Source: Epinephelus fuscoguttatus
Taxonomy: Eukaryota; Chordata; Actinopteri; Perciformes; Serranidae
Direction: 5' to 3'
Length of the DNA stretch: 64,000 nucleotides
Assembly: GCF_011397635.1 (NCBI RefSeq)
Contig: NC_064755.1
Location: 40,654,059-40,718,058 of the forward strand
Every line of letters starts with the position of its first letter. Position 1 is the first letter of the stretch. A model generated the notes under the pieces. That model did not search any database. It was not told the origin of the DNA and saw only the letters and a program-made list of their open reading frames with translations. The position numbers and the translations under genes were made by a program. Positions 1 to 64,000 of the stretch are shown piece by piece.

Positions 1-23
1 TAAACACATCCTCTGTACAGTTG

Positions 24-170
24 TCATGAATGTTGAAATTAGCTATAGAGACCAAAACTGTTATTTGTATCAAGCTTTAAACATGTTTACATGAGGGTCT
101 CTGGGGATTGACTCGCTACTGGAGTCAGCCTCATGTGGCCATTAGAGGAACTGCAGTGGCACTTTGGTGT
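24..170. repeat. Interspersed repeat, related to 20983-21140
   Basis: This stretch matches 20983-21140 closely over phrases such as TTGAAATTAGCTA, GAGACCAAAACTGTT and CCATTAGAGGAACTGCAGT. The copy here lacks an internal piece present in the other. It looks like a dispersed non-coding fish repeat; no coding potential or terminal inverted repeat was recognised. Confidence 0.6.
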
Positions 171-330
171 TACCTTCATTGTCAGCCTTGGAGGTTGTTG
201 CTTGCTCACAACAAGGTCTGTGCCTTATCTAGAGTAATTGGGTTAATATTTCTGGAAAGAGACATTACTGTTGAGATTTTCAAATGTAATTTTTGGTGCT
301 TTGAGCACAACAAGTTGAGTGCCATCTAGT

Positions 331-2810
331 TCCATTACACTGGAAAGACATCTCATCGGCTGATATCTCAACACTATCTAGACGGATAAAAAGCACTGTA
401 GGTAAGAGGAAAATTATGTGTTTTTGATTATGGGGTGAACTGTCCCTTAAGTAGGATCCTGCAGTCATCTGTCCCCCTGCTGCTTTACATTTTTCCTCTC
501 ATTCACACACTCAGTGACACACCAATCTCTACTACTACTACCATGGAAGGTGCTCATCTGACCATCGGGACTAATTTTGAGGTTCAGTGTCTCATCAAAC
601 ACTTTGCTCTTGATCGATCAGCCAGCTCTGCATTTGGAGGATAACCCACCCCAACAGTCACACCAGCAGCCCTGTCAGTCTCTTATGCTCCCCACACATC
701 AGGGCCCAGATGTCAAAAATTGAATCTGGATCAAAATCATCTGGATTTGGAAGTCCCATGTTTTGCTGTCCAGGATCAGTGAGTTTTTTTTTTTTTTTTT
801 TAAGCAAAATTGCATCGACTCAAATTGATCCACATACAAACTTTTCAACATTACCAAATCCAGATAACCAGCGCTCTAAATCTACATATCAGATCACTAT
901 ACAGACAGTTTGCCAACAAATACACTGCACTTACCACTCATCGCCATAGGTGCCACCAAAGAGAACAAGTAAGATCTTCGAGATTATAACTAATTACTCA
1001 TTCTTGTTTTATTTTGACAGCTATTTTCAGGATTTTTTTTTTTTTTAGGGGGACAACATCCTTTTTTTTTTTTTTTTTTTTGCACGATATAAATAAATGT
1101 ATATATATTTTAACAATTTGAAAGTTTTATTACATTTTGTTCCTGGAATCCACCCTGAATCCAGCCTTCCATTGAGATCAGATTTTCTGGATCAAGTGTA
1201 TCCCAATCCTACAAAAAAAGTTTTGAACAACACAAACTGAAGGATTAATGTAGATCAAAATTAGGACTGCATTACATGATCTAATCTGGTTTTAGAACGC
1301 TTTTTTCCCACCTCTGCAGCTGAAATCCAATCAGATTACTTCTGAACAACTCGGCCCTGAAAACAAAATTGTTAAATGGATTAGAGACAGCTTTCACTTC
1401 CTACATCCTCACCACCATCTAGGAAGTCAGTATCGGTTTATCCTCTGTTCATCCAACATTCAGTTTATGAGGCTAAACTCACAGATCCCAGATTTGGATC
1501 AACTTCCATCAGTCTGAACTTTGAGCCTCAGTGAGCCACACTGTGTCGTTGGGTGACATCGTTCATTACATTGAACACACACGCTATCTTGACTCAGTCC
1601 CACATACACCGTCCTGCAGCCACAAATACTCAGTGGGCCAGTGGTTCCCAACTGGTCCAGCCTCAGGGTCCAGATTTCTCCTTAGTCATTAGCTCAAGGT
1701 CCACACAGTTTAATATATTCAGCGTCATACATGCGTTTCACCATGTCGTAGAACTAGTTTACTGTCTCTGTTAAGCAGCTGTCTGATATTCACACAATCT
1801 ACAGCAGGAAACTGCACTTCACAATAAAAGCTCTGTGCTGTAAATTCACTGTACTTCAAAAATCAAGTGTATTTTTACAATCTTGACACACGTCACTTGC
1901 GGTCCATTCAGAATGGACTAGCGTCCCACTTTTGGACCGCGACCCACCAGTTGGGCACCACTACACTAAAGCACCAAATGTGGCTGAATCCACCACTGAA
2001 AATAGTCCCCAGCCGATGCAGCATTTCTTCCTGTTTGTTTGTTAAAAACAAACTATGTGTTTGTGTTTTTACAGATATTACATCTTTAGTTACAAAGGTT
2101 GAAAGTAACTATGTGTGTTCATCCAAGTAATGTGCTTCAGTACAAATTGTACTGACTTCACTACATTTATCCGTCTAAGTTACTAGTTACTGTACAAACT
2201 AAGATTCCTCTCTACAAAACATGTTAAGAGTTTATAAAATACGATGCTCAGTTATAGATTAAACAGCTGAAACAATTACTTCATTAATCAATTTGTTGAT
2301 TGAGAGACAATTAATGTGATTTTAAGGGCTGTAGTCATTTTTAATATTAAAACATTTAATGCAATTTATACAGATAGAGAAGATAAAATACAAATTTAGA
2401 CAAGACTCTTTTCCACCTGTAATCCGGTTGTGGCGTAGGCTACTCAGGTAAACTAAAGATCATGCCTGATGCTACCTGGCAGTCACATCCATATTTATCC
2501 ATGTAAACAACAATATTATATTAATAATATCTTTATATTTGTATCTATTTCTGTTTTACACCAATTATTTTACCTCTTCTTACTACTATTTTTACTATTG
2601 TCTGAGATCAGATATGATAATGTAACCGTCACAGACATAGACAGGAAGTCATACTTATCCTTTAAGCTCAATGCACAGCTGAGACTGTTTTGGAGGAATC
2701 TTCATATGAACTGAAGTGTTGGACGGTTACATAAAAGACCATCTGTCATTTACCAACAGGTAAATACATCAGCACCTGTCAACGACACAGATGTCCGGGC
2801 CAATCAAACT
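331..2810. other. Gene-free stretch, no recognised gene
   Basis: The stretch holds long poly-T runs (around 785-800, 1030-1045 and 1062-1081) and short open frames that look random. No splice-bounded exon, domain or transposon end was recognised. It probably lies inside or beyond the first intron of the slc7a10-like gene on the minus strand. Confidence 0.4.
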
Positions 2811-3420
2811 TAAAGGCCCAGTGTGTTGAATTTAGGGGGATATCTTTGCAGGAATGAAATACAATCTAACAAGTTTGTTTTCTTTAGTGTATAATCACAT
2901 AAAAATAAGAATTGTTGTGCTTTTGTTACCTTAGAATGAGTCGTTTATATCTACATAGGTCCTTGACTATGGAGATCGCCATGTCGCTGGTTTTAATCAC
3001 ACAGTCCAATTGTTTTGGAGAGGAAGAGACCTCTGCAGATAATCTGGCTCCTAGTTAAATCTTCTGAACCTCTGGATCTTAAGCAATTAAGGAAAAAAGG
3101 CGAGCACATATTAGCAGATGATTGGCTGGCAGCCTGTCTGCGACATGCCAAACACCACTGGAAAAACACAGATTTGTAACCTGAAACTGCTTTATTCAGT
3201 GTTTTTACTGGTTTAAATCACCAGGTCTGTTTGTTTTGGAGAGGAAGAGACCTCTGTGGATAATTCAGCTCCTGTTAAAAACCTCCTGATCAATGACAAC
3301 TGACGGAGTCCTCACCAGGGGAAGTTTCAGCTGGTTGCAATCTGCAGTCCTCGCTGCTAAATGCCTTCACAGTTACGGTTGCTGTTTCCATACATCACAT
3401 CAGCTCCACCCTGAATCCTC
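2811..3420. repeat. Interspersed element beginning CTTAAAGGCCCAGTGTG
   Basis: The start CTTAAAGGCCCAGTGTGTTG is roughly the inverse of the end of a second fragment at 17867-18045 (CACACTGAACCTTTAAG). The two share the segment around GGAGAGGAAGAGACCTCTGTGG. Together they suggest a short DNA transposon with terminal inverted repeats. Neither copy encodes a recognisable protein, so this is probably a non-autonomous family. Confidence 0.5.
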
Positions 3421-3572
3421 GCGTCCTCTCATGGTATCAAAAAAATAATAATAATTTTGTGTCTATAAACAACTGAAAGATGACAGTAAATAGTAAATTC
3501 ACAGTCTGTACAGCAGCTCCATCACAACCCTCTCCATCAGATCGAATGAAAAAACTTTCTGTGCAAAGTGAG

Positions 3573-3650
3573 AGCAGTGTTGTAAGTGGAGTTATTTGAT
3601 TATGACATAATTGTATGTCATAATCAAATAACTCCACTTACAACACTGCT
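3573..3650. repeat. Perfect 37-bp inverted repeat with 4-nt loop
   Basis: Positions 3573-3609 and 3614-3650 are exact reverse complements around the loop ATTG. The right arm abuts the broken 3' end of a Tc1 copy that starts at about 3648. It could be a fold-back formed during repair or insertion, a young palindromic element, or an assembly artefact. Confidence 0.85.
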
Positions 3651-4478
3651 GCATCACACAGTTGATGCAGATTTGTCGGCTGCACATCCATGATGAGAAT
3701 CTCCCGTTCCACCACATCCCAAAGGTGCTCTATTGGACTGAGATCTGGTGACTGTGGAGGCCATTGGAGTACAGTGAACTTATTGTCATGTTTGAGATGA
3801 TGTGAGCTTTGTGACATGGTGCGTTATCCTGCTGGAAGTAGCCATCAGAAGATGGGTACACTGTGGTCATAAAGGGATGGACACGCTCAGCAACAATACT
3901 CAGGTAGGCTGTGGTGTTTAAACCATGCTCAGTTGGTACTAAGAAAATCTCCCCCACACCATTACACCACCAGCAGCAGCCTGAAGCGCTGATACAAGGC
4001 AGGATGGATCCATGCTTTCATGTTGTTTACACCAAATTCTGACCCTACCATCTGAATGTGGCAGCAGAAATCCAGACTCATCAGACCAGGCAACGTTTTT
4101 CCAATCTTCTATTGTCCAGTTTTGGTGAGCCTGTGTGAACTGTAGCCTCAGTTTCCTGTTGTTAGCTGACAGGAGTGGCACCTGGTGTGGTCTTCTGCTG
4201 GCATCAACAAGGCATTTCCACCCAGAGAACTGCTGCTCACTGGATATTTCCTCTTTTTGGGACCATCCTCTGTAAACCCTAGAGATGGCTGCGTGTGAAA
4301 ATCCCAGTAAATACTCAGACCAGCCCGTCTGGCACCAACAACGACGGCACGTTCAAAGTCACTTAAATCACCTTTCTTCCCCATTCTGATGCTCCGTTTG
4401 AACCTCAGCATGGTCATCTTGACCATGTCTACATGACTCAATGCATTGCTGCCATGTTATTGGCTGATCGGCTATTTG
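3648..4478 (-). mobile_element. Tc1/mariner transposon copy 1, truncated at both ends
   Basis: The minus strand encodes fragments of a Tc1-type transposase in order: an N-terminal part with GDLSDFERAVVVGARRAGL, the middle with DWKNVAWSDESGF (first catalytic Asp region), and FQQDNAPCHKAH (second Asp). The third catalytic region is broken by frameshifts. Both terminal inverted repeats are missing; homology with the copy at 12797-13812 stops near 4478 and at the palindrome at 3650. It shares an identical 147-bp internal deletion with that copy. It is dead as an autonomous element. Confidence 0.9.
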
Positions 4479-4509
4479 ACTAACTAACACACCGTGTATC
4501 TTTGGCTTT

Positions 4510-5150
4510 AGGCCTAGTCCACACGAGCACAGGTATTTTTAAAACTGAACTTTTTTGGCCTCCAGTTTTTAAAAAATCTGCTTCCATATGAGCGGTGTAA
4601 TAAAAATACCTCCGTCCACATGACGCCGCAAATTCCACTATCAAGCAATGTAATATACATGCCAAAGCAGTAGATGGCGATATGACTCCTAACTGTAAGG
4701 CCATTGTAGCCAGTCAGAAGGCAGTAAAACGTCATTACCGGAAAAAGAGCAACGTTAGTTGTATCAAAGATACTAGATTACTACCACCGTCTTTGGTTGT
4801 ATGATACAGCCACAAAGTGCTGATATGCTGCTAAATAGCAGCAGTATTTTGTTTAGGTCCATCCTCAAATCGTCTCTCGCACACACTGGATCGGGTAATA
4901 ACACAGCTGTTTTCTGTTTATGTCGCACACGGTGATGTCATACAATGGATCCTGTCCACACATGACTGCTGACACCAGACTTTTCAAAAAAGTTCACCCT
5001 GGACTCCGGTTACAAATAACTCTGGTTACAGGGGCCCAAAACTGCGGTTACGTGTGGATGAAAGGCCAAACTGTGAGCAAAGAGTCACAGTTTTATAAAT
5101 ACCTGCGTTGGTGTGGACAGCCTCTTAGTGGCCACTGGGAGTCCAGGGCC
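4510..5150. mobile_element. Non-autonomous DNA transposon with TIRs
   Basis: The left end reads GGCCTAGTCCACACGAGCAC followed by AGGTATTTTTAAAAC. The right end, reversed, reads GAGGCTGTCCACACCAACGC followed by AGGTATTTATAAAAC. The ends are therefore imperfect inverted repeats of about 35 bp. No transposase is visible between them. The style resembles hAT-derived MITEs, but no clean target duplication was found. Confidence 0.6.
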
Positions 5151-7122
5151 TTGTGAGACACTAAGGGGGGCTCTGTAAGGCAAAAATGAGTGGATCTTCC
5201 ACACTGTGTGCACTGGGTGTTTGCTATGCTTCTGGTGTTTGGGGTTTTGAGAACATACAAGTTGTAACACGATGCATTAAAAAGTAATTCGATCCTTCCT
5301 GGGTGTCCATACATTTACTTCAGTATGGCCATTAGTTGAGATACGGGATGGGAACCTCCAAAGACTGGTGAAGATGTTGGATCAGAGACTCACTAAAAAG
5401 ATATTTCACTGGGACACTTCCCCCTGTCGTTAGTCAGTTAAAATCATTGTTTAATTTGAACAATTTATCATGCAGATCATAGAACTTATTGTCTCATAAA
5501 GAATAACTACAGTGTGGAACCTTACGTGAAGCATAAGATGCCTGTGTGCACAGTTGCACTCAGGAACGTTACCATTAGTATCAGGGACTGGAGGGTTTAA
5601 CACCACCACAGAGGAGGACAGAACGTGTTTGGTGTGTAATTTAGGTGAAAATTGATGACTTCTGTCTATGTTGATTTCTTTTGCTTGGATGATCATGAAA
5701 AATTTGAGTTTTGTTGCAGAAAGGGAACCTTTTTTAGTGGCTGTTTTTTTTTTGCCAGGCAGAGAATTCTGTTTCTGGACTGAGTAGTTAAATAACATGT
5801 ACTTTATTTTGTTACTATGTCACTGTAGATGTAAGTGTGCATGACAAATAAAAATCATTCAAAATATATTTTATTATTATTATATTTTTAATTTCATTTT
5901 ATTTTATTAATTTAATTTAATTTAATTTAATTTAATTTAATTTTATTTTATTTTATTTTATTTAAGTTTATTTTATTCTATTCCATTTCATTTCATGTTT
6001 TTATTACAACAAGGCCAGTGAACCTGGAGCCTCTGGGTGCCCTGAGCAAAATCTGAATTTTTAATCTTCATAATTTTCACCTTAAATGTTTTTTTTGTTG
6101 TTGTTGTTTTTTGTAGGGATGATGCAATTTAACATAGTTCCAATATCCAGTACAGAGTACGGGACTGATGTGTTGCACAGAGAGTTTACAGCTGTTGCTA
6201 CTTTTTCAACTCTTGTCCTTCACTGGGCTTTTACACGGAGACCTAAAATGTTGTTAAAAGTGCACACTTTAAAACATCATACATTAACAACCACAGTGCA
6301 CTATAACCATTGAATTAAAATACATAAACCACAATCCACACACTACGATACACACACCACAGTACACCAAAACGCTTACACTCACACCCCTTAAAGGTTT
6401 GAGCACATTCAGAGTGTCTGAGCTCCAGTTTGCTTTCAACCAGCATCTGACCTTTGTTGTGAAGGATTTTATCATCTTCATCATGAACACATGGAAGTCC
6501 TGGTTTGTGTATTTTAAGTCATATTTATAAAAATCTGGAGTAAAACAGTGAGTTTTGTGGCTGAGCGCCAGACAGCCGACTCACTGCTGACATATCTCCA
6601 TCACCCTCCTGCAGGGCCAGCTGGTAATATTCATACTAGCAGTGATCATCAGAGTGGTGGTGGTGCAGCCGGCCCTCTGCATGCAGCCTGACTCCCTGCA
6701 GGCCCTCCACCTCCACCTCCATCCAGCCTGGATGATGCTCCTGTATTTACTGTGCTTAGGTGTGTTTAAAGCTCCCTGCTGTCCCTTCTGCTCCATCACA
6801 CAATGTCCTTCTGCCTGACCAGCAGCCTGCTCCTGCACTTCATATATTTCAGCCACGTAAGCACTTACAACTCAGTTTGATGTGAACACACATGCAAACA
6901 AACATGGAGTCCCTCATTTTCTTATGACCAGTGCTACCAAACTATGATCAGTTTAGGGGCCACAGAGGATTTCAGCTTTATTCTAACAGTTGTTTGTAAA
7001 GTATCAGCCCTGCAGAAACACAGTCAGACGGCTCTGAGTAGTTTTTGTAAAGTTGTGCAGTGATAAAGTAAAGAGCAGAGCTGATCCCAAGTGGCAGCAG
7101 CTCTCTTGTTTTCCTGCCTCAC
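5151..7122 (-). other. Probable intron 1 of the slc7a10-like gene
   Basis: No exon of the transporter was found below 7123, so the first intron must run leftwards through here and probably off the window. It contains an AT-rich simple-sequence block at about 5870-5975 based on TTTAA and TTTTA. No other gene was recognised; the open frame on the minus strand at 6581-6856 has no recognisable domain. Confidence 0.45.
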
Positions 7123-7276
7123 CTATGATGATGGTGCAGGCGCTCAGCAGCCCGATCTCCTTCTTCAGAGTCACTCTGTCGGGGATTTTCTTCTTCTTCT
7201 CCTTCTTCTTCTTGCCGTCCGTCACGGTGCCGTGCGGCCGGGAGCAGATGCTGCTGCTGCCGTTCTGTCCATCCAT
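7123..7276 (-). CDS. slc7a10: First coding exon of an Asc-1-type amino-acid transporter
   Basis: The exon encodes about 51 residues: an ATG at 7276, a Ser- and Lys-rich cytoplasmic N-terminus (KKKKEKKKK), then RVTLKKEIGLLSACTIIIG. It stops after one base of a Gly codon at a GTGAGG donor (7122-7117 on the minus strand). The LKKEIGLLSACTIIIG segment is the start of the first transmembrane helix of SLC7 light chains and fits SLC7A10 (Asc-1, small neutral amino-acid exchange with SLC3A2 at the plasma membrane) best, with SLC7A8 as the alternative. The next exon, expected to start NIIGSGIF, is not visible and should be left of the window. Translations of the other strand here are shadows. In human SLC7A10 lies in the same chromosome band as FAAP24, which supports the call because faap24 exons lie at 44 kb. 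Confidence 0.8.
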
Positions 7277-7450
7277 GTCCGCCTGCCCGGGTCCGGTCCG
7301 GTCCGTCCAGTCCACTGTGTCCTCCCAGTCCCAGTACTCCCAGTGCTCCTGTCCTCTCCTCGCTCCGTATTCATGCAGACTGAATGGGCTGCGCTTGCGC
7401 AACAACCTGCCGCTGTCCAGGGTAGAATGTTAAATACCCTGGACTCACCA
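7277..7450 (-). promoter_or_regulatory. GC-rich 5' UTR and promoter region of slc7a10-like gene
   Basis: This is the most CpG-rich part of the neighbourhood, with TGCGCTTGCGCAAC at about 7392-7405 (a nuclear respiratory factor-1-like palindrome) and CCGGTCCGGTCCG at about 7291. It sits directly upstream of the start codon on the minus strand. The minus-strand frame stays open to 7405 but has no ATG before 7276, so this part is taken as untranslated. The transcription start is not defined by the sequence. Confidence 0.45.
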
Positions 7451-7659
7451 TGAGGCGTTCAGGGACACCGGGAGGAACCGTGATGCTGCTGTCAGGCTAC
7501 CTCCTCCAGGTGGAGTGTTTCTGTTTCAGCTTCAGTCCTTTAGATGAAGTCAGAGAAAACTCTTCTGCGGAACTCAAAAGCAGTGGTGGAAAAACAAACA
7601 AACAAATAAACAAACAAACAAAGTCCGAATGATACCACAAATTTATGAGAAACATAAAT

Positions 7660-8263
7660 AATACAAACTATAAATAATACTACAATAATTGTATTTGTAT
7701 TTGCAAAAACTAGAGAATAGTACGGTGCAAAAATATTGAAATATAAATAACAAAAACATTTTTTGAAAAAAAGGTAAAAGGTGCAAAATATGAAAAAAAA
7801 GACAATAGTAAAGTGTAAAATAATAAAAAAAAATATTTAAAAGAACTAGATAACAGTAAGGTGCAAAACAAGGTATCAGTAAGGTGAAAAATATATTTAA
7901 AAACTAGATGACAGCGAGGTGCAAAATATAAAAAATAGATAACACTAAGGTGCAAAATATTTTTTAAAAACTAGATAACAGTAAATGCAAAATATTTAAA
8001 AAAAAAAAAAACACCTAAATAACAGTAAAGTGCATAACATTTAAAATAAAAAATAGATAACACTAAGGCACAAGATATAAAAAAATGGATAACAGACAGA
8101 GAGGTGCAAAATATGTATAAAAAAAACTAAAAAAAAACAACAACTAGAAAACAGTAAGGTTCTAAATATGAAGATATTAAAAAACAACTCGAGAAAAGTA
8201 AGGTGCTAAATTTTTTTTTTTTTTTTTTTTAAGAAAACCCTAGATAACAGTAAGGTGCAAAAT

Positions 8264-8294
<31 letters not shown>

Positions 8295-8392
8295 AAAACC
8301 TAGAAAACTAAGATAGTTTTAGATATAGACTAAGACTAAAATATTAAAAAAAAATGGAAAACAGACAGAGAGGTGCAAAATATGAAAAAAGA

Positions 8393-8425
<33 letters not shown>

Positions 8426-8525
8426 CCAAAAACTAGAAAACAGTAAGGTTCTAAATATTAAAATATTAAAAAACAACAGAAAAGTAAGGTGCAAAATAAT
8501 ATATATATATATATATATATACATA
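7660..8525. repeat. AT-rich degenerate minisatellite
   Basis: A unit close to AACTAGATAACAGTAAGGTG followed by CAAAATAT and an A-run recurs about twenty times with small indels. Embedded simple repeats include (TTTA)n at about 8264-8290, (CAA)n at about 8397-8425 and (AT)n at 8501-8520. It separates the slc7a10 promoter from the leader exon of TRIM gene A. The open frames in it are meaningless. Confidence 0.85.
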
Positions 8526-8642
8526 TGAATAATAACAGTGAGTTGAAATACAATTCATATACTTTCACTGTAGAAACAGGAAGAAGAAACAAAAAATTGA
8601 GCTGCACTGAGAGGCGGAGCAGCAGTGGGCTGCATCGTCATA

Positions 8643-8664
8643 TTTCCTGAAATGAAACTTAAAG
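8643..8664 (+). promoter_or_regulatory. ISRE-like element of TRIM gene A
   Basis: TTTCCTGAAATGAAACTTAA is identical to a block at 38018-38037 upstream of gene F's leader exon. GAAATGAAACT resembles the interferon-stimulated response element GAAANNGAAACT with one spacer base missing. It lies roughly 105 bp before the leader donor, so it is in or next to the core promoter. Confidence 0.5.
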
Positions 8665-8669
8665 TTCCT

Positions 8670-8767
8670 CTGAGCTAAAGCAGAGCTGCAGCCGAAACAA
8701 GTCTCTTTATATCTCTCCAAAGAAACATTCAACTGAACCCAGAGGGTTTTCTCAACAACGCACACTG
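8670..8767 (+). other. Untranslated leader exon of TRIM gene A (5' end uncertain)
   Basis: The sequence CTCAACAACGCACACTG is followed by the donor GTGAGT at 8768. The same arrangement occurs before genes C, D, E and F. The exon would splice to the acceptor at 11068-11069 just before the coding start. The transcription start is inferred, not visible. Confidence 0.6.
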
Positions 8768-11069
8768 GTGAGTTCACTGACCTACAGACACAAGATGCGA
8801 TCAAGTGAATCCTCGCTCATATAAACACAGAATTAAAAACAACAATACCAGATAAACGTGTCGTGCTAAAAGCTAACGGCCCAGCTGAGATTCCCGTTAG
8901 ATTGCCCAGTATACACAGTGTAACAGATTTCATCCTGTACAGCTCATGAAGGCATAAAACTGGTGTTTTAAGATAAGATCAGACAAAACGTTGCTTATAC
9001 CGAGGGTAATTACTGTGCAGCTGTGGCAATAGCGTGAACTTAAGTGGGAAGAGTGCCTTAAATATAAAAGGTTATATAAACAGTGCCAAAGTCAGGTTTA
9101 CAGTATGAATCCTTAAAATATAATCAGTTTAACAGTTTGGATCAGTCAGGGTGGGGTTGCACATCTATGTACAGCTATATCACAGTTTACACAGTTAAAT
9201 GTTCATGTTATTGTACTCAATGGCTCGTTATTGAACATTAAGGCCCATTTGTGTGTCAGTTGTGAGGAGCTGAGTTGAAATGATAAAAGATATGATGAGA
9301 TGGACAGAAATCCAGAGGGAAAAGAGGGAGACACAGAGGGAGGGGGAGAGGTTGTGCCTAGTTTTGTTTGTCTTTGTGGATCAATACAGCTGATCATATT
9401 TACTTTCAACAACTGGTATGAAGTCAAAACCTGAGATCCTGAGATAACTGAGGTCCATCGGTGGCCGTGGCGGTTGTGGAGGGAAATCATTTTATATATA
9501 ATTTCCTGCAGTCCAGAGCAGCAGCCTCCATCTTTTCTTCTGCATATGTGTCTGACTGTCTGCTCTCTGAAGCTCTCTGTACCTCCTCTTCCTCCTCTTT
9601 GTCCAGCTGATAATCTGACTCTATATGTTCACAATAATCACAATACTATAAGCAGCAAGCTCAGAGTATTATTATTTAATGTGTGATGCAACAGTAATGG
9701 AGGGATCACATTTTGTTTTGGGGGGTTTGAAATTGAATTCAGTGATGAATTTGCAGATTTAAATTCTGATATTAACAACAAGCAGCCTGGGATGTTATCA
9801 CCACAATCCTGAAGACATCCCATGAGTTTATTATTCTTTCATAATGGGATGCACGATATATATTGGGCTGATAGATGTGTGGGAATATGGAAATTAATAT
9901 TACCGTAAAACTTATATTAGCAGCCTGGGCTATTATTTGCACTGAACTCAACAGGCCTTTATTTGGGACAGGTGTCTATATGGGACAGGCCTCTAATTCC
10001 TTTTACACAAAAGTGTTACTCAGCAAAGATGGGAAATACTACAAAATAATTTGTTTATCTGAATCAGTATGAATATTACTTGTATAAAGATTAGGCTTTC
10101 ACAGAAGTATATGTTATGTTATGACACTTGTTTTACGGCACCTGGCATACGTACCTGGTGTACATACCCGATACAACACCACTTTCTCCTGATAAAATAA
10201 TATTCATAACTTGGATTATTTTGTGAAAAACATGATTCCTTTAATTGATGGACCCTTGTGGACTAAAGAAATAGAAATAAATTAATGGGTTATCAAGGAA
10301 TGGACACATATTCTGACTTTATGACAGCTTCAGAGGAAGGGAGTTTTTTGTGCCTGTAAATCTGAATGAATTAGGGTCTTCTCTGGTGCTCATGGTTTTA
10401 ATAAGATTAAATCAACCGAATGAACTATGTGTAGCATCTCCATATTGACAAAGTTTCAACGTTTATATTTGTATGTGCGATCTAAACAGCTAAGTGTCAA
10501 CAATCTGGTTACATCCAAAGAGCTTCTATAAAAATGAACTGCTTGGCAACCGGACCAGGCCTCTAATTTAGACAGGCCTTCATTTGTCAAAATGTGTAGC
10601 CACACCAGGCTAGTAAAAGAGACTGGGCATTTTTTAATTTAATTTTTACGGTATTATTTATTATTAATAATAAGATTAAAGATGATAAATAGAGCCGATA
10701 ACACAGAGCCAACTTGCTTTCATTGCTTTAATTGGCATAACACCTACACTGCCAATAACCACAGCGAAGAGAATTAAGAGCAAGAGCAGCATGCTAACTA
10801 GAGAGCCAAACATGTTGTCCCCAGTGTGGATGTTTTCCACAGTTTTCAGAAGAAGACAACACGGTTGTAGCGGGGGTCTGATCCCTTTCTGTTGCTGCCG
10901 TTACACTGATAAGATGTTAAGACAAATACTGGCTAAATACATCACATTAAGTAGTAATAAATGCCTTAACTTCACTTGTTGAAGTTAAGTATGTTATGCC
11001 TTTTTAAAAAGGTAAATAATCAAAAGATATGTGATTTTAGTTTTGTTTTCTCACACTTTTTGTCCTCAG
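8768..11069 (+). other. Intron 1 of TRIM gene A
   Basis: The intron runs from GTGAGT to TTTTTGTCCTCAG. Its last 45 bases (ending TCACACTTTTTGTCCTCAG) are conserved before genes A, B and F and nearly so before D, marking a shared ancestral acceptor. It contains a TIR element at 9896-10655 and no gene. Confidence 0.6.
9896..10655. mobile_element. Non-autonomous element with TACCGTAAAA termini
   Basis: The left end reads ATATTACCGTAAAACTTATA and the right end, reversed, reads AATACCGTAAAAATTAAA. Internal phrases GACAGGCCTCTAATT and GACCAGGCCTCTAATTTAGA also recur in opposite halves. No transposase was seen. It lies inside the first intron of TRIM gene A. Confidence 0.5.
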
Positions 11070-11078
11070 AGTGTAGAC

Positions 11079-12740
11079 ATGGCTGCTGCCAGCTGTCTGC
11101 TGACTGAACATCAGTTCCTGTGCTCCATCTGTCTGGATGTGTTCACTGATCCAGTCACCATACCATGTGGACACAACTTCTGTAAAACCTGCATCACTGA
11201 ACACTGGAACGTTAATGCCCCGTGTCAGTGTCCCAACTGTAACAAGCTTTTCAACACAAGACCAGAGCTTCATGTCAACACTTTCATCTCTGAGATGGCT
11301 GCTCAGTTCAGACAGTCAGCTCAACAGAAAGCCAGCAGCAGCAGCAGCTCAGAGCAACAAGTTTCCAAACCAGCAGAAGGTCTCTGTGACGTCTGCACTG
11401 GAACCAAACTGAAGGCACTGAAGTCCTGCCTGGTGTGTCTGGTCTCCTACTGTGAGAGTCACCTGGAGCCTCATCTGACGATGCCACGGCTGAAAAAACA
11501 TAAGCTGATCGACCCTGTGGAGAACCTGGAAGACAGGATGTGTAGAGAGCATGATAAACTTCTGGAAATGTTCTGTAAGGATGACCACATGTGCGTCTGC
11601 ATGCTCTGCACTGTTTTGGATCACAAGACACATGATGTTGTTCCTCTGAAGGAAGGATATGAAGGAAAGAAACTCGAGCTGGAATCCGAAATTCAGCAGA
11701 TGATCCAGAAGAGACAACTGAAGATTGAGGAGATCAAACGCTCAGTGAATCTCAGTCAGAGAGGTGCAGACAGAGAGATAGCAGATGGCGTTCAGGTCTT
11801 CACTGCTCTGAAGGAGTCTGTTGAGAGAATCCAGGCCGAGCTCATCAACACGATCAAAGAGAAGCAGAGAAAGACAGAGGAACAGGCTGAAGGCTTCATC
11901 AAAGAACTGGAACAGGAAATCTCTGAGCTGAAGAAGAGAAGCGCTGAGGTGGAGCAGCTCTCACACTCTGAAGACCACCTTCACTTCCTCCGAAGCTTCT
12001 TGTCCTTGAGCACCGCTCCACCCACCAAGGACTGGACAGAAGTCAATGTTCGACCAACTACATTTAAGGGGACAGTGAGGAGAGCTGTGAATCAGCTGGA
12101 GGAGACACTTAATGAAGAGATAACGAACCTGTTTAAGGCTGAGCTGAAGAGGATCCAGCAGTATGCAGTGGATGTGACACTTGATCCTGATACAGCACAT
12201 GGCTGGCTCATCATTTCTGATGATGGGAAACAAGTTAAACATGGTTATATAAAGAAGGATCTCCCAGACAATCCAGAGAGATTTGATTCTTTTTTTGCTG
12301 TGTTAGCAGAGCAGAGTTTCTCCTCAGGAAGATTTTACTTTGAGGTTCAGGTTAAAGGGAAGACTCACTGGACTTTAGGAGTGGCCAGAGAGTCAGTCAA
12401 CAGAAAGGGAGAGATCACACTGTTATCACAGAATGGTTACTGGACGATTTCTAAGAGGACTGAAAATGTGTACTGTGCTGAGGATGATGATTTTAAAGTC
12501 AGTCTCTCTCTGAAGTCTCAGCCTGAAAAGGTGGGAGTGTTTGTGGATTATGAGGAGGGTCTGGCCTCCTTTTATGATGTTGATTCTGCAGCTCTCATTC
12601 ATGCTTTTACTGGCTGTTCCTTCACTGAGAAACTCTACCCACTTTTCTGTCCTTCTTATGTCATCTACCGATCATTCTTCCAGTATATGGATAAAAACAC
12701 TGCCCCAATGATCATCTCTCCTGTCAGTCACACTGAGTAG
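11079..12740 (+). CDS. TRIM gene A: full RING/B-box/coiled-coil/PRY-SPRY protein
   Basis: The 553-residue protein is encoded in one exon. The start is the ATG at 11079, ten bases after the acceptor, with MAAASCLLTE conserved in paralogues. Residues 15-54 form a C3HC4 RING (C15, C18, C30, H32, C35, C38, C51, C54). A poly-Ser linker follows, then B-box 1 from C103 (C103, C106, C117, C120, C125) and B-box 2 from C155 (C155, H158, C166, D169, C174, C177, H182, H185). A coiled coil spans about 195-300 and PRY/SPRY about 360-545, with LDPDTA, FYFEVQV and VFVDYEEG. Such proteins are E3 ubiquitin ligases of the fish bloodthirsty/TRIM39-like group, commonly antiviral regulators. With gene E it is one of two complete members here. 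Substrate and exact orthology cannot be told from sequence. Confidence 0.9.
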   Translation: MAAASCLLTEHQFLCSICLDVFTDPVTIPCGHNFCKTCITEHWNVNAPCQCPNCNKLFNTRPELHVNTFISEMAAQFRQSAQQKASSSSSSEQQVSKPAEGLCDVCTGTKLKALKSCLVCLVSYCESHLEPHLTMPRLKKHKLIDPVENLEDRMCREHDKLLEMFCKDDHMCVCMLCTVLDHKTHDVVPLKEGYEGKKLELESEIQQMIQKRQLKIEEIKRSVNLSQRGADREIADGVQVFTALKESVERIQAELINTIKEKQRKTEEQAEGFIKELEQEISELKKRSAEVEQLSHSEDHLHFLRSFLSLSTAPPTKDWTEVNVRPTTFKGTVRRAVNQLEETLNEEITNLFKAELKRIQQYAVDVTLDPDTAHGWLIISDDGKQVKHGYIKKDLPDNPERFDSFFAVLAEQSFSSGRFYFEVQVKGKTHWTLGVARESVNRKGEITLLSQNGYWTISKRTENVYCAEDDDFKVSLSLKSQPEKVGVFVDYEEGLASFYDVDSAALIHAFTGCSFTEKLYPLFCPSYVIYRSFFQYMDKNTAPMIISPVSHTE

Positions 12741-12796
12741 AACAACCATTTGATTTTCAACAGACAGATTCACTAACATTTAATGTCACAAATGTA

Positions 12797-13812
12797 AATT
12801 CTTCCTCCACTTTATTAGGTACACCTCTTAACGCAAATAGCTAATCAGCCAATCACGTGGCACCAACTCAATGCATTTAGGCATGTAAACATGGTCAAGA
12901 CAACCTGTTGAAGTTCAAACGAGCATCAGAATGAGGAAGAAAGGTGATTTAAGTGACTTTGAATGTGCCGTCGTTGTTGGTGCCAGACGGGCTGGTCTGA
13001 GTATTTACTGGGATTTTCACACGCAACCATCTCTAGGGTTTACAGAGGATGGTCCCAAAAAGAGAAAATATCCAGTGAGCAGCAGTTCTCTGGGTGAAAG
13101 TGCCTTGTTGATGCCAGCAGAAGACCACACCAGGTGCCACTCCTGTCAGCTAACAACAGGAAACTGAGGCTACAGTTCACACAGGCTCACCAAAACTGGA
13201 CAAGAGAAGACTGGAAAAACGTTGCCTGGTCTGATGAGTCTGGATTTCTGCTGCCACATTCAGATGGTAGGGTCAGAATTTGGTGTAAACAACATGAAAG
13301 CATGGATCCATCCTGCCTTGTATCAACGGTTCAGGCTGCTGCTGGTGGTGTAATGGTGTGGGGGAGATTTTCTTAGTACCAACTGAGCATGGTTTAAACA
13401 CCACAGCCTACCTGAGTATTGTTGTTGACCGTGTCCATCCCTTTATGACCACAGTGTACCCATCTTCTGATGGCTACTTCCAGCAGGATAACGCACCATG
13501 TCACAAAGCTCACATCATCTCAAACATGACAATGAGTTCACTGTACTCCAATGGCCTCCACAGTCACCAGATCTCAGTCCAATAGAGCACCTTTGAGATG
13601 TGGTGGAACGGGAGATTCTCATCATGGATGTGCAGCCGACAAATCTGCATCAACTGTGTGATGTCATCATGTCAATATGGACAGAAATCTCTGAGGAATG
13701 TTTCCAGCACCTTGTTGAGTCTATGACACCTAGAATTAAGGCAGTTCTGAAGGCAAAGGGGGTCCAACCTGGTACTAGAAGGTGTACCTAATAAAGCGGC
13801 CAGTGAGTGTAT
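12797..13812 (+). mobile_element. Tc1/mariner transposon copy 2, internally deleted
   Basis: Both inverted ends are present: CACTTTATTAGGTACACCTC on the left and AGGTGTACCTAATAAAGCGG on the right. Tc1 transposase pieces follow in order: GDLSDFECAVVVGARRAGL, DWKNVAWSDESGF, FQQDNAPCHKAH and QLCDVIMSIWTEISEECFQ. They lie in different frames and are broken by frameshifts. The same 147 bp are missing as in copy 1, after TTGATGCCAG. The element lies 60 bp beyond the stop codon of TRIM gene A, so it may contribute to that gene's 3' UTR. It is not autonomous. Confidence 0.92.
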
Positions 13813-15990
13813 ATATATACTCGGGATGTAGGGTGGATGCTTTTTTTTTCTCAGATGTTACCTACATATCTGTTAATATTTCTTTGATGTACTACGTTGT
13901 AACTTGATACTATAACACACCAATTTTACCACATTAATACATATTATCCAATGAAGTCTAATTTATACTAATAACTGCATTATCTGCCTTCAACAATATT
14001 AAATGATCAGAAAATAATGTAATCATGAATAAAAGACATAATCATGTTCAATAGACGTATAATCATAGACTGTATAAGAAGTGTTGCTCAAATGACTGAA
14101 GAGCAGTTTATGAATCAAACGAAAATCATTTTCTTTTCTCTCATTGTAAATAAACAAATGCAAAATTAAGTGTTAATTGTGTCTGATGAAGTTTTTTCTT
14201 TTGTATATCAAAGCTGAAAAATATTTGATGGTGTTTCTAATGACCAGATCAGGTTTGAGTTGTTGTTGTTGTGTTGTTGTGTTCAGCTGATATGAGCACA
14301 AAACCAGTGCTCCCAGTGTGTCAAGAATAAGTGAGATCTGAGGTCGCCCTCTAGTGGAGTTCATAACAAACTGCAGCCTGTGGCTACATGAGGACATGCT
14401 CTGAATAAATCAGTCTGATGGTGAAGCAGATTACACAAATACAGGAGAACTACGAAATCTAAATCTGACTGGTGCTCTGTCTAATGTGACTGACAAGTTT
14501 TTTAGTGTGTGTTTTATAGTTTTTGAGGTTATTCTAAAATCAGAAATTTAATTTTAACTTAAGAAGACTTTTGTTGTAAAGTATTGAACTTTAGCTACCC
14601 TTAAAAAGGAGAATCACAGAGACACGTTAATTTCCTCCTTCTGATATAATCCATGAGAAACGTGTGAGACAAAGAAAAGGTGCTCAACACTTTGAAGAGC
14701 AGAAGGGAAGTGCAGAGGGGTTACTTACTATGATGGATCACAGACTGTAGTGTGTGAAACAGATAGAAACTGAAATGGTCAGTCAGAACAGATTGGCAGG
14801 GACAGGAATGAACAAAGTACATTTATTGAAATACAAAAGTACAAAAAATCAGATTGCCAGACTTTAAGATTTATGTTTTTGGAGGCGTTTTACTTTTTAA
14901 TAGGGAAATATCATACTTTTTACTCCACTACATCTATCTAACAGTTTGAGATGCTGATTACTTTGTAGATTCACATTTTAAATTCAACAGGACAAAAAAA
15001 CTCATATTGCTGTTGTTCTGTAATCCTTTAACTGCAGTGATTAACTGATTACATTTTTATGGTCAAAAGTCAAAGGTCATTGTGACCTTGCATCTGTCAC
15101 ATTGTCTTGAACGCAATACAGTATCTCAAGAAGGCCTTGAGAGAATTTCCTCAAATCTGGCACAAAGTCAAATTAACTGATTAGAATGTGGTGGTTGAAG
15201 GTCAAAGGTCAAGGTCACTATGACCTCACAAACCATCATTGGCCATAACTCAAGAATTCATGCGCTAAATATGACAATATTTCACACAAATGTCTAAATG
15301 GATAAAACAATGAAGTGATGACATTTTATATCCAAAAGGTCAAAGGTCAACTTCTCTGTGACATCATAACTCTTTTCTGGCCATTACGCAACACCTTATA
15401 TCAGGAACAGAAGGGGAGACATTTGGTCAGACACCGAACTGTTGACTCTAATCTTGAAACTGTGCTGATTGTGTAGATCTTCTGTGCTGCCGCGCTGAAG
15501 GTGTGAGTGAAGCATCCTCGTTTTCACAGATATGGATGTAAACTGCGAGTGCAACTTGACTGTTTTGCAAACGCAGACATCTACAAGGTGTTAGTCCTAC
15601 TTTGTGTAATATTTTGAGAAATAGTAAATTTTGCCTTGACTGCCAAAGTACATGTTTTGGAATGAAAATCCTCAGGTTAACATGATTAATCTGAGCCTGG
15701 TGATCTCGTAGAAATACCACTGCTGAACTCCATTTCTGAGCTCTCTTTCACAGACAGCATAGTCCCTGACCGCATAATGAGCTGTCTTAGTCAATCACAG
15801 GCTGAACTTACGCAGATTGCAGCCGCAAACTCATAGACAGCCACAGCTCATATTTGTGTTGCACCATTTTCTCAGTAAGTTTGGCCCTCAGGTGCAATTT
15901 AACAACAGAATGAATACACTCCACTGATCTTAGGTTAATTTTATGAAACCATTGATCAAAAGATATGTAATCACATTTTTGTTTTCTCAC
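13813..15990. other. Region between TRIM genes A and B, with a duplicated block
   Basis: The part at about 14320-14640 is a diverged duplicate of 37390-37710, which lies upstream of gene F's leader exon; shared phrases include CGCCCTCTAGTGGAGT, ACTACGAAATCTAAATCTGA and GTAAAGTATTGAACTTTA. Weaker similarity continues to about 14900. A leader exon is expected just downstream but none is visible; instead a repeat begins at 15055. The last 50 bases match the conserved acceptor region. Confidence 0.55.
15055..15400. repeat. Interspersed repeat with AGGTCA half-sites
   Basis: The phrases GTCAAAGGTCA, GGTCAAAGGTCAAGGTCA and AAGGTCAAAGGTCAA recur together with the inverse TGTGACCTTG or TATGACCTCA. 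The layout is that of a dispersed fish repeat. Direct repeats of AGGTCA with one spacer base resemble nuclear-receptor sites (DR1), but function is not shown. Confidence 0.5.
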
Positions 15991-16007
15991 ACTTTTTGTC
16001 CTCAGAT

Positions 16008-17603
16008 ATGTCTGCTGCCAGCTGTCTGCTGACTGAAGATCAGTTCCTGTGCTCCGTCTGTCTGGAAGTGTTCACTGATCCAGTCACCATACCATGTGGA
16101 CACAACTTCTGTAAAACCTGCATCACTGAACACTGGAACGTTAATGTCCCCTATCAGTGTCCCAACTGTAAAAAGCTTTTCCACACAAAACCTGAGCTGC
16201 AGGTCAACACTTTCATCTCTGAGATGGCTGCTCAGTTCAGACAGTCAGCTCAACAGAAAGCCAGCAGCAGCAGCAGCTCAGAGCAACAAGTTTCCAAACC
16301 AGAAGTTCCCTGTGAGACTCACCTGGAGCCTCATCTGACGATGTCAGGCCTGAAAACACATCAGCTGATCGACCCTGTGGAGAACCTGGAAGACAGGATG
16401 TGTAGAGAGCACGATAAACAGCTGGAGCTGTTCTGTAAGACCGACCAGTTGTGTGTCTGCATGCTCTGCACTGTTTCAGCCCACAAGAAACATGATGTTG
16501 TTCCTCTGAAGGAAGAATATGAACGAAAGAAGGCTGAGCTGGAGAAGACAGAGGCTGAAACTCAGCAGATGATCCAGAAGACACAACTGAAGATTGAGGA
16601 GATCAAACGCTCAGTGAAGCTCAGTAAGGAAGATGCAGACAGAGAGATAGCAGATGGTGTTCAGGTCTTCACTGCTCTGAAGGAGTCTGTTGAGAGAATC
16701 CAGGCCGAACTCATCAACACGATCAAAGAGAAGCAGAGAAAGACAGAGGAACAGGCTGAAGGCTTTATTAAAGAGCTGGAACAGGAAATCTCTGAGCTGA
16801 AGAAGAGGAGCACTGAGTTGGAGCAGCTCTCAAACTCTGAAGACCACCTCCACCTCATCCAAAGCTACACGCTCCATAACACTGCTCCACCCACCAAGAA
16901 CTGGACAGATGTCAATGTTCGACCAACTACATTTAAGGGGACAGTGAGGAGAGCTGTGAATCAGCTGGAGGAGACACTTCATGAAGTGATAACAGACCTG
17001 TTTAAGGCTGAGCTGAAGAGGGTCCAGCAGTATGCAGTGGATGTGACACTTGATCCTGATACAGCACATGGCTGGCTCATCATTTCTGATGATGGGAAAC
17101 AAGTTAAACATGGTGATGTGTTGAAGAGTCCCCCAAAAAATCCTAAGAGATTTGATACTTGTTTTAATGTCCTAGCAAAGCAGAGTTTCTCCTCAGGAAG
17201 ATTTTACTTTGAGGTTCAGGTTAAAAGAAAGACTGACTGGGATTTAGGAGTGGCCAGAGAGTCAATCAAGAGGAAGGGAGAAATCATGCTGAGTCCTCAG
17301 AAAGGCTACTGGACGATATCTTTGTTGAATGAGATTCAGTACTACGCTCATGCTGGCCATAATGTCAGTCTCTCTCTGAAGTCTCAGCCTGAGAAGGTGG
17401 GGGTGTTTGTGGATTATGAGGAGGGTGTGGTCTCCTTTTATGACGTTAATTCTGCAGCTCTCATCTACTCCTTTACTGGCTGCTGCTTCACTGAGAAACT
17501 CTACCCATTCTTTAGTCCTTGTAATTTTGTCTTCAAATCGTTCCCATTTATGAATAAAAACTATGCCCCGATGATCATCTCTCCTGTCAGTCACACTGAG
17601 TAG
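16008..17603 (+). CDS. TRIM gene B: TRIM protein lacking B-box 1
   Basis: The 531-residue single-exon protein starts at the ATG at 16008, three bases after the acceptor; the usual AGTGTAGAC before the ATG is lost and the second residue is Ser instead of Ala. RING residues C15 to C54 and the poly-Ser linker are intact. B-box 1 is missing: EVPC runs straight into ETHLEPHL. Compared with gene E, 66 bp lying between two CTGTGA repeats are absent, an in-frame loss of 22 codons. B-box 2 (MCREHDKQLELFCKTDQLCV), the coiled coil and PRY/SPRY remain. No leader exon was found upstream, so expression is less certain than for its neighbours. It is probably still a RING E3 ligase with altered assembly. Confidence 0.88.
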   Translation: MSAASCLLTEDQFLCSVCLEVFTDPVTIPCGHNFCKTCITEHWNVNVPYQCPNCKKLFHTKPELQVNTFISEMAAQFRQSAQQKASSSSSSEQQVSKPEVPCETHLEPHLTMSGLKTHQLIDPVENLEDRMCREHDKQLELFCKTDQLCVCMLCTVSAHKKHDVVPLKEEYERKKAELEKTEAETQQMIQKTQLKIEEIKRSVKLSKEDADREIADGVQVFTALKESVERIQAELINTIKEKQRKTEEQAEGFIKELEQEISELKKRSTELEQLSNSEDHLHLIQSYTLHNTAPPTKNWTDVNVRPTTFKGTVRRAVNQLEETLHEVITDLFKAELKRVQQYAVDVTLDPDTAHGWLIISDDGKQVKHGDVLKSPPKNPKRFDTCFNVLAKQSFSSGRFYFEVQVKRKTDWDLGVARESIKRKGEIMLSPQKGYWTISLLNEIQYYAHAGHNVSLSLKSQPEKVGVFVDYEEGVVSFYDVNSAALIYSFTGCCFTEKLYPFFSPCNFVFKSFPFMNKNYAPMIISPVSHTE

Positions 17604-17866
17604 AACAACCCTTTGACAGATTCATTAACATTTAATGTGATAAATGTATATATACTGGGGGTGTAAGGTGGATACATTGGTTTTTTTTCCAGATGTTTTC
17701 TATTTTTTTGTCAATATTTCTTTGATGCATCACAATGTTATTTAGTACTTATAACACACCAATTTTACCATGTTGATCTGTATTATCCAGTGTGGTCTAA
17801 CTGAAGTATAACTGCATTACCTGCCTTCAAGACTATTAAATCATATTATAATCACTTCATTCAGTG

Positions 17867-18045
17867 TTTTTACCAGATTAAATCACCTGGTCTGTTTATT
17901 CAGGAGAGGAAGAGACCTCTGTGGAAAATTTAGCTCCCAATTAAAACCTGCTGAACAAAAAGCACTTTCAGCTGGTTGCAATCTGCACTTCTTACCACAA
18001 TAGGTCACCAAATCCCCACTTAATTTTACACACTGAACCTTTAAG
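17867..18045. repeat. Second fragment of the element at 2811-3420
   Basis: TCAGTGTTTTTACC, AAATCACC and GAGGAAGAGACCTCTGTGG match the copy near 3198-3262. This fragment carries the other terminus, ending CACACTGAACCTTTAAG. It is non-coding. Confidence 0.55.
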
Positions 18046-18363
18046 TGTAAAAATTGTTTTTGTTAGGTAAGAGATATGTTCAGTAGGTCTGATGGAGGCT
18101 GCAAGAGTTACAACTGCTGTTTCTAATTTTGGCCACAAGATGGCAGTGTTAAGCGAGACTACTGTTACTGCAGCAGGTGCACTTTGGGTCTACCTTTAGT
18201 GTCTTGTGAATTCCTGTGGATAACCTGGAGACTGCATGATAGACAGCGCTGCAGTCGTTAATTTTGGAGACATCTGGCAAATATGTGCACATTTAAAGAC
18301 TCTGATTTAATAAAATTATTTAACCATTTTTTCTCTGGGTGTGTCAATTTGGACTCTACTGAT

Positions 18364-18700
18364 GTTCATGTGTTAGTATTTTGAGGGTTCCTGGTTCGAA
18401 CCTAGGATGGGGGAGCCCTTCTGTGCAGAGTTAGCATGTTCTCCTTGTGTCAGTGTGGGTTTCCTCCAGGTGCTCCAGCTTCCTCCCACAGTCCAAACAC
18501 ATGGAGGTTAATTGGTGACTCTAAATTGTCCATAGGTGTGAATGTGAGTGTGAATGGTTGTCTGTCTCTATGTGTCAGCCCTGTGATAGTCTGGTGACCT
18601 GTCCAGGGTGTACCCTGCCTCTCACTCAATGTCAGCTGGGATAGGCTCCAGCCACCTCACGACCCCTCACAGGATAAGCAGTTACAGAAAATGAATGAAT
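18364..18700 (+). mobile_element. LINE-type 3' end fragment
   Basis: Phrases such as TTAGCATGTTCTCCTTGTGT, CTTCCTCCCACAGTCCAAAC, GACCTGTCCAGGGTGTACCC and AGCTGGGATAGGCTCCAGCC are typical of a very common fish retrotransposon tail. It ends in AATGAATGAATGAATAATGA, a short tandem tail. A shorter related piece is at 57480-57600. No open frame remains. Confidence 0.65.
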
Positions 18701-19489
18701 GAATAATGAGGTGGTTCATTGTTTATTTCATGTTCACTCTGTTTTAATGTAGACAGCAGTCTCACCATGGGTTTTTGTTCTAACATTGGGGATGCTTAAA
18801 AGGCCTCTAACAGAAGACCTGAGAGTTCTAGAGGGTTCATACAATAAAAGCAAATCTGACAAATAGGTAGGACTAAGACCATTAAGAGCTTTTCAAACCA
18901 ATAAAAGGATCTTAAAATCAATGGAGCATGTTCGGAAAAATCATATGTCTTACATTCTGCAGTTTAAGGTTTACAGGAAAGTTTTCCTTGGTTAAATTTT
19001 GTTTTTTGCGGCAGAAACTGAAGCCCTCTGCTGTATATATTTCAATTTTCTTTAAAGCCATTTCAGTTTTTGTACATTTTAAGTGTGCCTGACAGCAGAC
19101 GGCTGCATTTAAACAAGTTTATTAATTTCAGTCTTCTGTATGAAATCTGGGTCAGTTTTTAAGTCAATAACAAAAACATGAAAGCTACAATGCTCCAAAG
19201 AGTAATGGGTTACATGTGATGTGAAAAGGTAAATAAAGTTTAACAGTGAATTGATTTTGAGATTGTTGTGGGTTTGACTGTTAAAGCCTACTATCTCCAG
19301 TATAATGACAATAGAAATAAGTTTTAAAAAAAGATTCAAGTAACCACACTGTGCCATTAAAAGTACTCAATGTGTTGCTCCAGACTAGATTCACCTTGTG
19401 CAAAAGAACGTCACTCATCAGGTTGAACCTGTAAAGCAACAAAACCTCACAGAGCAGAGGGAGGCGGAGCAACACTGAGACAAGTTGAC
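18701..19489. other. Upstream region of TRIM gene C
   Basis: The stretch 19196-19275 (GGGTTACATGTGATGTGAAA, GAGATTGTTGTGGGTTT) matches 31062-31127 upstream of gene E, showing that the duplication units of C and E extend into 5' flanking DNA. GAGGCGGAGCAACACTGAGA at 19461 belongs to a motif (GGAGG-GGAGCAACA) shared by the leaders of other cluster genes. No gene was seen. Confidence 0.5.
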
Positions 19490-19536
19490 TCAATAAGGCT
19501 TTTCATAAGAACACAGCTGAATCTCTGCAAACACCG
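19490..19536 (+). other. Untranslated leader exon of TRIM gene C (5' end uncertain)
   Basis: CTGAATCTCTGCAAACACCG is followed by the donor GTGAGT at 19537. The donor context and the next 100 bases match those of gene E at 32561. The intron is only about 220 bp. No clear interferon-response motif is visible here, unlike genes A, D and F. Confidence 0.55.
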
Positions 19537-19778
19537 GTGAGTATAGTTGATAATATTTATTGTGTTTTAACCAACATCAACGAAAAACTTAAGCTCGACT
19601 CAGACAGGATGTTTTATTGTTTTTATGTCATGCTTTTAAATGGAATGGCAAAATAAATGATTCAAAGTGGCTTCCTGATGTTCCAGTTAACATCACATGA
19701 TGTCTTTATGACTAATCAGGAATGTTGTAATTGCCATTTTTTTTGTCCACACTTCAAGTCAAAAGTTTCATCTCTGAG

Positions 19779-20930
19779 ATGGCTGCCCGGTCAAAACAAG
19801 AAGGAGAAGCTCCTCTTCACATCAATTTAGGACCCGCACTGAAGCTTCTGATCTTCTGCCTGGTGTTTCTGATGTGTTTAATACTCATGCTGGTTGTAGA
19901 CTACAAGATAGTTAGTCGTCTGAAAGAACAAGAGGTGGAAATTCAGCAGATGATCCAGACGAGACAACTGAAGATTGAGGAGATCAAACACTCAGTGGAG
20001 CTCAGTGAGGAAGGTGCAGACAGAGAGATAGCAGATGGTGTTCAGGTCTTCACTGCTCTGAAGGAGTCTGTTGAGAGAAGCCAGGCCGAGCTCATCAACA
20101 CGATCAAAGAGAAGCAGAGAAAGACAGAGGAACAGGCTGAAGGCTTCATCGAAGAGCTGGAACAGGAAGTCTTTGAGCTGCGGAAGAGAAGCGCTAAGGT
20201 GCAGCAGCAGCTCTTAAAGTCTGAGAACCACTTTCTCCTCCAAAACCCTCTGTCCCTGGGCACTGCTCTACCAGTGAAAGACTGGACAGAAGTCAATGTC
20301 TGTCCACTGTCACACGAGGGGACTGTGAGGAGAGCTCTGAATCAGTTGCTTGTTGGATCCGAGCTGAAGAGGGTCCAGCAGTATGCCGTGAATGTGACAC
20401 TTGACCCTGACACAGCACATCCCAACCTCATCCTGTCTGATGATAAAAAACAAGTACATGATGGTGGCGTACAGGTGACTCTCCCAGACAACCCAGAGAG
20501 ATTTGATTCTTGTGTTAATGTCCTAGCAAAGCAGAGTTTCACTTCAGGGAGATTTTACTTCGAGGTTCAGGTTGAAGGGAAGGCTGAGTGGACTTTAGGA
20601 GTGGCCAGAGGGTCAATCAAGAGGAAAGGATATATCACAGTGAGCCCTCAGAAAGGTTACTGGACGATATCTTTGAGGAATGAAAATGAGTACTGTGCTT
20701 GCGCTGGCCCTGATGTCAGCCTCTCTCTGAAATCTCGGCCTAAGAAGGTGGGAGTATTTGTGGATTATGAGGAGGGTCTGGTCTCCTTTTATGATGTTGA
20801 TTCTGCAGCTCTTATCTACTCCTTTACTGGCTGCTGCTTCAGTGAGAAACTCTACCCATTCCTCCGCCCCAGTCTTAATTATGGTGGTAAAAACTCTGCC
20901 CCTCTGATCATCTCTGCTGTCAATCACTGA
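19779..20930 (+). CDS. TRIM gene C: RING-less, membrane anchor + coiled coil + PRY/SPRY
   Basis: The protein has 383 residues from the first ATG at 19779, equivalent to an internal Met in the paralogues (SEMAA). No RING or B-box precedes it: the intron polypyrimidine tract is fused to the region encoding the end of the RING, and a new acceptor (TTCAAG) at 19757-19758 may serve. Residues 23-40 (LLIFCLVFLMCLILMLVV) are strongly hydrophobic and flanked by Lys22 and Asp41-Tyr-Lys43, a plausible signal anchor. A coiled coil (about 48-150) and PRY/SPRY (about 200-380) follow. The C-terminal half is almost identical to gene F, and both lack the same ten residues before PRY. The order anchor, coiled coil, B30.2 resembles the inner part of butyrophilins. 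It cannot be an E3 ligase by RING. It could be a decoy or adaptor, or a decaying copy; the intact frame favours function. Confidence 0.8.
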   Translation: MAARSKQEGEAPLHINLGPALKLLIFCLVFLMCLILMLVVDYKIVSRLKEQEVEIQQMIQTRQLKIEEIKHSVELSEEGADREIADGVQVFTALKESVERSQAELINTIKEKQRKTEEQAEGFIEELEQEVFELRKRSAKVQQQLLKSENHFLLQNPLSLGTALPVKDWTEVNVCPLSHEGTVRRALNQLLVGSELKRVQQYAVNVTLDPDTAHPNLILSDDKKQVHDGGVQVTLPDNPERFDSCVNVLAKQSFTSGRFYFEVQVEGKAEWTLGVARGSIKRKGYITVSPQKGYWTISLRNENEYCACAGPDVSLSLKSRPKKVGVFVDYEEGLVSFYDVDSAALIYSFTGCCFSEKLYPFLRPSLNYGGKNSAPLIISAVNH

Positions 20931-20982
20931 ATAGAACAACCATTTTAACATCCATTTTAAACCTTAATAAAATGTAAATGGA

Positions 20983-21140
20983 ATGTTGAAATTAGCTACA
21001 GAGACCAAAACTGTTTTTTGTACCAGGCTGTAAACATGTTTATTTCTGCTGTAAAGTTGGGCATTTTAACATGGGGGTCTATGGGGATCGACTCACTTCT
21101 GGAGTCAGCCTCAAGTGGCCATTAGAGGAACTGCAGTTTT
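20983..21140. repeat. Interspersed repeat, related to 24-170
   Basis: This is the fuller copy of the repeat at the left edge of the window, with the extra segment GCTGTAAAGTTGGGCATTTT. It begins about 50 bp beyond the stop codon of TRIM gene C. It is non-coding. Confidence 0.6.
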
Positions 21141-21447
21141 TGCCACTTCTGCATCAGCTTCATTTTTCAGCTGTGCAGGTTACCGCTTCATAAATTTACA
21201 CCAGCCCTCTGGTCTAGTTCATAACAAACTGCAGCCTGACACATGCTCTTCATAAATAACTATCACCAGCACAGACAGGTCACTGAACAGGCCTACCAGG
21301 AGACACAAAAAGACCACAAAGAGATGCAAAGGAACTGCAAAAAGACACAAATAAAAAAGGGCAAGACAGCCCCAAAAGGTAAAACAAAATGTCCACCCAC
21401 AAAAATGACTACAAAGAGACGTAAAGAATCATAATGACTATAAAAGC

Positions 21448-22262
21448 CTCGTTTCCACTAAGCAGTACGGTTCAGTTCAGTTCAGTATGCTTTTTTTCTC
21501 TTTCCACAGTGAAAAGTTGTGGATGGTACCAATAGAACCGTTCTGTACCGTCCCCATGTTTGGTCCCCCCTCTGTTGGGGTACCTAGCACACAGATCTGG
21601 TACTAAAAGGTGGAGCTGTGAACACTGCAGTCTGATTGGTCAGTAGAGGACGGTCACTCTGCTCAGGGCTGAGTTGTGTCTGGTTTTGAGGCTCATGTAA
21701 CCACTGTTCATACTGTGGAGAGTTTTATTAGTAAACTGTAACTATAAAATGAAAGGATGTTTTGCTGCCTCTCACAGCAGCTGGAGTCTGAGAAAAAATA
21801 ACTTCATTCACTGGGCCGACTGCAGGCAACTTTTAAGGTGGAATGTTTACTTGTAATGTTGCTCAATGCATGAGTTGATGACGTGAATCCATCAGCACAC
21901 CTTAAATTTCACTGTGACAACTTTGACCATCACTTTAGTTTCTATATGACACACACTTTTAGTAATGAGTATTTATATAAATTATTTTTTGCCAGATTAT
22001 GTGAACTGCACGTACTGTATTCTAATCCTCACTCAGAGAAAAAAAAAAGCATGGCGGAGAGTCATTCCTGCGCACGAGGTGCAGACTGTGTCAGACTGGT
22101 AATGAGGAAATACAGTGAGTGCTGGACGGAGCAGTGAGCGACAACAACCCCACCCACAATTAAGAGCACTGTTTGCAGTGGAAATGCAAGGGTCTAGGTC
22201 TTTAGGGTTACTGTTGGTTCCAAAGGTACTATAGTGAAAGTGTTTGATGGAAATGGGGCTAA
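21448..22262. mobile_element. Non-autonomous element with inverted ends
   Basis: The left end GCCTCGTTTCCACTAAGCAG and the right end reversed, AGCCCCATTTCCATCAAACA, are imperfect inverted repeats. The interior has repeated GGTTCAGTTCAGTTCAG near the left end and GGTTCCAAAGGTAC near the right. No transposase was seen; it is probably a hAT-derived element. Confidence 0.5.
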
Positions 22263-22539
22263 AGAGACAAAAACAACAAAGAAAGAGGCTAAACAACCGT
22301 AAAGTCTGTGTGCCGTGCTCCTGTGTTGGAGACATGGTGGGGCCTTTTGCATATCTCTGCCCAGGGGCTCACTGCCTCATAATCCCATGATCGACAGTCT
22401 GATAATGAAACTAATGACAAGAATACAGGAATTCATAAACTTAAACTAAATTTCTACAAACTACATTTTCAAATATCTACACTTTGACATTTTTTTAATC
22501 ATGCATGCATGTATTTTGTTCTATGCAGCTGCTTCTGTT

Positions 22540-23510
22540 ATGTCAGGCACATGGATTAACTGCAGTCTGCACTGCATCTTGAATTTTATTTTTATTTGTT
22601 GTGTCTAGTTGTTATGTTTAGGACTACGGATAGAAATTAACGTGTTGCTTAATCTGCTGTAACTGTTTTTGATTTCTCTTAAATGATTGTCATTGCACGC
22701 AGTCCTCTTACAAACCAAATAAACCAAACTGAACTAAATTTATGTTTCACGCTGCTGCAACTCTTTTAAAATCATTTATGAACTATAGTTTTACAACTCT
22801 ATGATTTTATTAATCAGTTCATCCATGTTTTAAACTGTTTTAAATGTCCTTTTATATTGAGATGCCTGGTTTGTCTGTTTTATGTCCATTATGTCTGTTT
22901 TCATGTGAAGCACTCAGTGCTCATACTGCCCTTATTGTAAAACACTTTGTGCTGCATTTCTTGTATTAAAGGTGCTCTATGAATAAAGTTTATTATAATA
23001 ATAACTATTATTATCATTATCATTATTATTCTATGATCATCACCATCATCGTCCTTATTATTATTTTATTTATTTATTTATTGTCATTTCAGATATCCAC
23101 AATGTGATTTTAGATAGTCGGAGTGAACATTTTATAATCCAATTGTTACTAGTCATGATTTTAATTGTAGATATGTGCATTTGCATTTTCCTGTCATAAT
23201 GATAATTGTGGATATCCAAAATGACATTTATACTACTCAAAATTAAAAATAATATTTTGGATGTTCATAATCGCATTATGGATATCTGGATTTTCTTAAT
23301 ATCTAAAATTAAACCATGACTAGAACAACTGGTTTATAGATATCTAAAAGTGGAATTATTCCCAGTAAGAGTGCAATTGCAGATATCTACGATGTTTATT
23401 CTGACTATCTAAGATGACGATGTGGGTATCTGAAATGACAGTTGTAGAGAATGTCATTGTGTTTATCTAACATATTCCTTTTATTTAGTTATCTATTTAT
23501 TTATTTATTG

Positions 23511-23549
<39 letters not shown>

Positions 23550-23551
23550 AA
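22540..23551 (+). repeat. LINE 3' tail and simple repeats
   Basis: AAACACTTTGTGCTGCATTT followed by AAGGTGCTCTATGAATAAAG and a run of TTATTA triplets is the usual 3' end of fish L2/Rex-like LINEs (ends about 23090). 23100-23470 holds a loose series of ATATC-containing phrases, and 23513-23551 is (GAAA)n. No gene was seen. Confidence 0.55.
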
Positions 23552-23962
23552 AAGGCCTACCTAATGAGATGCTCTGTTGTATTGTAGCTGAGCTGGACAC
23601 AAGGGGCAGCTGTCAACACATAATAAGAGTCTCCTCTCTGTTAACTGATAAACAGGTGCGCAGGTGATAATAATTACCTGCTACCGGTGACGCACATGCG
23701 CACAAGAGTACCATCAGTGACAGGAGCAGCAGGTGTGCAACCCAACTCAATCTCTTGCTCCTCACAGGATTGTAAACCACATCTTGACAGCATCATGTGA
23801 CGTTTTGTTGAGTTTAGAAAGGTGGGCTGTTTAAAACAGCGATCAGTGAAACTTTATTCACTATAACACACGTTGATTGGAGTGTGAAACGTTTTCTTCT
23901 TGTGCACTGGGAGGAGGAGGAGGAGCTACAGTGAAGAGCAGAGCTCCAACGTCACATGAAAC

Positions 23963-23976
23963 GAAACTGAAACTTT
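23963..23976 (+). promoter_or_regulatory. ISRE of TRIM gene D
   Basis: GAAACTGAAACTTT fits the interferon-stimulated response element GAAANNGAAACT exactly. It is preceded by an overlapping GAAACGAAACT, giving three GAAAC repeats in a row. It lies about 100 bp before the leader donor at 24079. This is the strongest sequence evidence for interferon control in the cluster. Confidence 0.75.
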
Positions 23977-23989
23977 GAGTGAAAGCAGC

Positions 23990-24078
23990 GCTGCAGTCGA
24001 CAAATGTCTGTGTTTCTCTCTACAGAAACATTCAGTTGAATCCAGCTGTTTTTTCTCCACAACAACAAACACACACAG
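23990..24078 (+). other. Untranslated leader exon of TRIM gene D (5' end uncertain)
   Basis: GCGCTGCAGTCGACAAATGT to AACACACACAG is followed by the donor GTGAGT at 24079. It shares a CAG-GCTGCAGTC phrase and ACAGAAACATTCA-type sequence with the gene A leader. It would splice across about 3.7 kb to the acceptor before 27789. Confidence 0.6.
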
Positions 24079-24829
24079 GTGAGTACACTGAGACAAAATG
24101 CACTACCTAAACATTTGGTCATGATTTAGTTCATGTCAGAACCAATAACAAAGAAAAAAGTCACGATAAGTTATGTCTGCAAAAACCTCCCGAGACCAGG
24201 CTGCTGTCACACCTGTAGTTAAGTTCATCTGGTCCGCAGCAGAGGGGTCACATGATCCACTGTTGTATTTTAGTTTTGGTTCTGTTCCTGTTCACACTTA
24301 AAACGAACCAAGATGAGTAAACATGAAATAATAACGACTGACAGGTAACATGCTGATTGGACAGTTCTGGTGTTTGTCATCCTGCATCATCAGGAAAAAT
24401 CAAATTCTGGTGGCTCAGTGAAGTTTATGCAGCAGCACTTTGATGCCTCTAAAGTTTTTATATTCATGTTGTCTGGTTTCACTAAGAGCTCATAGAGTAA
24501 TAACTGACTGTGAGCATTATTAGGAGGCTGTTATTAGACCGCGAAACAATCACATGTTCTGAATAATATCTAACAGAGACAGGATTAGAAGAAGGTGTCT
24601 TGTACAGTAATGATTCAGGGCTTGATACTGTGGGATCACTGTCACACTTTTTAATGCATTCAATGAACAGACAGTACACAGAGGTTAATGTAATGGTGGC
24701 AGTTTCAGCAGCTTTTTAAACAGGGAAAGTACCCTCACTGATGTGCATATGTGTTACCGTGGTTACATGTATGCTTGTATGATGTGTCTGTGTCACTCTG
24801 CAGTTACACCTCCAGAACACTAGTTGGCT

Positions 24830-25070
24830 TTATAGCGACAATCTCAAATAAAAGTACACAAATCAGCTTCACTATAACTCGCAGCATTCACAGACGAACA
24901 CTTGTCTTTATCTGGACACATTTTCCCCACAAATACAACATGCTAATGTTTTTAGCACAAACCTATGGCATTTTACATTGTATAAATTAGCCTAGCGGTT
25001 AGCAGAGCTTTCCTCAGCAACAGCAACATTTTACAAAGGTAACATTACCAAATTTGGCTTCAGGTGTGCA
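24830..25070. repeat. Interspersed repeat shared with 59400-59770
   Basis: Phrases CACTTGTCTTTATCTGGACA, AATACAACATGCTAA, CATTTTACATTGTATAAATT and AGCCTAGCG-TTAGC are shared with the region at 59400-59770. It is non-coding and lacks visible ends. Confidence 0.65.
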
Positions 25071-25606
25071 CTGCTCTGGTGTCGCTCTGATGTTTGAGCA
25101 CACCTGCCACGCATTTACATTAAAAATAATGAATTTAAGGGGGGCAAAAAAATGCAGCGTGTGTACAGCCCCTAATAGATTAAAATGGGTCTCCTTGCCT
25201 CACTGATGGCCATGTTTGTCAAAATGGGGTGTGGCTCTACTTAGGGCTGTGACAATAACCGCATCACCGCAATACCGCGGTCACGTGATGCCTACAGCGG
25301 TGACAAGGTCATCATCGCACAAAAAAAAATAAAAAGCTGATTCATCATGGCGGCGGATCTGGCTCCCAAGCCAAATGTTAAATAATATGATTAGGAGGTA
25401 TGCCCTTTTGCTATCATTTTCATATTGAGACAACATGATGGATATCATTTTTGTGTCTGTACATCCAGGGGCTGGGTCTCAGCGGTTAGCATTGGGGTCA
25501 GTACGTCCTGCGCTGTGATCCGCGGAGGGATACACCGGTGAGCAGGCACAGACGTAGCTTGTAAACAAAACTCAGCTGTTTATTTAACCTAGCGATATCT
25601 CTGGAC

Positions 25607-26664
25607 TAGGGGTGTAACGATACACAAAAATCTCGGCTCGGTACGTACCTCGGTACACAAGTCACGGTTCGTTTTTTTTTTTGGTACAGTAATGAAAAAA
25701 ATAGACAACTATTAAATATCTTTTACTTATTGGTAACTTTATTAAAACATACCACCGCAGCAGTTAACTCTTTTTACACAATTTTTGAATGAAACAAATA
25801 TATATAAAATCCTGCTTTTTCACATTGTTTGAATGAAAATAGAAATATAAAAGTGAAAAATAAAATCCTGCTGTTTTTTAACACATTTTTTGAATGAAAA
25901 ACATAAATATACATTTCTGCTTTAACAGTTTTACTCAATTAAAATAAAAAGTATAGTGCAGCTGGTCAGCTTTAAAGCCTGCTCAGATTCAGTTTTACTA
26001 GGAACTTACTTAGCTTTCCCACTTTGTTAAAGTGCAGTAAATAAACACGCTTATATCTAAAGTGCACCTTAAACAATTTTACTCAACTCCAATGGCGTTG
26101 ATTATTTCTTTAGCGTGATGGTCAGGGAAACGCTCTTTCTTTTTAAACGACGACGATATCATAGTTTGCACCAGATTGCTTTTTCTAGTCGTGCCGGTTA
26201 ATGTTCAAACTCGGGTGGTGTCGCTTTAGATGCGTTAGCATGTTAGACGTGTTTCCAAGTACATACCCGACTGCTGTTCTGCAGTGTCGGCACACTGCTT
26301 TTGTCTTGTCCACTTGTTTATTTCCATCTTCGTATTTTACCCTGAAACCAAAGTGTTCCCAAAAGGAGGACTTAAGGTTTGCGGGTGGGTCTTCAAGTTC
26401 GTCAGGCTCACTTGCCATATTGTCAAAATGTGAGAATGTGCTGCACAAAGTGAAAGCGGAGATTTACGGGACTGGTCCGTCACTCAATTATGTCTGTCGG
26501 GGAACGAGATATTTTAAGTGGTTCAGCTCGCAAAAATGGAATTAAAATAAAACAAAATAAAATAAAATAATATCCTGCGCCCAATAATTCGGTACAGGGT
26601 CGTGCCGAACCGAAAGTCGCGTACCGAACGGTTTGACACAAATACATGTACCGTTACGGCCCTA
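25607..26664. mobile_element. hAT-type element nested in the outer hAT
   Basis: It begins TAGGGGTGTAACGATACACA and ends GTACCGTTACGGCCCTA. Flanks are CTCTGGAC (25599-25606) and CTCCGGAC (26665-26672), an 8-bp duplication with one difference. Inside, on the minus strand, is the N-terminal BED-finger exon of a transposase. The rest of the transposase is gone, so it is non-autonomous. Confidence 0.87.
26185..26418 (-). pseudogene. BED zinc finger remnant of a hAT transposase
   Basis: From MASEPDELED (start at 26418) the frame reads a ZBED-like domain: SSFWEHFGF, then AVCRHCRTAV (C-x2-C) and MLTHLKRHHP (H-x4-H type). This is the DNA-binding N-terminus of ZBED-type hAT transposases. It ends at a stop after HPSLNINRHD with no catalytic domain following, so only the N-terminal fragment is left in the nested element. 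Confidence 0.75.
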
Positions 26665-26679
26665 CTCCGGACTGTAGTA

Positions 26680-27110
26680 GCTGCAATCAACGACTTTGAA
26701 CGCGATTTTGAGGAGTTTCTTGTAGCGGACACAGACCCAGAGCCATACCTGTTTGAGCCGGAGTACACAGATGAGGAACTCCCAGGTGTTGGATGCTGAG
26801 CGGGCGAGAAGAGAGGCTGAATCCTTCGGAGCGGCGGAGCAGCAACGGGCCGAGGGGAGACGGAGGTCAGGGCAGGACTGGTGGTATAGCTGCGGGGCTA
26901 GCTAACATATTCCTATGGAGGTGGAATCATTTTGCTGCACAGAATGGGATTCGGTGCTACCGTCGTTGGGGAGATATATCATCAGGAGGAAAACCACCGC
27001 AGAGAGTGCATCACAAGGAGTGAAAACTTTGCAGCAATCACTAAGTTAAACTGGAAAAAACGTCCAGGCCTGCAGGAGCTGATGGACAGCTTTCAGTCGA
27101 GTGAGTAATA
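26680..27110 (+). pseudogene. Decayed P2X7-tail-like (P2XR_C) domain in a hAT
   Basis: Three pieces in two frames follow the order of the zinc-binding cytoplasmic tail domain of P2X7 receptors that is widespread in fish repeats: EPYLFEPEYTDEEL, then WWYSCGAS, a stop, and HIPMEVESFCCTEWDSVLPS, then after a frameshift ECITRSENFAAI and PGLQELMDSF. The CG, CC-x-EWD and CIT features are the recognisable parts. Stops and frameshifts make it a pseudogene. It is a domain match from memory and a profile search would settle it. Confidence 0.6.
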
Positions 27111-27788
27111 TCGTCCGTGTCGTGTCTTTGTTTGCTTTTACCGAGTGACCTAGTGTACCTGTCCCAGAGCCAGCTGCAGCTGTTGCTCACCGGTGTATCC
27201 CTCCGCGCAGGATGTAAACACACTATAGTTCATGTATCAGACCTCTTCTAAAATGACTAAAACGGACTCTCGTTTTTTGAATTAATGATACGTCACTCTG
27301 TCACCGCTGTAAGAAAAAATACATACCGCCACAGCCCTAGCTCTACTGCAGTCCACTTTAGATGTTGTGGAACACTGTGATTGGCTGTAAGACATCCATT
27401 CAAATACATTTGTGCATTAGGATGGAGTAAGATGACAGGGGTCATAGATGTAGACATCCTAGAAAAGTCTTGTCCATCTGTGGCCATGGGGGCTGTGGCC
27501 ATGTGTGCCTCCTCTTCCTCCTCTTTGTTCAAGTTGACTCTCTGACACTAAAGGTATTTGGACAGAGAAGGGGATTATTGTTTTGCTCTACTCTCTCAGA
27601 TGTTTCAATAAGACAAATTACAAAGCAAAAATACTGGCTAAATGTGTCACGTTAAATGGTAAGAAATGTCTTAACTTTAATTTTAAATTTGAATTATAAA
27701 TGTTTCGCCTTTTTTTTAAACCAAGTAATCAAATGATATGTGATTACAGTTTTGTTTTTTTCACACTTTTTGTCCTCAGAGTGTAGAC

Positions 27789-29249
27789 ATGGCTGCTGCC
27801 AGCTGTCTGCTGACTGAAGATCAGTTCTTGTGCTCCATCTGTCTGGATGTGTTCATTGATCCAGTCACCATACCATGTGGACACAACTTCTGTAAAACCT
27901 GCATCACTGAACACTGGGATATTAAGGTCCCAAGTCAGTGTCCGAATTGTAATAAGGCTTTCAACACAAGACCTGAGCTGCATGTCAACACTTTGTTTTC
28001 CGAGATGGCTGCTCGGTACAGACAGTCAGCTCGACAGAAACCAAAAGAAGTTCCGTGTGAAGTCTACTCAGGAACCAAACTGAAGGCCTTGGTGTTCTTC
28101 CTGGTGTGTCTGATGTTTGTCTTGGTGCTCTGGATGGTTTTAGACCACAAGAAATATGTTGTTGTTCTTCTGAAAGAAGAATATGAAGGAAAGAAGGCAG
28201 AGCTGGAGAAGACAAAGGCAAAAACTCAGCAGATGATCCAGACGAGACAACTGAAGATTGAGGAGATCAAACGCTCAGTGGAGCTCAGTAAAGAAGGTGC
28301 AGACAGAGAGACAGCAGATGGTGTTCAGGTCTTCACCGCTCTGAAGGAGTCTGTTGAGAGAAGCCTGAACAAACTCATCAACACGATCAAAGAGAAGCAG
28401 AGAAAGACAGAGAAACAGGCTGAAGGCTTCATCAAAGAGCTGGAACAGGAAATCTCTGAGCTGAAGAAGAGAAGCGCTGTGTTGGAGCAGCTCTCACACT
28501 CTGAAGACCACCTCCACCTCATCCAAAGCTCCCTTCCCCTTAACATTACTCCACCCACCACGGACTGGACAAAAGTCAGTGACCATCCACCTTCATTTGA
28601 GGGGACAGTGAGGAGAGCTATGAATCAGCTGGAGGAGATACTTAATGAGGAGATGACTAACTTGCTTTTTGCCGAGCTGAAAAGGGTCCAGCAGTATGCA
28701 GTGGATGTGACACTAGATCCTGATACAGCACAAAGCTGGCTCATTGTTTCTGTTGATGGAAAACAAGTACATGATGATGATGAATGGACAAATGTCCCAA
28801 ACAATCCAGAGAGATTTGATAATTGTTTTTGTGTCTTAGCAGAGCAGAGTTTCTCTTCAGGGAGATTTTACTTTGAGGTTCAGGTTGAAGGAAAGACTGA
28901 CTGGGATTTAGGAGTGGCCAAAGAGTCGATCAACAGGAAGGGGAAAATCATACAGATTCCCCAGAAAGGTTACTGGACGATATCTTTAAGGAATGAAAAT
29001 GAGTATAAAGCTCGTGCTGGCCCTGATGTCCATCTCTCTCTGAAGTCTCGACCTGAGAAGGTGGGGGTGTTTGTGGACTATGAGGAGGGTGTGGTTTCCT
29101 TTTATGACGTAGATGCTACAGCTCTTATCTACTCCTTTACTGGCTGCTGCTTCACTGAGAAACTTTATCCATTCTTCAGTCCTGGTACTTCCAATGATGG
29201 TAAGAACTCTGCCCCTGTGATCATCTCTCCTGTCAAAGACACTGAGTAG
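27789..29249 (+). CDS. TRIM gene D: RING + predicted membrane segment + coiled coil + PRY/SPRY
   Basis: The 486-residue single-exon protein starts at the ATG at 27789, ten bases after the conserved acceptor. The RING is intact (C15, C18, C30, H32, C35, C38, C51, C54). Both B-boxes are gone: after CEVYSGTKLKA comes LVFFLVCLMFVLVLWMVL (about 101-118) and then DHKK. Codon-by-codon comparison with gene E shows that 49 codons (33138-33284 in E) are missing and the remaining B-box cysteines have become Phe, Leu, Val or Trp. Coiled coil spans about 130-240 and PRY/SPRY the last 190 residues. The hydrophobic stretch is long enough for one membrane pass. If it spans, RING and SPRY would face opposite sides, so a peripheral or re-entrant arrangement must also be considered. 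The upstream ISRE suggests interferon induction. Confidence 0.87.
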   Translation: MAAASCLLTEDQFLCSICLDVFIDPVTIPCGHNFCKTCITEHWDIKVPSQCPNCNKAFNTRPELHVNTLFSEMAARYRQSARQKPKEVPCEVYSGTKLKALVFFLVCLMFVLVLWMVLDHKKYVVVLLKEEYEGKKAELEKTKAKTQQMIQTRQLKIEEIKRSVELSKEGADRETADGVQVFTALKESVERSLNKLINTIKEKQRKTEKQAEGFIKELEQEISELKKRSAVLEQLSHSEDHLHLIQSSLPLNITPPTTDWTKVSDHPPSFEGTVRRAMNQLEEILNEEMTNLLFAELKRVQQYAVDVTLDPDTAQSWLIVSVDGKQVHDDDEWTNVPNNPERFDNCFCVLAEQSFSSGRFYFEVQVEGKTDWDLGVAKESINRKGKIIQIPQKGYWTISLRNENEYKARAGPDVHLSLKSRPEKVGVFVDYEEGVVSFYDVDATALIYSFTGCCFTEKLYPFFSPGTSNDGKNSAPVIISPVKDTE

Positions 29250-29624
29250 AACAACCATAAAGATTTTTTCCTCAGCAAGATTCACTATCAATCCATATAA
29301 TTAATGTTAATTTATTGTTGACATAAAGTGTATCCATTGCTTTTATTGTAGATTCTGATCAATGTGGGTTTTTTTCCTTTTTTCCTGTAAATGTTTTTCT
29401 TTAATATTTTACATTGTCATTCACTACTTCAACCAGGGCTTGACATTATTACCTAACAAATGCAGGTAGAAATGGTCAGTGTAACAGAGTCACTCTTTCT
29501 AACCACTTTGGCGGGTATATATACTGTCCATAAAGACTCTTTTCGGGCTGATGTCACAAAGACGTCATTTTATTAGCTGGAGGAAAAACACGACTCAGGC
29601 TATAGGCTACATAGGAGTCTAAAA
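29250..29624 (+). other. 3' region of TRIM gene D
   Basis: It holds the likely 3' UTR and then unrelated sequence. No canonical AATAAA is seen close to the stop codon. No gene was recognised before the THAP-like remnant at 29625. Confidence 0.35.
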
Positions 29625-29802
29625 ATGTGTTTGTCTTGTTGTGTTATTGGGAGCCAGAATAGAAGGAGTCATGGCTCAAAACTAGCCACCTCTGCCCGTC
29701 AACAAAAATGAAGACAACTATGGTTAAATGTGATAAGACCAAAGGACTGGACGGAGGCCATCATCAAAAATGCTCACATGTGCAGCGCACACTTCATATC
29801 AG
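29625..29802 (+). pseudogene. THAP zinc-finger exon remnant
   Basis: From the ATG at 29625 the frame reads MCLSCCVIGSQNRRSHGSK, a stop within QQK, then RQLWLNVIRPKDWTEAI and AHMCSAHFIS, ending at GT (29803). The order Cys pair, NRR, LW, DW, C-x2-H-F is that of the C2CH THAP DNA-binding domain, found in P-type transposases and host THAP proteins. The in-frame TGA and the lack of following exons mark it as a relic, probably transposon-derived. Confidence 0.6.
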
Positions 29803-29939
29803 GTTAGGGAAAAAGTATTTCCTGTTGTAGGGATGAATAAGGTTGTGTGTATTAAGGGTTATCATGTCCACCTCATCAGAGACTGGGGAGGGATTAAGAG
29901 GAATATTGGATTTCTCTGGAACGCTAACTTTTTAGGTTC

Positions 29940-30110
29940 TGGGCTCAGAAGATAGAGCGGGTTGTCCACTAATCAGAAAAACAGCGGTTTAGTCCCCGGC
30001 TGTGTGTCAAATTATCGTGGAGCAAGATACTGAACCCCAAATTGCTCCCGATGGCTGTTCCATCGGTGTGAGAGTGTGTTAAAAACTGAGGGCACCTTGT
30101 ATGATAGCCT
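29940..30110 (+). mobile_element. tRNA-derived SINE fragment
   Basis: AGATAGAGCGGGTTGTCCAC (A-box region) and GCGGTTTAGTCCCCGGCTGT (B-box-like) are followed by GCAAGATACTGAACCCCAAA and TTGCTCCCGATGGCTGTTCC, the body of a widespread fish SINE. It is degenerate and lacks an obvious tail. Confidence 0.65.
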
Positions 30111-30116
30111 CGGCCA

Positions 30117-30518
30117 TCAAGATGTTAGGCTGACAGAGAAGGTGTGTCGCTGTGCTATTGGTTGATTGTGAATCAGCTGATGACTCAACTGACAGACCCA
30201 GACAATGACACCTAGAGATAGTAAGTGAGCATGTGTGCAAGGAGTGAATGGCAGGGTGAGAAAGAACATAGAGCTTGAGCATGAAAAGTATTGTCTTTCT
30301 GACTGAACTTTTGCCAGAGCTTCACGAGTTCGGTACTTGAAACATCCATCATGGAGGTGAAGCTCCTGGACCAACTGGTGGTACTCCCCGTTTGCCACCC
30401 TGTTTTTTAGGGCCTCATGTACCCCCACAGATCTCCATTTCCCTGGGCCAAACAAACTATTTGCTGACAGCCTCTCACCCTCAACCAGAGCTACAGCAAG
30501 TACCCTCTGCCTCAACAT
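30117..30518 (-). pseudogene. PIF/Harbinger-type transposase N-terminal remnant
   Basis: The minus strand frame from an ATG at 30518 reads MLRQRVLAVALVEGERLSAN and WRSVGVHEALKNRVANGEYH, QLVQELHLHDGCF, like the N-terminus of HARBI1-type nucleases (a W-x-H-x-x-x-R pattern before GEY-x-x-L-x-x-EL). Similarity is lost after about 30300. Inverse ends may lie near 30545-30625 (GGAGGGGTGGGGTCAGTGTG). It is only a fragment. Confidence 0.55.
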
Positions 30519-30649
30519 TCTAGTTACTAGCTACCAATTACTGTGAAAATAAACTGTAGATTGATCACACAGGAGGGGTGGGGTCAGTGTGTTTTTCAAC
30601 CTGCAAAACACTGTCTGTATGATCGGGGCCTAACAAAAGGTTAATTCAT

Positions 30650-31035
30650 TGCAGCCTTCTGTACAAAACCTGTAATCATTAAGAACCACAACCCTAAAGA
30701 TACAGGAACCCCACTGAGTAACTCTACTTCTGGACCACTGCGATGGTCAGATCTTTTAACCATCCCCTGCTCCAGCTGCAAAACCAAAGTTGTTCCTGTA
30801 TTTGCAGTTTTAGCCCCAACCCTCTGGAACAATCCTCTCCAGTCCAGTCTTTGGACTGTTTTAAGCCGTTCTATAGAGCTTCCTCATGTGCTGTGTTTTT
30901 GTTTTTGTTTTTTCTGTCTGTCATTGTGCTGTGCTCTGTATTGTATTTTATTTTTACTTGATTTATGATTGATTCATTCTGTTTATGTCTGGGTATTAAA
31001 AAGCAATATATAAATAAAGCTTCACATAAATAATA
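30650..31035 (+). mobile_element. LINE (Rex/L2-like) 3' end
   Basis: The plus strand encodes degenerate pieces of a non-LTR reverse-transcriptase C-terminus (SFSPNPLEQSSPVQSL, resembling the usual P-x-LWNSLP motif). It ends with TTAAAAAGCAATATATAAAT and AAAGCTTCACATAAATAATA, a typical tail. It is a dead fragment. Confidence 0.55.
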
Positions 31036-31223
31036 TTTGTGTCTTTGTGCTGCTCATTCCATGGGTTACATGTGATGTGAAAACTAAAGTTTGACATTGA
31101 CCTGATGTTGAGATTGTTGTGGGTTTAAAGAGAGACTGTGAAGGGAGTGTTTTAATCCACTGATCTACAGATACAGTGCGTTCTTCTATGTCAGGTTGAC
31201 CTCTTTTGTTTTGTTGTTTAGAT

Positions 31224-32285
31224 CAGGGGTGTCAGACTCATTTCAGTTGCTGACTTGCTTGCTAACTGTAAAGACCAGACCACCAAAGATGGAGATAGAT
31301 GGAGCCTTCTGTCTGTATTATTAATAATAATAATAATAATACATTTTATTTATAAGGCGCTTTTCTGCTTTATTCTGCGTTCATTTCATCCACATTTGTG
31401 CACATGTTCTGAAAGAAGAACAAAGCAGAACCACCAGAGATCATGGAGGCAGTGTAGTGTAGTTCAAGCGAGATATGACGTAGGAGACGACAAAGAAATC
31501 TTAGAAATGGGGCAAAAGAACAAATTGATAATTGAATGGAGCAAATTCTCTGTCCACATGTCAGAATATATTTAATGACCACACAGACCACCACCGTCGA
31601 CAACGCTGCCTCAGTTTAAAGGTGCATTATCATGGCCTCCTCCACCGTCACCTCGTTTGTTGTTGTGTGAGACTTTTGACTCTGCCCTCTGGTGCCATCT
31701 ATTGCCTGTATCAATGCCAACACAATGTGTTCACACCAAACGTGATGTGAGTTTTCATATTGCGTGAACACTAGAATAGTTTGTGTGTTGACTCACTTTA
31801 TCTGCGCAAATAACTCATGAAATTGCTGAATCGCAGAATCGCTGAATGAATTTCCATCGGTACGTCCTCAGTATCATACGTTCCCAGAGGACTTCATTGC
31901 TGATTGGCTATCACAGTGCGAATCTGTCGCTGAATTTCAGATTTAGGAGGGAATTCGTATCTAATCTTATCTTTACATTGACTTTAAATGTAATTCACTC
32001 ACGTCTGCTAGTCTTGAACAGATTCTTTTGTACTGGTGCTGTTGGTTGACAATATTTTGCACAATGTTCAGTATGTTTAAATCTGACCACAGGAAGAACT
32101 CAGTGATATTTCAGAGAGCTGTGTTCTGGTAAAAAGCTTCTGAGGCAGCATTTTACATTAAGTATCTCCTCACTGTTTAAACCTGACACCTCTCAGCCTT
32201 CACTAGTGCATCCATATCAGGTGTCATCTAGTGGGCCAGATTGGACCCTTTAGTGGGCCCACGGGCTGTTTGTCTGACACCCCTG
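31224..32285. mobile_element. hAT-type element upstream of TRIM gene E
   Basis: It begins CAGGGGTGTCAGACTCATTT and ends TTTGTCTGACACCCCTG. Flanks are GTTTAGAT (31216-31223) and GTTTAGAG (32286-32293), an 8-bp duplication with one difference. Inside is a reversed LINE tail (AATAATAATACATTTTATTT at about 31325). No transposase was seen. It interrupts the upstream homology between genes C and E, so it inserted after their duplication. Confidence 0.85.
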
Positions 32286-32399
32286 GTTTAGAGCATGCTA
32301 CTGATGCCAATATAAGAAAAATAAACATCAAACTTAAAAAAGGAGGCTTGTGCTAAAACTATGTCACTAATGAAGTCAAACCTGAAAGGTAACAAAAAT

Positions 32400-32560
32400 T
32401 CACCTGCAAAGCCGAAGGAGGAGGAGCAACACTGGAAGTATTCAGATAACACATTCCTAAAATGACACGAAACATTCATCTGAGTGACAGCAGACCTGCA
32501 GTCCAGACAAGACACATTTAATCCAGGGTCTCTCAACAGCGCAGTCTCTGCCAAACACCG
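32400..32560 (+). other. Promoter and leader exon of TRIM gene E
   Basis: GGAGGAGGAGCAACACTGGA at about 32416 and GACAGCAGACCTGCAGTCCA at about 32487 match the shared leader module of the cluster. ACACGAAACATTC is only a weak interferon-type match. The exon ends with GCCAAACACCG before the donor GTGAGT at 32561. The intron is about 200 bp and resembles that of gene C. Confidence 0.55.
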
Positions 32561-32774
32561 GTGAGTACAGCTGTTAATATTTACTGCGTTGTAACAAACA
32601 ACATTAACACAAAGACAGGACGTTCTATTGTTTTTGTGCTTTCAAAGAACTTTTGCTTTAGTACCATATGATGAAATAATTTAACATTACTTCCTGATAT
32701 TTCAGTTAACCGAGCAACTTTGTTTTTGCTGTCTTGCTTTATCACACTTTTACTTTTGTCCTCAGAGTGTAGAC

Positions 32775-34424
32775 ATGGCTGCTGCCAGCTGTCTGCTGAC
32801 TGAAGATCAGTTCCTGTGCTCCATCTGTCTGGAAGTGTTCACTGATCCAGTCACCATACCATGTGGACACAACTTCTGTAAAACCTGCATCACTAAACAC
32901 TGGGATATTAACATCCCCTATCAGTGTCCCAACTGTAAAAAGCTTTTCTACCGAAAACCTGAGCTGCAGGTCAACACTTTCATCTCTGAGATGGCTGCTC
33001 AGTTCAGACAGTCAGCTCAACAGAAAGCCAGCAGCAGCAGCAGCTCAGAGCAACAAGTTTTCAAACCAGGAGAAGTTCCCTGTGACGTCTGCACTGGAAC
33101 CAAACTGAAGGCACTGAAGTCCTGCCTGGTGTGTCTGGTCTCCTACTGTGAGACTCACCTGGAGCCTCATCTGACAATGTCAGGCCTGAAAAGACATCAG
33201 CTGATCAACCCTGTGGAGAACCTGGAAGACAGGATGTGTAGAGAGCATGATAAACAGCTGGAGCTGTTCTGTAAGGATGACCAGATGTGTGTCTGCATGC
33301 TCTGCACTGTTTTGGATCACAAGACACATGATGTTGTTCCTCTGAAAGAAGAATGTGAAGGAAAGAAACTCAAGCTGGGGAAGACAGACGCTGAAATTCA
33401 GCAGATGATCCAGAAGACACAACTGAAGATTGAGGAGATCAAATGCTCAGTGAAGCTCAGTCAGAGAGGTGCAGACAGAGAGATAGCAGATGGTGTTCAG
33501 GTCTTCACCGCTCTGAAGGAGTCTGTTGAGAGAATCCAGGCCGAGCTCATCGACACGATCAAAGAGAAGCAGAGAAAGACAGAGGAACAGGCTGAAGGCT
33601 TTATTAAAGAGCTGGAACAGGAAATCTCTGAGCTGAAGAAGAGGAGCACTGAGGTGGAGCAGCTGTTACAGTCTGAAGACCACCTCCACTTCCTCCAAAG
33701 CTTCACATCCCTGAATGCTGCTCCACCTGCTAAGGATCTGACAGAATTTAACATCTGTCCACCTTCATATGAGGGGACTGTGAGGAGAGCTGTGAATCAG
33801 CTGGAGGAGACACTCAGTAAAGAGAAGAATAAGCTGCTGGCTAAGGCCAAGCTGAAGAGGGTCCAGCAGTTTGCAGTGGATGTGATACTTGATCCTGACA
33901 CAGCACATCCCAACCTCATCCTGTCTTATGATGGAAAACAAGTTAAACATGGTGATGAAATGAAGAATCTCCCAAACAATCCAGAGAGATTTGATAATTG
34001 TGTCTGTGTCTTAGCAAAGCAGAGTTTCTCGTCAGGAAGATTTTACTTCGAGGTTCAGGTTAAAGGCAAGACCTACTGGGTATTAGGAGTGGCCAGAGAG
34101 TCGATCAACAGGAAAGGAGATATCCCACTGACTCCTCAGGATGGTTACTGGACGATATGTTTGTGGGATGGAAAGGAGTACTATGCTCTCGCTGGCCCTG
34201 ATGTCCATCTCTCTCTGAAGTCTCGGCCTGAGAAGGTGGGGGTGTTTGTGGACTATGAGGAGGGTGTGGTTTCCTTTTATGACGTTGATTCTGCAGCTCT
34301 TATCTACTCCTTTACTGGCTGCTCCTTCACTGAGAAACTCTTCCCATTCTTCACTCCATATCCTAATGATGATGGTAAAAACTCTGCCCCCCTGATCATC
34401 TCTCCTCTCAGTCACACCGGGTGA
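32775..34424 (+). CDS. TRIM gene E: full RING/B-box/coiled-coil/PRY-SPRY protein
   Basis: The 549-residue single-exon protein starts at the ATG at 32775 after TTTTGTCCTCAG. It has the RING (C15 to C54), poly-Ser linker, B-box 1 (CDVCTGTKLKALKSCLVC) and B-box 2 (MCREHDKQLELFCKDDQMCV), coiled coil and PRY/SPRY. It is the best reference for reconstructing the deletions in B, D and F, since its nucleotide sequence aligns across both deletion breakpoints. The C-terminus differs from gene A in the SPRY loops, the part that usually contacts targets, as expected for paralogues diverging in binding. It is predicted to be a cytoplasmic E3 ubiquitin ligase of the bloodthirsty/TRIM39-like group; target unknown. 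Confidence 0.9.
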   Translation: MAAASCLLTEDQFLCSICLEVFTDPVTIPCGHNFCKTCITKHWDINIPYQCPNCKKLFYRKPELQVNTFISEMAAQFRQSAQQKASSSSSSEQQVFKPGEVPCDVCTGTKLKALKSCLVCLVSYCETHLEPHLTMSGLKRHQLINPVENLEDRMCREHDKQLELFCKDDQMCVCMLCTVLDHKTHDVVPLKEECEGKKLKLGKTDAEIQQMIQKTQLKIEEIKCSVKLSQRGADREIADGVQVFTALKESVERIQAELIDTIKEKQRKTEEQAEGFIKELEQEISELKKRSTEVEQLLQSEDHLHFLQSFTSLNAAPPAKDLTEFNICPPSYEGTVRRAVNQLEETLSKEKNKLLAKAKLKRVQQFAVDVILDPDTAHPNLILSYDGKQVKHGDEMKNLPNNPERFDNCVCVLAKQSFSSGRFYFEVQVKGKTYWVLGVARESINRKGDIPLTPQDGYWTICLWDGKEYYALAGPDVHLSLKSRPEKVGVFVDYEEGVVSFYDVDSAALIYSFTGCSFTEKLFPFFTPYPNDDGKNSAPLIISPLSHTG

Positions 34425-35580
34425 CTTTCTAGATATTCTTTCCATAAGGCAATAATTTTATATTTCTTGAGGGTGCGTGTGTGTGTGTTGCAGTGTGTTA
34501 ACAGCTAATCTCGCAAACTACTGGACCAATCAGCCTCAAATTTTGTGTGCACATTTGTGACTATGCTGAAGAGTCTCCCTTCGTTGTGGGGATTCACGGT
34601 AGTTGGAAAACGGGTTTTATTGACTATTTTACACTGCCATTAACTCCTCACTGCTATTTACTGACCGGAAGGAGCCGTATGTTTTTGGGAGATTGGCTTA
34701 GCTAAAAACAACAAGCCTTACTGTCTGACGCAGGCCACATTTCAGCTATCATTGTGGCTAAAAATCTGATATCCATAGAAAATGTTGGTAACATTACAAA
34801 TCGCGTCATCTGCAGATTAATTCCATACCAGATACCTCATGATACATTAGTGTTAGACACAACAGGAGATAAATTAGTCCCTGTTTTGTTTGCTTCTCCA
34901 CCATCTTGACTCTAAAGCTGAAAACACACCTGCGCCACCATGACGTGGTGCATTATGTGACGCCTCTAGCACACACGTGTCGTGCTGCAGCTCATCAACA
35001 GACAACCACACAAAGTTATTACTGCTTTAACTGAAACATCTGTACTTCCTCCACCTGTGCATTATCTTAAAATCACGCGTGGACGGCTTGTAATTAAACT
35101 TAATTTCTCACCTGACGAGCTGATCTCCAGAGCTATGACTTGCCAGGCTGTGTCTTTTTGGCAATTGTCTATATAATGACAGGATTGTGGGTTGTTTACT
35201 TTGGGGTATTAAGTATAAGTCTCTCATCATCCATTCTTCATCACACATGAGACCGAGCAACAGCAACAGAGTTCTCTTTATACATCAATGGTGAGGAGAG
35301 GAGTTGAGCTGCCATAGGAGCAGAGAAAAAGAGCTGCTATGAGAGTTGGTATGAGCAAGCAAAAAGTGAGTGGGGGAAAAATGCATTTAATTCTGGGGGT
35401 GACAAGGCTGGAAATAGGACAGCAGTGTGAAGTTCCATGGGGGGGCACGTCCAGGAGCATCAATGTGTGTCTAGCCACCACCGGTGTGTTTTGGCCTTAA
35501 GTGAGCCTGGAGGGACAATTCCACTGGGCACAGCTCCAACTGCAACCTGATTTTGTTAGGTCCACTGCACAGTGCCATAC
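34425..35580. other. Gene-free stretch after TRIM gene E
   Basis: It starts with a (GT)n run at 34473-34490 and contains phrases typical of dispersed repeats, but no end pairs, domain or exon was recognised. Confidence 0.4.
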
Positions 35581-35584
35581 CTAG

Positions 35585-35665
35585 GGTTGTACCGGTATGA
35601 GATTTTCATGCTACGATAACCGTCTCAGAAAATATCACAGAATTTAAATTATTACCAGCCAGAAT
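35585..35665. mobile_element. hAT-like terminal fragment
   Basis: CTAGGGTTGTACCGGTATGA, ATTTTCATGCTACGATAACC and GTCTCAGAAAATATCACAGA resemble the terminal region of a common vertebrate hAT family. Only one end is present. Confidence 0.45.
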
Positions 35666-35695
35666 GACCCTTAAAGGAATCTTAGCCATAGAGAT

Positions 35696-35995
35696 AGGGT
35701 AAGGAGCTCGGAGTAGAGCTGCTGCTCCTTCACGTTGAAAGGGGTCAATTGAGGTGGTTTGGGCATCTGATCAGGATCCTCCTGGGCACGTCCCACTGGG
35801 TCAGACCCAGAACACACTGGAGGGATTACATATTTCATCTGGCCTGGGAACGCCTTGAGGTTCCCCAAAGAGGAGCTGGAAAGAGTTGCTGGGGAGAGGG
35901 ACGTCTGGGGTGCTTTGCTTGGCCTGCTGCCCCTGCAACCCAGTCCTGGATAAGCGGATGAAAATAGATGGATGGATGGATGGATGGATAGATTT
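35696..35995 (+). mobile_element. LINE 3' end with (GATG)n tail
   Basis: The plus strand encodes RWFGHLIRILLGTSHWVRPR and THWRDYIFHLAWERL, the conserved C-terminus of a fish non-LTR retrotransposon polyprotein, ending in GGATAAGCGGATGAAAATAG and (GATG)n. The frame is shifted in places and 5'-truncated, as usual for LINE copies. Confidence 0.75.
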
Positions 35996-37389
35996 GTGTT
36001 TCTCCCATAATTAAGTAGGAAGTTAAATGGTCTCTTTTTATTGTCTGTATTGATTGTGTTTATTGTTATTTTCTACTTTGTTGTTCTGTAACTTACAGAC
36101 ATAGTTAATACTGTTCTAAGTCCACTTATGAATCCATGGATCAAAGAATTGTGGCAGTGTTTTAATGAATAAAAATACATTCAATCTTCATTTTCATATT
36201 GTATTTATATTTCACATACAGCACCTGTTAACAGGAAATATCTGCTCTGCATAACATGTTGTGGCTCCATCAAAAATAGACAAGGGGTGTATTTTAAGTC
36301 CCTGAAACGTGCTGCAGTGCATCTGCTGAAATTAGAGTTGCTGCCATCAGCTTGGGCGGCTCTCTGACGATGATCTGCATTCTACTGAGTACACTTCTAT
36401 AGCTCTGAAAATATTTTCCTTGATGTGTCACATTTTCTATTTACTGCTACAACACACATATTTTACCACACTGATTGATGTTATCTAATTTACTCTAATA
36501 ACTGCATTACCTGGATTCAAGACTGGTCAGTCATCAGAAAACTACAGACCTTCAGTTGGCGGCTGTAGCGGAATGAATTTAATCACAGCAACCCACCAGT
36601 GCCAGATGTCACAGCGGGCTGGTGGCCAGTGGCTGCACCTAATCTAACCTGTGTCACAGCAGCAACAGAAAGCTTGCTGATCTGGCGGCGAGTTTGGGTT
36701 GTCAGGTCCTGCGGAGCCGGGATTTACACTGGCCGGATTCAGGTTGCTGCGGCCCCTGACTTAAGTGCCTTACTCTCCTTCTGGCGAGGCGGTCTGTAGT
36801 GGGAGGGTGTCAGGAAACACTGTGATTTGAGGCCTTCGCTAATGTTAGCTAAATAAATGTGAACTTGAAGCTGCAGCTGTGAGCTTTTGGCTCCAGTTAG
36901 CAGAAGGCTAAACTTTTAGCAACATCTTCTCTTCATCTCTGAAATGCTTCACAGATATTAACACATTTTATTTTGTTTATTGTCAGAGTCTGTTCTTGTT
37001 AAGTCCGTCTTCCTTTTCTGAGTTGCATTGCAGTGTAGGCAGTTGTTGCCAATGCTGGAATAGCAGCTTTCTTTGCAGAATTCTCCACCACTGAATCAGG
37101 TTCGCCAAAGGGACGTGCACATGCATTTCCATTTGTAGAACAGCCAGTACCACTAACACCATCTCTCTGAAAAGACCTGTGATTGGCCAGAGTCTCCCGT
37201 CAAAGGCTAGATTTTCTAAAGACTAAAAACAGAGCCAAGAGGAGGAGCAGAAGTCTAATTTTCTCTCAGTATACTGAAAGTTAATCACTGGATTTTTGCG
37301 GTAAGGGGAATTAAAACTGCCTACCCCAGCTTTAATGTCTGAGTTGTGTCTGAACAGCTGATAGCAACACTTAACCACTGCTCCTACTG
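35996..37389. other. Gene-free stretch before the gene F duplication block
   Basis: No gene, domain or end-defined element was recognised. The region at 36560-36830 is somewhat GC-richer (CTGGCGGCGAGTTTGGG) but shows no splice-supported exon. Confidence 0.35.
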
Positions 37390-37720
37390 TGTAGAGAATA
37401 AGTGAAATCTGAGGACGCCCTCTAGTGGAGTATATTACAAACTGCCGCCTGTGGCCACATGAGGACATGCTGTTAAGAAATACACAGTCTGATACTGAAG
37501 CAGATTATTCCAATACAGGGGAACTACGAAATCTAAATCTGATTGGCACAAGTAGTGTGTATGATGTGACTGACTACTTTTGTTTGTTTTTTACAGTTTT
37601 AAACTCCATCTAAAATCAGACACTTTACAGCTGAAGAAGACTTCTATTGTAAAGTATTGAACTTTAACTACTTTTAAAAGAGGAGCATCACAGAGAGGCA
37701 CATTAATCTACTGCTGCGGT
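37390..37720. repeat. Segmental duplicate of 14320-14640
   Basis: CGCCCTCTAGTGGAGTATAT, GGGGAACTACGAAATCTAAA and GTAAAGTATTGAACTTTAAC match the block downstream of gene A. Here it lies about 300 bp upstream of gene F's promoter, so it marks the 5' edge of a duplicated TRIM unit. The copy at 14.3 kb lost the corresponding promoter. Confidence 0.65.
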
Positions 37721-38017
37721 CAAATCAGAAGGAATGACAGACTTCAAGATCTCTGTTTCTAGAGGCTTTTTACTTTCCTATCACTACATCAAAGAGGGAA
37801 ACATTGCTCTTTGTTGTTGTTGTTGTTGTTGTTTGCATTTTGTAATCTTTAAAATGTCTGACTTGTAAGGGAAGACTTTATTTTGTTGTTGGACAATAAT
37901 CTGTGTGCTTTTGATATTCTTCATAATTCTTCCCAGTCCCAGAGACAATAAAACCTCCCCCACAGAACTCCACTGAGAGGTGGAGCAACAGTGAAAGAGG
38001 AGAGCTGCACCGTCACG

Positions 38018-38040
38018 TTTCCTGAAATGAAACTTAAAGT
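38018..38040 (+). promoter_or_regulatory. ISRE-like element of TRIM gene F
   Basis: The first 20 bases, TTTCCTGAAATGAAACTTAA, match 8643-8662 upstream of gene A exactly. GAAATGAAACT is one base short of the standard interferon element. It lies 90-110 bp before the leader donor. Confidence 0.5.
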
Positions 38041-38044
38041 CTGA

Positions 38045-38127
38045 AGGACAGCAGAGCAGCACTCAAGACAAATCTCTCTGGTTTTCTCTCAGCTTAATCC
38101 AGCAGCTTTTCCCAACAACAAATACTG
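38045..38127 (+). other. Untranslated leader exon of TRIM gene F (5' end uncertain)
   Basis: GGACAGCAGAGCAGCACTCA to CAACAACAAATACTG is followed by the donor GTGAGT at 38128. It is paired with the acceptor at about 40892-40893. The sequence around the donor (TACTGGTGAGTTCACTG) matches gene A (CACTGGTGAGTTCACTG). Confidence 0.6.
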
Positions 38128-39134
38128 GTGAGTTCACTGTCCTACAGAGACAAGAGATGCACTGAAGGGATACTTGGACAACATTTAGTTAAAACCAGAA
38201 TCTGGTTTATTTTTTTATTTTTTTTACATCTGTTTTACCATATGAAGAATATCTGACATAGAAATGTGTCACTTTGATAAAAACAAATTGTAAATTCTGC
38301 CATGAACACCAAAACAGAGGTAAAAACCAAACCACAGTGACTGAACTCTGGTTAGTTCAAGTTAGACAGAAAGCAGTCACAGCTAGCTTCAGCTAAAGCT
38401 AATCTACTAACCTTTGTCCTCCTGTTTCTTCCTTGTAAATTAAAATTCAGATTTGATGCACCCCCCAGCCCCACCTCACAAAGATTATTGTATTGAGTAA
38501 CTGTTTAAGGTTTTTACCATTACAAAATATAAAGTGTCACAGCTGCTGTCAAACTGTTGAGGCACACCTGGCTCTCCCTCACCTGACACTGAAGCTGTCG
38601 GGGCATGCAGTGATCTCTCTGTCATCTAATGCTAACACTACTGCGGTATCTGCCTCAGCTGTAATGTAGTCCTGTTTATCACTGTCTGTACAATCAGGTG
38701 TTTCATTGTCATGGATCTAAATGGTCTAACTCATCCTGACTGGCTCTGACCCATAGACTGTAGTGTATGATATTTATACTCTCACTTTATATCAGCCTAT
38801 GCTCCGACAAAGAGCACTTTAGAACAGCAATGATACATTAATAGGTCTATATTGGCTGTGAAAATGCATCATATCATGATTTGCATCCATTGATTGTAAT
38901 AATTGAAAATAATACAAACTTTAAAAAAATTCTTATCACAATAGAGTGCCACAGGGATGACGTTTTCCTGCAGGCCCACACAGAAGTTAGTATCCCTGGA
39001 TCCCTTGTCTAAAAGCCTATGAGATTTTTCAGATTTTGGATTATTGCAGCAATTAAGGTCAGTGGCAAATGAAACGTTTTGTTTGGCGAGATAATCACAA
39101 ATAAACACCACTTTCATGACTATTAAAGCCTTAA

Positions 39135-40427
39135 AACGATAGTGCACCCAAAAATGAAAATTCAGCCATTATCTACTCACCCATATGCCGAGGGAGGCTC
39201 AGGTGAAGTTTTAGAGTCCTCACATCCCTTGCAGAGATCCAAGGGGAGAGGAGGTAGCAGCACAACTCCATCTAATGGAGGCTGACGGCGCCCCAGATCC
39301 AAACGTCCAAGAACACATAATTGAAACCACAAAATATCTCCATACTGCTCGTCCGTAGTGATCCAAGTGTCCTGAAGCCCCGACATAAAAAGTTGTTTGG
39401 AAGAATGTCATTTGAACTCTGTTTTTAGCCTCATTGTAGCCTGTAGCTCTAACTGCCTCTCTGGGCACCGCAGTCATGTGTGTGCGCTTGCGCGGGAGAC
39501 CAGTGAAAGCACGTGAACACACATGAAGGCGGTGCCCATGTCTCACGGTCTTGCACAAGTGCACACACGTGGGCGCGGTGCCCAGACAGGCAGTTACGCC
39601 AGATTTCCACTAGATGCGTGTCTGTTGCGGAACGGCAGCGCTGGTTATCCGCTGCCTGCTCCGCTGTCCGTCAATACCCACCGGCTGCGTTTGCTGTGCA
39701 GAGCGGTGCAGCTCCGCCGGAAGACATCTTGGTGCACTGCCATGATTAACATCTCCTCGTCCATGGTGTTCACGGGGTGAAATGACGTCTGAAAACCTCT
39801 GACCTGTTGACTTCGGGCCTGCTTCTGCCCATTATGTAGTTTTCAAGGTGTAGTGCAGGGAAATATGATCCACCGTGAACACTGTGTATTTTATTTTGAA
39901 AATTAACCGGATGTTTTATTGTATTTCTATGCACGACTTCCTGCCCCGCACAATCTGCTCTGTGCTGAATTGCTGCGTTGTGCTCCGGCGTCCGGCAAAA
40001 ATAGAAGTCCTGCGTATCTGTTGCGGAGGGCTTCGGAGTGCCGGAGCTGAGACGGAGCCGGAACGCAGCACAGCCGCAGCCGGTGGAAACACACACATTG
40101 ACTAGAATGGAATCCTATCGGCTCCGCTGCCGTGCCGGAGCGGAGACGCAACCAACACGCATCTGGTGGAAATTGGCCGTTAGAGCTACAGGCTACAATG
40201 AGGCTAAAAACAGAGTTCAAATGACATTTTTCCAAACAACTTTTTATGTCGGGGCTTCAGGACACTTCAGGCGCTGTAAGCCTCCATTAGGTGGAGTTGT
40301 GTTGCTACCTCCTCTCCCCTGGGATCTCTGCAAGGGATGTGAGGACTCTAAAACTTCACCTGAGCCTCCCTCGGCATATGGGTGAGTAGATAATGGCTGA
40401 ATTTTCATTTTTGGGTGCACTATCCCT
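39135..40427. mobile_element. TTAA-flanked element with long inverted repeats
   Basis: TTAA lies at 39131-39134 and 40428-40431. The ends AACGATAGTGCACCCAAAAA and its reverse at 40427 (AGGGATAGTGCACCCAAAAA) continue as nearly perfect inverted repeats for well over 100 bp, and further with interruptions towards 39470. TTAA targets with long inverted repeats fit Kolobok- or piggyBac-type non-autonomous elements. It sits in gene F's leader intron and has another element inside it. Confidence 0.82.
39598..40177. mobile_element. Nested GC-rich TIR element
   Basis: The left end reads CAGATTTCCACTAGATGCGT and the right end reversed reads CAATTTCCACCAGATGCGTG; both continue into GC-rich CGGAACGGCAGCG-type sequence. 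It interrupts the right arm of the TTAA element (GGCAGTTA then GTTAGAGCTA). No transposase was seen. Exact ends and target duplication are uncertain. Confidence 0.6.
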
Positions 40428-40902
40428 TTAATGCAGTCGCCAGAGGTGAAAAGCCAATGTTAGGCTATAAACAACCTACACTATGATCGCATGAACTGAT
40501 GTCATCACCATAACGAGACCATAAAGCCATGTTCGGTGTGATGACATTCTGTAGTCTCATTTAGCCACTTGTTAGCAATGGTCTTTTTTAAGATGCATTA
40601 AAGCTTCAAAGTTAAAATGTGGGATATTTACTGATGGTTTTTATGTTGTAGAACAAAATGTGAAAGTGTCTTAAGCTTGTGTTTGTCACAGACCTTATTT
40701 TCCTGGTGGACTCTATTTAGGTCTGACTGAGCATGTAGTCCAAAGTGTCCAACTGTTTTTTATGTTATCGAGCAAAACACAAAGATTTCACGACAGTTTC
40801 TTGTACTGCCCATAAAAATGTCTAGCCTTTTCAAAGCAAGTAATCAAATGATATGTGATTACAGTTTTGTTTTCTCACACTTTTTGTCCTCAGAGTGTCG
40901 AC

Positions 40903-42324
40903 ATGGCTGCTGCCAGCTGTCTGCTGACTGAACATCAGTTCCTGTGCTCCATCTGTCTGGATGTGTTCACTGACCCAGTCACCATACCATGTGGACACAA
41001 CTTCTGCAAATCCTGCATCACTGAACACTGGGATATTAACGTCCCAAGTCAGTGTCCTAACTGTAAAAGGGTTTTTAACACCAGACCTCAGCTGCACATC
41101 AACACGTTCATCTCTGAGATGGCCGCTCAGTTCAGACAGTCAGCTCAACAGAAACCAGGAGAAGTTCCCCGTGAAGTCTACTCAGGAACCAAACTGAAGG
41201 CCATGGTGCTCTGCCTGTTCTATGTGGTGTGTTTTATGAGTGTCTGCATGCTCAGGATGGTTTTAGATAAGGAGAGACATGGTGTTGTTCCTCTGAAAGA
41301 ATATGTGCATAAAAAGGTTGTGCTGGGGAAGACAGAGGTGGAAATTCAGCAGATGATCCAGAAGAGACGACTCAAGATTAAGGAGATCAAACGCTCAGTG
41401 GAGCTCAGCTGGAAGGACGCTGGCAGTGAGATAGCAGATGGTGTTCAGGTCTTCACTGCTCTGAAGGAGTCTGTTGAGAAAAGCCAGGCTGAGCTCATTG
41501 ACACGATCATAGAGAAGCATACAAAGACAGAGGAACAGGCTAAAGGCTTCATCAAAGAGTTGAAACAGGAAATATCTGCACTGAAGAAGAGAAGTGCTGA
41601 GGTGAAGCAGCTCTCACACTCTTATGACCACCTTCACTTCCTCCAAAGCTTCTTGTCCCTGAACGCTCACAAGGACTGGACAGAAATCAATGTCTGTCCA
41701 CCTTCATATAAGGGAACTTTGAGGAGAGCTGTGAATCAGTTGCTTGCTGGAGCTGAGCTGAAGAGGGTCCAGCAGTATGCAGTTGATGTGACACTTGATC
41801 CTGATACAGCAAATCCCTTTCTTGTCCTGTCTAATGATAAAAAACAAGTATATGATGGTGATGTACAGGTGACTCTCCCAGACAACCCAGAGAGATTTGA
41901 TTCTTGTGTTAATGTCCTAGCAAAGCAGAGTTTCACTTCAGGGAGATTTTATTTTGAGGTTCAGGTTGAAGGGAAAGCTGAGTGGACTTTAGGAGTGGCC
42001 AGAGAGTCGATCAAGAGGAAGGGATACATCACAGTGAGCCCTCAGAAAGGTTACTGGACGATATCTTTGAGGAATGAAAATGAGTACTGTGCTTGCGCTG
42101 GCCCTGATGTCAGCCTCTCTCTGAAGTCTCAGCCTAAGAAAGTGGGAGTGTTTGTGGATTATGAGGAGGGTCTGGTCTCCTTTTATGATGTTGATTCTGC
42201 AGCTCTTATCTACTCCTTTACTGGCTGCTCCTTCAGTGAGAAACTCTACCCATTCCTCCGCCCCAGTCTTAATTATGGTGGTAAAAACTCTGCCCCTCTG
42301 ATCATCTCTGCTGTCAATCACTGA
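40903..42324 (+). CDS. TRIM gene F: RING + predicted membrane segment + coiled coil + PRY/SPRY
   Basis: The 473-residue single-exon protein starts at the ATG at 40903 after the conserved acceptor. The RING is intact (C15 to C54). After REVYSGTKLKA comes MVLCLFYVVCFMSVCMLRMV (101-120) and then LDKERH. It is the product of the same B-box loss as in gene D, with three extra codons at the junction. Arg118 makes the segment less ideal than in C or D. The coiled coil is followed by NQLLAGAELKR, the ten-residue shortening shared with gene C, and a PRY/SPRY almost identical to gene C's (about six differences in the last 155 residues). It therefore seems to be the full-length sister of gene C. It is a predicted membrane-associated RING E3. 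Confidence 0.86.
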   Translation: MAAASCLLTEHQFLCSICLDVFTDPVTIPCGHNFCKSCITEHWDINVPSQCPNCKRVFNTRPQLHINTFISEMAAQFRQSAQQKPGEVPREVYSGTKLKAMVLCLFYVVCFMSVCMLRMVLDKERHGVVPLKEYVHKKVVLGKTEVEIQQMIQKRRLKIKEIKRSVELSWKDAGSEIADGVQVFTALKESVEKSQAELIDTIIEKHTKTEEQAKGFIKELKQEISALKKRSAEVKQLSHSYDHLHFLQSFLSLNAHKDWTEINVCPPSYKGTLRRAVNQLLAGAELKRVQQYAVDVTLDPDTANPFLVLSNDKKQVYDGDVQVTLPDNPERFDSCVNVLAKQSFTSGRFYFEVQVEGKAEWTLGVARESIKRKGYITVSPQKGYWTISLRNENEYCACAGPDVSLSLKSQPKKVGVFVDYEEGLVSFYDVDSAALIYSFTGCSFSEKLYPFLRPSLNYGGKNSAPLIISAVNH

Positions 42325-42390
42325 GTCAAACAACCATTTCATTTTCTACAGAAAGATCCACTTTCATTTGTAATAAATCTATTTTTGTTG

Positions 42391-43165
42391 TAGGGCTGTG
42401 AAGTTCTGGTCAGTTGGTCGATACGCTCTTCGCTGATCAAAGTCTCTTTGGTTGAACAGTCGCTGGTGTTACTTAATTAAGGCTGTGTGTTTCCTTTCTC
42501 AGCTGGAAATGGCAGTTGTTGTTAGGCACCATCACAGAATGGTTGGTCTTCATGGTTTTTCTCCTGCTCCTTCTTCACTGTGGCTGGATGGCTGGTGACA
42601 ATGACAGGTGCAGCATTTTACCCAAAGTTAAACATTTTTCAACTCTCATTTTTAATTAGAAAACAAAAATAATCACAGAGGACATTTATTGTTGCATTTT
42701 GTCACTATGGATTTTTTTTCACTAAGTCTCCAAAAAGTCACCACAGTTCAAGGCTGGATTATAAAGCTACTGAAAGGGATGCAATCACACCGGAGCCCTT
42801 GTTGGAGTGGCAGGATGGCTACCGTACTGGACTAAAAATATTAAGTCTCCTTAGTAACGTTTGTATGACATCATTAACCCCAGAGTTAACTTCTGTAGTA
42901 TCCAGTATGTCATATTTTTCTCAGCAGTCCTGTGGCATTCCACTCGCCTGTACACAAAGTTTACTTGCCCTGGGCGAGTGTTGATGTTGAGCTCTGTGAC
43001 AGGAAAAAAACACTTTGATGGACTCATCTACCAGGTAGAGTGCACTGTGGCCAATTTAGTTAACCAAGAGATAACGTACTTATCTTTTTCCTGATCGACC
43101 AATCAATTGATTGAAGAGTACGTAGAATTTCAGACGACCAAGATTTTCTATTGAATACAGCTCTA
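42391..43165. mobile_element. hAT-like element downstream of TRIM gene F
   Basis: It begins TAGGGCTGTGAAGTTCTGGT and ends TTGAATACAGCTCTA, with GGTCGATACGC near the left and GATCGACCAATC near the right as subterminal inverse matches. Flanks TTTTGTTG and ATTTATTG agree at six of eight positions. No transposase was seen. Confidence 0.6.
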
Positions 43166-43891
43166 ATTTATTGGTGACGTATGGTGTATTCATTGTTGGG
43201 GTTTTCTTTCACATCAGGGATGTCAGTTTGGGTTAACCTGCAAAAAGCTGTGTAACGGGAAAATATTTATATATATACATTCACGGGTACGAGCAGGGGT
43301 AAAGGGGTAACTACACACGGGGAAGCAGTGGGTGAGAAAAAAAATATATCTTCTATTTTTCCAGAATAAAACAAATGAAAAAGATACAGTATATGTGTAA
43401 TTCCTTGACATCTAAATCACTATGATCAAGCTGCAATACCTTTTGATTTTGAAAGTCAGAAACAAAACTGATGAATTTCTTTTTTTTTTTTTTTTTTGGT
43501 GCACAGTGAGAGGTTTCTCATAAACTAAAGCACGAACATAATTACTGATAAACTAAGGAAAGAATTTAAGAGGTAAAAAAGGACAACTGATGCTACAAAT
43601 GACTGATACTTGTTTATTGTGGATGCAAAAGTGCAGAGTGCAAAAAAACAAAACAAAACAAAACAGAATTTGTCACACTGAGCAGCAAGCCAGAGAGCAG
43701 ATCAGTGAACGGCAATGTCTGTCTGTGGGTCCTCCACTTTGGTCCAGACTGAGATATCTCAGTCAGAAAACAGTGCATAAATATTGATTTTAAAGTTTGT
43801 ACAGAAGAGTTAATGATGTGAGCCAAAGAGCTGCTGCATCACCATTAAATCCAAACCTTCTTATCTAAATAATGACCCAGAAATCGAGCCG
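43166..43891 (-). other. Spacer and probable 3' UTR of faap24
   Basis: No exon was seen on either strand. It contains poly-T (about 43481-43498) and (AAAAC)n at 43647-43666. The 3' UTR of the minus-strand faap24 gene should lie here; its polyadenylation site was not identified with confidence. Confidence 0.4.
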
Positions 43892-44143
43892 TCAGGTTCC
43901 GGCAGCGGTGGGTTTGTGGAAGAAGCTGTGGATTTGCTGAGCTGCAGCCTGACCCACGATGGGCACCATCTCGGCGGGGGCGGCGTTGCAGAGCTGCTGG
44001 ATGCTGGAGAATTGCTGCAGCAGGGCCATAGCTTTGACCCTGCCGACCCCGGGGACATGCTGCACCAGCGCCAGGACCAGCGGGTCCAACAGCCGAGACG
44101 AACTCCTCCTCCTGAAGGGGTTCTCTCTGCCCTCCCCGTGAAC
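43892..44143 (-). CDS. faap24: faap24 last coding exon: tandem helix-hairpin-helix domain
   Basis: Read on the minus strand this exon encodes 83 residues ending FFHKPTAAGT at a stop at 43892. It contains NPFRRRSSSRLLDPLVLALV, then QHVPGVGRVKAMALLQQF and SSIQQLCNA, closely following the (HhH)2 region of vertebrate FAAP24 (PGVGKVKA-type hairpin). FAAP24 partners FANCM in the nucleus and helps target the Fanconi anaemia core complex to DNA. The acceptor is at 44145-44144 and the phase matches the upstream exon. A second minus-strand frame in this exon is a shadow. Confidence 0.9.
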   Translation of the reverse strand, partial: VHGEGRENPFRRRSSSRLLDPLVLALVQHVPGVGRVKAMALLQQFSSIQQLCNAAPAEMVPIVGQAAAQQIHSFFHKPTAAGT

Positions 44144-44520
44144 CTGGAGGTTGAAAACTCAGCATCAGACAACAAGGCGTAGTGCTACGAGCTTTCTGCC
44201 TTTTGAGATGGAGATATTGTTACTTTTTAGCCACACGTTCACGTAGTTGACTGGCTGCATCATATATAAAGTATTCACTTGCCTATATACTAAGAGTGTT
44301 ACTGGATGGTTCCACTGGAGGGCACAACCAGACAAATTAAAGTTTGCCTCTTTATGAGGAAATGGGTGTGTGCAACATACAATAAAAATGCATTCATAAC
44401 TTTTTGTATAGGCCCAGTTGACTATTGCAATAATAATGTGTCGTTATCACAAAATCCCATGGCACACGTGGACTGGCATCACATGAATTACAGGTTTATT
44501 GTTTTGTCTTCGTTACTCAC

Positions 44521-44676
44521 GATCTGAGCGATGAGCTGCGAGGCCTCAGTCTGCCCGCTGACCGGCAGCAGAGTCAAGCCGAGGTCGAACACCACAAACT
44601 TCTGCACAGCAGAGAAATACTGCTCACTGAGTCTGGTGTTCTCCACCAGCACCAACGCCTGGAAACTGCTGCTGGT
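44521..44676 (-). CDS. faap24: faap24 internal exon (nuclease-like fold, part 2)
   Basis: The 52 codons read TSSSFQALVLVENTRLSEQY, FSAVQKFVVFDLGLTLLPVS and GQTEASQLIAQI. This matches vertebrate FAAP24 (VEKTRMSEQYF, LDLGMVLLPV, EAS). Splice sites are a GTGAGT donor at 44520 and an AAAG acceptor before 44676, both in phase 0. It belongs to the inactive ERCC4-type nuclease-like domain. Confidence 0.9.
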
Positions 44677-44773
44677 CTTTAAAACAGGAGGGACACAGTT
44701 CATGTCAGGCAGAACAACACAGGAAAGCTTTTAGCAGAACTGGTTTGTCTATTGTCTCATTTGTTCAACTCAC

Positions 44774-44916
44774 ATTTCTGTAGTGAACCAGTTTCTTCTT
44801 GTAGCTGTTTCCTGCTATGATGTCACACTCAGACACGTAGAGGATGCAGCTTTTGTTGGGCAGGTGGAAATCTGCCACGCCGAGCTCATTCTCAAAGAGG
44901 ATTTTCACACCTCCAC
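44774..44916 (-). CDS. faap24: faap24 internal exon (nuclease-like fold, part 1)
   Basis: The exon reads GGVKILFENELGVADFHLPN, KSCILYVSECDIIAGNSYKK and KLVHYRN, with a GTGAGT donor at 44773 and a TGCTGCAG acceptor before 44916. It matches the start of FAAP24's nuclease-like domain. It opens with two bases of a split codon, so at least one upstream coding exon is needed for the N-terminus; none was recognised between 44917 and 46757. A Tc1 element lies in that interval (45166-46310). Confidence 0.9.
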
Positions 44917-45165
44917 CTGCAGCAGAAGTAGGGCTTGTTTATGAGTGCATTTTCTTTATATCAAGGCTGTAAAGTTCCTACTCTTTAAGCAAAGACAAGT
45001 GCATGCCATTATTTAATCATATGCAACAGGACGCATTTTGCATCTGACAGACTTATAAACCTTTCTTGGTGAGCACAGAAACATAAAAGACATCACATAT
45101 TGCGGGGCACATAAGGCACACATGAAATAATGTAAAGTGCATTGTGCAACTGAAGAAATACTTAC

Positions 45166-46310
45166 CCGCCACTTTATTAGGTACACCTGCTCAACTTCTC
45201 CATAACGCAAATAACTAATCAGCCAATCATGTTGCAGCAACTCAATGCATTTAGGCATGTAGACATGGTCAAGACAACCTGCTGAAGTTCAAACAGAGCA
45301 CCAGAATGGGGAAGAAAGGTGATTTAAGTGACTTTGAATGTGGCATGGTTGTTGGTGCCAGACGGGCTGGTCTGAGTATTTATTGGGATTTTCAGCACAA
45401 CCATCTCTAGGGTTTACAGAGGATGGTCCCAAAAAGAGAAAATATCCAGTGAGCCAAAATGCCTTGTTGATGCCAGAGGTCAGAGGAGAATGGCCAGACT
45501 GGTTCAAGATGATAGAAAGGCAACAGGAAGTCAAATAACCACTGGTTCCAACCAAGGTCTGCAGCAGACCATCTCTGAACCAACAACACCTTGTCCAACC
45601 TTGAAGCAGATGGGCTACAGCAGCAGAAGACCACACCAGGTGCCACTCCTGTCAGCTAACAACAGGAAACTGAGGCTACAGTTCACACAGGCTCACCAAA
45701 ACTGGACAATAGAAGACTGGAAAAACATTGCTGGTCTGATGAGTCTGGATTTCTGCTGCCACATTCAGATGGTAGGGTCAGAATTTGGTGTAAACAACAT
45801 GAAAACATGGATCCATCCTGCCTTGTATCAACGGTTCAGGCTGCTGCTGGTGGTGTAATGGTGTGGGGGAGATTTTCTTAGTACCAACTGAGCATGGTTT
45901 AAACACCACAGCCTACCTGAGTATTGTTGCTGACTGTGTCCATCCCTTTATGACCACAGTGTACCCATCTTCTGATGGCTACTTCCAGCAGGATAACGCA
46001 CCATGTCACAAAGCTCACATCATCTCAAACATGACAATGAGTTCACTGTACTCCAATGGCCTCCACAGTCACCAGATCTCAGTCCAATAGAGCACCTCTG
46101 GGATGTGGTGGAACGGGAGATTCTCATCATGGATGTGCAGCCGACAAATCTGCATCAACTGTGTGATGTCATCATGTCAATATGGACCTAAATCTCTGAG
46201 GAATGTTTCCAGCACTTTGTTGAATCTATGACACCAAGAATTAAGGCAGTTCTGAAGGCAAAGGGGGTCCAACCTGGTACTAGCAAGGTGTACCTAATGA
46301 AGTGGCTGAT
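45166..46310 (+). mobile_element. Tc1/mariner transposon copy 3, longest copy
   Basis: The ends are CACTTTATTAGGTACACCTG and its inverse AGGTGTACCTAATGAAGTGG. Unlike copies 1 and 2 it keeps the 147 bp (45477-45623) encoding the helix-turn-helix region. Transposase fragments include QFTQAHQNWTIEDWKN, FQQDNAPCHKAHIISN and QSPDLSPIEHLWDVVEREIL (third catalytic region). A one-base loss at AACATTGCTGG and other shifts break the frame, so it is inactive. It lies just upstream of the known faap24 exons. Confidence 0.93.
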
Positions 46311-46757
46311 AAGTAGAGATGAGGTACTCCATAAATGATAGTTATAAACCTTAGTCTGGCCAACTACAAACATGTAACTAAAGTGTAGGGCAGCAAGCAA
46401 TAATCATGTTACTATGGATTTATCTATGTGAACATCCACAGCCAAAAACATCAGCTCAGCAGCATTTACATTAATGCAGTCTCAGGTTTTAAAGCTGGTT
46501 TGTGCTGCTCGCTGCAACTCCTCTTTTAGTGGTGAGTGAAGAACTTTCCAACAATGTTAAAGGAGGAGTGAAACATTCTGCTAAAATACAAATGGCTGTT
46601 TTGGGGGTTGAAGTATTCCTTAATCAGATTTTTGCAAGTTTTTTGCAAAATGGTTCTTCCTGTTGTTCTGTTCAAATGACTTATTCACAAAGTCTGAAGT
46701 CATGTTCTATGAGATATGAGTTTTCTACTATGCCTTAAATGGTTTGCATTTTTGTAG
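46311..46757. other. Spacer between Tc1 copy 3 and the Lys-rich exon
   Basis: The missing first exon of faap24 was looked for here on the minus strand and not recognised. No other gene was seen. Confidence 0.35.
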
Positions 46758-46913
46758 CAAGGAGATCCACCAGGAGCATTAAGGTAGCAAAGAAATACAA
46801 AACAATCCTGAAGAAACCCGAACTCATCAGCAAGAAGCCGAAGGTTGTTAAGAAAGCCAAACCTAAGGTCAAACCCAGTGTGAGCCCGTCAGTGGCCACG
46901 GAGACAGTCCCAC
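46758..46913 (+). CDS. Lys/Pro-rich exon, possibly carboxypeptidase-X/AEBP1-like
   Basis: It is bounded by TTTTTGTAG and a GTATGC donor and encodes about 51 residues: RRSTRSIKVAKKYKTILKKP, ELISKKPKVVKKAKPKVKPS and VSPSVATETVP. Strongly basic KKP repeats occur ahead of the discoidin domain in AEBP1 and related non-catalytic carboxypeptidases, and a discoidin-like exon lies 1.8 kb downstream. Composition is weak evidence, so the identity rests mainly on that neighbour. A chance open frame cannot be excluded. Confidence 0.4.
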
Positions 46914-48690
46914 GTATGCATAGGGAATAGCCCTGATGTATATATAGTATGTCAATCAGACAAGGGTCACATGTTGGTAGCAAATAGTTTGAGGTGCTTT
47001 CACATGGAGGGTTTGCTGTGTCAGGACAATTCAAGTGGTCTCAGGTGATTTTTTGACCCATCAACACTCTCTACACCAGCTTACAAAAGTCTTATGGGGA
47101 ATTTGAAGCTCACTGGGACACACTGAATTGTTGGCTGAGGTAAACCCACCCAAGAAAGCATCAAACAAACCCTAGAAATATTTGCGTGTATACACACGGA
47201 AATGTGTGTATACACATGACCGAAGTGGAGATTACTGTAGGAATAAATGCTTAGTAAGCAACTTGTCACGTCACATCGAATCAGAGCTGATGCCCATTAA
47301 AATCCCCTCAGGCCCGTCAGCTAGTACCATAGTTAGATAAACTGTGAGGGATATGCCAGAAAAGTTGCCATGTTGGAAAAGTAAGTGAAAGTTTTTTAAA
47401 AAATGGTCAGTTTACTTTTAAAAAATCTCTCCAACTGAAACCAAATTTGGCCGATGTTGTGTAATATGGTGCGATATTCTGCTGTAATTCTCTGGACAGT
47501 TGTAACCAAATGTAGGTGCTGCATACTCATATCAGCTCCAGCTGATCCTGCAGATTTGTTGACATTTTGCCTTCAGCTGGTGCTACAGCAGTATGATACA
47601 TTTAAAAGGACATGACTTAGTCAGCAACAACTTCTGACCAAAGCAAAACGATCCTCACACATCACACCTATTTTGGCCTCCTTGCATTGGCTCCGAGTCT
47701 CTTTTAGAATCCATTTTAAAGTAGTTTTAATTACCGACAAGGCTCTCAGTGATCTGGCACCAGAGTACATAACTGAGCTTCTCAATTTGCACCGTCCAAA
47801 CAGGCCCCTCAGGTCTGGTCTTGACTTACTTGCATTTTGTACAATTAATCATGAATAGAGATCATGAAGCCAGAAGATCATGATGAAGAACCCAGTGAGA
47901 TGAGGCTCAGGGTGGGGAACTTGTCTTTGATGAGGCGTCTTGGAGCTTCATCTTCTCCTTGTGGTCCCTTCTAAAGAGTGAGTCAAAAGGAAATGAAAAA
48001 AGGGTGTAGGTGCCAGCTATTGTTATTGTAGTATTTTGTATTAAGTTTCTTTGCATGCCATATTTGGTCACTTACGAGGATGTGTCACGTGGTGTTGGTG
48101 GTACGTCAGCAGCGGTAGTAGTAAAATCAGCTGTTCTTCACCGGGCGATTCTTATGAATGAACTGAGAGGGTGAGGGGGGAAGTCTCACTTTTGCTGACC
48201 ACTTTGATCGCTTTGATGCTTTTGATCGCTCAACACTAGCAAAAGGAATTGTTTTTAGACTTTGGGAAGTTGTTTCACTGTTTGTTTTATCAGCAATAAA
48301 TATGTAAAACGCAACATCTTTGGATGGAAGATTTATTGACATGCCAGCGCGTCCGGCAAGTAAAGTTTTTTCCCCTACTCTACAAAGGGTTTTGGGGGGT
48401 AGCAGATGTGAAACTGAGATAGACAAGGAGAGACAGTCATGGTCTTTGTTCCTTATATAAACACTTAATTTAAAGAAAAAGGCAAGGCCCTCAGTTTTGG
48501 GTAAACAAACTGAATGACGCTCTTACTCTTACGCTCTTTTTTGTTTGCAATTTTGCCCCCAAACCAACAATGTTAATTTATTAATTTGTTAATTGGCTTG
48601 TTTTGGACTCAAGCCCTACGTTGAGCTTCTTCTGTGTATCACACATGAAATGCAATGTACTACAAAACTCCACGTGTCTTGTCCACACAG
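46914..48690 (+). other. Stretch between the two orphan exons, with a LINE fragment
   Basis: 47645-47850 encodes TPILASLHWLRVSFRIHFKV, then DKALSDLAPEYITELLNL, a piece of a LINE reverse-transcriptase C-terminus, truncated. The exon expected to encode the first half of a discoidin domain was not found. A minus-strand frame at 48127-48426 has no recognisable domain. Confidence 0.5.
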
Positions 48691-48775
48691 TTGGAACGTG
48701 GTCCATACCTACAAGGTGCAGTTCAGTAACGACTCGCTGGTCTGGAAGCCAAGTATGAACGGGACAGAAGAGGCT
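48691..48775 (+). CDS. Discoidin-domain exon of a carboxypeptidase-X/AEBP1-like gene
   Basis: The exon is bounded by GTCCACACAG and a GTGAGT donor. It encodes WNVVHTYKVQFSNDSLVWKP and SMNGTEEA. The YKVQFSNDS-x-x-W pattern is the core of F5/8 type C (discoidin) domains, and the exon end after NG-x-x-E matches the position seen in CPXM/AEBP1 genes as I remember them. Neither the preceding nor following discoidin exon, nor any carboxypeptidase exon, was found up to 54 kb. It is either a gene with very long introns continuing elsewhere, or an isolated remnant. These proteins are secreted and collagen-associated. Confidence 0.6.
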
Positions 48776-50011
48776 GTGAGTGAAAACATTTTTCTTTCCA
48801 ACCTTCAAACTTAACTCTTATCTCTTGATGCTTCCGTAAATGTTCCCCACCTTCACGTTTCAATTATCAAACTGCTGTTGGATATAAACCAGTGATATCC
48901 TCGTCACACGCTCCCTCACCTGTCTCTCAAGACTTTGTTATATTGGTGGTAACAGCTTGTGGGTGAATTACTGAGATGACCCCAGCCCAAGGTCAAGGGG
49001 GGCCTCTAAAAAGATCTATGATTGACCTTTAAATTGGATCACGTACAATTTACTTACTGACTTATATCACTGAAAATACAATCTATATTTACATTTATTT
49101 GTATTGATATGTATTTACATGATAAATACATGTATTTTTATCATTAAAACACATTTGAATATGCCATTTGATGCCCATCCCCCCAAACAGGTATTGTGAA
49201 ATGGTGCGGTCCATCTGACAATTAAAAAAAAAGTTTAAAATATATTTTTATGATAACAATGCATCCAACAACGTCATGGTTTGGTCACTGAAATAAAATT
49301 AAAAGATATAATTGTATTTATATGTGTTTAGTTTTGTGATGACGTCAGGTTTGTTTAGGTTCAGACACAGAAACAATGTCTTCAAGTTATTTGATGTTTT
49401 GGTATAACTTAATGGAATATACCCTGGCTCCCTTATTTATTTTCTGTTTACATGTACTTTACGGATTATTATTGATTTATCTCGTGTCTCTGAAACTTCC
49501 TGTAATTTGTATCCTTGTATCTTTGCAATAAAGTTTAAAAAATTATAAGAAAAACCCCCCAAAAGAAACAGTTTGATCATGGTTACCGAACGGTCAGCGT
49601 CGTGTTTTAAATTAAAAGAAAACAACTGTGAATATGGTTTGAAACTGCTCGTGATCTTCAGTTTGTTCAGGTACAAGTCTTTATTTGGTTAATCTAACGT
49701 TAATCGCCCACCACTGACAGACACAATGGAGAGCAGCGAAGAAAGGACCAGTATGAGTCTGCTGAAATGTTAAGGTTATATGAAGCATTTCATGCTAGCT
49801 CCAAAGTAATGTTAGCTCTAACGGTTAGTTATGGGAGTTTGCATGGGCGTGTACCCTATTTTCCCATGTTTTGTGTCTCAGTGACTAAAAGAAACAACCG
49901 TTTTTGAATGTGGTCCAGTATTTAGTGCGAGGGATGCAGCATGTTTGCACTGTCAATTTGCATCCACTAAAAGTGTTTGTTTTTGCCACTGACAGGCTCA
50001 GATTGTTACTC
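48776..50011. other. Gene-free stretch
   Basis: No exon, RNA gene or end-defined transposon was recognised. It is AT-rich with short runs typical of repeats. Confidence 0.35.
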
Positions 50012-50655
50012 TGAGGCCCTGTTTAGACGACGACGGTTTCTCTAAAAACAAAAAAGTCTGTCCTTCGCATTTTAAAAAACTTCTGCGTTTATATGACGAC
50101 GTAATTGAAACGATCCCTGTTCACACGGAGCCGCAAGATCTACTGGAAACGCTGTAGTATGCACGCCAGGCCAATGGGTGGCAGTGTAAATTTGCAAAGC
50201 AACACCACGGCATGACGCCATGCGCGTTCCTCTACAACGCGGTGATTACAAACCAAAACAAAGAAGACACAATGGCAAAAGCACACACAGATAACTTTGT
50301 CTGGATGGACGATGAGGTGGAGTTGCTACAGTAACAGCTCTACACTTCACTTCAAATCAACAGGGTGAGCAGCACAAACAGAGCTCGGCATTGCTGTTGT
50401 GATGGTCGGCATGCCTAGTGACTGGAACCGTAATGCGCATGTGCGAAAAGTCTCCATTTTCAGAAGAACTGCATATTGCAAGTTTACATGACAATGGAGA
50501 CGCTGCCATTTCCAAAAAGTTGCACTCTGGAACCCGTTTTGAAATCGTTGCGTTTTCAGGCACCCAAAACGCCGCTGTCGTGTAAACGATCGGCCAAAAC
50601 GCAACTAAAGTTTACCGTTTTCAGTTGAAATCGCTGTCGTATAAACGGGGCCTCA
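50012..50655. mobile_element. Non-autonomous element with TGAGGCCC ends
   Basis: The left end TGAGGCCCTGTTTAGACGAC and the right end reversed TGAGGCCCCGTTTATACGAC are inverted repeats, followed by GTTTTC/CGTTTTCA-rich subterminal sequence. A short frame CATGACGCCATGCGCG and AAAACAAAGAAGAC lies inside. The ends resemble hAT-derived MITEs; no clean 8-bp duplication was found. Confidence 0.65.
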
Positions 50656-51849
50656 GTGTCTGACAACAATATGGAAAGGATCCCTACAGAGATAGACCTT
50701 TTGTTAAATTTTAAGATTCTTTTTGTTTAACTAGAAACAGCCCCAAAATCTCCATCGCCAAACCCACCAGACTCCATTTAAATAAACTAATTTTAGCATG
50801 TATAAAGCCAGAACATTTTCACATCTAACTGGGTGAATTAAGAGTTTATTTTAACCAAACCAGAGTTGGTGATTGTTGGAACAGTAGAAAGACAAACCAA
50901 GCTGCTCTTAGTCAGTCTGAATGAAGTGTGTTTTATGATGATAAAATTAGTGTTTATTTAAATGGAGTCTGGTGGGTTTGGTGATAGTAGTAGTAGTCTT
51001 TATTTGTCCCCGTAGGGAAACTGGGTTGCAGCAGGTCACACATGGCATTTCAGAAATATATAAATAAATAACAATACATCAAACGGTGACCAAACATTCA
51101 TCACACATAGAGCACAGTAGTCACATCTCATGTACACAGATATAGGAGGAGGAGAAATAGTTTTTAAGCTTCTGCTGGTGATTTTGTGGCTGTTTCCTGT
51201 GAGACAAAAAGGATCTTACTCTTTAACAAACAGGTCTCACTCTGCAGGGATCCTTTCATAATGTTATGCGCTGATGTCCGTTCTCATGTGACTGCAACAA
51301 CACAAGGATCTACAAGGACGTAAAACACACACGTCAATCAGCCACTTTATATTTTTAGGGTGATATTAAATTATTTCAGGTGATCTGAGGTCAGGTTCTC
51401 TGCAGGATGAAAGCTGAAGAAGATCAGACTGTGTTCCCACGACCCGGCCGCTCAAACACTTTTAGTTCCTGGAAACAGCAGCAGCTGATCAGATTAACTA
51501 CAGAGCTCCGAAACATGAAAACAATGTCAGGTTAGATGGAGTGAACAACGCTTTGATGTCTTTTTATTCTCTAATAATCTGCAGCAGCTTTTATTAAGTC
51601 TCTCTGTAGGTCAGTCCCCACATTTATCAAAAACTTAACTGCTCATGTAGTGATACAGTAAAGTACAAAGCCATATTAGGGCCACTGTAGGTAAAAAAAA
51701 AACTATTAATATTGAGCTGCAGAAGGGCGTAATATTTTCAGGAAAAAACTCTAAAAGTCATAACTTTACAAGAAAAAACTACTATTCTCTAAATCTGTAG
51801 CCTGCACAAGTTACACCACTGGCACCTATCTTTTCAGAGCAGCGAAAGT
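50656..51849. other. Stretch with a LINE tail and no gene
   Basis: At about 50984-51070, GATAGTAGTAGTAGTCTTTA and TTTGTCCCCGTAGGGAAACT look like the reversed 3' end of a LINE with a triplet tail. A 15-base phrase CAGACTCCATTTAAA near 50769 recurs inverted near 50958 (TTTAAATGGAGTCTG), with TTGG/CCAA context extending the match, so a small foldback of about 200 bp is likely. Confidence 0.45.
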
Positions 51850-52560
51850 ACAGAAAAATCCAACATATTACCAGAAACATCTGTTAATGACTTACAGAGC
51901 AGACGTTATGACATTTGAATGGTTTCTGTAGCTAAAGGTATTTAGAAGTAGTAAGTAATCAAAAAATGTATAAGTAGTAGAAGTATTACTACATCTACTA
52001 CTAGTAATAGTAGAAGTAGTAATGATTTCTGGTCTCACTTAACACTGAGCTCAACAGCGTCAGTTAGTGGAGTTTCTCTAACTTTCAGGCTCAATGTGAC
52101 AAATGTATAAGTCTGTTTGCTTCTGAAGAAACAGTGTTTGAAAAAGCACAAGTTTTACTCCACTTTGACCAAAAATGATGTATGTAGAGTAGAAATTGTG
52201 GGCGTGACAGCGAGTTGGAGAGAAATATTGAGGAAGCTCTCTGCACTCTGACAGTTGAGTCCTCCACTCTCGCTCAGAAAATTCTGTCCAATACACCCAT
52301 ATGTGAAAAACCTGAAAAGGGCGTTTTTAAGCAAGCTTCAAACAAGTTTAAATTTTTAATAAAGTTAAATTGTGTTATAAAAGTTGAATCGAACCCACAA
52401 TGTACACAACATGTGGGACATTTTAAGGTTTGAATGGAGTTTCTATGTGAAGGTATGAATGAGGAGATAGGAGTTGAAATAACTTTAAATGAATTTGAAC
52501 ATTCTGCCATCCATTTGAATGGGGAAAAAATTCCCCCCAAAAGTTGAGTATTTCATAAAG
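51850..52560 (+). repeat. Long interspersed repeat, copy 1
   Basis: The part from 52030 (CTGGTCTCACTTAACACTGA) to 52558 is about 95% identical by eye to 61108-61667. The part at 51853-52000 matches 61738-61880, but in copy 2 that segment follows the other instead of preceding it. It has no coding capacity beyond a shared short frame (72 residues, ending QCTQHVGHFKV) with no recognised domain. Confidence 0.75.
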
Positions 52561-53122
52561 TAACTAGAGAAGCAATTTCTGAAGAAATTGCGGGTGTGAA
52601 TGCTGCGAGCTGAAGCCACGCTGCAATGCTGCCTTGAATACAATAAAGTTTGAATGATTTGAATATTTGAATCTTTGAAAGTTTGAATGATTTGAATATT
52701 TGAATCTTTGACTGAGATTTATGAAATCCAATATGGCTGCCACCTAGTGACGCCACAATATGCAAATTAGATGAGTTAATTTACTCCCATCAGATTCCTC
52801 TTCCTTTATTTTTAGGATGAGACGACAAAAACAGCACAAAACAAAATAAATCTACTGTGTAAACATGTTCAAAATGCTGTTTTACTGAGATTTATGAAAT
52901 CCAATATGGCCTCCGCCTAGTGACACCACAATATGCAAATTAGATGAGTTAATTTACTCCCATCACAAACTTTGGGTCATGATGAATAGTTTTCTCATTT
53001 ACAGTATGCCTTTCTAGCGAAAGCCTTTTGAATTGTTGAAATGAATATTTTCCTCAAATAACTCTGGCAACTAAAGGGTTAAAATGGAGACGCTGCCCCT
53101 GTCATGTCTGCATGTAACATGT
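52561..53122 (+). repeat. Tandem repeat with period about 174 bp
   Basis: TGAGATTTATGAAATCCAAT at 52713 recurs at 52887, and both continue through ATATGGC-x-CC, CACAATATGCAAATTAGATG and AGTTAATTTACTCCCATCA. Each copy contains ATGCAAAT, the octamer bound by POU factors. Short GAATATTTGAATC repeats lie just upstream (52655-52710). Confidence 0.7.
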
Positions 53123-53123
53123 A

Positions 53124-53159
<36 letters not shown>
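53123..53159. repeat. (CA)n microsatellite
   Basis: An uninterrupted run of about 18 CA units. It could be polymorphic. Confidence 0.95.
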
Positions 53160-53160
<1 letters not shown>

Positions 53161-53399
53161 CATGTTTCTGTGAGTTTGTGTGGCACAGCGGTTGCCATGG
53201 TAATAAACTAGGTGCACCTGGCAGAAGAGCAGAGAGAGACAGACAGAACACAGAGAAGAGAGCTCTTTTAGAGGAGATTTAACTCCTCAAACAAATTCTT
53301 CGCACACCCAAACCGTTGGTCCCATCGTGAAAATAAAGTGATGGTGAGAGACAGCCACTTGTCGTGAACGCACGTGTCAAGTTTTATATTTCTCGAGTC

Positions 53400-54590
53400 C
53401 AAAATGGGGTCACCAGAGCGAGTTACAAATGTGTTGCACCTCAGCTGTTTCCAGAAATTTCTCCTCTCAGATTACATGGGAGTGAATGAGAAAAAAATCG
53501 GCGCTCCCTTCGCTTTGGAGCCGCTCAGCAAAAATGTGTACGTGTGACAGATTCCATGTCAACATTTATGTGAGCAGGACAAATTTTCCTACGTTTTGTG
53601 GTATGAATTGTGTATGTACAGTGAAAATTGTGGCCGTATGAGTGAGTTGAAGAGAAAATTTCTAGATTAATTTTCAGCTGCTCTTCACTCTAGTGATGAC
53701 ATCACCCACTCTAGCTCACGCAATACACACCCATTATAAAGTCTGAGAAGGGCTGAAAACTTCATGGATTTTAAACTGATTTTGTAGAAAAACTAAAAGA
53801 AATATTGAAAATTTGAATTAGTTCCTGAAAGTCGACAACAGCGTCAACATTTGAGAGTTGGAATGGAGTTTCTGCCAATGTATGAATTTGTGATGTGTGG
53901 GTGAAGATGAGTGAGTTTGAAGGATTTTCTCATTGACTTCCATTATAACAAAGTTTCAGAAAACGCTGAATATTTTTGAAAGTTTGAATGGTATTGAAAA
54001 GTTGAATCATATGTAAAATGTCAGCAAAATGATGAATATTTTCCATTTTGAATGGAGTTTCTAGCTGAAAGTATGAATGGGTAGTCACAGTTTGAAAAAA
54101 GGTGAAATTTTTAGATTTTTGAGGATTCCGTAATACATTCCCAATGGGAAAAGGATTTGGGAAAAATCGGAAATATCTCGGAAAGTATGAATTTTAGGAA
54201 AAAAGTGAATACATCCGTGAATGTCCTAATTCAGCTGAACGTTTTCATGTTTGAACGGTTTTAATCGGTTGAAGTTGGTAGAACTAGTAGCGGTCCAACC
54301 ATTTTTGCTCCATCCGCTTTAATATAAGTCGGAATTTTAACGTTGAATTTCCGGGAAAATATGAAGGTTATGGAAAAATTTGAAAGTTTCCGATAATGTC
54401 CTAATGAAGCTGAATCTGAAGAAGTTTGAATGGTTTGAATTGGTTGAAGTATGTTGAAGATAACTGATGTTGAAAAACGTGGCGGAAGAATAATAATAAG
54501 AAGAAGAAAAATAAAGAATTTTGGTAGTAGAAGAACATAGGTTGTGAATGCTTGCAGCATTCACACCCAATTAATTGTGATTGTAATGAA
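53400..54590. repeat. Repeat rich in TTTGAATGG, ending in a hairpin
   Basis: Variants of GTTTGAATGGTTTTAATCGG, GTTTGAATGGTTTGAATTGG and TTGAATGGAGTTTCTAG recur through the stretch. It ends near 54546-54568 with GTGAATGCTTGCAGCATTCA, an imperfect palindrome, followed by CACCCAATTAATTG. Similar GGGTGTGAATGCTGCGAGCT lies at 52590. It may be one large non-coding transposable element from about 52.0 to 54.6 kb. Confidence 0.5.
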
Positions 54591-54664
54591 TGAGATTCTG
54601 TATCCAGTTCAAAGCACTTCTGAGTGACATCAATGTTCCGTGTGTGCGTGCATGTGTTGGGGGG

Positions 54665-54812
54665 GCTCTGTGACATCACAAGGGGGTGGGGCTTTGTGAC
54701 ATCACAAAGGGGTGGGGATTTGTGACATCACAAAGGAGGTGGGGCTTTGTTACACCACAAAGGGGTGGGGTTTGTGACATCACTGTCACTTTTCCTTTGT
54801 GACATCACAGTA
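54665..54812 (+). repeat. 26-bp tandem repeat carrying TGACATCA
   Basis: Units start at 54671, 54697, 54723, 54749, 54775 and 54800, a spacing of 26, 26, 26, 26 and 25 bp. The unit is close to TGACATCACAAAGGGGTGGG with GCTTTG after it. The fourth unit is degenerate (TTACACCA). TGACATCA is one base from the cyclic-AMP response element TGACGTCA. It lies 60-210 bp ahead of the acceptor of the unrecognised gene. Confidence 0.85.
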
Positions 54813-54906
54813 CATCGAAAGAAAGTTAGTAAGTAGGGGAGAGATACATATTTAAAATATTATTTTTTCCCAACAGGTGCTGAGACACAGTCGTCCGGAT
54901 CCAGAT

Positions 54907-55512
54907 ATGATGGAGATACAGCCAGAACATTTCAACGACAACGTGGGAGACTCAGAAGAACAAAACACCATGTCTACTTCAGAGTGGGACTGCTCATCTC
55001 AGTTTGTTACTGAGGTGATGCAGGCATTCTTCAGGTGGCAGGCAGAGGAAGAGGCTAAAATCAATTTGGCCGGAGGTACACCCTCAGTGGCTGGCTCCTA
55101 CAGGGAGACACTGAGGGATAATGTTAGGAGGTTTTTTGACCCTCAGCGGTGCTGTACGGAGCAGCAGGGGGAGACATTTGTCCTCTCTAAAGAACAGGCC
55201 ATAGTCTTCTTAGAGATTTTTGAAAGGGCTTATGATGATACTGAAGCCCTGATGCAGTCTGTCGAAAGGTGGGAGACTGAGGAGGCTGTGGAATGCGCTC
55301 AGTTTGAGGTTGAGGAGGCTGAGTGCTCAGCGGTTTGTCCCACCCAACAAAAGGTGGAGGCAGAGCTGAGAGTCTTTTTTGACCTCCGCGAGAGTCTGCT
55401 GAGGATAGAGGAGAGACAGATGTTATACCTGCACCTGTCAGTACACAAACGTCTGACAGAAAAGATGAGAAATCTGCAGGCAGACGTGGCAGACACATCC
55501 TTAAAAGGATAA
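54907..55512 (+). CDS. Unrecognised acidic protein, N-terminal frame
   Basis: A TTTTTTCCCAACAG acceptor ends at 54876 and the first ATG follows at 54907 (MMEIQPEHFN). The frame codes about 201 acidic, helix-rich residues with many Glu (for example ERWETEEAVECAQFEVEEAE) and FFDLRESLLRIEERQMLYLH. It stops at 55512 after ADTSLKG. The -1 frame is open from about 55500 and reads KRIKPAFKRCWERCFGARPR into the long frame downstream, so the two belong to one gene separated by a one-base shift at TCCTTAAAAGGA. That could be a real frameshift mutation, a sequencing error in the A-run, or an unseen splice. No domain was recognised. Confidence 0.6.
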   Translation: MMEIQPEHFNDNVGDSEEQNTMSTSEWDCSSQFVTEVMQAFFRWQAEEEAKINLAGGTPSVAGSYRETLRDNVRRFFDPQRCCTEQQGETFVLSKEQAIVFLEIFERAYDDTEALMQSVERWETEEAVECAQFEVEEAECSAVCPTQQKVEAELRVFFDLRESLLRIEERQMLYLHLSVHKRLTEKMRNLQADVADTSLKG

Positions 55513-57251
55513 AGCCTGCATTCAAGCGCTGCTGGGAGCGCTGTTTTGGAGCAAGACCCAGGAATAGGATCCACTCCAGTAGGACCAAGGCTGCTGTGAA
55601 AGCAGACCTGACCTCTGATCCTCTGGAGTTTGTTGAGGATTTGGGACAGGACTTGGCTTCACCTGACAGCGTGTCCACTGCCCCAGTCGCCTCCAGTAAG
55701 GACCTCAACTTTGTTGATGATTGGGGTCAAGACTTAGACTCATCTGCCTGCGTATCACACAAGGTGGTGTCTCCCACTGCCTCAGTCGCCTCCAGTGAGG
55801 ACTTCAGGTCTGCTGAGAGTGCAGACCTGACCGCTGTCCCTCTGGAAAGCATGGCTATGGAAGGCATGGAGACACCAACAGAGAGCAGCCTTCTAGCAGA
55901 CATAGACGCAACTCCAGGACCATCAGGAGTGGAAAATGTCACTGAAGCTGCCCAGGAAGTAATGAGCGATGTGGTCATTGACATCAGAGACCCTTTTCTG
56001 GAGGATATCCCCGACTTGGAGTGTGACCTGATGTTAACTGTCACCTCCCTGGAGAGTGAAAGGGACATCAGTGAGTCCAATGCTCCTGCAGTCTGGGCAT
56101 GGCAAAGGGAACAGGCTCAGAGAGACAGTGAGTCAGTGTCACAAACACCTGCACTCGTAGTGTCTGAGCAGCTGTCTCCTCAGACACTACGAGTGCAGGT
56201 GTCTCCTCAGACACCTGCACTCGTAGTGTCTGAGCAGCTGTCTCCTCAGACACTACAAGTGCAGGTGTCTCCTCAGACACCTGCACTCATAGTGTCTGAG
56301 CAGCTGTCTCCTCAGACACCTGCACTCATAGTGTCTGAGCAGCTGTCTCCTCAGACACTACAAGTGCAGGTGTCTCCTCAGACACCTGCACTCATAGTGT
56401 CTGAGCAGCTGTCTCCTCAGACACCTGCACTCATAGTGTCTGAGCAGCTGTCTCCTCAGACACTACAAGTGCAGGTGTCTCCTCAGACACCTGCACTCAT
56501 AGTGTCTGAGCAGCTGTCACCTCAGACACCTGCACTTACAGTGTCTGAGCAGCTGTCTCCTCAGACACCTGCACTCATAGTGTCTGAGCAGCTGTCTCCT
56601 CAGACACCTGCACTCACAGTGTCTGAGCGGCTGTCTCCTCAGACACCTGCACTCATAGTGTCTGAGCAGCTGTCTCCTCAGACACCTGCACTCACAGTGT
56701 CTGAGCAGCTGTCTCCTCAGACACCTGCACTCATAGTGTCTGAGCAGCTGTCTCCTCAGACACTACAAGTGCAGGTGTCTCCTCAGACACCTGCACTTGT
56801 AGTTTCTGAGGAGACAGCTGCTGAACAGGATTCATCTGCACAGACAAACATCAACAAATTGTCTGTCAGGGTCCTTGTACAGAAGCTGGTTACAAGGACC
56901 TTTAGGAAAGCAGGGATGGATGCCAACCCACGTCCCATAGCTGACCGCCTGTTTGAGAAGATATGGGCTGAAATTGAGGGAGAAGATTTTGAAATTCTCC
57001 CAGAAACATTCAAAAGTCTTGATAAGAATGTTTTTAAAGACCTTTGCCAACACTGGGGCAGTGCACAGATGGTGCTGGTTTCAGTGAATCAGGATGAATC
57101 CAGGGTGGATGACTACGTCGCCACTACTTTTAAACAACACCTGATGACACCAGCAAAGAGGCCCAATGCCATCTCCAGGTTCTTCTCCAGGGTGGGCAAA
57201 GTGATCTCACGGCCCTTCACTGCACGCCATAGACAGGCCAGTCACATTTAG
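55513..57251 (+). CDS. Unrecognised repeat protein, C-terminal frame
   Basis: This frame is open from about 55500; the first in-frame ATG is well inside it, so it is read as the continuation of the 54907 frame. It has a Ser/Asp/Glu-rich part with two EDLGQDLASP / DDWGQDLDSS repeats and two VASS-D/E-D motifs, then a repeat array (about 56146-56815), then a compact unique C-terminus: INKLSVRVLVQKLVTRTFRK, NPRPIADRLFEKIWAEIEGE, LPETFKSLDKNVFKDLCQHW and a basic tail RFFSRVGKVISRPFTARHRQ. The C-terminus looks like a folded helical domain, not low complexity, and suggests a conserved family. No signal peptide or membrane segment is seen. It is not recognised; it may be a fish-specific multicopy gene or a transposon-associated protein. 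Confidence 0.65.
56146..56815 (+). repeat. Coding array of nested inverted repeats (39-bp and 27-bp units)
   Basis: The protein has 14 copies of TPAL-x-VSEQLSPQ (13 residues, 39 bp; the last one ends SEETAAEQ) and 5 copies of TL-R/Q-VQVSPQ (9 residues, 27 bp). The second unit is the reverse complement of the first: 56179-56204 and 56209-56234 are exact inverted repeats of 26 bp around CCTC, and 56145-56167 pairs with 56180-56202 around a 12-base loop. The minus strand is also open over the first units and reads SEETPALVVSEETAAQTLRV. Confidence 0.92.
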
Positions 57252-57263
57252 GTGACATATAGT

Positions 57264-57319
57264 ATACATGTTGAAGGAAAACATAGTTTGGGGTGAGCCT
57301 TTTTTCCTTCAACATGTAT
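57264..57319 (+). other. Perfect 18-bp stem, 20-nt loop hairpin
   Basis: ATACATGTTGAAGGAAAA (57264-57281) and TTTTCCTTCAACATGTAT (57302-57319) are exact reverse complements. It begins 12 bases after the stop codon of the unrecognised gene. It would form a stable stem in the 3' UTR. The stem is short for a microRNA precursor. Confidence 0.7.
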
Positions 57320-57479
57320 GTAATAGAGAGCTCAAGTGCTACCTCCATTCAGGTAACCTCCAGGTTACCTTTTGCTCCACTGGTCTATGCAGGGCAGTGA
57401 CTTTGGAGCAAGAAACATGTGGGGCAGGACTTGAGTTCTTAAGACTACCTGAGGAGTCAGCAGTGCGATCTCACAGGCG

Positions 57480-58620
57480 AGGGTTCGATTGTCGGTCCTG
57501 AGCCTTTGTGAGTTTGTGTGCTGACTGTTTAGGTAGTGCGGGTTTTCTCCGGGTGCTCCGGTTCGCCCGCAGGAAAAACTAATTGGATTTGATACCACTA
57601 TATAAATAAATTAATTAATTCATTGGCCATCTTATCTCATATTGTATTATCATTTGTTGTCAAAGCTGTAAAGATTCAACTCAGGCTGTACTTCTGTTAG
57701 CATTGAGACTGTGAAGCTAAGATAAGATGCAATGCATGGTTGCATCTCTCAATCTATTTTGACCTAACTAATTAACCTTTTAGAGCTCCATTCCTCCAAA
57801 CTTATGTTTGAAGAGTTAGACTTTGAGTGTTTCATGCACCAGTTTCAACATATAAAATTCTGCATTCACAGATTGTCAGTTTTCACTAAGTCTCATATTC
57901 ACTGTGAGCAACTGACAGTAACTGAAAATACCAAACATCAGAGTTGTTGAAGCATTGTGCAGTGTATATGGTTGTGTATAATTGTGTATACTGAGTGTGT
58001 TTGCTTGTCTGGTTTTCTGATGATACCTGTGGTAGCGGGGTCCTTTTTTTAAAAAAACAACAACAACAAAAAAACTCCTTAGAAGTTGGAAAAACACAGG
58101 GGGAAAAAATGTAACAGTATGATTTATCATGACGGCCTCCTGAGGTGCAAATAAAAATATTTATGAAAAAAAAGAAAGAAAGAAAACCAAACAAACAAGC
58201 AACAAAAAGGAGAACCCCAGGATGGGATACCCATGAATGAAAGGGAATAAGGACGGGATACACATGTGTGTGTATTTCCACATTATCGTCTTTTTCGTGG
58301 CATGTGACTGATGATATGCGCCACGATTGGCTGAAACCCCACGTGGGTGACTGCAAGGGATGTGTATGTATTGGTCAGTGAGGTCACTTGACAAAAAAAA
58401 GCTTTGTGATTGGTCAGAATAGGTCAGCAACAAAGTAATGCAAAGTCCTCGTTATTGGTTGACCTATACATGTACTAAGTGGAGAGATGTCAGAGTGGGT
58501 TGCCCATGACAGGCGCACCGAGCGGTTGTATGTTGATTTGTCGAAGTGGCTTGACTGACTATAATAAATGAGGACCTTTGACTTTTAAGACTTGTATTTG
58601 AGCTTCATAGTAATGTTACA
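57480..58620. other. Stretch with a LINE/SINE-like fragment and no gene
   Basis: 57480-57600 (GAGGGTTCGATTGTCGGTCC, GTGCGGGTTTTCTCCGGGTG) is a short relative of the repeat at 18364-18700, ending near TATATAAATAAATTAATTAA. The rest holds poly-A and poly-T runs and no recognised exon. Confidence 0.5.
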
Positions 58621-58790
58621 GAGCTCTCAATCAGCAGCAATAAATAAATAAATAAATAGAAATACAATGATAACACGTGATTGATGATAAATAAATAGCA
58701 GCAATAAATAAGTAGAAATACAATGATAACATGATTGATGATAAATAAATAAATAGCAGCAATAAATAAATAAATACATAGCAGCAATGT
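58621..58790. repeat. (AAAT)n-based minisatellite
   Basis: The unit AGCAGCAATAAATAAATA and GAAATACAATGATAACA-x-TGATTGATGATAA alternate about four times. Reading frames within it are meaningless. Confidence 0.7.
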
Positions 58791-58802
58791 AGGCTAAGTT
58801 AC

Positions 58803-59132
58803 TGTAGCGACCCTGCAGTAAATGTTCGGTTATAATGTCAATGTTCTGTGAGTTAATGGCATGTTTGGGATTGAATGAGTATAGGTAGGGGTGCGGGGTG
58901 CGAGTGTGATGGGAATGAGGGCTGTGTGAGTGCGTGACGTGTGCTGGTGTGTGTATGAGCGAGCTGGAGGAGAGAGAAGCAGTGCACAGTTTGAGTTACA
59001 GCTAATGTAAATTTTTGTTTGTTGGTTGTTTTGGCGTGGTTATGGCCAACAGTAACCTCTACTGTTCCGTAATAAACGGTGGTTTGCCGAATAACTGCGT
59101 CGTCCTTCCCACACGTCCTGGCGGACGCTACA
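58803..59132 (+). mobile_element. Solo LTR of an LTR retrotransposon
   Basis: The 330-bp element begins TGTAGCG and ends CGCTACA, exact inverted termini with TG..CA, and is flanked by TTAC on both sides (58799-58802 and 59133-59136). AATAAA at about 59071 is placed as a polyadenylation signal would be in an LTR. No internal gag-pol region is next to it, so it is a solo LTR left by recombination. Confidence 0.8.
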
Positions 59133-60035
59133 TTACCTTTTAAATTATGTGGAGCAGCACCAGCTTTCCAGGTGATTTATTCTTTAATAATTAACTTCAA
59201 ATATTTAAAGTTAGTCCTTAAAATTGCTTTCAGTAATGTAAACATTTCCATGCGCGCAATAATGTCACTGTAGAAAATACCATGGGACATTTACACAGTG
59301 GTGAAGAGTGTTGGACTGGAAGTGTTGCAAGTTTTGCCTCCGTGTGACCGTGAAAAATGAGGTGAATATAGTTGATTGAAAACACACATTAAATATGGCT
59401 TAACAGAGACAATTTCAAACACAAGTACGCAAATTAGCTTCACTATAAATCGCAGAACTTACAAACACTTGTCTTTATCTGGACACATTTCCCCCACCAA
59501 TACAACATGCTAACGTTATTAGAACAAGTCTACTGAGCAAACTGGAGGTCCTTAATTTTACATTGTATAAATTAGCCTAGCATCTAGCGATCTTTTCCTC
59601 TTCTCATATAAAGCCAGGGACAACAACAGCAACATGTAACAAAGGTAACAGTACATAATTTGGCTGGATTACAACTCACAACATTCACCGACAAAACAAC
59701 TGTCTTATACTAAACACGTTTTCCAAGCAAGTACAACATGCTAACGTTATTAGCACCAGCCTATGGCATTTTGTAAAATGTCTTCAGTCCTGTGTGTGTG
59801 TGTGTGTGTGTGTGTCTGTGTCTGTGTATCGGTGAATATCAACCTGGACCTATGAGCTCACTGCTAACTGCTATGTGACTCCTGGGTGAGGCAGATAATC
59901 TCAGAGATTTAGTTGAAGCACGTCTCTCAAGCTGCTGGCCTTTCCTTAAAAACAAAAACTCAGATTGTTACAATTTGTATACTCAGAGAGAGAGGACAAC
60001 CTGACAAATAAGCAGTGTGAAATTTGAGTTTGTAC
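59133..60035. repeat. Interspersed repeat related to 24830-25070, plus (TG)n
   Basis: 59400-59660 and again 59670-59770 match the repeat in the intron of TRIM gene D (AACACTTGTCTTTATCTGGA, ACAACATGCTAACGTTATTA). A short (TG)n run lies at 59796-59815. No gene was seen. Confidence 0.6.
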
Positions 60036-60391
60036 CAGTGTTAATTTTGACAAGAATTTTTAATTTCATTTTAGTCTTAGTCACTCACCAAAGACTGGAT
60101 TTAGTTAAAGTCACATTTTAGTCTTTTAGTTTAGTTTTGTTTTAGTTCAAATTTAGTCAGTGGAAATCAGGTTTAGTTTAGTCTCATTTTAGTCTTTTGA
60201 CATAATTTGACAATTTTGTTATACTGTAATAGATTTTGCAAAAGGATGTTTGTCATGGTAGTAAAACCTCCATTGTAAGCATACCTTTAAAAGTGTGTTT
60301 AGTCATTTAAACTAAGAATGTACCATAGTCTTGACAGCAGGAGTGAAAAAATTGAATTTCCCCTCAGGGGGATTAATAAAAGTATATAAAA

Positions 60392-60427
<36 letters not shown>

Positions 60428-61030
60428 TAAAATTAAAATTACTCTTGTATAATAAAAATGAATGTCTAAGGCTTGTTAGAAAAAGTGCAACACATAATCA
60501 TGTCCTTCACAGGTTCTTGTTTATTTTCTGTATATTTGTACAAATGACTTACAACCTGCAAGAATAAAACTCCAATCCTCTTAAGACAACAAAAGAAGAT
60601 CATAACAGCTTAACTGTTATTATGCCCATTTTAATTTAGTATTTTTTAATGTTTTTTTATTGACCGTATTAATGCTTCATTTTCAAATAAACATTTGGAA
60701 ACGAAAATGTATGCTTGGGTGTACTTTTACAGAGTTTTACAGGCGTTGTTGTTCCCGGCTTCCTGCTGTGGAGCCAAGGCTTCTGTGTGGCAAAACTGGA
60801 CGTGCACCGCCACCGCGCGGAGGGCAGAAAGATAGACTGAGAGTTCTGCCAGATTGTCTGTCCGGCCAGCGTCACCTTTTCACTCATCACTTCATAATGA
60901 AGAGAGATTTCGTTTTAGTTTTTGTTGTCAGTATTTATTAAATTTACGTTCTCGTCACAAATTAGTCATGCAATAAAGGGTCATCAATGAAAAGTTTTGG
61001 TTTAAGTTTTATTTGACAAAATTAACACTG
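60036..61030. mobile_element. hAT-type element with exact 8-bp target duplication
   Basis: It begins CAGTGTTAATTTTGACAAGA and ends TTTGACAAAATTAACACTG, flanked on both sides by GTTTGTAC (60028-60035 and 61031-61038). The interior has TTTAGTC-rich subterminal sequence, a LINE-like tail with poly-A and (AT)n at about 60360-60430, and no transposase. It is non-autonomous. Confidence 0.9.
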
Positions 61031-61094
61031 GTTTGTACTTTAAACAATCATGAGTGTACTAGTGGGTTAGATAACTGGCACAATCAGCTGTCCT

Positions 61095-61890
61095 CCAGAG
61101 GTTTCTGGTCTCACTTAACACTGAGCTCAACAGCGTCAGTTAATGGAGTTTCTCTAACTTTCAGGCTCAATGTGACAAATGTATAAGTCTGTTTGCTTCT
61201 GAAGAAACAGTGTTTGAAAAAGCACAAGTTTTACTCCACTTTGACCAAAAATGATGTATGTAGAGTAGAAATTGTGGGTGTGACAGCGAGTTGGAGAGAA
61301 ATGCTGAGGAAGCTCTCTGCACTCTGACAGTTGAGTCCTCCACTCTCGCTCAAAAGATTCTGTCCAATACACCCATATGTGAAAAACCTGAAAAGGGTGT
61401 TTTTAACCAAGCTTCAAACAAGTTTAAAAATTTTAAAAAGTTAAATTGTGTTTTGAAAGTTGAATCGAACCCACAATGTACACAACATGTGGGACATTTC
61501 AAGGTTTGAATGGAGTTTCTATGTGAAGGTATGAATGAGGAGATAGGAGTTGAACATGCTTGAAATAACTTTAATTTGTGGTGAATTTGAACATTCTGCC
61601 ATCCATTTGAATGGGGAAAAAATTCCCCCCAAAAGTTGAGTATTTCATAAAGTAACTAGAAAATGCATTTCCTGCGGAACATACGTGTGGATGCTGAATG
61701 CTGAAATGAATTCAAGACCATGCCTGAAAATGCAGAAAGTGCAGAAATATCAAACAAATTGCTACAAACATCTGAAAATCCTCACAGAGCTGAACATTTT
61801 GACATTTGATTGGTTTCTGTAGCTCAAAGTATGTAAAAGTAGTGATTAATCAAAACATGTACAGGAGAAGTACTGTAGGAGAAGCAGTAC
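61095..61890 (+). repeat. Long interspersed repeat, copy 2
   Basis: 61108-61667 matches copy 1 at 52030-52558 and 61738-61880 matches 51853-52000. The order of the two parts is swapped relative to copy 1, as if both were cut out of a tandem array. An 18-base insertion (GTTGAACATGCTTGAAAT region, near 61550) distinguishes this copy. Confidence 0.75.
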
Positions 61891-63061
61891 TACTACAAGT
61901 AGGCGTAGGATTGGGTAGGGACGGTAGGGACACATCCCTACCAATATCCAGCCCCTTCTGTATTGTCCCTACCAATATAAGGGTCATTCCATGGAATCGG
62001 AGCCCTTTAGTGGCTCAAAGAGGTAAGCAGTCATAAAAGTTTAAAATAATTTATAAATATGTAATTTTAAAAGTATAACTTTGCTGTCTGCCTGTCATAT
62101 AACATAAAATTAGTAAATTAAATAATATTTTAAATATATAAAACAACTTTATACTGATGAGAGTGAGGTTTTTGGTCTGTCCCTCACTAGAATAGTTTTA
62201 CTTCAGCAGGACCTTTAATTCATAAAATGTGGGGGAAAAGATCTTTTTCCCATTTACATATTGTTTTATGTGTGAACTTATTGTTAAACAATGTTTTTGG
62301 CATAAATATATGCTATTTTTTAAAATATATGTACATTTATCTGTGTCCCCTGATTTCATGTCAACCCTGTTATCCTCACCAAAATACCCCTGTAAAATAA
62401 TGGTACTTTCCAGAAATGCCATAATTTACAGAAAGTTGCATCATCATTTAAACTGGATGCTAGCACCTCAAAGACAAGTGAGTTTCTCCCACTTCTGATG
62501 TACTATTTTTGATGTTTTACAATATTTGACCAGGGGGGACAACCATACCATGTCAGTCCTGTTATCATTTTTCAACATATAAATCAAAATAATTTCAAAT
62601 TTCTCACAATATAATCAAAATCTACAAATAATAACCTTTTAAAGTACACAACATGTGCTTTGTGAACATTAGCTTTTAGCTAGCAATGAGCGCATTTGAT
62701 TAAAATGGTCAACCTGTTATTGTCAACCCTGTTACTTTTTTAGCGCAACAGGGGTGACATAGATCAGGGTTTAGCCTAGTTCCCCTGTCTTTAATGGTCA
62801 GCTTAATAAAATTAAAACATATTTTAAGGTTATGTGTGTATTATTGTTTACCCATATCATTTACTGAGGCTAGCATATAAGTCACATTTATATTTACTGC
62901 TGTTTGATTCCTAAGTATCATATAGGATGTGTACGTATTTTAATGTAATTTAGTGATGTTCCTTAGTTTATTTCCTTATTTATACTGTTTAGGCATTATT
63001 GTGTTGTGCTGATGATTCTACTGTATATTTACACTAAAATACATGTTTACAGATGAAAGTA
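61891..63061. other. Gene-free stretch
   Basis: The phrase GTCAACCCTGTTA and relatives (62358, 62553, 62730) recur on one strand, suggesting an old repeat. No exon was recognised apart from the short coding-like piece that follows. Confidence 0.4.
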
Positions 63062-63160
63062 ATATGCCATTAAGTGCAGCAGAAAGGCAGAGGTGATATC
63101 GTGCTCGCCGAGATGCAGATCCCGAAAGAAGGGCAAAGTTCTCATGTTGTTCAAATGTTG
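63062..63160 (+). pseudogene. Coding-like fragment with an in-frame stop
   Basis: After TGTTTACAG the sequence reads MPLSAAERQR, a TGA in place of an Arg codon, then YRARRDADPERRAKF. Arg-rich AERQR-x-YRARRDADPERR openings are common in fish repeat-encoded proteins as I recall them. With one stop and no continuation it is treated as a relic. Confidence 0.4.
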
Positions 63161-63234
63161 TTATATGCAAGTTGTTCTGTTTTTGCTTCACTGCCTTTGA
63201 AGAATTGTGTTACTTCTTTTGATGTAAAACTTTT

Positions 63235-63900
63235 AAAGGGGAACTAAACCCCCCTCTCTGGGCATTACTCCGCCCACAGCTTGATTTTAAAAAATTCAGA
63301 AAAGATAGGCGGAGCTGGGGGGGCGAATTGAAGATTGTCCCTTGCTGTGGGGAGAGAGGAGAGGGCTTCCCCAGAGGTCGGCCTCTTTATCCAATCCCTC
63401 TCCTCCACTTCGACTTATTTTCATTGTGCCAATGGTGGCTTGGAAAACCCCCCCAACTGTGTCACACGGGCAGAAGAGAAGGCGGCTGGAGCTCGGCCTC
63501 TTTCCCCCTGTTCACTTCCCCCTGACTTTTTTTTCACCCTGCTGACAGTGGAGCTTATATCCATTGTGCCGATGTTGGCTTGGAAAACCACCCCTAACTG
63601 TGTCACACGGGCAGAAGGGAAGGCGGCCGGAGCTCAGCCGGTCCCCTTCTCCACACTTTGACTTATTTTATCCTACTTGGTTCTATTTCTCCCTCTCTGG
63701 GAGCCTGGGTTCACCGCGCAGCAGCCCACCACATCCATCCATCCATCCACCCCTCCCTCCCTCGCGGCCCCGCACATATACCCCCGAGGCTCGGCTCTCT
63801 CTCACCGCACAGCGGCCCTCCACATCCCTCCCTCACCGCCCCGCACATATACTCCCAGGCCTCGGCACCTCTCCTTGACCAACTAACCTAAATACTATAA
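63235..63900 (+). repeat. GC-rich tandem repeat at the right edge
   Basis: CATTGTGCCAATGGTGGCTT at 63422 recurs at 63562 as CATTGTGCCGATGTTGGCTT; both continue through TGTGTCACACGGGCAGAAG and GAAGGCGGC-GGAGCTC. The period is about 140 bp. Beyond it CCTCCCTC-rich and CCGCACATATAC repeats occur twice. The overlapping open frames reflect base composition. Confidence 0.65.
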
Positions 63901-64000
63901 ACACACTACTAACTGTAAACCTTCACTAAAATACACTATGCTAACAATGCAATTCGTCAAATTACTAGCTATTCTCTCTGCTCTACTACTCTCTCTGCTC

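Follow-up and report, generated by a model that had tools for sequence, protein, structure and literature searches.

A putative membrane segment formed from two fused B-box remnants in an array of TRIM genes of Epinephelus fuscoguttatus

The window analyzed here, a stretch of 64,000 nucleotides of Epinephelus fuscoguttatus DNA (GCF_011397635.1, NC_064755.1, positions 40,654,059 to 40,718,058), contains an array of six immune-type TRIM genes, A to F, three of which (C, D and F) carry a hydrophobic stretch in the place of the B-boxes. How did this stretch arise, and does it anchor the encoded proteins in a membrane? All features given below are numbered from the first letter of the window and lie on its plus strand. 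Gene E (32775..34424), which served as reference, encodes an intact arrangement of RING, B-boxes, coiled coil and PRY-SPRY, and gene A (11079..12740) is an intact paralogue. Matches to zf-B_box (Pfam, E up to 0.01) were present in A, B and E, while C, D and F had none at this threshold. Gene B (16008..17603), which was absent from the list of the original prediction, retained B-box 2 and lost B-box 1 independently through a 22-codon gap of its own, separate from the deletion in C, D and F. PRY-SPRY (PF13765 and PF00622) was matched in all six genes.

Gene D (27789..29249; 486 aa) encodes a RING (27831..27950; residues 15-54), the hydrophobic segment ALVFFLVCLMFVLVLWMVL (28086..28142; residues 100-118), a TRIM coiled coil (Pfam TRIM_CC, 28236..28655; residues 150-289) and PRY-SPRY (28707..29201; residues 307-471), the latter being a structural match to TRIM21 (Foldseek). 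Gene F (40903..42324; 473 aa) has the same order, with the RING at 40945..41064 (residues 15-54) and the segment AMVLCLFYVVCFMSVCMLRMVL at 41200..41265 (residues 100-121). Both RINGs matched Pfam RING families and showed the complete ligand pattern. The coiled coil PF25600 was matched with E-values of 8.5e-31 (C), 3e-37 (D) and 2.5e-34 (F). Gene C (19779..20930; 383 aa from the first Met) consists of the segment LLIFCLVFLMCLILMLVV (19845..19898; residues 23-40), coiled coil and PRY-SPRY, and no RING was matched by Pfam. Its frame is open from 19731, and the alignment pairs its first Met with an internal Met of the other genes. Upstream, C has two stretches in common with E, one of which contains a candidate splice donor of a non-coding first exon (19527..19543; GCAAACACCG/GTGAGTA) with one mismatch to E 32551-32567, and AG at 19757-19758 may be the acceptor. 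Thus, the absence of B-boxes and the presence of a hydrophobic stretch were confirmed for all three genes by Pfam and hydropathy, but the predicted order RING, membrane segment, coiled coil and SPRY holds for D and F and not for C, which cannot be a RING E3 since it has no RING.

With intact paralogues only a few kilobases away, donor and product could be compared codon by codon. As predicted, 49 codons of E (33138..33284), comprising the end of B-box 1 and the start of B-box 2, were missing in D, with CTG joined to ATG. The same joint was found in C by alignment, and next to the joint F carries three codons (Phe-Tyr-Val) that C and D lack. That the segment came from an inserted exon was ruled out by the codon alignment, which, together with the properties of the bare joint, bore out the view that the segment is the fused stump of two B-boxes. 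The bare joint of the unchanged B-box remnants of E had a hydropathy of 2.33, ranking sixth of 4455 simulated in-frame deletions in this region of E, 82 of which exceeded 1.6. The deletion by itself would therefore have produced a near-complete membrane segment, and the earlier statement that the stump turned hydrophobic is half true: the joint was hydrophobic to begin with, and later changes raised the values of C and D. The leftover zinc ligands were likewise said to have changed, and six of those of E did in D (Cys106 to Tyr, Cys117 and Cys172 to Phe, Cys174 to Leu, Cys177 to Trp and His185 to Tyr), but three were retained, with Cys90, Cys107 and His120 of D aligning with Cys103, Cys120 and His182 of E.

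A plausible course of events is that an ancestor lost about 49 codons between the cores of B-box 1 and B-box 2 in a single in-frame deletion, fusing ends that would have read ...KALKSCLVCL and MCVCMLCTVL... Since Cys, Leu and Val abound in both cores, the joint would have been hydrophobic at once over about 19 residues with one Lys. Subsequent changes took out this Lys and further raised the hydrophobicity in C and D, possibly under selection. That C, D and F each underwent a deletion of their own is less likely in view of what they have in common: in both D and F, Lys has become Val (GTG) and Thr has become Met (ATG), and the joint and a shortened linker occur in these two and in C as well; the three extra codons of F leave some doubt. 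The linker was about 12 codons shorter in D and F, a feature seen in 0 of the 44 other loci measurable by pattern; in C it was determined by alignment. In the RING tree, D and F were grouped with a support of 97/97, although the bootstrap was unsettled in the RING and coiled-coil trees; taken with the short linker, this points to a common origin of D and F. In the coiled-coil and SPRY trees, C, D and F were not grouped, and a single clade was not rejected (AU 0.277 and 0.117). A clean clade of the three over the whole gene was not found; to judge from the trees, the array is a mosaic generated through recombination.

The segments of C and D were stronger than that of F. The best 19-residue Kyte-Doolittle mean was 3.11 for C (residues 23-41), 3.13 for D and 2.35 for F, as compared to 1.33 or less for A, B and E; a glycophorin A control gave 2.67. 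Across 87 other loci of this genome (91 records, from which C, D, F and a fragment of 101 bases were set aside; only the longest frame beginning with Met was scored per locus), the maximum was 1.58, none exceeding 1.6. Residue shuffling reached the observed hydropathy in 1/5000 cases each for C and D and in 97/5000 for F. Approximate insertion energies, calculated with a position weighting of our own, were -4.22 (C), -4.17 (D) and -0.95 kcal/mol (F), with -1.15 kcal/mol for the glycophorin control. The hydrophobic moment was low (0.04-0.18), and the charge-free run extended over 19 residues in D and 18 in C; the F segment, with an Arg near its end, was the weakest of the three. An AlphaFold2 model of D placed a helix (residues 99-117) apart from the coiled-coil helix (128-236), with low confidence (segment helix within blocks of mean pLDDT 33-45; overall pTM 0.49). 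Judged by hydropathy, insertion of the segments of C, D and F into a membrane is likely.

When the joint was mutated at random, with as many changes as observed, the mean hydropathy fell to 1.05-1.32, and about 92% of runs kept or acquired a charged residue. The observed hydropathy was reached in 2/20000 runs for D, 0/20000 for C and 213/20000 for F, the last run without its three extra codons. With BLOSUM62-weighted changes, P was 0.00045 (D), 5e-05 (C) and 0.057 (F), and with changes confined to the observed positions, P was 0.010 for D. Under these stricter nulls, F was not significant (P 0.057 and 0.18). Hence, later changes appear to have raised hydropathy beyond chance in C and D, and in F weakly so; as the three share part of their history, the tests per lineage are not independent. 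The dN/dS ratio of the segment was raised (D-F 3.08, C-F 2.06, C-D 1.65), but this hint of positive selection was not significant (Fisher P 0.067, 0.062 and 0.32, respectively).

Could C, D and F simply be duplicates heading for loss, with the segment as a by-product of a tolerated deletion? B-box loss is recurrent, since B lost B-box 1 and paralogue L048 lost part of B-box 2, the RING is gone from C, and several further paralogues in the genome are fragments. However, each of the three reading frames is open, although simulated random change at 8% of sites left only 1.0% (D), 1.5% (F) and 2.8% (C) of 3000 runs stop-free (at 5% of sites, 6.2%, 7.1% and 11.2%). In addition, dN/dS over the whole frame was 0.57-0.66 among C, D and F and 0.19 for the C-F SPRY pair, C and D became more hydrophobic, whereas random change has the opposite effect, and C retains both upstream stretches of E, including the one with the donor-like site. 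We therefore regard decay as doubtful and the genes as likely functional. That the stretch is instead buried in a soluble protein, as a core or an oligomer interface replacing the B-boxes, is quite improbable. The B-box position is described as an assembly surface in TRIM72 and TRIM5alpha (PMC10643145), and the AlphaFold model is unsure at the segment. By contrast, charge-free runs of this length with a low hydrophobic moment would be expected to be recognized as signal anchors during synthesis, and the N-terminal part of the coiled coil seems to offer no obvious pocket.

If inserted in a single pass, the segment places RING and SPRY on opposite sides of the membrane, a consequence overlooked when membrane-tethered E3 ligases or restriction factors were proposed. 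The two working ends of the proteins are thus probably separated by the membrane. A folded domain ahead of a membrane segment should hinder export of the N-terminus. The folded RING and the slightly more positive N-terminal flank (net-charge difference across the segment small, at +2 in D, +1 in F and 0 in C) favour a cytosolic RING in D and F, so that their coiled coil and SPRY may lie in the lumen or outside the cell; given insertion, this orientation is somewhat favoured. A lumenal signature from glycosylation sites was not found: D and C have one sequon each and F none, and among 58 loci measured, F included, 27 had none, 19 one, 10 two and 2 three. Counts like those of other loci do not point to a lumenal SPRY. 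Conversely, the segment could act as a reverse signal anchor that leaves coiled coil and B30.2 on the cytosolic side, as in butyrophilins. D and F would then have a lumenal RING, unable to ubiquitinate, and C would be a butyrophilin-like stub without Ig domains. Butyrophilins have extracellular Ig domains, a membrane segment, a coiled coil and a cytosolic B30.2. From the segment onwards, the order is the same, most strikingly in C, and the B30.2 of butyrophilins closely matches D in structure, the SPRY being placed beside those of pyrin, TRIM21 and butyrophilins (Phmmer, Foldseek); unlike butyrophilins, C, D and F had no Ig match in Pfam. In C, a single Lys/Arg stands within the 15 residues ahead of the segment, against three within the 15 that follow, and loss of its RING would be expected if the RING were useless. 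Against this topology, which we consider unlikely, stand the retention of every RING ligand in D and F, the charge differences of these two and the hampered export of a folded RING.

The explanation that we prefer, with reasonable likelihood, is that C, D and F derive from TRIMs and encode proteins that cross the membrane once, with the RING of D and F probably cytosolic. The deletion would have ended zinc binding by the B-boxes and with it B-box-driven assembly, and lateral concentration in the membrane might take its place in bringing dimers together. In this case, D and F could be E3 ligases that use their recognition domain to sample the secretory pathway, and C might act as partner, decoy or regulator.

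Class IV TRIM proteins are recognizable in clear Pfam matches to RING (D, F), TRIM coiled coil and PRY-SPRY, but C, D and F differ from them in lacking B-boxes, C also in lacking the RING, and in the added segment. The order had been thought new. However, zebrafish btr31, described in 2011, is a RING-TM-B30.2 protein with EST support whose intact neighbour btr32 survives, and at least two rearrangements are stated to have been needed, among them one in which DNA carrying a TM exon took the place of exons 3 and 4 (PMC3137616). It, too, is a fish class IV TRIM duplicate that has lost its B-boxes, and a membrane segment is predicted to lie between its RING and its B30.2; D and F match it by hydropathy. 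As far as btr31 is described there, it also lost the coiled coil, which C, D and F keep, and its TM came from a replacing exon, whereas theirs derives from fused B-box remnants within one exon; C, moreover, has no RING. Hence, RING-membrane-B30.2 is not wholly new, but D and F are set apart from btr31 by their coiled coil and by the way in which the segment arose. A RING-membrane-coiled coil-B30.2 TRIM was not found among the papers listed in searches of the open-licence literature, and the listed papers on how proteins gain membrane segments contributed nothing relevant. For human TRIM59, the segment is given as C-terminal, and the passages on human TRIM13 and TRIM59 name no SPRY (PMC4021871, PMC10048487), while a TM domain is reported for carp CcTrim29 and CcTrim101 (PMC10048487). 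These are likewise TRIM proteins with a predicted membrane segment, but the segment of C, D and F, in contrast to TRIM13 and TRIM59, precedes the coiled coil and is accompanied by SPRY. TRIM72, as described, resembles them as an elongated TRIM acting at membranes, with RINGs joined by higher-order assembly, but it is peripheral, its PRY-SPRY binding phosphatidylserine membranes, and has a working B-box (PMC10643145), as opposed to a predicted integral segment without B-box. PA-TM-RING ligases such as RNF128/GRAIL and RNF13 combine a lumenal or extracellular recognition domain, a membrane segment and a cytosolic RING (PMC4021871). With a cytosolic RING, D and F would act alike; the resemblance is one of layout only, as their order is reversed and SPRY stands instead of the protease-associated domain, which Pfam did not match in D and F.

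What is new here, as read from the aligned codons, is that a near-complete membrane segment resulted from the deletion alone. A soluble protein appears to have gained such a segment in a single in-frame deletion, owing to the abundance of Cys, Leu and Val in zinc-finger cores. Together with btr31, this represents a second route to RING-membrane-B30.2, and it revives the question of the 2011 authors as to the use of a TRIM with ligase and receptor across a membrane (PMC3137616). A bolder and rather unlikely proposal is that D and F are fish-made transmembrane ubiquitin ligases, their RING being cytosolic and their B30.2 serving as a sensor in the lumen or outside the cell. They would have converged in function on PA-TM-RING ligases, their anchor would have been gained in one step from two fused zinc-finger remnants, and recombination would pair the RING-anchor module with different SPRYs.

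A 52-aa junction query matched near end-to-end only D and F among the matches listed. No wider family of such genes in this genome was found among the matches listed (the best 88 of 873; 106 of 106), where diverged members can be missed, as C itself was too diverged to appear. A paralogue on contig 22 (L081) has a hydrophobic B-box 1 (hydropathy 1.55) and has kept B-box 2; it is possibly a parallel case rather than a family member.

The genome assembly (1.05 Gb, 26 contigs) holds dozens of paralogous TRIM frames, and six TRIM-type frames, all on the + strand, lie in the window, which is located on contig 4. By Pfam (E up to 0.01), genes A (11079-12740), B (16008-17603) and E (32775-34424) encode RING, B-box, TRIM coiled coil, PRY and SPRY domains, and D (27789-29249) and F (40903-42324) encode RING, coiled coil, PRY and SPRY without any B-box. 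In gene C (19779-20930), only coiled coil, PRY and SPRY were found. Thus, the original prediction, which was sound as a sequence observation with corrections, was right that C, D and F lack B-boxes; C, classed there with D and F, shares this loss and the hydrophobic segment, but has no RING by the same Pfam search. Other changes in this region were also observed. In gene B, a 22-codon in-frame gap removed B-box 1 and left B-box 2 intact. Among further paralogues, L048 lost part of B-box 2, and the longest frames of L047, L062, L065 and L072 contain neither RING and B-boxes nor a hydrophobic segment.

The hydrophobic stretch predicted in place of the B-boxes was confirmed. The top 19-residue Kyte-Doolittle means were 3.11 (C), 3.13 (D) and 2.35 (F), all located where the B-boxes would be, as compared to peaks of at most 1.33 in A, B and E. 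Across 87 other loci of the genome (91 records without C, D, F and a piece of 101 bases; A, B and E are counted in), the longest frame starting with Met peaked at 1.58. A hydropathy of 1.6 is the usual mark for a membrane segment. Residue shuffles reached the observed values in 1/5000 (C), 1/5000 (D) and 97/5000 (F) cases. An AlphaFold2 model of D, built with 42 relatives (mean pLDDT 78.6, pTM 0.49), showed confident RING and SPRY domains, a coiled-coil helix at 128-236 and a separate helix at 99-117 within blocks of mean pLDDT 33-45; it agrees with a free-standing helix 99-117 without proving it. The segment of C, D and F is likely a membrane segment. In the distant paralogue L081 (G000:C22:1407800-1410181, frame 681-2285), the B-box 1 core has become CLWLGLACLTVGLAINYQL (hydropathy 1.55, slightly below the usual mark) and B-box 2 is kept, possibly an independent start along the same path.

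Alignment of D to E agreed with the predicted loss of 49 codons (E residues 122-170), by which CTG now abuts ATG. It had been proposed that a fused stump of two B-boxes turned hydrophobic. The fused stump was borne out; however, the unaltered E flanks, merely joined, give ALKSCLVCLMCVCMLCTVL with a hydropathy of 2.33, already above 1.6, because the cores of B-box 1 and B-box 2 are both rich in Cys, Leu, Val and Met. Therefore, the deletion itself built the segment. Among 4455 simulated in-frame deletions in this region of E, 82 passed 1.6, and this joint ranked sixth. After the deletion, Lys was removed, and Phe, Leu, Ile and Val were added in C and D.

When base changes equal in number to those observed were introduced at random into the joint (20000 runs each, omitting the three extra codons of F and the codon missing in C), mean hydropathy fell to 1.05-1.32, and a charged residue was kept or introduced in about 92% of the runs. 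The observed hydropathy was reached in 2/20000 (D), 0/20000 (C) and 213/20000 (F) runs, with fractions of 0.00045, 5e-05 and 0.057 under BLOSUM62-weighted amino-acid changes and 0.010, 0.00025 and 0.18 with changes held at the observed positions, respectively; because of shared ancestry, the tests are not independent. Given the three nulls, C and D make a good case for selection for hydrophobicity and F a weak one. The dN/dS elevation inside the segment was not significant, and dN/dS over the entire frame was 0.57-0.66 in comparisons among the three genes. Their frames are all open, and random change simulated at 8% of sites (3000 runs) left no stop in only 1.0% (D), 1.5% (F) and 2.8% (C) of cases. 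On these sequence grounds, the three genes are probably functional.

D and F share the joint and, by identical codons, the changes Lys to Val and Thr to Met; their Ser-rich linker is about 12 codons shorter than in the 44 other loci measurable by pattern. C has the same joint and an even shorter linker. In the RING-part tree, for which, as for the coiled-coil tree, the bootstrap had not settled, D and F grouped at 97/97, whereas in the SPRY tree C and F grouped at 100/100 and D fell with A and B at 91/85. Thus, the array has been recombining. Judged from sequence, the segment probably had one origin, followed by shuffling within the array, and the RING-segment part is now attached to two SPRY domains that differ from each other. 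A query of 52 residues spanning the joint yielded 88 matches (106/106 candidates scored), of which only those of D (1-52) and F (2-50) covered almost the whole query. Other TRIM matches were confined to one side (mostly 2-25 or 18-52), those at 18-52 extending about six residues beyond the joint. C was absent from the matches, so diverged members can escape this search. A match on contig 21 (8-42; E 0.73) contains a stop and looks like chance.

With one membrane pass, RING and SPRY would lie on opposite sides. Net charge over the 15 residues preceding the segment, less that over the 15 following it, was 2 (D), 1 (F) and 0 (C). In D and F, this difference together with the folded RING ahead of the segment weakly favours a cytosolic RING and a lumenal SPRY; sequons in C, D and F did not help in placing the SPRY side. 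The layout of butyrophilin includes a TM-coiled coil-B30.2 half, which C would resemble if oppositely oriented, and B30.2 similarity was found here for D. D and F, if their RING is cytosolic, are alike in layout to the PA-TM-RING ligases as treated in part of PMC4021871, in reversed order. For TRIM72 and TRIM5alpha, a passage of PMC10643145 describes higher-order assembly via B-boxes that brings RINGs together; membrane confinement could replace B-boxes as the source of RING concentration. Membrane TRIMs named in parts of two papers include human TRIM13 and TRIM59 (PMC4021871, PMC10048487) and two TRIMs of carp reported to carry a TM domain (PMC10048487). Among the open-licence papers listed in literature searches, no published RING-membrane-coiled coil-B30.2 protein was found. 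Since a similar layout is known (zebrafish btr31, RING-TM-B30.2, made by exon replacement), the finding is a variant, and the origin of its segment is different and simpler.

The first Met of C corresponds to an internal Met within the ISEMAA motif of the other genes. Upstream, C and E have two stretches in common (88 columns at 75% and 65 columns at 83% identity), the second containing AAACACCG/GTGAGTA. It looks as if a non-coding first exon of C ended there in a splice donor, which would be joined to an acceptor-like tract ending at 19758. The last 81-161 bases 5' of the start codon are common to D, F and A. Upstream of D, a 24-base exact inverted repeat (25521-25544/27184-27207, about 1.6 kb apart) resembles the termini of a mobile element. 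Tc-type transposase fragments (Pfam HTH_Tnp_Tc3_2) were found at 45376-45858 (+) and, under the Pfam cut-off, at 3939-4352 (-). Two overlapping long frames occupy 54856-57251, the second of which carries a 39/78/105-base tandem repeat at 56145-56810 encoding SPQTPALIVSEQL-type units. Pieces of these frames searched against Pfam matched nothing, apart from one doubtful hit within this repeat.
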